Virus record (IMG/VR): IMGVR_UViG_3300020459_000026
Span: 1-40,662 of that record
DNA from: a virus
Strand: one strand, 5' to 3'
Length of the DNA: 40,662 nucleotides
Below are positions 1 through 40,662 of this stretch, piece by piece. Made by a program: the position numbers and the translations under genes. Below the pieces are notes generated by a model. The model did no database searches. It saw nothing but the letters and a program-made list of their open reading frames with translations, and was not told where the DNA came from. Numbering within the stretch: the stretch's first letter is position 1; every line of letters starts with the position of its first letter.

Positions 1-246
1 GTTCAAGTTAGAAAAGCTACGGTCATAAAAAAAGACGGAAATGAACTGACTCGTTCATTTGAAAGATTTGTACTTGATCCAGGTACTCTGGATGGATCTG
101 ATAATCTTGTTGATAATCCATTAACAAAAGAACCAGATGGTACAACAGATATTGCAGACGAAGTAAAAGCAATATGTAATGCAGTTTGGACTACAGCAGT
201 CAAGAATGCATGGAAAGCAAAGTTAATAGCTGACAAACCATCCTAA
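1..246 (+). CDS. C-terminal part of unrecognised phage protein (5' end outside window)
   Basis: An open frame runs from the first base to TAA at 244-246, giving 81 residues of an incomplete protein; its start lies upstream of the window. The visible part is charged and soluble-looking. It contains a short segment LTRSFERFVLDPGTLDG, a low-complexity linker rich in D, N and P, and an alanine-rich probable helix (DEVKAICNAVWTTAVKNAWKAKL). No signal peptide or membrane segment is visible and I do not recognise the family. It lies 16 nt upstream of a tail-fibre gene on the same strand, so a late structural or assembly role is plausible by position only. The coding direction is supported by the absence of stops and by AT-rich third positions like those of its neighbours. 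Confidence 0.6.
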   Translation, partial: VQVRKATVIKKDGNELTRSFERFVLDPGTLDGSDNLVDNPLTKEPDGTTDIADEVKAICNAVWTTAVKNAWKAKLIADKPS

Positions 247-249
247 ATA
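242..249 (+). promoter_or_regulatory. weak candidate late promoter, CCTAAATA
   Basis: CCTAAATA overlaps the stop codon of the preceding gene, 13 nt upstream of the tail-fibre ATG at 263. It matches six of eight positions of the T4 late consensus TATAAATA. The position is right, but the match is poor, and the element lies closer to the ATG than most of the better promoters in this window. It may simply be the stop-codon context. Confidence 0.25.
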
Positions 250-262
250 GGTAAAAAGTCTA

Positions 263-1846
263 ATGGGAATTCTTAATGTCGATAATTTAAGAGGGGTAGG
301 GTCTGGTACTTCAGTTACCTGCCTGTCTAATCGACTGGAAACGACTAATATAAACGCATCTGGTATTATAACTGCTACAGGTTTTGTTGGACCTTTTGAG
401 AATACTGGAGACTTTACGATTGATGATTGGATAGTACATGCTGGTGATACAAATACTAAGTTTGGATTTTCTGATGCTGATACATTTACAATAGAAACTG
501 CTGGTAGTCAAAGAATTAATATCAGAAACGATGGGAAAATACAGGTAGGAACTTCTGGTGGAAATTCTACTTACCTAACAACTTCAACTAATGCTGCATT
601 GGATGTGTGGGGTGATGGTAGTGCATATCCTACCCTTCGATTAGGAACAGAAAATTATCAAATAGTAGGAGAAGATATTAGATTTGGTAGAATAGATCAT
701 GGTGCCACTGATATTCGATACCATTCTTTAGTAAGTAGGCATGATACAACTGGTGCGAACAATTATCTACAGTTTAGAATACATGATGCTGGAAGTTCTC
801 CATATCAAAGTCAGAAGATTGCTCTCCATATAAATGGTTTAGGACAAGTGGGTGTTGGAACATATGCACCATCAGGATCTTTAGGTGTATGGGATCCTAC
901 TGGTAGTGATCCAACAATGTCACTTCATCATTCTAATGCTGATGTTGAGGGAGAAATTATAAGAGTAGGAAGAACAGATATTCCAACAATTAGATACCAT
1001 TCAATCAAAGCAAAGCATGGTGGTGCTGAAGTTGCTAATTATATTAAATTTGATCTTCATAATGGTAGTGGTACTATTAACCAATCAGAAGTTTTACGTC
1101 TTGAAGGTGGTGGTATTATTAAATGTGGAACAAATGGTGTATTAAAAGCAGAAATAAACAACGCTGTTAGTGGACATCAATTTATATCACAGTGTGATAA
1201 TAATAATAATGGATTTGAGATCTATCAACAACATGGTTCAACTGCAACAAGAAATACTCTTGCTGTTTACGATAATAGAGGTAATAGTAATGCAAAACAA
1301 TTAAGTTTTGCTGTTGTTGGTGATGGTAATGTAAGTGTACCTAATGGAAATCTAGTCATGGGTAATGATTATGGTATTTCCTTTCTTGAGGCTGACGATA
1401 CTGCTACTGGTGAGACAGTTGTAGGGTCAGTTCTTAACGACTATGAATATGGAACATTCACACCTGCCTATGGATTTGATAGTGCTCCAACAATAAGCTA
1501 TCATACACAAAAAGGAGGGTACGTAAAAGTTGGCCCAAAGGTTTATTTCCAAGTTTATATAAGATTGAATAGTTGTAGTGGTGGATCTGGAAATTTATGG
1601 ATTACAGGTTTGCCTTATACTGCTGGTAATGCAACATCAACAGATCATTCAGCTTATGGTGGTTTAACAATTGCTTATACTAATCAGTGGGCAGGTAATG
1701 CGGTGGATCGTGGACTGGTAGGTTCAAATGGTACAATATGTTATCTTTATTGTGGAACAAGTGGTGGAACAAATGTAAATGCAAGTCCTTCAAATTTAAA
1801 TACTACTCAGCTTAGAGCTTTTGGTTCTTACCTAGTACCATTTTAA
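263..1846 (+). CDS. Tail-fibre / receptor-binding-like protein with duplicated domain
   Basis: The 527-residue product looks like a cyanophage tail fibre. Residues 1-45 carry the ASGIITATGF-type segment common in these fibres. Residues about 112-197 and 207-289 are two diverged copies of one domain, each holding VW, a T/S-L-H/G stretch, I-R-x-G-R, I-R-Y-H-S and a N-Y-I/L-x-F motif. A glycine- and asparagine-rich shaft follows. The last 135 residues begin with LNDYEYGTFTPAY and contain GGYVKVGPKVYFQVYI and WITGLPY. I know this pattern from the C-terminal tip domains of cyanophage and cyanobacterial fibre-like proteins. Inferred role: a host-contacting appendage on the virion; which appendage (long, short or accessory fibre) cannot be told. 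The ATG at 263 follows the upstream stop by 16 nt, with a weak AAAAAG purine tract before it. Confidence 0.75.
   Translation: MGILNVDNLRGVGSGTSVTCLSNRLETTNINASGIITATGFVGPFENTGDFTIDDWIVHAGDTNTKFGFSDADTFTIETAGSQRINIRNDGKIQVGTSGGNSTYLTTSTNAALDVWGDGSAYPTLRLGTENYQIVGEDIRFGRIDHGATDIRYHSLVSRHDTTGANNYLQFRIHDAGSSPYQSQKIALHINGLGQVGVGTYAPSGSLGVWDPTGSDPTMSLHHSNADVEGEIIRVGRTDIPTIRYHSIKAKHGGAEVANYIKFDLHNGSGTINQSEVLRLEGGGIIKCGTNGVLKAEINNAVSGHQFISQCDNNNNGFEIYQQHGSTATRNTLAVYDNRGNSNAKQLSFAVVGDGNVSVPNGNLVMGNDYGISFLEADDTATGETVVGSVLNDYEYGTFTPAYGFDSAPTISYHTQKGGYVKVGPKVYFQVYIRLNSCSGGSGNLWITGLPYTAGNATSTDHSAYGGLTIAYTNQWAGNAVDRGLVGSNGTICYLYCGTSGGTNVNASPSNLNTTQLRAFGSYLVPF
596..1129 (+). repeat. Two-copy domain duplication inside the tail-fibre gene
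   Basis: The translated segments from about 596-853 and 881-1129 align along their length. Shared landmarks are the VW near the start, the RFGRID/RVGRTD element, IRYHSLVSRH versus IRYHSIKAKH, NYLQFRIHDAGS versus NYIKFDLHNGSG, and the closing GQVGVGT versus GIIKCGT. The copies have clearly diverged, so the duplication is not recent. Confidence 0.75.
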
Positions 1847-1854
1847 TTATTCTG

Positions 1855-1862
1855 TATAAATA
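1855..1862 (+). promoter_or_regulatory. T4-type late promoter TATAAATA
   Basis: A perfect TATAAATA lies 20 nt upstream of the ATG at 1883, in the gap after the tail-fibre gene. In T4 this element is read by the late sigma gp55 with gp33 and the gp45 clamp. Transcription would begin a few bases downstream, giving a leader of roughly 15 nt. It would serve the 42-residue ORF and probably the genes after it. Confidence 0.8.
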
Positions 1863-1882
1863 GGTCATTATACTCTAAAATT

Positions 1883-2011
1883 ATGAATAAAGAAGAATTA
1901 AAATCACTTTGGGGTGCTGAAAACACCGAAAATGAAGAGATTACTGAAGAAAAAAAGCAAGTAATTCAAGAAGTTATGCATGATGATATTAATTCTCAAA
2001 AATTGACATAA
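1883..2011 (+). CDS. Small acidic protein of unknown function (42 residues)
   Basis: The frame ATG 1883 to TAA 2009-2011 encodes 42 residues, rich in glutamate and lysine (MNKEELKSLWGAENTENEEI at the start) and probably helical. I do not recognise a family. It is supported as a gene because a perfect late promoter and a leader shared with gp25 precede it, and because it fills the otherwise empty gap between the fibre gene and gp25. Its stop overlaps the CATAAATA promoter of gp25. There is no clear Shine-Dalgarno sequence before its ATG, as for gp25. It could be a small assembly or baseplate-associated factor, but nothing in the sequence proves that; a non-coding leader is the alternative. Confidence 0.6.
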   Translation: MNKEELKSLWGAENTENEEITEEKKQVIQEVMHDDINSQKLT

Positions 2012-2014
2012 ATA
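2007..2014 (+). promoter_or_regulatory. T4-type late promoter variant CATAAATA upstream of gp25
   Basis: CATAAATA matches seven of eight positions of the T4 late consensus and overlaps the stop of the 42-residue ORF. It lies 21 nt upstream of the gp25 ATG at 2036. Promoter and leader match the 1855 unit nearly base for base, both containing ATACTCTAA shortly before the start codon. It would drive gp25, gp6 and the giant gene, which follow with gaps of 1 and 3 nt. Confidence 0.65.
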
Positions 2015-2035
2015 AAGTCAGAATACTCTAATAAA

Positions 2036-2437
2036 ATGGCAATTCAGAGGATATCAAGATCATTTAAGGACATTAGTTTGTCTTTTGATCGTCATCCTGT
2101 GACAAATGACATAAATATTCTCAAAAATGAGAACGCAATTAAACGTTCTGTGAGAAATTTAGTCCAGACTATCCCAACAGAGCGTTTTTTTAACCCTCTC
2201 TTAGGTTCTCAAGTGAGAAGAAGTCTATTTGACTTCGTTGATTTTGGTACTGCATCAGTTATACAGTCAGAAATTGAAACTACACTAGAAAACTTTGAAG
2301 ACAGAGTTGAAAATGTTGTAGTTGAAGTAGAACCAAACCCAGATGTTAATGAATTTGAGGTAATTGTGATATTTGACATTGTAGGACAAGAGTTTCCAAC
2401 ACAAGAATACTCATTTATGCTAGAAGCTACAAGATAA
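2036..2437 (+). CDS. 25: Baseplate wedge subunit gp25
   Basis: The 133-residue product matches T4 gp25 (132 residues), the small sheath-initiating baseplate wedge protein related to type VI TssE. The N-terminal part (ISRSFKDISLSFDRHPVTNDI) leads to the family core IPTERFFNPLLGSQVRRSLFD at about 46-66, including the Glu-Arg pair E49-R50 typical of the gp25/TssE fold. After it come an alpha helix (VIQSEIETTLENFEDRV) and a beta pair VVEVEPNPDVNEFEVIVIFD. In T4 gp25 joins gp6, gp53 and gp7 in the wedge and helps nucleate the sheath. Start ATG 2036 is the first in frame after the late promoter; no strong ribosome site is visible. The next gene, gp6, starts 1 nt after its stop. Confidence 0.93.
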   Translation: MAIQRISRSFKDISLSFDRHPVTNDINILKNENAIKRSVRNLVQTIPTERFFNPLLGSQVRRSLFDFVDFGTASVIQSEIETTLENFEDRVENVVVEVEPNPDVNEFEVIVIFDIVGQEFPTQEYSFMLEATR

Positions 2438-2438
2438 T

Positions 2439-4445
2439 ATGCCTTTTACTAAATTTTCCAACCTAGATTTCGATCAAATTAAGTCTTCTATCAAAGATTA
2501 TCTTCGTGCTAACTCAACTTTCACGGATTTTGACTTTGAGGGGTCTAATTTTTCAGTTTTAATTGATACTTTAGCATATAACACATATATTACAGCATTT
2601 AACTCAAATATGGTGATAAATGAGTCATTTTTAGACTCTGCTGTTCTTCGTGAAAATGTGGTATCTCTTGCAAGAAATATAGGTTATGTACCACGCTCTA
2701 GGACTGCTGCAAGGGCAATTATTTCATTTTCTATACCAATTAATTCACAATCATTAACTCTTCCTGACGGATCTACTATAACTGAACCAGTAACGGCAAA
2801 TGCGATACTTGCACCTGGATTAGTTACTATGGGATCTAAAAATCAGACTGATTTTGTATTTTCTGTCCCAGAATTAGTCTCTACAGTAGTTGATACTACT
2901 ACATCTGGTAGTTATGTTGCTAATTTTGAGGATGTTACTGTATATCAGGGTATATTTGTTGAACAAGAATTTGTAGTTAATGGGTCATTAGATCAAAGAT
3001 TTGTATTAAATAACTCATATATTGATACTTCAACACTTGCAGTTTATGTAAATGGTCCATCAGACAATAGTAGTGGTACTTTATTAAAGCAATTAGGAAG
3101 AAAATATAATAAAATTGATAACATTATTAATGTAAAAGAGAAATCAGAGACATATTTAATACAAGAAGTACAAGATGAGAAATATGAATTATTATTTGGT
3201 GATGGTATTTTTGGTAAAAAACTAGAAAATAATACTGTAATTACTGCAAGGTATATTGTAACCGATGGTAAAGATGGTAATGGACCTGGTGGTAAAGCAG
3301 GAACTAGTGGTGTATTTACCTTTGCAGGTACATTAAAAGACGTTTTAGGTAATAATATACCAATATCTACTACACCTGCCGTAACAACGGTACAACCTGC
3401 CACCAATGGTGGTGATATAGAAAATATCGACTCTGTTAAATACTTTGCTCCTAGACTCTATGCAGCACAACACAGGGCAGTTACAGGTAGAGATTATGAG
3501 TCTATTATACCTACAATCTATCCAAATGCAGAGTCAGTTTCAGTTGTAGGTGGTGAAGAATTAGATCCACCACAATTTGGTACAGTTTTGATTACAATTA
3601 AACCAAAAAATGGTGAGTATGTATCAGATTTTGATAAGAGTCAAATACTTAATAATCTAAAAAATTATTCTCTTACTGGTATTAACCAAAAGATATTAGA
3701 TCTTAAGATGTTATATGTGGAATTAGATAGTTCCATATACTTTAATTCATCTATGGTTGGCAGTGTTAATGATCTTAAGACAAAAATTACTAGTGCATTA
3801 TCAACATATGGAAAATCTACCCAACTTAACAAATTTGGCGGAAGATTTAAGTACAGTAAAGTCTTGAATGTTATTGATAGTGTTGATAGTGCAATTACAT
3901 CAAATATTACTAAAGTACGAATTAGAAGAAATCTAAAGGCAATTCTGAATACTTTTGCACAATATGAGTTATGTTATGGAAATAAATTCCATATCAACTC
4001 CGATGGTATGAGTATTAAGAGTACTGGATTTAAGATATCGGGTGAAAGTGATACTGTTTATATTACAGATACACCAAATAAGGATGTAAATGGTAATTTA
4101 GATGGATCTAATATGGGTACTATTTCCATAGTTAAGAAAGATTTGGTGAACGATAAGACTCAAGTTGTTATTTCTTCTGCTGGAACAGTAGATTATAGTA
4201 TTGGTGAGATAATTATTCAGACTATTAATATTGTATCTACTGATAAACCAAATGATATTATTGAAATACAAGCATTCCCAGAATCTAATGATGTAATTGG
4301 ACTTAAAGATTTATACCTAGAATTTAGCATTTCTGATAGTGCAATAAATATGGTAAGAGATACAATTACTTCTGGCGAACAAATATCTGGTGTCGGATTT
4401 AAGGTAACATCAAGTTATACTAACGGAGAACTAACAAGGGGATAA
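2439..4445 (+). CDS. 6: Baseplate wedge subunit gp6
   Basis: This 668-residue protein corresponds to T4 gp6 (660 residues), a member of the baseplate J family that forms the inner ring of the baseplate by dimerising around the hub. The N-terminus has the family pattern SNLDFDQIKSSIKDYLRANS, then FDFEGSNFSVLIDTLAYNTY and a helix ending SLARNIGYVPRSRTAAR (about residues 70-90). The middle contains VQDEKYELLFGDGIFGKKLE, the conserved GDG-F-GK turn of gpJ-like proteins, and RAVTGRDYESIIPTIYPNAE. The C-terminal third is beta-rich and less conserved. Length, motifs and position directly after gp25 agree. It acts with gp25, gp53 and the gp7-like protein in the wedge. Confidence 0.93.
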   Translation: MPFTKFSNLDFDQIKSSIKDYLRANSTFTDFDFEGSNFSVLIDTLAYNTYITAFNSNMVINESFLDSAVLRENVVSLARNIGYVPRSRTAARAIISFSIPINSQSLTLPDGSTITEPVTANAILAPGLVTMGSKNQTDFVFSVPELVSTVVDTTTSGSYVANFEDVTVYQGIFVEQEFVVNGSLDQRFVLNNSYIDTSTLAVYVNGPSDNSSGTLLKQLGRKYNKIDNIINVKEKSETYLIQEVQDEKYELLFGDGIFGKKLENNTVITARYIVTDGKDGNGPGGKAGTSGVFTFAGTLKDVLGNNIPISTTPAVTTVQPATNGGDIENIDSVKYFAPRLYAAQHRAVTGRDYESIIPTIYPNAESVSVVGGEELDPPQFGTVLITIKPKNGEYVSDFDKSQILNNLKNYSLTGINQKILDLKMLYVELDSSIYFNSSMVGSVNDLKTKITSALSTYGKSTQLNKFGGRFKYSKVLNVIDSVDSAITSNITKVRIRRNLKAILNTFAQYELCYGNKFHINSDGMSIKSTGFKISGESDTVYITDTPNKDVNGNLDGSNMGTISIVKKDLVNDKTQVVISSAGTVDYSIGEIIIQTINIVSTDKPNDIIEIQAFPESNDVIGLKDLYLEFSISDSAINMVRDTITSGEQISGVGFKVTSSYTNGELTRG

Positions 4446-4448
4446 AAT

Positions 4449-7400
4449 ATGATAACCACTGGGTTTGATGCTAAAGTAAAAATACAGCAAATAATTGAGA
4501 ACCAACTGCCAGAATATCTTCTGTCAGAAAGTCCTAAAGCTGTTGAATTTTTTAAACAATATTATATTTCGCAAGAATTTCAAGGTGGTACTATTGATAT
4601 TATTGATAATTTAGATCAATATACAAAATTAGATAATTTAACTCCAGAAGTAATTACAGATACTGCTACTCTTTCCGTTGGTATCAGTACAATTAGTGGT
4701 GGTACTGCAAATGATCCTTTAATAGTAAATGTTAGTAGTACAAAGGGATTCCCAGAACAATACGGTCTTTTTAAGATTGATGATGAGATTTTTACATATA
4801 CAGATAAAACTGCTACTACTTTTACGGGTGTTATACGTGGATTTAGTGGTGTAACTGAATATGATACTGATAATGATAAAGGAGAGTTAGTATTTTCATC
4901 TTCTTCAGCAGCAACACATGCTTCTGATTCTAAAATAATCAATCTTAGTAGTTTATTTCTAAAAGAATTTTATAAAAAGATTAAATATAGTCTTACACCT
5001 GGATTAGAAGACTCACCTTTTGTTAAAGAACTTGATGTAAGTAATTTTATAAAAGAATCAAGGTCTTTTTATGAAGCAAAAGGTACTGAAGAATCTTTTA
5101 GAATATTATTTGAGGTGTTATATGGTGTTAAACCAAAAGTAGTAGATTTAGAACAATTTCTTGTAAAACCGTCTTCTGCAGAATTTATTAGACGTGAAAT
5201 TGTAATTGCAGAGAGTATTTCTGGAGATCCTAATAAATTAGTTGGTCAAACTATCACAAAATCAACAGATTCTGGTACTAGGGCATCTGTATCTGAAATT
5301 GAACCATTTACTAGAACTATAGATGGAAATAATAAGACATATTATAAGTTAAGTTTATTTGTTGGATATAATGATAGGGATCTTATTGAAGGTACTTTCA
5401 CTGTTCCAGGAAAAACTAAAGTAATTGGTGATGTATCAATAGGATCTTCTGTTATTAGTGTAGATTCTACAATTGGATTTAATAATAGTGGTATTGTTAT
5501 CTCTAATGGAAATTATGTCACTTATACTGATAAAACAGTTAATCAGTTCTTAAATTGTACTGGTATAGGAACATATATCTCAACATCTGAAGATTTGCGT
5601 TCTGATGAAGTTATTTTTGGATATGAAGACGGTAATTCAGATAAAAGAGTGGAATTACGAATTACTGGAGTTTTAAATAAATTTGTTTCTATTGTTGATG
5701 CTAAATTGGCAAATGAGGGTGAAGAAATATATGTTAAAAATGTTGGTGAGAAAATATTAAATCCAGAATCTAATAAAACTAAGAAAGAAATATTCTCCAA
5801 TACATGGATTTATAATACAGCATCTAGATATCAGATAGAACCAACTATTTCTGGATCAACTTTTGTACTTTATTCAGATATTGATAAATCTGGTCTAAAA
5901 GTTGGTGATTTTGTATCACTTTTAGAGAGAAATACTCAAATAATTGTAGAACATAATAGTCAAAAGTTATCAACTCTTGAGATAGAGACCATTGTTCCAT
6001 CTACAAGAACAATCACTGTTGGTGGATTAGGTTCTTGGCAACCACCAACAAAGGCAGATGGTGGTCAATTTGAGTTTGATATAAGAAGGGTTCTAAACAC
6101 TGCATCTAGTTCTAAAACTCCAATTAAATACGGTAATAAGTTAACTTCAGATGTCCAAAATGTTTATAATGATGCTGATAAAAATCTTTATGTTTCTTCC
6201 AATTCATTACCATCATACGATCTTAAAGTAGGTGCTGCTAATACAACTACTTTAGGATTTGCTGGTGTTGGTACTATAACTGATAGAGTAGGAAATACTG
6301 ATAATTATAATACAATAGCATTCCCAAATGACGTTCCTTTTGTTACTGGTGATGTAGTTTATTACACTCCAGAAGATAAACCTATTGTTGGATTAAGTAC
6401 TGGTCAGTATTATGTAAAAGTTTTACCTAATTTTGATAATAAAATAAGACTTTATAAGTCTAGACCATTTATTTTTGCTGATAGTGATACAAAACCAACT
6501 AATATTGGTCTTGGTACTCTTGCACCTGATACAGGATCACATACATTTACTTTATTACAACAGTATGATAAACAGATAAATTCTCACAAGATATTTAAGA
6601 AATTCCCATTATCTACAAATATTAAATCTGGAAAAGAAATTAAAACAAAAGCAGGTTCGGTAGGACTATTAAAGAATGGTGTTGAAATTTATAGTTATAA
6701 GTCAGATGATACAATTACCTATGGTCCAATACAAGAAGTTACTGTATTGAATAGTGGTTCTAATTATGATGTAATTAATCCACCAAAACTAACATTATCT
6801 GCTCCCCCTCTCGGATTTACTACTGCATTAGTTCAACCAGTAGTTAGTGGTAATATCAAAGATGTTTATATTGATGTACAAGATTTTGATATTGTTAAAG
6901 TTAATTCAATAACAATATCTGGTGGTAATGGAAGTAGTGCTCTTTTAGAACCTATTTTAGCAAGAAGATATAGAAATTTAGTATTTGATGCTCGTCTTAC
7001 TACAAATTCTGGTGGTGTTGATCGTGTTAATGATAATATTGCATTTGAGACAGATCATAATTTATTAAGTGGAGAACCAGTAGTATATAATAATAATGGT
7101 AATGATAATCTTGGTATTTCAACTAATTTAGCAATTAATGTTGATACTGGACAAACATTACAAAGTGGATCTAGATATTGGCCTAAAGTAATTAATCCTA
7201 AGACTATTGAGTTATATGCAACAGAATCTGATTATTCTGCTGGTATTAATACTGTGGGATTTACAACAGCAGGTACAAGTGGTGTACATAAATTTATTCT
7301 TTTTGGTGATAAGAATACATTACAATCAATTAAAGTTATTGATTCTGGATCTGGATATACAAATAGAAAGCTAACTATAAATTCATCAGGAATTAGTACA

Positions 7401-10400
7401 GTAAAGGATACAATTACATTTACTAATCATGGATTTAGTAATAATGAAGTAATTACATATAACTATGAAACTACATCAATATCTGGTCTTTCTAAATCAA
7501 ATCAATATCGAATTATTAAAATAGATGATGATAGTTTTAGATTAGCAAATTCTGGATTAAATGCTGAAATTATTGATAATGGAACATTTACTAGTGATTT
7601 TACTGGATGGTCAAAATATGGTCCAGATGCTGTTGAGATTATTAATGGACAATTAAGAATTACTAGAACTACTGGTTATACTGGAATTGAACAACTAATG
7701 TGGGTTGTTAAAGATACAACATATAGAATAAAATATGATATGTTTGATGATGCAGGAACAGGAGTTCCCATTTTCCGTATTTCTAGTGGTGGTAATGGTG
7801 CAGGTACATTTTATGTTGATACTGGAAGTACAGGATCTCAATCATATACTTGGAAATCACCTGTAAATGGGTATGTATATGTTAATCTTATATTAGGAAA
7901 TGGTAATGGTGTTGGCAGATTTGATAATTTATCAATTAAAGAAGAAAATGCTGGAACAGATTATGATAGAAATAAATTTGTAAAATTATATGACACTGGT
8001 TCTGGATATCAATATTTTGAGTATCCATCTATAGAAATTACTGCAGATGTTGAATATTCTGCAACTTCAGTAACGAGATCAGGTATTATAACTGCAACTC
8101 CAATTGTTCGTGGTGGAATAACACAAATTTATACTTATGAAAATGGAACTGGGTATGGATCTACAATATTAAACTTTGAAAGAACACCAATACTAAGTGT
8201 AAATGCTGGTAAGGGATGTCAATTAAAACCAATCATTACTGCTGGTCAGATTGTTAATGTAGAGATACAGAATAGAGGTAACAACTATACGGCTGCTCCA
8301 GATTTAGAAGTAGTTGGTATTAGTAGTGGTATAGGTGCTAAATTAAGAGCAGAATTAACCAATGGTCAGGTTACTGGAGTTAAAATATTAAGTAAAGGTA
8401 TTGATTATAATCCCGATAAGACTTCTATTAAGGTAACTTCTCCTGGAAATGGATTAATTGAAGAATCTAAAGTTAGAAAATTAAGTATTAATAATTATGA
8501 GAGATTTGGTGGTGAGTACCTTATAGATCGTGGATCTAGTCTACAGTATTCATTTATTGGGTATTCTACATCTAAAGGATTTGCTGGTGGTATATTTAAT
8601 GATCCAGATCCAAATACAGGACATTCTCCTATAATTGGTTGGGCATATGATGGAAATCCGATATATGGACCATATGGATATAGTGATCCATTGAATAAAG
8701 ATTCTACTACTAAAGTATTACAGACTGGATATGATATTACTACAGTTACTAATAGACCTATAGGTTTTAGTAATGGATATTTTGTTCAAGATTATAAATT
8801 TAATAATTCAGGAGATCTTGATGTAAATAATGGTAGATATTGTAAAACACCAGAATTTCCTCAAGGTACATATGCATATTTTGTTGGTGTATCTACAGAT
8901 GGTCAATTAAAACCAGAATTTCCATATTTTATTGGTGATTCATATAGATCAGATCCAGTAGAAGATAATTTTGCATTAACAAATAACCAAAATACATTTA
9001 ATTTTAATAGTTCAGGATTGATGAGGAATACTCTTCCATATCAAGTATCTGAAGAATATTCTGATAATGATTTTATAATAGAATCTAATGAAGCAGTTGA
9101 ACAGATTTCAGTAATTGAATCTGTTACTAGAGGATCTGTTGATTCACTACAAATTGTTGAAGCAGGTAGTAATTATAAGGTAGGTGATAGTGCATCATTT
9201 GATAATACAGGCACTAAAGGTAGTGGTTTAAGTGCTGAAGTATCTAAAGTTAAAGGAGTACCTATTACCAATGTTACAACTAATATAACAACTTATGATG
9301 ATGTTCCTTTAGTTTGGAATAATGAAAATGAAATATCTGCATATATTGCAACTTCTCATAATTTAATAAGCAAAGATATAATAACATTATCTGGGGTTTC
9401 TACTACATTAGCAGGGATTAATGAACAAAATTATCGAATAGGAGTAACTACATCAGTTGCAATTCTTTATAAGGATCTTCCAGCAAACTCTACTGTTGGT
9501 GTTGTAACTGATATTTACTTATCAACTATACCAAATTCTATTTCTGTTGGAAGTAGTATTGGTATAGGAACTGAAAGATTGAGTGTTCTTAATGTCTTTG
9601 ATGAAAGAAGTATTTTAAGAGTAAAAAGAAATTCTAAATTAGGAGAAGCTTCTACGGTTTCAACAAGAGTTGAAGAAATTCCATCTTATTTGACTATTCC
9701 TGCAAAATCTAAGTATTTTGATTCTAAAGTAAATGATATTGTGTATTTCAACCCCAAGCAATCTATTGGTCTTGGAACAACTGCTGGTATTAGTACTTCA
9801 GTTAATTATTCTTATGGTGAAATTAATGAAGTAATTTCTATTCAACATCAAAGTTTATATTTACCAAATCATCCATTTAAGAATAGTCAAGCAGTAACAT
9901 TTACAACACCAACTGGTACTATACCATTATCTGTAAAAGATACACCTACTGGACAACAGTTTAACGTACCTGCTGCAGGATCTACACAAACTTTATATGT
10001 AATTAATAAATCTAAAGATTATATTGGACTTACTACTCAAATAGGATCAACTACAAGTACAGATGGTCTATATTTTGCAACTAATGGTTTAAGTAATTTT
10101 GAGTATTCATTAACCACAAATTATACACAAAAAAGAGGTAGAATTGATAAAATAGTGGCAAAAGTCACTGTTTCTGCAGAACACAAATTATCTAATCAAG
10201 ATGTTGTTAAATTAACAGTTGTTCCTAATCAATCTGTTGGTATTGGTACTTCTACAGGCATATATGTAAAATATATTCCAGATGAGGATATAATAGTAAC
10301 TAATCCAGTAGGGTTTGGTTCTATTGCTGTTAATACTAATGGTGGAAATATAACCATACCTGATCACCCATTTAAGACAGGAGATAAAGTATTTTATGAT

Positions 10401-13400
10401 GGTATTACTGGATCTCCTTCAGGAATATCTACTGGTAAGTATTATATCTACAAAAATGATTCTAGAAATATTAGAATTGCTGAGACATATAAGGATGCTA
10501 TTAGTGGTAACATAGTAAGTCTTGGATCTACTGGTGGAATAACACAAGAGATATCAAAATTGCATCCACCAATAAAAGTTCTTAGAAATAATAACTTAGT
10601 TTTTGATCTTTCTGATGCTTCTCTTTCTGGACGTGAGTTTAAGTTATTCTATGATTCAGAATTTAAGAATGAATTTGTATCTACAGGATCTACTGATAAC
10701 TTTGTATTGACTGGAGTTGGAACACCTGGAACTACTGGTGCAACATTAACATTAAGATATACTGCAAATAATCCACAAACTCTTTACTATAATCTTGAAA
10801 AATCTGGTTATATTAGTACATCAGATGTAACATCTAAGCATAATTCTTCAATTGTTTATGGTAATAGTTCATATAACGATTATTATTCAATATTTGATGT
10901 AACTTCAACAACTTTTGATATTCCATTAACTGGACTTCCTGAAAGATTAGATTATACACAATCTAATACAGAAACACTAAAATATTCTACAAATGCATCT
11001 ACTGCTAGAGGTGGTGTTGATACTATGAATATAGCCTTTGGTGGTTATGGATATAAGAGATTACCATCTTTTGTAAGTATTGCATCTACTCAAGGATCAA
11101 ATGCAGAATTACTACCAACATCTAAAAAGGCAAATAAGATTAATGAAGTAAGAATTAAGGATCCTGGATTTGAGTATTCTTCAGATCAAACTTTAAGACC
11201 AGAAGCATTTGTTTCTCCAGTAATTAGTGTAGTTAATTCTGATGCAATTGAAAAAATTGATATTGTTAGTGGTGGTAAAAATTATACTGCTGCTCCAGAT
11301 TTAGTAGTTGTAGATCCTAATACAGGAACTAAATCTACTGAAGGAATAATAGAAAGTACATTGAATGGAACTTCTATTAATAAAGTTAATATTATAGAAT
11401 CTCCTAAAGGATTAACTGCTGTAGAACAATCTATTAAAGCAATTAATAATACTAACGGATTTGCAATTAGAACGGTCACTGGACCTGCCACAACAGGTAG
11501 TAGTGGTCTTATAACAGTTGAGTTAGTTACACCTGTTCTAGGGTTTAATACAACACCTCCACCATTTGTTGTTGGTGATAAAATATTTGTAGAAGGTATT
11601 GTTTCTAATACTGCAGCAGAAACTGCATTAAATGTTACTGATATTACTGGATTTAACTCAGAAGATTATAAGTATAATTTATTCCCAATAACAGCATTTA
11701 ACAATCTTGCTGCTGGAGCACAAGTTACATACGATGTTTCTGGTATTTTAACATCAACAAGACCAGGAATTGCTGTTACAGCACAAAATTCTTATGCATT
11801 TGTTGTTAGAGCAGATGATTATCCAACATTTAAGGTCACACAAAATTCTGGTGATTTCTTAATGGGTGAAGGTCTTTTAAGAAGAAACACTTTCGGTACA
11901 TATACTCCTATAGATTTGATTATTAAGGATAGTAATAATAATCAAATTAAAATTAAGGGTAGTACCATATTAAAGTCTGGTGATGTAATTAGAGGACGTG
12001 TTAGTGGAAATACTGCAACAATTAACACGATTGAAGATAATATTGGTAGATTTGATATCGATTATTCACTGAGACAAGATAAAGGATGGATTAATGATAT
12101 TGGTAAATTAAATCAAGATTTCCAATGTTTACCTGATAATGATTATTATCAAAACCTTTCATACACTGTTCAGAGTCCTATAACATATGAAAATATTGCT
12201 GATCCAGTAAATCGTTTATTACATACTAGTGGACTCAAAAACTTTGCTGATGTTGGTATTGGTACAACTGTTGCTTCAGAAGCAGGTCTTACAAGTACTA
12301 CTAATGCTACAACAGTAGTTCGTGATATTTTTGGTGAAGAAAGAGTAGATACGATTTATAATTTTGATCAAGCAAAAGACATTGATGTTGATGCTACTGG
12401 AACTAAATCTAAATTTGTAAAATTAAAATCAACAAAATTAACAGATTATATTGAATGTATATCTAATAGAGTTTTGGCAATTGATGATTTTAGTGATACA
12501 TTCTCTAATTCTGAAAGTAGATTATCTGGATATGTTGATACACTTATAGATTCTTCTACTGCTAATTATTTGGTACAAATTAGAAATCCAAGTACTAATG
12601 ATATTCAGGTTACTGAATTGGAGTTATATCAAGATTCTGATGATATATTTACTGTTGAAACATCTAATTTATACAGTACTACTAATCCTTTGGGTGAATT
12701 ATTGGGTACAACAAATAATCAAGGTAGTCCAATTATAAGATTTAAGCCAACTGATACATTTGATAGTGATTATGATCTTAAGTTTGTTAAAAATACTTTC
12801 AACAGTTCTTTAACTGGTATAGGAACATTATCATTTGGATTTGTAAATCTTGTAGGTGTTAATACAACTGTTGGTGTTGGTACTACAGTTTCTTTAGTTT
12901 CTGATAGTATTGTTGATATAGAATCCTATTTTGTTGAAGTTGAAGTTGTTAATCAAACTCAAGATGAAAAGAATATTGTTGAGATATATGTAACTCATGA
13001 TGGAACAAATACTTATCTAGCAGAATATTATTCTGGATCAAGTAATATTCCTTCAGTTTCGTCTAATTTTATAGGAACTTTTGCTGCAAACATAACATCT
13101 AATGTTCTTTCATTAAATTTCAATAACGATACTTCTGATGAAGTATTTGTAAGAAGTAGAGTAGTTGGATTTGGTACTACTGCTGCTGGTATTGGAACTT
13201 ATAGGATGAGAGAAGCAGGTCAAATTGCTGGAAGTGAAAGAACTCTAATGATGGAGTCTAATCACAGTATTATTTCTAATGCAAGTGCTTCTACTGCATA
13301 TCAACTTCCTACTGTTGGTATTAGTTCAACTCTTATTACTACTGTTAAGAGTTTGGTTAAGGTTTCTACTGGTTCTACCATAGCAATGCATCAATTACTA

Positions 13401-16400
13401 TTGACACATGATAGAACAAGTACTTACTTAACACAATATCCAATTATATCAGTTGGATCTACTACTGGCATGGGTAAATTTGCTGCATCATATGTTGGTA
13501 CAGGTAATACTCAAATAAATGTAAGTTTCCAACCAGATCCAGAAGTTGCTGGAAATAATATTGATGTTCAGAGATTGGATGAGTTAATATACACTACCAG
13601 TGATCTATTGAATGATGCTCCTCCATTAGATTATGGAACTGGAAGAAAACAACTCAATTTAGCTGCTTATGATGGTATTAACGGTGATAGAGCAAATAAA
13701 TTTAACTTTAATGCAGAATATAATGGAACACCTATTTTTGCAAAAGAATTTAATCCAGGAATATCCACATTCTTAAATGCATCTACTGGAATCTTTACTA
13801 TTAAAGATCATTTCTTTAGAAATGGTGAAAAATTAAACTATACACCAAAATCAACTTGGACTGGAATTGCTGCAGCAGGTATACAAACAGCATCTGGTGT
13901 AATACCTTCTGAAGTTTATGTTATAAGACTTGATAAAGATAGATTTAAACTTTCTGTTTCTGGTGTGGGTGCTACAGCATCAACTCCATCTGCTATGACT
14001 TATACCAATACTGGTTCTGGTAATGCACATACACTTGAGATGGATAAGAAGTTATCTAAGAGTTTATTATCAATAGATGATGTTATACAATCACCAGTTG
14101 CATATTCTCATGTAAATACGGCATTAAATGGTAATGGTGGATCTATTACTGCAACAGAAACAGTTTTTGCAGTTGTTGGTATATCTTCACTTTCTGTAAA
14201 AGATTCAATTAAAGTTGGTAATGAATTTATGGATATTACCAATGTTGGTATGGGTACACTTTCTACAGGTCCAATTAGTGGTATTGGAACTTTTAATTTA
14301 GTAGAAGTTTCAAGAGGTCATTATGGATCTACAGCAAGTTCTCATAACGATGGAGTAACTGCAAGAGTTTATACTGGATCCTATAATATTGTTGGAAGTG
14401 AGATTTGGTTTGCAGATGCACCTAAAGGTAATTCTAGACAATTACTTGATCTTTCAGATTTACCTACAGGACGTTCTAGTTTTAATGGAAGAGTATATTT
14501 AAGAAATGATTATACTCATAATAAGATCTATGATGATCATTCTGATGCATTTACTGGTATAGGTGCTACTTATAGAGTACAGGTAGAAGGTGCTAATGTT
14601 ACTGGTATACAAACTGGAAGTAGTGTTGTTTTAATGAATGGTATTTTCCAAAAACCATCAACATCAAATAATCTTGGTAATAATTATGAATTTGCTGAAA
14701 GTGTAGGTGTTTCAAGTATTGTTTATACTGGTATTACATCATCAAATGGTGCATTGGTTATAAATGAGTCTGATGTTAACCAGAATCAAGTTCCTCGTGG
14801 TGGTTTAATTGTTTCTGTTGGTTCAACTGGAGGATTGGGTATTGCACCTCTTCATGGTGCTAGAGTAATGCCTATAATGGGTTCTAATAAGTCAATATCA
14901 TCTATTGTTGGTATAGGAACTACAGGTGCTGCTCTTGGTATTACAAGTGCTGTTTATAATAATATAACTGGTGATTTAGATATTACTACCAGTTTAGAAC
15001 ATAAGTTAAGCACTCCAAATGAACTTGTTAAGTTGGTTGGATTAGAATTTACATGTTCTTCAAGTTATGCTGGTTTAACAACTACAATATTCCCTGAAAG
15101 TGTTTCATTCCCATTAGCAAGTGGTGTTGGAACAGCATATCCAATTGTTGGTGTTAATTCTGCATTTGGATTTAGATGTAACGTTGGTACAAGCACTATA
15201 ACTCATACTTACGTTGGTTCTGGTACTGCGTTCCCGTACTTTAGTGATTTAGATTGGGGTCAGGGTTATCGTAATATTGGTGTTGATTCTGTTGGAGTTG
15301 GAACTACTGCTGTTGGAGTAACTGTTTTAGATCAAGCATACGCACATAAGTTTGTAACTGCTGCTAGTAACACAATTATTGTTAAGGCAAATGGTGGACC
15401 TGGAAATAACTCAACACATCAACCTTCATTTGTTTCATATGCATCTACAAGTGGAAAATTAATATTAACTGCAAATAATCATGGTGCTCTTGTTGGTACT
15501 TCTCATACAGCAACTACAGGAACTACATATGATCCTACATGCGGTATAATGACCGTTAAATTAACTGCTGCTCCAGTAATTCCAATTGAAACAGGACAGT
15601 TAATTAAGATTGCTGATAAAGGTATATCATTTAGTTGTAATTTTGGTTCTGGTGGAACTAAGGCATATCCAAGATCTAGTGATCCTTTAAGTGGTAGATG
15701 GATTGGTATTACAACTACTGCAGTAGATACTTTCTATGTTAATGTTCTTGATCCGAGTGGGGATCGTGGATCTTTAATTCCTTCAACAAATACAGATGCA
15801 CACACATTTGCAAGTGCAATTACGGGTGCTATTACTCTATCTGTTAATAAAATTGAATTATCACCTAGATCACTTACATTTACATGTGATAGAGATAATC
15901 ATAAGACAAAACATACATATCCTCGTCCATCTGATCCTTCTCATGGAAATAATCTTAATATTCTTGAAGCAACAGACAATACATTTACTGTTAATGTTGG
16001 TGCAGGTGGTGGTGCTGGATCTGGAGCAGTTGTAACTGCTGAAGTTGTACCTAATTTACATATATTCCTTACTAGAGATACAAATTGTATTGGTATTTCT
16101 ACAGGTGGTAGTGGAAATATAACACCTTCTATTGCTGCAGGAAATGTACCTTCATATGATCCTGCAACAGGAAACATAACATTTACTAAATCAGGTCATC
16201 CTCTAATAGCACCAGGAGTTGCTCAAACAGCAACAAATGCTGCATATGATCCAAGTGTAGGTATTGTTACTATAACAACTCAGACAGCACATGGATACAC
16301 TAGTGGAGACTTTATACAAATAGCAGAAAATTCATTAACATTTAAGTGTGCTCAAGATAGTAATGCTACAAATCATTCATATCCTAGACCAGCATCAAAA

Positions 16401-18701
16401 GATAAAGGTGCTGATCCTATTCATAATAAGTGGATACAAATCTTTAATGCATCTGGAACACAGTTTGAAATTCAATGTTTAACAACTGGTGTAGGAACTG
16501 CTAGTCCGTCTACCAATACAACTGCTCATACATTTGTATCTGCTATAGGTGGTGGAATTACAAAAGCAAATAGTACGATTATAATTGCAGATAATTCTGT
16601 AAGGTTCTCTTGTGCTCAAGATAATCATGGATCTAGTCATTCATATCCTCGTTTAACAGATCCTCAACGTGGTAGATCAATAGGTATTGCTGCTACTACA
16701 AGTACAACATTTACAGTTAACGTAGGAAAATCTCCTGCAGGTACTGGTGGTGCTCTTAAATTTGATGTTAAGAATGCAGGTAGTGGTTATGTAAATCCAC
16801 GAATTGTAGTTGATCAACCAACTTATGAAGGTCTTGAATTTAAGGGTATTTCTAGATTAGGTATTGGTTCTACAACTATTCTTGGTACTGGATTATTACT
16901 TGACTTTGCAGTAGGTGCTGCTAGAACAACTGGTATTGGTTCTAACATGAACGAAGTACGTTCATTTAAGATTGCTAGAAGTGGTTATGGATTTAAGATT
17001 GGTGATGTTCTAAAACCAGTTGGATTAGTTACTAGTAGATATTCCAATTCTTCACAATTATTGAGTGATTTTGAACTTACAATAACTGATACATTTACTG
17101 ATAAATTCTCTTCTTGGAACTTTGGTGATATGGATCAAATTGATAGTATTCTTAATTATCAAGATGGTGTTAGAACCAGATTCCCACTAAGATATAATGA
17201 AGATTTATTGAGTGTTGAAAGGAAAGAAGGAGATTCTGATTCTCAATTAATAGATTTAGATACTGTACTATTAATCTTTATAAATGGAGTACTTCAGAAT
17301 CCAGGTGAAGCATATACATTTGAGGGTGGATCAACAATTCTATTCTCAGAAGCACCAGGAGTAGAAGATAGTGTTTCAATATTCTTCTATAAAGGATCTA
17401 CTAATAATGATAGTTTATTAGTTACTAATATAAATGAGACTCTAAAACTTGGAGATGATGTTGCATTATTGAAAAATAATGGAATTAATACTACAGTAAA
17501 TCAAGATACTAGAGTAATATCTGGTATAGTAACTACTGATACTATTGAAACAACATTATATGTTGGTGAAGGTATTAATAAAAAAGATTGGAAATCTTTA
17601 AGTTGGACTAAGCAAAAGAACGATATAATCATTAATGGTGAAATTTATGCTAAATCTAGAGATTCTCTAGAAACAATGGTATTCCCAACTGCTAGAATTA
17701 TTAAGGATATATCAACAACTGATACTACATTCTACGTGGATGATGCTAGTCAGTTTAAGTATGAGCAAAATAGAGGTGATAATGACCCTGTAGATTTTGA
17801 TGGAGTATTGTTTAATACACCGACTGTTGTTGCAACTGCTGCTTCCTTTACATCAGTAGTTTCTGCAGCAGGTACAATTGCTTCAATTAATATTACTAGT
17901 GCTGGTAGTGGTTATGTTGGATCAACAACTTCTATATTAATAAGTTCCCCAACATCTTATACGGGAGTAGGTGTTACTGATGGATTTATTGGTATTGGTA
18001 CAACTGCTAGAGCAACAGCAACAGCAACAATAACTAATGGATCAATTGCTTCAGTAGCAATTACTAACGGTGGATTTGGATATACAACGGCAAATTTACC
18101 ACAAACACTTATTTCTTTACCAACTGGTATTAGAGAATCTGTTGATGATATACAATCAGTACAAGGATTTACAGGAATTATTACAGGAATATCAACTGTT
18201 TCTGGTACTGGTAGTCACCCATTAGCAATTAAATTTGAGGTTGTTGAAGAATCTGGTTCTACGTTCTCAGATTTATCTGTAGGAGATGCTATTTTTGTAC
18301 ACGGAACTTCTGTTGGAAACGGAGTTACGACTGTTGATAGTAAGAATGCAGATACTGTGGGAATTGGAACTACATTTATTGATAATATATACTATGTTCA
18401 TGCTATTAGTGGTAGATCTATTACTAGTAATGTACATTCTGGCATATCAACAGTCGGACTAGGTACAACAGCATCACAGGGTTTACCTTTAGGTAGATTC
18501 TCTTGGGGTAAGATAATAGGAATAGGTAGATCAACTCCTCCAATTTCTATAGGAGTAACTGGTTATAGTATCGATTATTCCTTTGATAATAGTATTAATA
18601 CAACACATGACGGAATTGCTGGATTGTCCACATTCCCGATATTCCAGAGGCGTGGTACTGGCCTACGAACTGGTGGTGGATTCCAAAAGGAAATTAGCTA
18701 G
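4449..18701 (+). CDS. 7: Giant virion protein in the T4 gp7 position (4750 residues)
   Basis: A single uninterrupted frame encodes 4750 residues, over four times T4 gp7 (1032). Lying between gp6 and gp8, it is best read as the gp7-type wedge scaffold; this rests on synteny and on terminal motifs. Visible parts: residues 1-60 with PEYLLSESPKAVEFFKQYY; a turn module at 85-143; a helical block at 170-245 (FIKESRSFYEAKGTEESFRI); a carbohydrate-binding-like insertion at 1043-1168; a YHYH-like motif GWAYDGNPIYGPYGY at 1397-1411; a conserved KGWINDIGKLNQDFQC...DNDYYQN block near 2545-2600; six cysteine-containing repeats at about 3531-4097; and WNFGDMDQIDSILNYQDGVR near 4220 with INGVLQNPGEAYTF near 4280. 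At least twenty G-I/V-G-T/S strings are scattered through it. No signal peptide or membrane segment. Start ATG 4449 lies 3 nt after the gp6 stop. Confidence 0.8.
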   Translation: MITTGFDAKVKIQQIIENQLPEYLLSESPKAVEFFKQYYISQEFQGGTIDIIDNLDQYTKLDNLTPEVITDTATLSVGISTISGGTANDPLIVNVSSTKGFPEQYGLFKIDDEIFTYTDKTATTFTGVIRGFSGVTEYDTDNDKGELVFSSSSAATHASDSKIINLSSLFLKEFYKKIKYSLTPGLEDSPFVKELDVSNFIKESRSFYEAKGTEESFRILFEVLYGVKPKVVDLEQFLVKPSSAEFIRREIVIAESISGDPNKLVGQTITKSTDSGTRASVSEIEPFTRTIDGNNKTYYKLSLFVGYNDRDLIEGTFTVPGKTKVIGDVSIGSSVISVDSTIGFNNSGIVISNGNYVTYTDKTVNQFLNCTGIGTYISTSEDLRSDEVIFGYEDGNSDKRVELRITGVLNKFVSIVDAKLANEGEEIYVKNVGEKILNPESNKTKKEIFSNTWIYNTASRYQIEPTISGSTFVLYSDIDKSGLKVGDFVSLLERNTQIIVEHNSQKLSTLEIETIVPSTRTITVGGLGSWQPPTKADGGQFEFDIRRVLNTASSSKTPIKYGNKLTSDVQNVYNDADKNLYVSSNSLPSYDLKVGAANTTTLGFAGVGTITDRVGNTDNYNTIAFPNDVPFVTGDVVYYTPEDKPIVGLSTGQYYVKVLPNFDNKIRLYKSRPFIFADSDTKPTNIGLGTLAPDTGSHTFTLLQQYDKQINSHKIFKKFPLSTNIKSGKEIKTKAGSVGLLKNGVEIYSYKSDDTITYGPIQEVTVLNSGSNYDVINPPKLTLSAPPLGFTTALVQPVVSGNIKDVYIDVQDFDIVKVNSITISGGNGSSALLEPILARRYRNLVFDARLTTNSGGVDRVNDNIAFETDHNLLSGEPVVYNNNGNDNLGISTNLAINVDTGQTLQSGSRYWPKVINPKTIELYATESDYSAGINTVGFTTAGTSGVHKFILFGDKNTLQSIKVIDSGSGYTNRKLTINSSGISTVKDTITFTNHGFSNNEVITYNYETTSISGLSKSNQYRIIKIDDDSFRLANSGLNAEIIDNGTFTSDFTGWSKYGPDAVEIINGQLRITRTTGYTGIEQLMWVVKDTTYRIKYDMFDDAGTGVPIFRISSGGNGAGTFYVDTGSTGSQSYTWKSPVNGYVYVNLILGNGNGVGRFDNLSIKEENAGTDYDRNKFVKLYDTGSGYQYFEYPSIEITADVEYSATSVTRSGIITATPIVRGGITQIYTYENGTGYGSTILNFERTPILSVNAGKGCQLKPIITAGQIVNVEIQNRGNNYTAAPDLEVVGISSGIGAKLRAELTNGQVTGVKILSKGIDYNPDKTSIKVTSPGNGLIEESKVRKLSINNYERFGGEYLIDRGSSLQYSFIGYSTSKGFAGGIFNDPDPNTGHSPIIGWAYDGNPIYGPYGYSDPLNKDSTTKVLQTGYDITTVTNRPIGFSNGYFVQDYKFNNSGDLDVNNGRYCKTPEFPQGTYAYFVGVSTDGQLKPEFPYFIGDSYRSDPVEDNFALTNNQNTFNFNSSGLMRNTLPYQVSEEYSDNDFIIESNEAVEQISVIESVTRGSVDSLQIVEAGSNYKVGDSASFDNTGTKGSGLSAEVSKVKGVPITNVTTNITTYDDVPLVWNNENEISAYIATSHNLISKDIITLSGVSTTLAGINEQNYRIGVTTSVAILYKDLPANSTVGVVTDIYLSTIPNSISVGSSIGIGTERLSVLNVFDERSILRVKRNSKLGEASTVSTRVEEIPSYLTIPAKSKYFDSKVNDIVYFNPKQSIGLGTTAGISTSVNYSYGEINEVISIQHQSLYLPNHPFKNSQAVTFTTPTGTIPLSVKDTPTGQQFNVPAAGSTQTLYVINKSKDYIGLTTQIGSTTSTDGLYFATNGLSNFEYSLTTNYTQKRGRIDKIVAKVTVSAEHKLSNQDVVKLTVVPNQSVGIGTSTGIYVKYIPDEDIIVTNPVGFGSIAVNTNGGNITIPDHPFKTGDKVFYDGITGSPSGISTGKYYIYKNDSRNIRIAETYKDAISGNIVSLGSTGGITQEISKLHPPIKVLRNNNLVFDLSDASLSGREFKLFYDSEFKNEFVSTGSTDNFVLTGVGTPGTTGATLTLRYTANNPQTLYYNLEKSGYISTSDVTSKHNSSIVYGNSSYNDYYSIFDVTSTTFDIPLTGLPERLDYTQSNTETLKYSTNASTARGGVDTMNIAFGGYGYKRLPSFVSIASTQGSNAELLPTSKKANKINEVRIKDPGFEYSSDQTLRPEAFVSPVISVVNSDAIEKIDIVSGGKNYTAAPDLVVVDPNTGTKSTEGIIESTLNGTSINKVNIIESPKGLTAVEQSIKAINNTNGFAIRTVTGPATTGSSGLITVELVTPVLGFNTTPPPFVVGDKIFVEGIVSNTAAETALNVTDITGFNSEDYKYNLFPITAFNNLAAGAQVTYDVSGILTSTRPGIAVTAQNSYAFVVRADDYPTFKVTQNSGDFLMGEGLLRRNTFGTYTPIDLIIKDSNNNQIKIKGSTILKSGDVIRGRVSGNTATINTIEDNIGRFDIDYSLRQDKGWINDIGKLNQDFQCLPDNDYYQNLSYTVQSPITYENIADPVNRLLHTSGLKNFADVGIGTTVASEAGLTSTTNATTVVRDIFGEERVDTIYNFDQAKDIDVDATGTKSKFVKLKSTKLTDYIECISNRVLAIDDFSDTFSNSESRLSGYVDTLIDSSTANYLVQIRNPSTNDIQVTELELYQDSDDIFTVETSNLYSTTNPLGELLGTTNNQGSPIIRFKPTDTFDSDYDLKFVKNTFNSSLTGIGTLSFGFVNLVGVNTTVGVGTTVSLVSDSIVDIESYFVEVEVVNQTQDEKNIVEIYVTHDGTNTYLAEYYSGSSNIPSVSSNFIGTFAANITSNVLSLNFNNDTSDEVFVRSRVVGFGTTAAGIGTYRMREAGQIAGSERTLMMESNHSIISNASASTAYQLPTVGISSTLITTVKSLVKVSTGSTIAMHQLLLTHDRTSTYLTQYPIISVGSTTGMGKFAASYVGTGNTQINVSFQPDPEVAGNNIDVQRLDELIYTTSDLLNDAPPLDYGTGRKQLNLAAYDGINGDRANKFNFNAEYNGTPIFAKEFNPGISTFLNASTGIFTIKDHFFRNGEKLNYTPKSTWTGIAAAGIQTASGVIPSEVYVIRLDKDRFKLSVSGVGATASTPSAMTYTNTGSGNAHTLEMDKKLSKSLLSIDDVIQSPVAYSHVNTALNGNGGSITATETVFAVVGISSLSVKDSIKVGNEFMDITNVGMGTLSTGPISGIGTFNLVEVSRGHYGSTASSHNDGVTARVYTGSYNIVGSEIWFADAPKGNSRQLLDLSDLPTGRSSFNGRVYLRNDYTHNKIYDDHSDAFTGIGATYRVQVEGANVTGIQTGSSVVLMNGIFQKPSTSNNLGNNYEFAESVGVSSIVYTGITSSNGALVINESDVNQNQVPRGGLIVSVGSTGGLGIAPLHGARVMPIMGSNKSISSIVGIGTTGAALGITSAVYNNITGDLDITTSLEHKLSTPNELVKLVGLEFTCSSSYAGLTTTIFPESVSFPLASGVGTAYPIVGVNSAFGFRCNVGTSTITHTYVGSGTAFPYFSDLDWGQGYRNIGVDSVGVGTTAVGVTVLDQAYAHKFVTAASNTIIVKANGGPGNNSTHQPSFVSYASTSGKLILTANNHGALVGTSHTATTGTTYDPTCGIMTVKLTAAPVIPIETGQLIKIADKGISFSCNFGSGGTKAYPRSSDPLSGRWIGITTTAVDTFYVNVLDPSGDRGSLIPSTNTDAHTFASAITGAITLSVNKIELSPRSLTFTCDRDNHKTKHTYPRPSDPSHGNNLNILEATDNTFTVNVGAGGGAGSGAVVTAEVVPNLHIFLTRDTNCIGISTGGSGNITPSIAAGNVPSYDPATGNITFTKSGHPLIAPGVAQTATNAAYDPSVGIVTITTQTAHGYTSGDFIQIAENSLTFKCAQDSNATNHSYPRPASKDKGADPIHNKWIQIFNASGTQFEIQCLTTGVGTASPSTNTTAHTFVSAIGGGITKANSTIIIADNSVRFSCAQDNHGSSHSYPRLTDPQRGRSIGIAATTSTTFTVNVGKSPAGTGGALKFDVKNAGSGYVNPRIVVDQPTYEGLEFKGISRLGIGSTTILGTGLLLDFAVGAARTTGIGSNMNEVRSFKIARSGYGFKIGDVLKPVGLVTSRYSNSSQLLSDFELTITDTFTDKFSSWNFGDMDQIDSILNYQDGVRTRFPLRYNEDLLSVERKEGDSDSQLIDLDTVLLIFINGVLQNPGEAYTFEGGSTILFSEAPGVEDSVSIFFYKGSTNNDSLLVTNINETLKLGDDVALLKNNGINTTVNQDTRVISGIVTTDTIETTLYVGEGINKKDWKSLSWTKQKNDIIINGEIYAKSRDSLETMVFPTARIIKDISTTDTTFYVDDASQFKYEQNRGDNDPVDFDGVLFNTPTVVATAASFTSVVSAAGTIASINITSAGSGYVGSTTSILISSPTSYTGVGVTDGFIGIGTTARATATATITNGSIASVAITNGGFGYTTANLPQTLISLPTGIRESVDDIQSVQGFTGIITGISTVSGTGSHPLAIKFEVVEESGSTFSDLSVGDAIFVHGTSVGNGVTTVDSKNADTVGIGTTFIDNIYYVHAISGRSITSNVHSGISTVGLGTTASQGLPLGRFSWGKIIGIGRSTPPISIGVTGYSIDYSFDNSINTTHDGIAGLSTFPIFQRRGTGLRTGGGFQKEIS
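7575..7950 (+). other. Carbohydrate-binding-like (CBM/jelly-roll) insertion in the giant protein
   Basis: Residues about 1043-1168 read as one unit unlike the surrounding repeats. It opens DNGTFTSDFTGWSKYG, has ITRTTGYTGIEQLMWVVKDT and YRIKYDMFDDAGTG in the middle, then SYTWKSPVNGYVYVNLILGN, and closes with GRFDNLSIKEEN. The order NGxF...GW, then Y.ikyd, then v...G.vyi.l..., then fDNlslkE, is the signature of CBM4/9-like beta-sandwich domains and of related phage modules. The fold is inferred from pattern only; ligand binding is not shown. Confidence 0.65.
8628..8700 (+). other. YHYH-like motif in the giant protein
   Basis: Residues 1397-1411 read GWAYDGNPIYGPYGY, close to the G-A-D-G-P-I-Y-G-Y core of YHYH-domain proteins found in bacteria and in cyanophage virion proteins. 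The upstream sequence (SFIGYSTSKGFAGGIF) and the downstream sequence (IGFSNGYFVQDY, and GTYAYFVGVS) fit the rest of that domain, so it likely extends over about residues 1355-1480. The function of the domain is not established. Confidence 0.6.
15030..16740 (+). repeat. Block of cysteine-containing protein repeats in the giant gene
   Basis: Six related units occur in translation. Cores are EFTCSSSY, GFRCNVGT, SFSCNFGSGG, TFTCDRDNHKT, TFKCAQDSNAT and RFSCAQDNHGS. Each of the last four is followed by a YPR motif, a DP, a W/I-I-x-I strand and T-x-F-x-V-N/Q. Between units the phrases AHKFVTAAS, AHTFASAITGAIT and AHTFVSAIGGGIT recur. The four clearest cores fall at about residues 3728, 3813, 3967 and 4055, so spacing is uneven (about 85-155 residues). 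Each core has a single cysteine. Confidence 0.75.
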
Positions 18702-18709
18702 TATAAATA
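18702..18709 (+). promoter_or_regulatory. T4-type late promoter TATAAATA upstream of gp8
   Basis: A perfect TATAAATA starts one base after the stop of the giant gene and 16 nt before the gp8 ATG at 18726. It would allow gp8 and the DUF4815 gene to be transcribed without reading through the 14-kb gene upstream. The leader is very short and only a weak GAAAAAAG purine tract is available for ribosome binding. Confidence 0.8.
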
Positions 18710-18725
18710 TAGAAAAAAGCTTATT

Positions 18726-20324
18726 ATGGCTGCACAGGTAACCGATCAATTTAGAATATTAAACGCTAATAACTTCATCGAAAGTGTGGAGAATAATGCA
18801 AATTCTTATTATGTATTTGTTGGATTAGCAAATCCAGGATCTGGTACTAATGATCCACAGGTTGGTTTTGGTAGAACCAGTGCGTGGGATACAAATACAC
18901 CAAATCCAGTAGATAGTATTAATTATATTAGCCATTATCAAGACACTATGATGTATGGTAAGAGAGTTAATAGTGAAAATATAAGAAGATTAATTAAAAA
19001 ACGAGAATGGTCTAGTGGTGAGCAATATGAAATGTATCGTCATGATTATAGTGTAGAAAATCAATCACCTATAACTAAGAAATCTAGGTTATATGATACT
19101 ACTTACTATGTAATGAATAAGAATTATAATGTATATGTTTGTATTGATAATGGATCATCTGGAATCAATACTACAGGTAATGCATCTCAAGATGAACCAT
19201 TATTTACTGATTTAGAACCTTCTAGAGCTGGTGAAAGTGGTGATGCTTATATTTGGAAGTATTTGTTTACAGTACCTCCTAGTGATATTATAAAATTTGA
19301 TTCTACAGAATATATTACTGTGCCTAATGGTTGGTTAACTTCAACAGAATCTCAAATTCAAGCAGTTAGAGATAATGGTGATTCTACTATAAATAACAAT
19401 CAGATTAAAAAGATTTATATTGATAATCAAGGATCTGGTTATAAAAATGTTACTGATAAAGAAGTTGATATATTAGGTGATGGTACAGGTGGTAAATGTG
19501 TTATAACAACAGATTCTGCTGGTAAAATAATAAAAGCAGTTGTATCTGCTGGTGGTAGAGATTATACTTATGGTATGATAGATTTAGGTGTTCTTGATGG
19601 TGGTAATATCACTATTAGAGCAAAATTAATACCAATAATACCTCCAGATAAAGGTCATGGTGCTAATGTATATAAAGAATTAGGTACTGATAAAGTATTA
19701 ATATATTCTAGATTTGATGATAAGAATAAAGACTTTCCAATAGATACTAGATTCTCACAAATAGGGATTGTTAAGAATCCAACATCATATGGATCAACAT
19801 CTACTTATACTGCAAGTGAATTTTCTTCGTTAAAGGCACTTAAGTTTAGTCCTTCTGGAAATTATGATACAAATTATCCAAGAATTGGACAAGAAATTCG
19901 TCAACCTTTAGGATCTCCTGCTGGTGCTGCTGGAACTGCTTATGGTTATGTTGCATCATGGGATAAAGAAACTGCGGTTCTTAAGTATTTCCAAGATAGA
20001 TCATTATATTATAATTCAGTACTTGCGGATCAAACAGATTATGGAAATGTAACTAAGGAAGCAAAAGTTCTACCTTTTGAATCTTCAGGAACATCAGTAA
20101 TTTCTGCAAATTTTACTGGATCACTTGAAACTACATTTACTGGTATTACTACTACTTCTATCACAACTAATAAGATTATTAGTTTAGGTACTCAGTTTAC
20201 TGCAGGTATTTCTACTGAGGAGATAAATAAAGGATCAGGGGAAGTTATTTACATAGATAACAGACCTTTGGTTCCACGTAATACACGACAAAAAGAAGAC
20301 GTTAAAATCATCCTGGAATTCTAA
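18726..20324 (+). CDS. 8: Baseplate wedge subunit gp8
   Basis: The 532-residue protein opens AAQVTDQFRILNANNFIESV, followed by SYYVFVGLANPGSG and a NYISHYQDTMMYGKRVNSEN block, as in gp8 of T4-like cyanophages. T4 gp8 is shorter (334 residues). The first 190 residues include IKKREWSSGEQYEMYRHDYS and YVMNKNYNVYVCIDNGSSG. IWKYLFTVPPSDIIKFDS is another recognisable family element. Residues about 235-285 hold two GxGY-type repeats (DNQGSGYKNVTDKEVDILGD and VVSAGGRDYTYG), which are also present in the giant protein, gp14 and the DUF4815 protein and may account for some of the extra length. In T4, gp8 dimers sit at the wedge periphery and contact gp7 and gp10. The ATG follows a late promoter; the stop abuts the next ATG. 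Confidence 0.87.
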   Translation: MAAQVTDQFRILNANNFIESVENNANSYYVFVGLANPGSGTNDPQVGFGRTSAWDTNTPNPVDSINYISHYQDTMMYGKRVNSENIRRLIKKREWSSGEQYEMYRHDYSVENQSPITKKSRLYDTTYYVMNKNYNVYVCIDNGSSGINTTGNASQDEPLFTDLEPSRAGESGDAYIWKYLFTVPPSDIIKFDSTEYITVPNGWLTSTESQIQAVRDNGDSTINNNQIKKIYIDNQGSGYKNVTDKEVDILGDGTGGKCVITTDSAGKIIKAVVSAGGRDYTYGMIDLGVLDGGNITIRAKLIPIIPPDKGHGANVYKELGTDKVLIYSRFDDKNKDFPIDTRFSQIGIVKNPTSYGSTSTYTASEFSSLKALKFSPSGNYDTNYPRIGQEIRQPLGSPAGAAGTAYGYVASWDKETAVLKYFQDRSLYYNSVLADQTDYGNVTKEAKVLPFESSGTSVISANFTGSLETTFTGITTTSITTNKIISLGTQFTAGISTEEINKGSGEVIYIDNRPLVPRNTRQKEDVKIILEF

Positions 20325-23300
20325 ATGGCACAAAAAACTAATTTAAATATAAGTCCTTATTATGATGACTTTAAGAAGGACAATAATTTTTACAAGGTTT
20401 TATTTAAACCAGGAAATCCTGTACAGGCTAGAGAATTAACTACTCTACAGTCACAGTTACAGAATCAGGTTGAATCTTTTGGTAGTCATATTTTTAAGGA
20501 TGGTTCTTGTGTAGTACCAGGTAATATTGCATATGATTCTCAATACCATTCAGTTAAATTAGATCCTGATCATTTGGGTGTTCCAGTTTCATTATATGTT
20601 TCTAATTTAGTAGGTAAAAGATTAACAGGACAAGATTCTGGTGTTACAGTAACAGTTGACAAATATTTTTTACCAGAAGATAGATCGGATATTACAGACT
20701 TAACAATATTTGTTAAGTATAAAAATTCTGGTTCAGATAGTGAAACAGAAGTATTAAAAGATGGTGAGTCATTAATTACTGAAGAGTCATTTACTTATGG
20801 AAATACTCCAGTAAATGCTGGTGAAACTATTGCTACTCTTATATCTGTAAGAGCAACTCATATTGGATCTGCTGTAGGGATTGCTACAGGTGTATACTTT
20901 GTAAGAGGAAGTTTTGTTGATGTTACTGCAGATAAAATTGTACTAGATCCATATACTAATGTTCCATCTTATAGAGTTGGATTAAATATATTAGAAGAAA
21001 TAGTTACTGCTAAAGACGATTCTTCATTATATGATAATGCTAGAGGTTTTACAAACTATGCTGCACCAGGAGCAGATAGATTAAAAATATCTACTATTTT
21101 ATCAAAAAAACCATTAAGTGATTTTAATGATAAAACTTTTGTAGAATTGCTTAAATTAGATAAAGGTGAAGTCAGAAAAATTGACGATCAACCAAAATAT
21201 AATTTAATTAGAGATTACTTTGCCAAAAGAACTTTTGAGGAGTCTGGTAACTATACAGTAAATAGATTTGATGTTGAAGTTAATCATTCATTGAATGATG
21301 GTATATCTAATGAAGGTGTATTCACATCTAAACAAACAACAGATCAAGGTAATAAACCCACTGATGATTTGATGTGTGTTAAATTATCTCCAGGTAAAGC
21401 TTATGTTAAGGGGTATGATGTAGATAAGGGTGGTACTACTGTAGTTGATGTTGCTAAACCAAGAGATAAAAGAGATATTGACTCAGCAAATGTTGAGTTT
21501 AAGATGGGTAATAAATTAAAAATTAATAATGCCATAGGTAGTCCAAATATAAGTATTAATACAAATAATATTGTAGATCTTCGTTCGGAAAGAGTTAATA
21601 ATGCTGGAGGTAATGGAGGATCTGTTATTGGAAAGGCAAGAGCATATGCGTATAATTTAGCTGATGCTCCATATGAAAATAAGGCATCTGAATGGGATTT
21701 AGAATTATTTGATATTCAGACATATACTTATCTGAATTTTAGTAGATCTTTTTCTAACGCTGAATTAGGTCAAAATTCTTTTGTAAGGGGTGTAAATAGC
21801 GGTGCTACTGGATATACAGTTGCTGCTGGTGGTGGTAATAGTGGACATAGTTTAGTACAAGTTACAGGTACTTTTATTGTAGGGGAACAAGTTATAGTTA
21901 ATGAAGATACTTCAATTGCTGCAAGTATTCAAGAAGTTAAATCTTATTCATTAAATGATGTAAAAGCAGTACATCAATCTACTGCAGGAGTTACTGATTT
22001 TAAAGCAGATACTGTTCTACAAAAAGTTTATTATACAGATTCTGATTCTACTGGGTCTAGTTTTTCATCAAATGATACTGTTAATATTGATGTTTCTGCA
22101 AAAACACTTACATCACCAGGTAAGAATTTCTTAGGATTTAAGGTAGGTCAAATAATAAGATATCAAGATCCTACTGCTGGTATAACATCTGAGACCTTTA
22201 ATAAAGTTCAATCTATTTCTACTGATGGTTTAACCTTAACAGTATCTGGAATAGCAACAGTTGCAGGTGTATGTGATGGTGGAATTCCAGATAATGATAT
22301 TTCTGTACCTATTGCACTTGGAGCACCATCACTTATTGATAATTCAGAGTCTAGATTATATGCACCTTTAGATTCTACGTTTGTATCTGATGTTGATCTT
22401 TCTACTTCCAAGTTAATTGTTACTAAGCAATTAACTAATCAAACAGTTAGTGGTACTAATTTAACTATTAATATTAGTGATTTTACTGGAATTGGTAGTG
22501 CATTCTTTGAGCCATTTGATGCAGAGAGATATTCAGTTATTAATTCAAATGGTACTATTGAACCATTAACAGAAGATCAATTTAATTTGGCATCTAATGG
22601 AACATCAGTAGATCTTAAAGGATTAACTAATGGATCAAATGTTAGAGTAAATTGTACTCTAAGAAAAAATGTAATTAAGAATAAGGCAAAAATATTTGTT
22701 AGAAGTCAAAAATTAGTTGTTGATAGAAGTAATACTGGTATATCAACATCTGTTACTGGATTAACTACTTCAGTATCTCATTCTTATGGACTTAGAGTAG
22801 ATGATAGAGAGGTATCATTAAATGTACCTGATGTATCTAATGTAGTTAAAGTATTTGAATCTGTAGACACTGCTAATCCTATTTTAGATAAATTAACTTT
22901 TGTTTCTGGATTAAATCTAGATACTGCTACTGTTCTTGGTGAAAAAGTAGTTGGTGATGAAACTGGAGCAGTTGCTCAATTAGTTACTAGACTTTCTGCT
23001 AATGAAGTAGAAATTTGTTATCTAAATTCTGAAAAATTTAAGATTGGTGAAAAAGTTATTTTTGAGGAATCTGCGATAACAAGTAATCTTCAAGATAAAT
23101 TGGATGGTGTATATCTTGATATAACTGATAGATTTACTTTAGATAAAGGACAGAAAGAACAGTTTTATGATTATTCTAGACTTGTTAGAAAAGAAGGATC
23201 TCCTTCACCATCAAGAAAATTATTAGTAGTTTTTAATAAGTATGAAGTTCCATCTAATGATACTGGAGATGTATATACTGCAAATTCTTATGGTCAGGAA

Positions 23301-26300
23301 AGATTTGGATATGATATACCACATTTAAAAAATGGTTTAAGAGCATCAGATACTATTGATTTTAGACCAAGAGTTGAAAACTTTACTGCGACTAATACAT
23401 CACCATTTTCTTTCTTTAATAGAAATTGGGCAAGTTCTGGAAATAATCCATCATTAGTTGTTAAATCTGGTGAAGCATCAACAGTTGGATATCAACATTA
23501 TCTACCAAGAACTGATAAAGTTGTTCTTAGTACTAGTGGTGAGTTTATGGTTACTAAAGGTTCATCTTCTATAGATCCTAAAGTACCAGAAACTGTTGAA
23601 AATTCAATGCATATGGCAACTATTGAGTTGCCACCATATCTTAATAATACAGATGATGTAAAGATATCTCTAGTAGATAATAGAAGATATACTATGAGAG
23701 ATATTGGTAAAATTGAAGACAGAGTTGAAAATTTAGAGGAATTAACATCTTTATCATTACTTGAATTAGATACAAAAACTTTAGAGGTAAAAGATTCTCA
23801 AGGATTGAATAGATTCAAGACTGGATTCTTTGTTGATGATTTCAAGGGTAACAAATTTATGGATATAAGTGATCCTGATTGTACCTGTGATGTTGATGTT
23901 GTAAAACAAGAATTAAATGCACCATTTGATAGATATTCAGTCAAACCACAACAAGCATTAGATCCTTCCATAGATTCATCTACTGCTGATTATAGTGCTG
24001 ATCTTAAGTTATTAGATCCTAATTTGAGAAAAACTGGTGATATGATCACCTTAAATTACGATGAAGATGAATGGATTGTTCAAGCACAGGCATCGAGAGT
24101 TGAGAATGTAAACCCATTTAATATTGTTGTATTTAATGGAAGGATTCAATTAAATCCAGCATCTGATACATGGGTAAGAAATGTAGTAGTTCAGGGTGGT
24201 GGAAGAACCATTACTGGTCCATCTGCTGGTAGTTTTGTAACAGAGACTAGAATAAGTAGTGAAGTAGATACTCATATTAGGTCTAGAAATGTTCAATTTG
24301 GTGCAAATGGATTAAAACCATTTACAAGATACCATTCATTCTTTGATAGTACTGCTGGTATTGATTTTGTTCCTAAATTGGTAGAAATTTCTATGGTTAG
24401 GGGTGTATTTACTGCTGGAGAAACTGTTGAAATTTCTGTTGGTGGTAGTACAATAGGTATATTCAGAATTGCTCAACCAAATCATAAATCTGGGGATATT
24501 AATAATCCTCAAGTATTCTATTCTAATAATCCATATGATACTGCAGTTACTTTACCATCTTCATATGCAGCATCTTCGACTGTATTAAATGTTGATATTG
24601 CATCATTAGCAGATGAAACACAATCTGGATTCTGGGGATATCTTCATTCTGTTGGTGCAACTATTGTAGGTAGAACTAGCAATGCAGAAGCAACTGTAAG
24701 TGACCTCAAATTAATTTCTGATACATTTGGTGATATACATGGATCATTCTTCTTCAGAGATCCATTAGCAACTCCACCTCCAACAAATAGATGGAGAATT
24801 GGTACCAAGACATTTAAGTTATCTTCTAGTTCTACTAATGCACAGAATGTACCAGGATCATCATTAATTAGTGATGCTGAAGCACCTTATACTACTCGTG
24901 GTATTGTAGATACATTCCAGCAGACTAATATTGAAATTAGGATGCCACCCCCACCTCCAGAACCAATTATTATTAATAATACATTTGTAACTAATGAAAT
25001 AACTGAAGTTACTAATGTTACTAATAATATAACTGAAGTAACTCAAATTATTAGGGAAGAACAACCAGCACAACATGATGACCCCTTAGCACAAACATTT
25101 AGAGTTACTGAGGCATTCCCTGATGGTGGATTCTTAACTTCTATAGAATTTTATTTAAGAACTATAGATGAAACTCAACCATTAAGAGTTGAACTTAGAA
25201 AAGTTGAACTTGGATTACCAACAGAAATATTGGTTCATGATTATACTCAAAAAACACTTTATCCAGATGCAACAACTGATGGTCTTGCAATGCAGACTGA
25301 TAGATCTAATGCAGTACTTAAAACTTCTGCTGATGCATCAGTTGCAACTAAAGTAACTTTTGATTCACCAGTTTACTTGAATAGTAATGAAGAATATGCT
25401 TTTGTTCTATTAGCACCTACATCAGATAAGTATGAGGCATGGATATCACGTATGGGTGATAAGACTATTGATACACAGAATTTACCAGATGGTGAGAGTG
25501 CAATAGTTACACGACAATACTTAAATGGTAGTTTGTTTAAGTCTCAAAATGGTAGTACTTGGACACCATCACAGTTTGAGGATCTTAAATTTAAGATTAA
25601 TAGATGTAAGTTTAAGGCAAATCTAGGAACTCTTTTCCTTTATAACCCAAGTTTAGGAAAACAAAATAACATAAGTCAAAGATTATTACCAAATCCAGTT
25701 AAGACTCTTCCTAGAAAACTTAGAGTTGGTATTAATACTCTTTCAGCATCAATATCAGGTGATATACTTGTCCCTGGTAGAAAAGTAACTGAGGGTACAC
25801 AACCAGGACCAACTGGAATAATAGAAGATATTGGTGGACAATGTAAGTCTGTTGGTTCTTCTATGCTTTCACTTGGTTCTGGATATCAACCATCATTAAC
25901 TGATACTGATGTTGATACCTTTGCCGTAACAGGAGGAGGAAAAGGTCTTAAAGTTAAATTAGCAACTGATGGAAATGGAGTACCTACTGTATCTTTAGTA
26001 GGTGCGGCTTTAAGTGGTACTGGTTATAGAGTAGGTGATATTATAGGAATTACAACATCTAGTTTAGCTACATCAAAAGGTACTGGTGCTCAATTTAGTA
26101 TTAATACAATTGGAAATACAGATACTTTATACTTGACTAATGTTCAAGGTAAAGAGTTTTCAACTGGTGGACATATTAAGTGGTTCAATGGTATCACTCC
26201 TACAGCAGGATCTGGATCTACTGCAGTTACTTCTTCTACAGTAGTTAGTGGAATTTATACTGGTAATGTACTTGAAGTTGAGCATTATAATCATGGATTA

Positions 26301-27608
26301 AATGCTGCTAATAACTGGGTAACTCTTGCTGATCTTAAACCCAATACAGCACCAGTTAAATTAACTGCAGATTTAGCAGTTGATGCATCAGTAATTTCTG
26401 TTGCAAATACTTCAGAATTTACTACTTTTGAGGGTATATCTACTACTAGAGGATTTGTTCAGATTAATGGAGAAATTATTTACTATAATGGTATTGCTTC
26501 TAATGAATTAACGATTGGTGGTAGAGGAATTAACAATTCACTCAAAAGAACTCATAGTCTAAATGATCTAGCATTTAAGTATGAATTAAATGGAGTATCA
26601 TTGACAGGTATCAATACAACTCATGATATGGGAAGTATGGATGTTAATGTTACTTCTTTAAGAGAGAATGATAAGTATTATCTACAAATTTCTAGAACTG
26701 GAAGACAGCATCTAGAGAATAGAGATACTTCAACATTAGATAATCAATTAAGTTTTGCCAGCGAAGAATTTGTTGGTGGAGATAATGCATTCTCATCTCA
26801 AAACTTACAGTATAATGTAGTTGTTCCAGAATTTAGTGTAATTACTCCTGGAAATACTACAATCAATTCTGCTTTGAGAAGTATTTCAGGTACAAGTTCT
26901 GGTGGAAGTGAGATCTCATTCCAAGATCAAGGATATGAAGATGTTCAAGTTAATGCAATTAATAGATTAAGTACACCTAGACTTTTAGCATCTCAAATTA
27001 ACGAAACTAAGAGATTAGATTCTTTACCAAATAATAAATCAACTACATTAGCAGTTGTATTTAATTCTAACAAACTTCATGTATCTCCGATGTTAGATCT
27101 TCAGAATGGGAAGATTATCTACGAAAGAAGTAGAATTGACAATCCAATTTCTGATTATACTACAGATAATAGAGTACATAGAATTAGTGGTGATCCACAT
27201 TCTGGTGTTTATATTTCTAAGAAAATTGATCTTAAACAACCAGCAAGTTCATTAAAAGTACTTCTTACTGCATATAGAGATTCTTCTGCAGACTTTAGAG
27301 CACTTTATCAACTTTATAGAGAAGGTTCTGATGAAATTGAACAATCATTTGAGTTATTCCCAGGATATGATAATCTGAAAGATACTGATAATGATGGATT
27401 TGGTGATACTGTTATTGATGTTAAGAATAATAGTGGTAGATCAGATGTTAAAGTTCCTGCTAGTGCATGGAATGAATTTAAGGAATATCAATTCACTGCT
27501 GGTGATTTAGAATCATTTAGTGGATTTAGAATTAAAATTGTTATGAGTGGAACTAACGAAGCTAGAGCACCTAGATTTAAGGATCTTAGAGTTATCGCAC
27601 TTGCATAA
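20325..27608 (+). CDS. DUF4815-containing giant baseplate/fibre-attachment protein (2427 residues)
   Basis: The N-terminus (ISPYYDDFKKDNNFYKVLFK, PVQARELTTLQSQLQNQVES) is the DUF4815 signature of T4-like marine phages. Further landmarks: DTIDFRPRVENF near 1010; a probable coiled coil YTMRDIGKIEDRVENLEELT near 1122-1140; a polyproline run MPPPPPEP at 1540-1547; two 10-residue repeats VTNEITEVTN and VTNNITEVTQ at 1555-1574; DPLAQTFRV near 1586 followed by a beta domain; a GxGY repeat at about 1850-1905; and an RG...R.HS turn module at about 2012-2087. No signal peptide or membrane segment. The gene occupies the place of T4 genes 9-12, so a role in the outer baseplate or fibre attachment is inferred from position. 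ATG 20325 is the base directly after the gp8 stop. Confidence 0.85.
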   Translation: MAQKTNLNISPYYDDFKKDNNFYKVLFKPGNPVQARELTTLQSQLQNQVESFGSHIFKDGSCVVPGNIAYDSQYHSVKLDPDHLGVPVSLYVSNLVGKRLTGQDSGVTVTVDKYFLPEDRSDITDLTIFVKYKNSGSDSETEVLKDGESLITEESFTYGNTPVNAGETIATLISVRATHIGSAVGIATGVYFVRGSFVDVTADKIVLDPYTNVPSYRVGLNILEEIVTAKDDSSLYDNARGFTNYAAPGADRLKISTILSKKPLSDFNDKTFVELLKLDKGEVRKIDDQPKYNLIRDYFAKRTFEESGNYTVNRFDVEVNHSLNDGISNEGVFTSKQTTDQGNKPTDDLMCVKLSPGKAYVKGYDVDKGGTTVVDVAKPRDKRDIDSANVEFKMGNKLKINNAIGSPNISINTNNIVDLRSERVNNAGGNGGSVIGKARAYAYNLADAPYENKASEWDLELFDIQTYTYLNFSRSFSNAELGQNSFVRGVNSGATGYTVAAGGGNSGHSLVQVTGTFIVGEQVIVNEDTSIAASIQEVKSYSLNDVKAVHQSTAGVTDFKADTVLQKVYYTDSDSTGSSFSSNDTVNIDVSAKTLTSPGKNFLGFKVGQIIRYQDPTAGITSETFNKVQSISTDGLTLTVSGIATVAGVCDGGIPDNDISVPIALGAPSLIDNSESRLYAPLDSTFVSDVDLSTSKLIVTKQLTNQTVSGTNLTINISDFTGIGSAFFEPFDAERYSVINSNGTIEPLTEDQFNLASNGTSVDLKGLTNGSNVRVNCTLRKNVIKNKAKIFVRSQKLVVDRSNTGISTSVTGLTTSVSHSYGLRVDDREVSLNVPDVSNVVKVFESVDTANPILDKLTFVSGLNLDTATVLGEKVVGDETGAVAQLVTRLSANEVEICYLNSEKFKIGEKVIFEESAITSNLQDKLDGVYLDITDRFTLDKGQKEQFYDYSRLVRKEGSPSPSRKLLVVFNKYEVPSNDTGDVYTANSYGQERFGYDIPHLKNGLRASDTIDFRPRVENFTATNTSPFSFFNRNWASSGNNPSLVVKSGEASTVGYQHYLPRTDKVVLSTSGEFMVTKGSSSIDPKVPETVENSMHMATIELPPYLNNTDDVKISLVDNRRYTMRDIGKIEDRVENLEELTSLSLLELDTKTLEVKDSQGLNRFKTGFFVDDFKGNKFMDISDPDCTCDVDVVKQELNAPFDRYSVKPQQALDPSIDSSTADYSADLKLLDPNLRKTGDMITLNYDEDEWIVQAQASRVENVNPFNIVVFNGRIQLNPASDTWVRNVVVQGGGRTITGPSAGSFVTETRISSEVDTHIRSRNVQFGANGLKPFTRYHSFFDSTAGIDFVPKLVEISMVRGVFTAGETVEISVGGSTIGIFRIAQPNHKSGDINNPQVFYSNNPYDTAVTLPSSYAASSTVLNVDIASLADETQSGFWGYLHSVGATIVGRTSNAEATVSDLKLISDTFGDIHGSFFFRDPLATPPPTNRWRIGTKTFKLSSSSTNAQNVPGSSLISDAEAPYTTRGIVDTFQQTNIEIRMPPPPPEPIIINNTFVTNEITEVTNVTNNITEVTQIIREEQPAQHDDPLAQTFRVTEAFPDGGFLTSIEFYLRTIDETQPLRVELRKVELGLPTEILVHDYTQKTLYPDATTDGLAMQTDRSNAVLKTSADASVATKVTFDSPVYLNSNEEYAFVLLAPTSDKYEAWISRMGDKTIDTQNLPDGESAIVTRQYLNGSLFKSQNGSTWTPSQFEDLKFKINRCKFKANLGTLFLYNPSLGKQNNISQRLLPNPVKTLPRKLRVGINTLSASISGDILVPGRKVTEGTQPGPTGIIEDIGGQCKSVGSSMLSLGSGYQPSLTDTDVDTFAVTGGGKGLKVKLATDGNGVPTVSLVGAALSGTGYRVGDIIGITTSSLATSKGTGAQFSINTIGNTDTLYLTNVQGKEFSTGGHIKWFNGITPTAGSGSTAVTSSTVVSGIYTGNVLEVEHYNHGLNAANNWVTLADLKPNTAPVKLTADLAVDASVISVANTSEFTTFEGISTTRGFVQINGEIIYYNGIASNELTIGGRGINNSLKRTHSLNDLAFKYELNGVSLTGINTTHDMGSMDVNVTSLRENDKYYLQISRTGRQHLENRDTSTLDNQLSFASEEFVGGDNAFSSQNLQYNVVVPEFSVITPGNTTINSALRSISGTSSGGSEISFQDQGYEDVQVNAINRLSTPRLLASQINETKRLDSLPNNKSTTLAVVFNSNKLHVSPMLDLQNGKIIYERSRIDNPISDYTTDNRVHRISGDPHSGVYISKKIDLKQPASSLKVLLTAYRDSSADFRALYQLYREGSDEIEQSFELFPGYDNLKDTDNDGFGDTVIDVKNNSGRSDVKVPASAWNEFKEYQFTAGDLESFSGFRIKIVMSGTNEARAPRFKDLRVIALA
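24987..25043 (+). repeat. 30-nt tandem repeat encoding a VTN-x-ITEVT stalk
   Basis: Two units of 27 nt, at 24987-25013 and 25017-25043, are identical at 23 of 27 bases and spaced 30 nt apart. They encode VTNEITEVTN and VTNNITEVTQ just after a polyproline run and just before a DPLAQTF domain. The regular V, I, V spacing suits a short oligomeric stalk between two domains, but the fold is inferred. Confidence 0.7.
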
Positions 27609-27610
27609 TT

Positions 27611-27811
27611 ATGAAAAAAGTTGAAGGGCATAATCATCTCTTTCGAGATGATTCTTCTGGTGCCATTGTAAATACTGATTCTGCAGGTTATACACAGTAC
27701 ATAAAAGCAAGAACTCAGAAAGAACTTGAGAAGAAAGAACTTGATAAAATGAAGTCAGATATAGAAGAAATTAAATCTTTACTTAAAGAGATTGTCAAAG
27801 TTAAGGTATGA
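27611..27811 (+). CDS. Small conserved-looking protein with C-terminal coiled coil
   Basis: The 66-residue product begins MKKVEGHNHLFRDDSSGAIV, a phrase I associate with small proteins in the structural clusters of T4-like marine phages but cannot attach to a named function. Residues 30-62 (ARTQKELEKKELDKMKSDIE and onward to KSLLKEIVK) form a highly charged probable coiled coil. It starts 2 nt after the DUF4815 gene stop, so it is likely translated from the same message. A structural or assembly-factor role is plausible by context only. Confidence 0.75.
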   Translation: MKKVEGHNHLFRDDSSGAIVNTDSAGYTQYIKARTQKELEKKELDKMKSDIEEIKSLLKEIVKVKV

Positions 27812-27823
27812 AGGTCATGCTAG

Positions 27824-27831
27824 TATAAATA
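27824..27831 (+). promoter_or_regulatory. T4-type late promoter TATAAATA upstream of the 113-residue ORF
   Basis: A perfect TATAAATA lies 27 nt before the ATG at 27859, in the 47-nt gap after the small coiled-coil gene. It sits in an imperfect palindrome (CTAGTATAAA facing TATATTCTAG). A second, poorer TATAAATG overlaps the ATG at 27859 and is too close to serve that gene. This is the last clear late promoter before the one at 36835, so it may serve the whole run from 27859 to gp17. Confidence 0.75.
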
Positions 27832-27858
27832 TATTCTAGATCCTGATAATTTTTATAA

Positions 27859-28200
27859 ATGGCAGCAGTTTACACTAGTAACTTAGTTGTTAACACTGGG
27901 ACAACCTTTAATCAAACATTTGAGCTCGAAAATAGCGACTCTAGTTCTGCATTAGACTTAACTGGATATTCGGTATTTTCACAGATGAGAAAACATGCAG
28001 CAGCAACTGGTGTAACTACGTTTACATCATCTATAGTTAATGCAGCAACTGGTAAGATTAAGGTTGGACTATCAAGTGCAACAACAACTAATGTAAAACC
28101 TGGCCGTTATGTCTATGACGTATTACTGACTGATGGTGTTGGTACAGTAACTAGAGTTGTGGAAGGATCTGTTCTAGTCAGAGCAGGGGTAACCAAATAA
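27859..28200 (+). CDS. Small beta-rich probable virion protein (113 residues)
   Basis: The sequence is almost entirely alternating beta-type residues: TSNLVVNTGTTFNQTFELEN, LDLTGYSVFSQMRKHAAATG, GKIKVGLSSATTTNV and GRYVYDVLLTDGVGTVTRVV. The layout (receiving strand, TGYS.fsqmR, then GRYvYDvll..G...rvveG) resembles the Ig-like beta-sandwich domains at the N-termini of phage baseplate upper proteins (BppU-like). That resemblance is from pattern memory, not a search. It is the first gene after a late promoter and overlaps the next gene by one base (TAATG), so it is probably co-translated with the fibre module downstream. A fibre-attachment or baseplate accessory role is inferred. Confidence 0.75.
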   Translation: MAAVYTSNLVVNTGTTFNQTFELENSDSSSALDLTGYSVFSQMRKHAAATGVTTFTSSIVNAATGKIKVGLSSATTTNVKPGRYVYDVLLTDGVGTVTRVVEGSVLVRAGVTK

Positions 28201-28427
28201 TGGCAGATATACGAGTTAGAGTAGGGCAACAAAATGCCACCAAAGTTGTTTCATCCTTGGGTGGAACAAAGACTGCTACTCTCGCAGAATTGAATGATGT
28301 GGATATTTCCTCCGCACAAAATGGTATGGTACTTGTATACAATTCTACCATTTCTAAATGGGAAGCAACTTTGGAATTAACACCAGGGATAACACAAAAT
28401 TTGGACGTAAACGGAGGTAGCTGGTAA
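28200..28427 (+). CDS. Small protein with fibre-type LNDVD...W motif (75 residues)
   Basis: The product contains LAELNDVDISSAQNGMVLVY followed by NSTISKWEA. This L-x-D-V-D...NG-x-V-L-V-Y-N...W motif is common in phage tail-fibre proteins, where it forms short shaft-linked units. The rest is short and lacks a known fold. It overlaps both neighbours by one base (TAATG at each junction), which suggests translational coupling to the 113-residue protein and to the fibre gene. It may be a fibre connector, or a domain split from a longer fibre protein. Confidence 0.7.
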   Translation: MADIRVRVGQQNATKVVSSLGGTKTATLAELNDVDISSAQNGMVLVYNSTISKWEATLELTPGITQNLDVNGGSW

Positions 28428-30298
28428 TGGCCAGTATTATTAGAGTAAAAAGATCTACGGGGACCGTAGCTCCACCTACTATTAATTACGGTGAACTTGG
28501 CCTAACTATCGGAGTAGGTACTCATGGTAATGGTGGTGGAAGACTATATGCTGGTGATAACAACACACCATCATCCAATCCACAAGTAGTTGGTGGTAGA
28601 TATTACACCGACATATTAAGTATTGAACCAGGAAAAGTTGAAGGGCAAGTTAACCCAACGACTGCAGCAAATGGATTTGTTGCTATCTTGGATGCAAGTC
28701 GTAAAGTAGATATTTGGAATGTACAAAATATACAGGTTGGTGGTGCAAGTAGTGCCAACACAATAAGAACAACAAATGCCAATGGTGATATTGTATTTGA
28801 TCCAAATGGTAGTGGTGAAGTTAATATTGTAGATGATACCTTCTTATCTCTCGGATCTGATAAAGATGCAAAGATTGAATATGATGAGAATGGTACTAAT
28901 AAAGTTTCAGTAACTGGTGCTGATTGGATTTATAATGATGGTGTACAGGTTAATATTGCTGATGTAACAGAATCTTCATCTACCACTACAGGTGGTTTAA
29001 CCGTTGCTGGTGGTGTCGGTATTGCAAAGGATGTTAATGTAGGTCAAGATCTAAATGTAGGTGGTGAACTAGATGTAACTGGTATTGCTACCTTCAAGAG
29101 TAAAGTACATCTTCTTGATAATGATGTATTGCATTTTGGTGGTGCTGAAGATGTTGCAGGAGATTTGCAGATATCTCATTCTTCCTCACATAGTTATATA
29201 AAGGATGCAGGTACTGGTGATTTACGTATAACAGGTTCTAAGGTTGATATACGTAATGTTGCCGATAATGCTTCTATGATAGAAGCTAATGATGGTGGGG
29301 ATGTTAAGTTATTCTTTAATGGAACACAGAGACTTCGCACTACTAATGATGGTGTTATAGTAACTGGTATTCTAACTGCTACTAATGGTATTGTTATTGG
29401 TACTCCTGGAGGACCAGGAGCAGGATCTACATTCTATAATGGTATTACAGTATTCCAAGGTGCTCATATTGATAACATTGGAATTGCAACTAACTTAATT
29501 AAAACTACTAGTGGTAATACATTATACATTGACCCATATCCCGATGGACTAAGTAGTGAAGGTACTGTTGTTATTAAAGGTGACTTACAAGTTGATGGTA
29601 CAACTACAACAGTTAACTCAACTGCCGTTTCTGTTAACGAAGCTATTTTTGAGTTAAGTGATGTAACCAGTAAGAGAACTGTATTAACTGCAGCAAATGC
29701 TGGTGCTACAACTTTAACATTGGATTCTGTAGTTGGAATTAATACTGGTGATAGTATTGGTGGAACTAGTGCATTAACTCCTGGTGGTGGAGGTCTTACG
29801 ACAGCAATTACTGGATATAATGCTGGTGCAAAAACTGTTACTATTGCTTCTGGTACATCTGCTGGAATTGCAACTAATACACAGTTAACAATTACTCATG
29901 CTTATGATACCAATACTGACAAAGGTATTTCTTTCAATTATAATACTGGTGTTGGTACTGCTAATAACAAGAAAGGATTCTTTGGATACTTAGATACTGC
30001 ACCAACTTCTACTAGTGATGCTCCAGCAAATTCTTGGACATATATACCTGATGCTACAATTACTGCTGATAAGGTATCTGGTACAAGAGGTTTCTTAGAT
30101 GTTAAAGGAATCTACTATCAAGGAACTACTAGTGGTGGTGATTGGTACTCTAGTGGTGCTGCATACTTTGATGCTAATGGTAAATTAACCTCAACAGTTA
30201 ACCCTGCTGGTGGTATAACTACTTCTAACTATGTAATGACAACAAATGCCTCTGGTATTCCAACTTGGACAACAACTCTCGATGGGGGAACCTTCTAA
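28427..30298 (+). CDS. Tail-fibre-like structural protein (623 residues)
   Basis: Residues 1-65 (ASIIRVKRSTGTVAPPTINY, GELGLTI, LYAGDN, GGRYYTDIL) form the N-terminal unit typical of cyanophage fibre-like proteins. The middle has GGLTVAGGVGIAKDVNVGQD followed by LDVTGIATF shaft repeats, then LQISHSSSHSYIKDAGTGDL and VKLFFNGTQRLRTTNDGVIV, the LQIYHDG...GVxVTG repeat of phage fibres. Residues about 395-460 contain VNSTAVSVNEAIFEL and a turn module. The C-terminus (YFDANGKLTSTVNPAGGITT) lacks the tip domain seen in the 527-residue fibre. It lies where T4 has gene 12 and wac, just before gp13, so a collar whisker or short-fibre analogue is possible; neither is proven. Confidence 0.78.
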   Translation: MASIIRVKRSTGTVAPPTINYGELGLTIGVGTHGNGGGRLYAGDNNTPSSNPQVVGGRYYTDILSIEPGKVEGQVNPTTAANGFVAILDASRKVDIWNVQNIQVGGASSANTIRTTNANGDIVFDPNGSGEVNIVDDTFLSLGSDKDAKIEYDENGTNKVSVTGADWIYNDGVQVNIADVTESSSTTTGGLTVAGGVGIAKDVNVGQDLNVGGELDVTGIATFKSKVHLLDNDVLHFGGAEDVAGDLQISHSSSHSYIKDAGTGDLRITGSKVDIRNVADNASMIEANDGGDVKLFFNGTQRLRTTNDGVIVTGILTATNGIVIGTPGGPGAGSTFYNGITVFQGAHIDNIGIATNLIKTTSGNTLYIDPYPDGLSSEGTVVIKGDLQVDGTTTTVNSTAVSVNEAIFELSDVTSKRTVLTAANAGATTLTLDSVVGINTGDSIGGTSALTPGGGGLTTAITGYNAGAKTVTIASGTSAGIATNTQLTITHAYDTNTDKGISFNYNTGVGTANNKKGFFGYLDTAPTSTSDAPANSWTYIPDATITADKVSGTRGFLDVKGIYYQGTTSGGDWYSSGAAYFDANGKLTSTVNPAGGITTSNYVMTTNASGIPTWTTTLDGGTF

Positions 30299-30301
30299 AC
30301 A

Positions 30302-30529
30302 ATGAACAATCCTAATAATGACGTTGATGTGAATGCTTTGATTAAAATATACAATCAGAAGATTGCTACATTAACCAACCAAAATATAATTTTGGAAGCA
30401 AAGGTAAGTACTTTGCAGCAAGATTTTTTTGATGAAAAAAAGGAACTTACTGCAAATCTAGCAGAATTGCAAGATAAGTACGATAACCTACTAGCAGAAA
30501 TAGAGGAAGATGGCGAAACCAGCAACTAG
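30302..30529 (+). CDS. Short coiled-coil protein upstream of gp13 (75 residues)
   Basis: After a short asparagine-rich start, residues 12-70 have the heptad-like pattern of a coiled coil: ALIKIYNQKIATLTNQNIIL, then LEAKVSTLQQDFFDEKKEL and LAELQDKYDNLLAEIEED. No other domain is visible. It begins 3 nt after the fibre gene stop and its last 20 bases overlap the start of gp13. It could be an oligomerising connector or chaperone for the fibre or neck; the sequence does not decide. Confidence 0.75.
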   Translation: MNNPNNDVDVNALIKIYNQKIATLTNQNIILEAKVSTLQQDFFDEKKELTANLAELQDKYDNLLAEIEEDGETSN

Positions 30530-31349
30530 ACAACAACTTGTTGATTATTGTTTAAGGAAGCTGGGTGCTCCTGTACTGGAAATTAATGTCGATGATGATC
30601 AGATAGATGATCTAGTTGATGATGCATTACAACTCTTTCAAGAACGCCATTTTGATGGTGTTGAAAGAATGTATCTTAAACATAAAGTCACTCAAGAAGA
30701 TAAAGACAGGGGAATCGCTAATAATACAGATGGTAGAAGTGTAGGTATTGTAACTACTACTGCAACTTCAGTTGGTATTGCAACAACTTCTACCTATTAT
30801 GAAAACTCTAATTTTATACAAATTCCAGACTCTGTAATCGGCATTGAAAAGGTATTCAAGTTTGATACTAGTTCAATATCTGGTGGAATGTTTAGTATAA
30901 AATATCAATTATTTCTAAATGATCTTTACAGATTTAATTCTATTGAGTTAATGCAGTATGCAATGACTAAGAGTTATCTGGAAGATATTGATCATTTACT
31001 AACAACTGATAAACAGATTAGATATAATAAAAGACAAGATAGACTTTATCTTGATATTGATTGGGGTGCTCAGTCAATAGATACTTACTTTATTATTGAT
31101 TGTTATAGGATTTTAGATCCAGATACATTTACTGGTGTTTATAATGATAGTTTCTTGAAGTTATATTTGACCGCATTAATTAAAAGGCAGTGGGGTCAGA
31201 ATTTAATTAAGTTCCGTGGTGTTAAATTACCAGGTGGACTTGAGTTAAATGGTAGAGAAATATATGATGATGCTGAAAAAGAAATAGAGGCTATTAAATC
31301 AAAGATGACTTTAGAGTACGAATTACCACCTTTAGATTTAATAGGTTAG
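30510..31349 (+). CDS. 13: Neck protein gp13
   Basis: The 279-residue product matches T4 gp13 (309 residues), which with gp14 completes the head neck and seals packaged DNA. Family elements: TRQQLVDYCLRKLGAPVLEI, DDQIDDLVDDALQLFQERHF at about 24-45, IQIPDSVIGIEKVFKF near 100, and WGQNLIKFRGVKLPGGLELN near 230, followed by a C-terminal helix. Between residues about 74 and 92 is an inserted SVGIVTTTATSVGIATTST string, the same V-G-I-x-T-T type seen many times in the giant protein. The ATG at 30510 follows GAGGAAG inside the preceding gene, a good ribosome site, which supports this start. Confidence 0.92.
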   Translation: MAKPATRQQLVDYCLRKLGAPVLEINVDDDQIDDLVDDALQLFQERHFDGVERMYLKHKVTQEDKDRGIANNTDGRSVGIVTTTATSVGIATTSTYYENSNFIQIPDSVIGIEKVFKFDTSSISGGMFSIKYQLFLNDLYRFNSIELMQYAMTKSYLEDIDHLLTTDKQIRYNKRQDRLYLDIDWGAQSIDTYFIIDCYRILDPDTFTGVYNDSFLKLYLTALIKRQWGQNLIKFRGVKLPGGLELNGREIYDDAEKEIEAIKSKMTLEYELPPLDLIG

Positions 31350-31355
31350 TAAGAT

Positions 31356-32756
31356 ATGGCATTAAATCCCTTCTTTCTGCAAGGATCTCAGAGTGAGCAA
31401 AGACTTGTTCAGGATCTAATTAATGAACAACTCATGATTTATGGAGTTGAGGTAACTTATATTCCAAGAAAAATGGTGAATAGAAGTACCGTCATTGAGG
31501 AAGTAACAGCATCTAAATTTGATGATAATTTTTTACTTGAAGCATATGTAAATACATATGAGGGATATGGTGGACAAGGAGATATAATGACCAAATTTGG
31601 AGTTAGTTTAAGAGATGAATTAACTCTAACAATATCAAAAGAAAGGTTTGAGGATTTTATTTCTGCCTTTTTAGAAGTATTACCAGACGATGAAGTAGAT
31701 GTATATACTAGACCAAGAGAAGGAGACTTAATATATTTCCCATTAGGAAGTAGATTGTTTGAGGTTAAGTTTGTAGAGCATGAAGAACCTTTCTATCAGT
31801 TAGGTAAGAATTACGTTTATCAACTTAAATGTGAATTATTCGAGTACGAGGATGAGGATATTGATACTTCAATTGATGAGATTGATAAAACAGTTGAAGA
31901 TATTGGATTTATCACTACACTTCAATTAATTGGAGCAGGTGTTACTGCTACTGCTAATGCTGGATTAAGTCAGCCATCTGGATATATTAGAGAACTTACT
32001 CTAGTTAATGATGGAAATGGATTTACTGCAACTCCAACAATAATAATTGAAAATGCACCATCTGGAGGTGTAAATGCAAGTGCTGTTGCATTCACCACAA
32101 CTAGATCAAATATAACATCAGTTGAAAGAATAGTATTAACAAATGCTGGTTCTGGGTATACAGTTGCACCTCAAGTTACTTTTGTTGGTGGTGGAGGATC
32201 TGGTGCTATTGCAACTACATTAGTTGAAACTTCACAGAAGGGTGTTATTAATTTCACTATGACTGATAATGGTGTTGGTTATGCATCAACTCCAGCAGTT
32301 GGATTGACAACTGCACCTGTAGGTGGAATTAATGCTACTGCTGAAGCAGTTATTAGTGCAGATAATAAGGTTACTTCTATTAGGATTACAAATCCAGGAA
32401 TGGGTTATACTGTAACACCAACAGTTACTATTGCAGATCCAGTTACTTTATCTGGACTTGGTACATATCTATATGGAGAAACTGTAGTGGGTCAAACATC
32501 TGGATGTAATGCTGAAGTAAGAGGATGGGATGTTGATACTAAGATTCTTAAGGTTACTAATGTAGGAATTGGTACTACAATTTCTGCTTTCTATCCTGGT
32601 GAGAAAATAGTTGGTACTGCATCATCCGCAAATTATTCAGTTGATACATATGATGGAAGGGATATATATGATAAGTATGATACAAACGATGAAATTGAGG
32701 CAGAAGCAGATCTGTTGCTCGATTTCACTCAATCTAATCCATTCGGACAAGTATAA
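31356..32756 (+). CDS. 14: Neck protein gp14 with large repeat insertion
   Basis: Residues 1-185 match gp14 (NPFFLQGSQSEQRLVQDLIN, VEVTYIPRKMVNR, GRQ-type FGVSLRDELTLTISKERFED, RPREGDLIYFPLGSRLFEVK, YQLGKNYVYQLKCELFEYED). The last 20 residues (IEAEADLLLDFTQSNPFG) look like the conserved gp14 end. Between them, about residues 190-435, lies an insertion of four GxGY repeats (NDGNGFTATPTI, NAGSGYTVAPQV, DNGVGYASTPAV, NPGMGYTVTPTV) plus a beta domain, making the protein 466 residues against 256 in T4. gp14 joins gp13 in the neck. Its stop overlaps the gp15 ATG (TAATG), indicating coupled translation. Confidence 0.9.
   Translation: MALNPFFLQGSQSEQRLVQDLINEQLMIYGVEVTYIPRKMVNRSTVIEEVTASKFDDNFLLEAYVNTYEGYGGQGDIMTKFGVSLRDELTLTISKERFEDFISAFLEVLPDDEVDVYTRPREGDLIYFPLGSRLFEVKFVEHEEPFYQLGKNYVYQLKCELFEYEDEDIDTSIDEIDKTVEDIGFITTLQLIGAGVTATANAGLSQPSGYIRELTLVNDGNGFTATPTIIIENAPSGGVNASAVAFTTTRSNITSVERIVLTNAGSGYTVAPQVTFVGGGGSGAIATTLVETSQKGVINFTMTDNGVGYASTPAVGLTTAPVGGINATAEAVISADNKVTSIRITNPGMGYTVTPTVTIADPVTLSGLGTYLYGETVVGQTSGCNAEVRGWDVDTKILKVTNVGIGTTISAFYPGEKIVGTASSANYSVDTYDGRDIYDKYDTNDEIEAEADLLLDFTQSNPFGQV
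31990..32445 (+). repeat. Four GxGY protein repeats inside gp14
   Basis: Four units of about 40-45 residues each carry G-x-G-Y/F-T/A-x-x-P followed by a hydrophobic strand, a glycine turn and an A-rich strand. Cores are DGNGFTATP, AGSGYTVAP, NGVGYASTP and PGMGYTVTP. The same unit is found in the giant protein, gp8 and the DUF4815 protein. Confidence 0.85.
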
Positions 32757-33799
32757 TGTTAGGAACATATTTTTATCACGAAATATTACGAAAGACTGTT
32801 ATAGGTTTTGGTACTTTATTTAATGATATTCGTATCAGGCATAAGGATGGTACTGATAGATCTATTAGTGAAGTAAGAGTTCCATTGGCATATGGTCCAA
32901 TGCAAAAATTCTTAGCAAGATTAGAACAACAAGAAGATTTAAATAGAGCAACTCAATTGACTCTTCCTAGAATGTCATTTGAGACTAATACTATTTCATA
33001 TGATTCAACAAGAAAAGCAGGTGTAACACAAACTTTTAAGGCATCTGATGGAACTAATTTAAGAAAGGTTTATATGCCAGTCCCATATAATGTTGGATTT
33101 GAGTTAAATATAATGACTAAGTTAAATGATGACGCACTACAAATTGTTGAGCAAATATTACCATATTTCCAACCATCATTTAATCTTTCAATAGATTTAG
33201 TTAATGTAATTGGAGAAAAAAGAGATATACCTGTAGTACTTGATAATATATCATTTACTGATGATTATGAAGGAGACTATGCTACTAGAAGAGCATTAAT
33301 ATACACACTTAATTTTACTGCTAAAACTTATATCTTTGGTCCAATTGCAGATTCTACAGAAGGACTTATCAAAAAGGTTCAGGTCGATTATGCTGCAGAT
33401 ACACGTATTGGTACAAAGAGAGAATTAAGATATACTGCTACACCTAAAGCACTTAAGGATTATAATGATGATAATACAGCAACCTTAACTAAGAACATTG
33501 CTAAATCTACTACTAGAATAACTATTAATGATAGTTCTAACCTAGCAATTGATAATAGAATTATTATTGATACTGAGATTATGAAGGTTAAGGAAATTCC
33601 AGATGGAACTACTATTGTTGTTAAGAGAGGATGGGATAATACAACTGCAGCATCTCATTTAGAAAATGCTTCTATTGATGTACTAAGTACTGCAGATAAT
33701 GTATTAGTTGATGTTGATGATGACTTTGGATTTGATGGTACAATAGAAGATTTTACTGATGGTAAAACCTATAGTCCTACTCAAAGAACTGACGTATAA
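32756..33799 (+). CDS. 15: Tail sheath stabiliser / tail terminator gp15 with C-terminal addition
   Basis: Residues 1-235 match T4 gp15 (272 residues), the hexameric tail terminator that caps sheath and tube and connects to gp14. Elements: LGTYFYHEILRKTVIGFGTL, FNDIRIRHKDG, VPLAYGPMQKFLARLEQQED, TLPRMSFE, VYMPVPYNVGFELNIMTKLN and YTLNFTAKTYIFGPI. After this the protein continues for about 110 residues. The added part contains TTRITINDSSNL, IDTEIMKVKEI and TIVVKRGWDNTTAASHLENA, a turn module shared with the giant protein and the DUF4815 protein. The ATG lies inside the gp14 stop (TAATG). Confidence 0.92.
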   Translation: MLGTYFYHEILRKTVIGFGTLFNDIRIRHKDGTDRSISEVRVPLAYGPMQKFLARLEQQEDLNRATQLTLPRMSFETNTISYDSTRKAGVTQTFKASDGTNLRKVYMPVPYNVGFELNIMTKLNDDALQIVEQILPYFQPSFNLSIDLVNVIGEKRDIPVVLDNISFTDDYEGDYATRRALIYTLNFTAKTYIFGPIADSTEGLIKKVQVDYAADTRIGTKRELRYTATPKALKDYNDDNTATLTKNIAKSTTRITINDSSNLAIDNRIIIDTEIMKVKEIPDGTTIVVKRGWDNTTAASHLENASIDVLSTADNVLVDVDDDFGFDGTIEDFTDGKTYSPTQRTDV

Positions 33800-33802
33800 G
33801 GA
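33797..33802 (+). promoter_or_regulatory. Ribosome binding site deciding the gp16 start (TAAGGA)
   Basis: TAAGGA overlaps the gp15 stop codon and lies 8 nt before ATG 33811. The alternative ATG at 33802 begins on the last base of this same element and would have no ribosome site in front of it. The spacing therefore favours 33811. Confidence 0.7.
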
Positions 33803-33810
33803 TGAATACG

Positions 33811-34236
33811 ATGTCTAGTTATGACCCTATTGATGAAGCATTAAATACTTCAAGTACCATAGAAGTAAGCAACACACCAGAAGGTGGTTGCATAAAAAGA
33901 CAAGATGCTATCAAAAATGTAAGTGATGATGTCACTAAAGATTATGAATATACTCGTGCTAATTTATATTCTTTAATAGAGAAAGGACAAGAATCTCTTA
34001 ACGGTATAATGGAACTTGCTGGTGAAAGTGCAAGTCCAAGAGCATATGAAGTTGCAGGACAGATTATTAAGTCTGTTGCAGATACTACTGATAAGTTATT
34101 AGATCTTCAGAAAAAAGTTAAAGAAGTTGATGAAGATGTTGTTAAAACTACAAATAATGTTACTAACAATGCAGTATTTGTAGGTAGTACATCTGATCTA
34201 CAAAAAATGTTAAAAGAAATGGGTAAAAATAAGTGA
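33811..34236 (+). CDS. 16: Small terminase subunit gp16
   Basis: The 141-residue product (144 if the ATG at 33802 is used) opens SSYDPIDEALNTSSTIEV and continues KNVSDDVTKDYEYTRANLYS, LIEKGQESLNGIMELAGESA and YEVAGQIIKSVADTTDKLLD. This is the helical core of T4-type gp16 (164 residues), the ring that recognises DNA and regulates the gp17 motor. A V-N-N-rich C-terminal segment and TSDLQKMLKEMGKNK close the protein. I chose ATG 33811 because TAAGGA lies 8 nt before it. Its TGA overlaps the GTG start of the DUF192 gene. Confidence 0.9.
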   Translation: MSSYDPIDEALNTSSTIEVSNTPEGGCIKRQDAIKNVSDDVTKDYEYTRANLYSLIEKGQESLNGIMELAGESASPRAYEVAGQIIKSVADTTDKLLDLQKKVKEVDEDVVKTTNNVTNNAVFVGSTSDLQKMLKEMGKNK

Positions 34237-34622
34237 ATATATCACTACCACTTAATATAGAGGTACCTAAGAATCAAACAGATTTTTATCTTGGATTGAT
34301 GTTTAGAGAAAGTTTAGACTATGATAGTGGAATGTTATTTGTTTTTGAGGATGTTGGTGTTAAATCTTTTCATATGAAAAATACTAGGATACCTCTTGAT
34401 ATAGCATTTATAACTGAAGATGGTAAAATTGAAAGTATTAAAGAATTAGAACCATTTAGTCTTCTTCCTGTTTATTCTAATTCAGAAGTTTTGTATGCGT
34501 TAGAAGTAAATAGAGGGTGGTTTACAGAACATAATATTAAAATAGGACAAAATATATTTGCAGACACAACAAGGGTAATGACAGAACAAAAGACTTTTGC
34601 TCAATTTAGATCTGCTAAATAA
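34233..34622 (+). CDS. DUF192 family protein
   Basis: The 129-residue product carries the DUF192 pattern: FYLGLMFRESLDYDSGMLFV at about 18-37, then VKSFHMKNTRIPLDIAFITE and the GKIESIKEL turn, ending with YALEVNRGWFTEHNIKIGQN. DUF192 proteins are small beta-barrel proteins of unknown function in bacteria and archaea, and occur in some T4-like phages. No signal peptide precedes the domain, whereas many cellular members are exported, so this copy would act in the cytoplasm or virion. The start is GTG at 34233, overlapping the gp16 stop as GTGA; no ATG is available before the domain. Placement between gp16 and gp17 suggests late expression, but a packaging role is not shown. Confidence 0.85.
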   Translation: MNISLPLNIEVPKNQTDFYLGLMFRESLDYDSGMLFVFEDVGVKSFHMKNTRIPLDIAFITEDGKIESIKELEPFSLLPVYSNSEVLYALEVNRGWFTEHNIKIGQNIFADTTRVMTEQKTFAQFRSAK

Positions 34623-34648
34623 CTCAATAAAGGATAAAGAAAAGTATC

Positions 34649-34906
34649 ATGTTAACGAAAGTCTTAGCTGCCGAAGGTAATCTTTCTAGCCCTTCTAATG
34701 TTGATACAGCGACTGTAGTAAGGCTTTACAATAGCCATTCTGGAGCATTAGTAATTACTAGAAAAACTGCTGGTGGTGTTACTATAGGTAGTTTTACTGC
34801 TGTAAATGGTCAAGTAATATTTGTAGAGAAAGATCCAACTGACACACTTACTGCTGCATCTAATGCTGCAACAATATTAGTAGCAAAAGTTGCCTACGCA
34901 AACTAA
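34649..34906 (+). CDS. Small beta-rich protein upstream of large terminase (85 residues)
   Basis: The product reads LTKVLAAEGNLSSPSNVDTA, then VVRLYNSHSGALVITRK, GVTIGSFTAVNGQVIFVEKD and a final AATILVAKVAYAN. It has about six short beta strands and no cysteine or charged catalytic cluster. I do not recognise a named family. The compact all-beta character would suit a small capsid or tail decoration protein, but this is inference. AAAGGA lies 14 nt before the ATG, which is long for a ribosome site; the purine-rich AAAGAAAAG tract is nearer. It precedes gp17 with a gap of 13 nt. Confidence 0.75.
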   Translation: MLTKVLAAEGNLSSPSNVDTATVVRLYNSHSGALVITRKTAGGVTIGSFTAVNGQVIFVEKDPTDTLTAASNAATILVAKVAYAN

Positions 34907-34919
34907 TTAGGTTTTTGGT

Positions 34920-36569
34920 ATGAATATTAATGATGTATATCTGGGTAATCCTAATTTAAAGAAGGCGAATACCCAGATTGAATTTACTGAGGATCAAGTT
35001 GTTGAATTCCTCAAGTGTAAGGAAGATCCCATATATTTTACTAGAAATTATATAAAAATCGTTTCTCTTGATGAAGGACTGGTTCCTTTTGATATGTACG
35101 ATTTTCAAGAGAAGTTAATTGATAGATTTCATAATAATAGATTCAATATCTGTAAGATGCCACGACAGACTGGTAAGTCTACTACGTGTGTGTCTTATTT
35201 GTTGCACTATGCAGTTTTTAATGATAATGTAAATATAGCAATACTTGCTAACAAAGCATCTACTGCAAGAGATCTACTTGGTAGATTACAACTTGCATAT
35301 GAGAATTTACCTTCATGGATGCAACAAGGTATTGTGTCTTGGAATAAAGGTTCTCTTGAATTAGAAAATGGATCAAAAATTTCGTCAAACTCTACTTCTT
35401 CATCTGCTGTCCGAGGTGGATCTTATAATGTCATATTTCTTGACGAGTTCGCTTTCATCCCGAATCACATTGCCGATGATTTCTTTGCTTCTGTTTATCC
35501 TACCATATCATCTGGACAAAGTACTAAAGTAATTATTGTTTCTACCCCAAGAGGTATGAATCATTTTTACCGTATGTGGCATGATAGTGAAAAGGGTAAG
35601 AGTGAATATGTACCAACTGATGTTCATTGGAGTGAAGTTCCTGGTAGAGATGCTGTATGGAAAGAGCAAACTATTGCAAACACATCAGAACAACAGTTTA
35701 AGGTTGAGTTTGAGTGTGAGTTCTTAGGATCTGTTAATACTCTTATTAGTGCTACTAAATTAAGAACTTTAGTTTATGAGGATCCAATTACAAAAAATGC
35801 TGGTCTTGATATCTATGAACAACCTAAAGAAGATCATAATTATATAATTACAGTTGACGTTGCTAGAGGATTGGGTAATGATTACTCAGCATTTATAGTT
35901 TTTGATATTACAGAGTTTCCATATAGAACAGTAGCAAAATATAGGAATAATGAGATTAAACCTATGTTATTTCCTAGTATTATACATGATGTTGCTAAAG
36001 GATATAATGAAGCGTACTTATTAATAGAGGTAAATGATATAGGAGATCAAGTTGCAAGTATACTTCAATATGATCTTGAATATGAAAATGTTCTTATGTG
36101 TTCTATGAGAGGACGTAATGGACAGATAGTTGGGTCTGGATTCAGTGGTAAGAAATCTCAACTTGGTGTTAGAACTACAGCAGCAGTTAAGAAGTTAGGA
36201 TGTAGTAATCTTAAAACGTTATTAGAAGATGATAAAATACTCACACAAGATTATGAGATTATTTCAGAATTAACTACATTTTCACAAAAAGCAAATTCAT
36301 TCGAGGCAGAAGAGGGATGTAACGATGACTTAGCAATGTGTCTTGTTATATTTTCATGGTTGGTTGCACAAGATTATTTTCGTGAAATGACTGATACTGA
36401 TGTACGTAAGAGAATATATGAGGAACAAAAGAATCAGATAGAACAAGATATGGCTCCATTTGGTTTTATTCAGACTGGTTTAGAGGAAGACACTTTTGTT
36501 GATGCAGATGGGGATAGATGGCATACAGATGAATATGGGGATAGATCCTATATGTGGGATTATATGTAA
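34920..36569 (+). CDS. 17: Large terminase subunit gp17 (ATPase-nuclease)
   Basis: The 549-residue protein is the packaging motor (T4 gp17 has 610 residues). ATPase half: Walker A MPRQTGKST at 80-88 with K86, Walker B VIFLDE at 171-176 with catalytic E176, and coupling motif VSTPRG at 207-212. RNase H-like nuclease half: ITVDVARGLGNDYSAF with D313, IEVNDIGD with E370 and D373, and GCNDDLAM with D469/D470, matching the metal-binding acids of the T4 nuclease domain. It binds the portal gp20, is regulated by gp16, and drives DNA into the prohead before cutting at headful. The C-terminus ends in an acidic, aromatic tail. The stop overlaps the next ATG (TAATG). Confidence 0.96.
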   Translation: MNINDVYLGNPNLKKANTQIEFTEDQVVEFLKCKEDPIYFTRNYIKIVSLDEGLVPFDMYDFQEKLIDRFHNNRFNICKMPRQTGKSTTCVSYLLHYAVFNDNVNIAILANKASTARDLLGRLQLAYENLPSWMQQGIVSWNKGSLELENGSKISSNSTSSSAVRGGSYNVIFLDEFAFIPNHIADDFFASVYPTISSGQSTKVIIVSTPRGMNHFYRMWHDSEKGKSEYVPTDVHWSEVPGRDAVWKEQTIANTSEQQFKVEFECEFLGSVNTLISATKLRTLVYEDPITKNAGLDIYEQPKEDHNYIITVDVARGLGNDYSAFIVFDITEFPYRTVAKYRNNEIKPMLFPSIIHDVAKGYNEAYLLIEVNDIGDQVASILQYDLEYENVLMCSMRGRNGQIVGSGFSGKKSQLGVRTTAAVKKLGCSNLKTLLEDDKILTQDYEIISELTTFSQKANSFEAEEGCNDDLAMCLVIFSWLVAQDYFREMTDTDVRKRIYEEQKNQIEQDMAPFGFIQTGLEEDTFVDADGDRWHTDEYGDRSYMWDYM

Positions 36570-36796
36570 TGGATCTTGATGATCAATTAAATTTAGGTCA
36601 TTTACTACTACAAGATAGAAAGTGTAGAGTTTGTGGTCAAATGAAAAATTTAATTGATGGTTTTTATTTGACACGTAAAAATAGAGGAACTTTACCTTCT
36701 TCATATTCATATGAATGTAAAGTTTGTACCATACAAAGAATAGTTAAAAATAGAAAGGAAAGACCTTTTTGTGATTGGGGATATCCAGATTGGTAA
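36569..36796 (+). CDS. Small zinc-ribbon-like protein (75 residues)
   Basis: Residues 18-24 read CRVCGQM and a second pair lies in YECKVCTI, giving two C-x2-C knuckles about 28 residues apart, with DGFYLTRKNRG between them and a basic KNRKERP tail. This is a four-cysteine zinc-ribbon layout. Similar short proteins occur near gp17 in T4-like cyanophages, but I know no function. No HNH or GIY-YIG catalytic motif is present, so it is not a complete homing endonuclease. I chose ATG 36569, coupled to the gp17 stop; a GTG at 36554 would add five residues inside gp17 and has less support. Confidence 0.75.
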   Translation: MDLDDQLNLGHLLLQDRKCRVCGQMKNLIDGFYLTRKNRGTLPSSYSYECKVCTIQRIVKNRKERPFCDWGYPDW

Positions 36797-36834
36797 TGTT
36801 CATGCAGCATTTCCCCAATGAAAATATGCGTTTC

Positions 36835-36842
36835 AATAAATA
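36835..36842 (+). promoter_or_regulatory. T4-type late promoter variant AATAAATA upstream of gp18
   Basis: AATAAATA matches seven of eight consensus positions and lies 36 nt before the gp18 ATG, within the 82-nt gap after the zinc-ribbon gene. That gap is the longest in the window and holds nothing else I can support. A GGAG sits about 10 nt before the gp18 ATG. Strong late expression of sheath and tube genes would be expected from here. Confidence 0.65.
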
Positions 36843-36878
36843 ATTTCAGTAATATCCTGAGACTCGGAGAGTAAAAAG

Positions 36879-39056
36879 ATGCCACTAAATTTAGCATCTC
36901 CTGGAATTGTAGTAAAAGAGGTTGACTTAACTATTGGTAGAGTCGATTCTGCCACAGATAAGACTGGTGCTATTGTTGCACCATTTGCCAAGGGACCTGT
37001 AAATGTACCCGTTCTGGTTGAATCAGAGCAAGACCTACTTGACAATTTCGGAGAACCATATCCTACGGATAAGCATTACGAGCATTGGATGGTTGCAGCA
37101 TCATACCTTGCATACGGTGGTGCTTTAAACGTTGTCAGAGCAACAGACGCTGACATGAAGAATGCCTATGTTGGGGCAGGTTCGACACCAAAAATAGAAA
37201 GTGTAGATGATTATAACAATAAAGGTTATGATGAAAGCATAATTCCTAGTGTAACAATTGCTGCACGTAACCCTGGATCATGGGCAAATGGTCTTAAGGT
37301 TGCTGTTATTGATGGTAAAGTAGACCAGACATTAAGTATAACAAATGCTGCTGGTGCTCCATTAACTTCTGCATTTGTAGTTGGTGCTGGTGTAACTCAA
37401 GCAGTTCCTGCTAGTACTGTTAATCCTGGTGCTGGATCAACATCAATTTTAGATGGTTACTTTAAGGGAATTGTAACAGAAGCAACTGCAACAAGTATTG
37501 GAGTTAAATTTATTTCTCATGTATCTGCAGGAGGAACAGAAACAAAAGTTGATTATCAACCATCTGGTATCTATAGATTTACAGGTTCAGGAACTATTGG
37601 ACATTTTGTAGGTAGTACAGGTGCAGGTGCAGGTACAACAACAGTTACCTCACAGCAAGATTGGTTTGATCAGCAAAAAATTGTATTGGCAAACTCTACA
37701 ATTAACTGGAATCAACTTGCAGATCGTCCAGGAACTTCATCTTTTGGTGCTGCAAGAAGTGCAAGACATGATGAAGTTCATGTTGTTGTAGTTGATGACA
37801 CAGGAACTATTAGTGGAAACGCTGGTACAATTCTTGGAAAGCATCTAAATCTATCTAAAGCAAAAGATGCTGAGTTCTCTGCTGGATCACCATCCTACTG
37901 GAGAAAGAATATTGTTAACTCTTCTGATTTCATATTTGCTGGAAGTGCTCCTGCTGGTATAACAACTACTGGATTTGGTGCTGCTAGTGGTGGATTTGCT
38001 TGGTTAGCAGATAATGGTTGGGATCAAGATGCACAAGACATTAACTACGGTGTAACTGGTAATCAACTTTATAGTCTTGCAGGTGGTGTAAACTACAATG
38101 GTGAGACTGATCTTGAAACTGGTGATGCATTAAAAGTTTCTTTAGCAGGTCTTACTGAAGGTTATGAACTCTTTGAGGATGATAACCTTTATGCAGCAGA
38201 TTTCCTACTTATGGGATCTTCAGCATATGATAGATCAACTGCACAAGCACTTGCTAATAAATTGATTGCTACTGCTGAACTTAGAAAAGATTCAGTTGCA
38301 TTTATTTCACCAAACAGAGCATCATTCATAAGTGACGGTGCATCTGCAACAGTTTATAAGGAGTCAGCAATTACAGAGAATGTAATTAGTTTCTATGCTC
38401 CTATTACATCATCATCTTATGCTGTATTCGATAGTGGATACAAGTACATGTATGATAGATTCTCTGACACATTCAGATATGTTCCATTAAATGGTGACAT
38501 TGCTGGTACATGTGCTAGAAATGACATTAATAACTATCCTTGGTTCTCACCAGCAGGAACAGTTAGAGGTGCAATCTTGAATGCAGTTAAACTTGTATAT
38601 AACCCATCACAAGTACAGAGAGATAAACTTTATTCTAATAGAGTTAACCCAATCATCTTCTCACCTGGAGCAGGTATAACCTTATTTGGTGATAAGACTG
38701 GTCTTGGAAAATCATCAGCATTCGATAGAATTAACGTTCGTAGATTGTTTATCTACATCGAAAATGCCATCTCTGCTGCAGCAAGAGATCAAATGTTTGA
38801 GTTTAACGATGAAATCACAAGAACTAACTTTGTGAACATTGTTGAACCATTCCTTCGTGATGTACAAGCGAAGAGAGGTATCTTCGACTTCAGAGTTGTT
38901 TGTGATGAAACAAATAACACTGCTGCAATTATAGATAATAATGAGTTCGTGGCAGACATCTTCGTGAAACCTGCACGTTCTATTAACTTCATTGGTCTAA
39001 CCTTTGTTGCTACAAGAACTGGCATTTCATTTGACGAAGTAATCGGCACCGTTTAA
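36879..39056 (+). CDS. 18: Contractile tail sheath protein gp18
   Basis: The 725-residue protein corresponds to T4 gp18 (659 residues). The N-terminus PLNLASPGIVVKEVDLTIGR and GAIVAPFAKGPVNVPVLVES are the opening strands of the family, followed by WMVAASYLAYGGALNVVRAT. The middle (about 110-330) is a variable beta-rich protrusion domain. The C-terminal sheath domain is clear: NDINNYPWFSPAGTVRGAIL, FSPGAGITLFGDKTGL, INVRRLFIYIENAISAAARD and AKRGIFDFRVVCDETNN, ending SINFIGLTFVATRTGISFDE. Sheath hexamers surround the gp19 tube and contract on infection. A late promoter and GGAG precede the ATG at 36879. Confidence 0.95.
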   Translation: MPLNLASPGIVVKEVDLTIGRVDSATDKTGAIVAPFAKGPVNVPVLVESEQDLLDNFGEPYPTDKHYEHWMVAASYLAYGGALNVVRATDADMKNAYVGAGSTPKIESVDDYNNKGYDESIIPSVTIAARNPGSWANGLKVAVIDGKVDQTLSITNAAGAPLTSAFVVGAGVTQAVPASTVNPGAGSTSILDGYFKGIVTEATATSIGVKFISHVSAGGTETKVDYQPSGIYRFTGSGTIGHFVGSTGAGAGTTTVTSQQDWFDQQKIVLANSTINWNQLADRPGTSSFGAARSARHDEVHVVVVDDTGTISGNAGTILGKHLNLSKAKDAEFSAGSPSYWRKNIVNSSDFIFAGSAPAGITTTGFGAASGGFAWLADNGWDQDAQDINYGVTGNQLYSLAGGVNYNGETDLETGDALKVSLAGLTEGYELFEDDNLYAADFLLMGSSAYDRSTAQALANKLIATAELRKDSVAFISPNRASFISDGASATVYKESAITENVISFYAPITSSSYAVFDSGYKYMYDRFSDTFRYVPLNGDIAGTCARNDINNYPWFSPAGTVRGAILNAVKLVYNPSQVQRDKLYSNRVNPIIFSPGAGITLFGDKTGLGKSSAFDRINVRRLFIYIENAISAAARDQMFEFNDEITRTNFVNIVEPFLRDVQAKRGIFDFRVVCDETNNTAAIIDNNEFVADIFVKPARSINFIGLTFVATRTGISFDEVIGTV

Positions 39057-39077
39057 TTCACAGAGGACTAATAACAA

Positions 39078-39665
39078 ATGGCGACCCAATTTAATAGACC
39101 ACCATTAAGAACGATAACCAGCTTCAAGAGTAAGCTGGTTGGTGGTGGTGCAAGGCCGAATCTCTTTGAAGTAGAACTTGCTTTTCCCGATCAATTGGCA
39201 ATTGACAATGATGTAAAGGAAAAGTCTAGATTCTTAGTAAAAGCGGCTGCTTTACCTGCATCAAATATCGCACCTATAGACATCAACTTTAGAGGTAGGA
39301 TTCTAAAGATTGCTGGTGATAGAACATTCGATACATGGACTATTACAATAATTAATGATACTGATTTCTCAATACGTTCAGCATTCGAGAAATGGATGAA
39401 TTTAATTAACAAAATGGAAGATGCAACTGGTGTAAATGACCCTGCTGGTTATCAACCAGATGCATATGTACACCAATTAGATCGTGACGGATCAACTCTA
39501 AGAACTTACAAGTTCCACGATGTTTTCCCAACAAACATAAGTCAGATGGATCTTTCTTATGAAACAACTGATACTCTAGAAGAGTTTACTGTAGAGATGC
39601 AGGTTCAGTGGTGGGAAGCAATTAGAGGAGTTGGTGCAAATGCTGGAGGAGAAAGCATTTCCTAA
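39078..39665 (+). CDS. 19: Tail tube protein gp19
   Basis: The 195-residue product matches T4 gp19 (163 residues). Recognisable stretches are SKLVGGGARPNLFEVELAFP, FLVKAAALPASNIAPIDINF, the RGRILKIAGDRTFDTWTITI strand pair, SIRSAFEKWMNLINKMEDAT, YKFHDVFPTNISQMDLSYET and EFTVEMQVQWWEA. It forms stacked hexameric rings making the DNA conduit inside the sheath. GAGGA about 11 nt before the ATG is a good ribosome site. It follows gp18 by 21 nt, so the two are likely one message. Confidence 0.95.
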   Translation: MATQFNRPPLRTITSFKSKLVGGGARPNLFEVELAFPDQLAIDNDVKEKSRFLVKAAALPASNIAPIDINFRGRILKIAGDRTFDTWTITIINDTDFSIRSAFEKWMNLINKMEDATGVNDPAGYQPDAYVHQLDRDGSTLRTYKFHDVFPTNISQMDLSYETTDTLEEFTVEMQVQWWEAIRGVGANAGGESIS

Positions 39666-39669
39666 ATCC

Positions 39670-39677
39670 TATAAATA
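39670..39677 (+). promoter_or_regulatory. T4-type late promoter TATAAATA upstream of gp20
   Basis: A perfect TATAAATA lies 30 nt before the portal ATG at 39708, in the 42-nt gap after gp19. A TATAAT at 39682-39687, just downstream, is probably incidental. AGGA at 39691 may help ribosome binding, though it is far from the ATG. Confidence 0.8.
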
Positions 39678-39707
39678 GTGCTATAATAGTAGGAAAAAGA
39701 TTATACT

Positions 39708-40662
39708 ATGCCTAAACTTTTTGGATTCTCTATTGACGATAAGGCCAATCAATCCACTTCTGTAATATCACCCATCCCCAAATCTAATGAGGATGGTGTT
39801 GATAATTATATCTCAAGTGGATTTTATGGTCAGTACGTAGATATTGAGGGTGTTTATAGAACTGAATATGACTTGATGCGTCGTTATCGTGAGATGGCAA
39901 TTCATCCTGAAGTTGATAATGCAATTGAAGATGTAGTGAATGAAGCACTTGTTAGTGATTTGTACGATTCTCCTATTGATATTGAATTAACCAATGTAAA
40001 TGCTAGTGATAAAATAAAGGATAAGATAAGAGACGAATTTAAGAAGATAAAAGAGTTAATGGACTTTGATAAAAAAGCCCATGAAATTTTTAGAAATTGG
40101 TACGTAGATGGAAGGTTATATTATCATAAAGTAATTGACTTTAAGAGACCTCAAGACGGTATACAAGAAATAAGATATATCAACCCGATGAAGATAAAAT
40201 TCGTCAGGCAAGAGAAAAAACAAAGAAAAAATCAACTCATCACATTACCAACTGTTGATGAGATGAAGAGTGGTAAAGATATGTACCCAGAAATTGAAGA
40301 ATATTATGTCTTTACACCTAAACCAAACTATCCAACTACAATGTTTAGTGGTGGTGGTTCAGGAAATGATAAAGGAACAGTAAAAATTGCTAAAGATGCA
40401 ATTACATATGTTACTTCTGGACTATTTGATAGAAATAAAGGTAGTTGTTTATCATATCTTCAGAAAGCAATTAAGGCACTTAATCAACTTAGAATGATTG
40501 AGGACTCTCTTGTTATCTACAGATTATCAAGAGCACCAGAAAGAAGAATATTCTACATTGATGTAGGTAATCTTCCAAAGGTAAAAGCAGAACAATACCT
40601 TAAAGAGGTAATGTCTCGCTATAGAAATAAGTTAGTATATGATGCTAACACTGGTGAAGTTA
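39708..40662 (+). CDS. 20: Portal vertex protein gp20 (N-terminal part, cut by window end)
   Basis: The frame opens at ATG 39708 (PKLFGFSIDDKANQSTSVIS) and runs off the window end, giving 318 residues; T4 gp20 has 524. Family elements visible are GQYVDIEGVYRTEYDLMRRY, EMAIHPEVDNAIEDVVNEAL, the KKAHEIFRNWYVDGRLYYHK block and KGSCLSYLQKAIKALNQLRM, then YRLSRAPERRIFYIDVGNLP. The portal is the dodecameric vertex through which gp17 packages DNA and to which the neck attaches. The coding frame was read directly from the sequence. Confidence 0.95.
   Translation, partial: MPKLFGFSIDDKANQSTSVISPIPKSNEDGVDNYISSGFYGQYVDIEGVYRTEYDLMRRYREMAIHPEVDNAIEDVVNEALVSDLYDSPIDIELTNVNASDKIKDKIRDEFKKIKELMDFDKKAHEIFRNWYVDGRLYYHKVIDFKRPQDGIQEIRYINPMKIKFVRQEKKQRKNQLITLPTVDEMKSGKDMYPEIEEYYVFTPKPNYPTTMFSGGGSGNDKGTVKIAKDAITYVTSGLFDRNKGSCLSYLQKAIKALNQLRMIEDSLVIYRLSRAPERRIFYIDVGNLPKVKAEQYLKEVMSRYRNKLVYDANTGEV

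Follow-up and report, generated by a model that had tools for sequence, protein, structure and literature searches.

A GxGY beta-repeat in several virion proteins of T4-like cyanophages forms an array inside a probable barrel of the neck protein gp14

The window, by which we mean the whole stretch of DNA analyzed here, is a virus record of 40,662 bases and represents a fragment of a T4-like marine cyanophage (Kyanoviridae). Its gene order (gp25, gp6, a giant protein, gp8, a DUF4815/VrlC-like protein, gp13, gp14, and gp16-19) is that of marine T4-like cyanophages (Kyanoviridae), and P-SSM2 and S-SRM01 are the nearest named relatives by gp14. The giant protein (4449-18701, 4750 aa) occupies by synteny the slot annotated gp7 in P-SSM2 and gives only a weak wedge match in Pfam; it also carries a YHYH domain (8604-8891, aa 1386-1481, E 2.6e-23). 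The gp8 core is present (PF09215, E 2.6e-14; phrog_438, E 2.8e-150), as is that of gp14 (PF11649, E 3.8e-33 over residues 3-179; phrog_460, E 2.3e-131), and residues 1-175 of gp14 match the solved T4 gp14 (Foldseek E 2e-5, about 31% identity). The window gp14 is 466 aa long, whereas T4 gp14 has 256 aa. The features discussed below are the following:

6741..6968 (+), GxGY-type units of the giant protein, aa 765-840; profile-profile 96%
8091..8348 (+), GxGY-type units of the giant protein, aa 1215-1300; profile-profile 92-95%
10971..11333 (+), GxGY-type units of the giant protein, aa 2175-2295; profile-profile 80-95%, tblastn E 2.8e-4 at 10989-11195
17886..18158 (+), GxGY-type units of the giant protein, aa 4480-4570 (support ~4415-4570); profile-profile 96-97%
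19398..19640 (+), two inserted GxGY-type units of gp8, aa 225-305 (support ~195-300); PHROG, profile-profile
25857..26129 (+), GxGY-type region of the DUF4815/VrlC-like protein, aa 1845-1935; profile-profile
31356..32756 (+), gp14 neck protein (head closure Hc2), 466 aa; PF11649, phrog_460
31902..31991 (+), first part of the array-hosting barrel, aa 183-212, followed by site A; VIA-align, array-less barrels elsewhere
31992..32123 (+), gp14 GxGY unit 1, aa 213-256; profile, model pLDDT about 86-94
32127..32255 (+), gp14 GxGY unit 2, aa 258-300; profile, model pLDDT about 92
32256..32375 (+), gp14 GxGY unit 3, aa 301-340; profile, model pLDDT 82-89
32376..32504 (+), gp14 GxGY unit 4, aa 341-383; profile, DNA period
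32448..32630 (+), second part of the array-hosting barrel, aa 365-425; pattern GxYxxGExVxG..SG..AxVxxWD..T..LxV....F.PGExIxG

The GxGY repeat unit spans 41-47 residues (~43) and runs from a hydrophobic strand through GxGY...P, a short strand, and a Gly turn to an Ala-rich strand, with the signature [IVL]x[LVI]TNxGxGYTxxPxVxI...GxxATAxA and three strands per ~43 residues. In 1,417 units from phages and bacteria, four positions are fixed (G 98%, G 87%, Y/F 98%, P 86%), and successive units mostly lie 40-48 residues apart in phages and 37-42 apart in bacteria. With hmmsearch, hundreds of units were found, compared with roughly one decoy at 6 bits. Neither Pfam nor NCBIfam has a model for the repeat. 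A Pfam search of the gp14 array at E up to 1 gave no match, a result with which a diverged Ig fold remains compatible, and neither a PDB sequence search with the array profile nor a search of a plasmid collection for the repeat returned a match. The array by itself gave weak matches in Foldseek and VIA, which does not imply a new fold; filamin Ig aligned to the gp14 model at a Z of only 3.7 (68 residues over 195..361, VIA-align). The repeat region is contained in seven PHROG families (phrog_460, 438, 708, 2885, 701, 19630, and 5342), but these are whole-protein clusters in which the shared repeat is neither delimited nor named, as it is here. We found no description of it in the literature within our scope, subscription papers lying outside. 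The GxGY repeat is a real, uncurated, shared module of a kind already known, namely the promiscuous accessory beta-domain on virion proteins, while the repeat family, its insertion in a barrel, and its exchange pattern appear undescribed in the literature searched.

The first-pass annotation had claimed that the repeat is common to four virion proteins not otherwise related, with four copies in gp14, and had expected it to be absent or much shorter in T4. Within gp14 residues 213-383 there are four tandem units, repeating every 129 nt in the DNA and each scoring about 67-70 bits against their own profile with no decoy above 8.3 bits, in agreement with the claimed number. A profile from these four copies, the search first proposed, recovered the gp14 units and nothing significant outside gp14 among the window proteins. 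Since one-unit scores alone would speak against sharing, family profiles were needed, and only with these were the other proteins reached; wider iteration of the unit profile drifted to the gp14/bacterial consensus and lost the weak gp7/gp8 units. At the family level, the gp14 repeat region matched PHROGs of baseplate-wedge, tail-fiber, and further structural proteins with E-values from about 1e-23 to 1e-4, and residues 208-282 of gp8 matched the gp14 PHROG family (E 2.7e-5). Family alignments built from related contigs were also compared with the gp14 array profile to profile, with calibration on 143 windows of these proteins and a threshold score of at least 35, which was reached by 7/20 windows containing GxGY versus 0/123 windows without the motif. 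Together, the PHROG matches and the calibrated comparison bear out the sharing among the four proteins. On these sequence profiles the repeats of gp14, the giant protein, and gp8 are homologous, and those of the DUF4815 protein are likely so; in the latter, unit 1 is supported and unit 2 only as part of a pair. Among the single examples named at the outset, NRGNNYTAAPDL, SAGSGYVGSTTS, NQGSGYKNVTD, and SLGSGYQPSL held up, DSGSGYTNRKL was weak, NAGSGYVNPRIV went neither way, and LSGTGYRVGD did not stand on its own. The gp8 units fall in a gap of T4 gp8 in the alignment, and units of this type occur in every cyanophage gp8 aligned; the predicted gp8 model has a mean pLDDT of 39. As had been expected, no GxGY unit was found in T4 gp7, gp8, gp10, or gp14.

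Beyond phages, 77 loci emerged from the 84,980 species genomes of bacteria and archaea that were scanned; this list is shaped by the two peptide patterns used and is thus not a census. Almost all encode proteins whose lengths run from several hundred residues to over 4,000, the source phyla include Verrucomicrobia, Planctomycetes, Acidobacteria, Chloroflexi, Bacillota, and others, and the bacterial proteins contain 2-42 units each. The N-termini of those checked resemble signal peptides, their arrays adjoin or separate multicopper-oxidase parts, and the giant bacterial proteins carrying the repeat are apparently secreted. Because the repeat is widespread in such proteins, it is not an invention of the phage cluster. 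Five loci (L180, L178, L187, L174, and L185) encode giant multicopper-oxidase-related proteins with 11-42 GxGY units around the oxidase domains.

In gp14, the AlphaFold2 model (21 sequences) has low confidence in the N-terminal core and reaches high confidence (pLDDT 80-94) only across residues ~190-400, which cover the array and its flanks; the array is modeled there as regular repeats with three strands per unit. Within 183..424 of this model, 66 residues aligned to a contiguous 69-residue barrel stretch of 8rk3_b, the JBD30 baseplate protein, with a middling Z of 5.7 (VIA-align); the next matches, at Z 4-5, were several barrels. The flanks jointly match one contiguous barrel because the array interrupts it, and in the gp14 of Syn19 and S-RIM44 this barrel is uninterrupted and has no GxGY unit. 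The gp14 array is inserted inside what is probably a small beta-barrel. Two array-less copies of the barrel module (GExVxG..SG..AxV....F..GExV) are also present in the DUF4815 protein at 21774-21893 and 22935-23057 (28.9 and 33.7 bits versus decoys <10).

Related phages carry the array at either of two sites. At site B it lies between 'VGEEIVG' and 'AEVKSWN/D', with two units in syn9 and ACG-2014i; at site A it lies one strand earlier, between 'LQLIGAG' and 'GTYLYGETVVG', with four units in the window, P-SSM2, and S-SRM01. S-8S56 gp14 has eight units and S-SSM7 gp14 has six plus a LamG-type (concanavalin-like) domain (L008:18486-20774; E 7.6e-6, just under the Pfam cut-off), so that gp14 arms span none to at least eight detected units. 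LamG and GxGY units also occur together in Syn19 gp7. Since Syn19-type phages with an array-less gp14 are viable, the gp14 array is not essential.

A tree of the gp14 core only, whose deep rooting is uncertain owing to long branches, placed the site-A alleles in one group (97/86), whereas the site-B alleles do not form one group (p-AU 3e-4). Array-less alleles are nested among the site-B ones, the site-B allele of contig L483 is nested among array-less ones, and the presence of the array switches several times on the tree. In L483, the nearest relatives of gp13, gp15, and most of the gp14 core lack the array, whereas those of bases ~2900-3650 (core end, barrel, array, and tail) carry it, and the middle of this stretch gave no match to array-less relatives. 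This mosaic, found on a single metagenomic contig, looks like the pattern expected from homologous exchange of the gp14 arm; L483 could also be an assembly chimera of the metagenome. A second pair that differs is S-RIM44 (empty) and ACG-2014i (site B). Alternative insertion sites, switching between presence and absence, and one mosaic are thus all found in gp14.

In T4, gp14 residues 178-256 run along gp15, and domain III of gp13 binds fibritin, the region ~190-239 being the fibritin-binding domain (PMC12270204). Cyanophage gp13 is shortened over T4 residues ~190-239, and Fibritin_C, present in T4, was found in none of seven cyanophage records, the window being a fragment. Given both observations, the arrays on the gp14 arm would project outward from the neck. 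We propose that surface loops of several T4-like cyanophage virion proteins acquired an accessory beta-repeat by insertion and that, in gp14, the barrel interrupted by the array lies in a C-terminal arm that would be the counterpart of the T4 arm contacting gp15; if gp14 is hexameric as in T4, six arms with four units each would place 24 repeats around the neck. Because LamG is found in the S-SSM7 gp14 arm and, along with repeats, in Syn19 gp7, we infer that the arrays are exposed and serve as mechanically stable spacers, which either carry adhesion functions or add to them. With no fibritin found and a gp13 without the binding domain, the gp14 arms may assume part of the role of the collar, replacing fibritin, and homologous recombination at conserved flanks may swap the arm among related phages that infect the same cell. 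That the repeat confers a common surface property, as the first-pass annotation suggested, is possible and is the part of its view that we favor.

The main rival to a role as adhesion spacers is structural bracing, in which the repeats would stabilize the neck and baseplate against neighboring virion proteins or the capsid and have no part in host contact. Bracing would suit the location of the repeats in gp14, gp8, and the gp7-position protein, which in T4 are all inner parts or form rings, as well as the packing of the T4 gp14 C-terminal arm on gp15 (PMC12270204) and the presence of units in all cyanophage gp8 aligned. However, a range from 0 units in Syn19-type gp14 to at least 8 is unexpected for an inter-subunit brace, and a lectin-like domain within one gp14 array also speaks against it, so that we regard bracing as possible but tentative.

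Two further explanations concern how the genes came to share the repeat. For 206 of 212 gp14 units, the best match lay in another virus, in the same gene and at the same position, and comparison of gp7 with gp14 units gave a mean of 1.01 in their own genome versus 1.12 in other genomes, that is, units are not closer within a genome. When checked in this way, as had been suggested, the copies cluster by gene and position, and similarity within a genome is not raised; judged by sequence, the copies in different genes are therefore old and now evolve separately. The spread between genes by recombination within the cluster that the first-pass annotation envisaged is accordingly unsupported as a current process, and its 'mobile module' survives in a narrower form, as a gp14 array that moves as a cassette between orthologous gp14 genes. 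Ongoing movement between different genes of the same phage could draw on the sharing of the module by four genes of one cluster and on the three gp14_A3 units and one A1 unit whose best match is a gp7 unit, but against the figures just given it is extremely improbable. Convergence of easily arising Gly/Thr/Ala-rich beta-repeats, with no common descent, would account for the low scores of lone units in gp8, in the DUF4815 protein, and at most giant-protein sites. It is hard to reconcile with the absence of any above-threshold score among the 123 windows of the same proteins, themselves beta-rich, that lack the motif, with PHROG E-values to 1e-23, with the excess of hmmsearch units over decoys, and with the four fixed positions, and we consider it very unlikely.

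The reading that we consider reasonably probable is thus an old accessory beta-repeat placed in loops of virion proteins, where it forms outward arms that probably act as adhesion spacers. A bolder version, in which an unnamed extracellular repeat family common to virion proteins and giant secreted bacterial proteins serves as a swappable neck arm that replaces fibritin and tunes adsorption or contact with glycans, while co-infecting phages trade gp14 alleles, seems doubtful to us. Phage Ig-like domains (I-set, BIG2, FN3) are known as accessory domains on virion proteins (Fraser et al. 2006, as cited in PMC10684548). Like them, the GxGY repeat is a promiscuous accessory beta-domain, found on unrelated virion proteins and shared with bacterial surface or secreted proteins, and it is often dispensable; unlike them, it has no Pfam match, is shorter (41-47 aa), and occurs in tandem inside the loops of another domain. 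Domain shuffling has been described in phage neck passage and tail proteins (PMC10684548), and there, as in gp14, accessory domains of neck proteins are exchanged between phages, although that case concerns a C-terminal domain of neck passage proteins in other phages rather than a barrel-interrupting array with two sites. The collar and whiskers of T4 fibritin (gpwac) project outward from the neck, as the proposed gp14 arms would, but fibritin is a separate coiled-coil protein bound to gp13, and it is this protein for which the seven cyanophage records gave no Fibritin_C match.

The uncurated repeat delimited here runs through the largest and least understood proteins of the ocean's commonest T4-like phages and connects cyanophage virion proteins with giant bacterial proteins. 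The gp14 alleles with 0, two, four, and eight units in similar phages amount to a natural experiment in which a neck-decoration role is testable. Among other gp14 proteins, those of four viral contigs (L021, L029, L040, and L058) are 546-566 aa long and have an extra insert of ~80 residues near the C-terminus, after the barrel. A cyanophage-type gp14 with array and barrel was also found on NZRR01000014.1 (L172), labeled as a Euryarchaeota MAG; most likely, a phage contig was placed in an archaeal MAG during binning.
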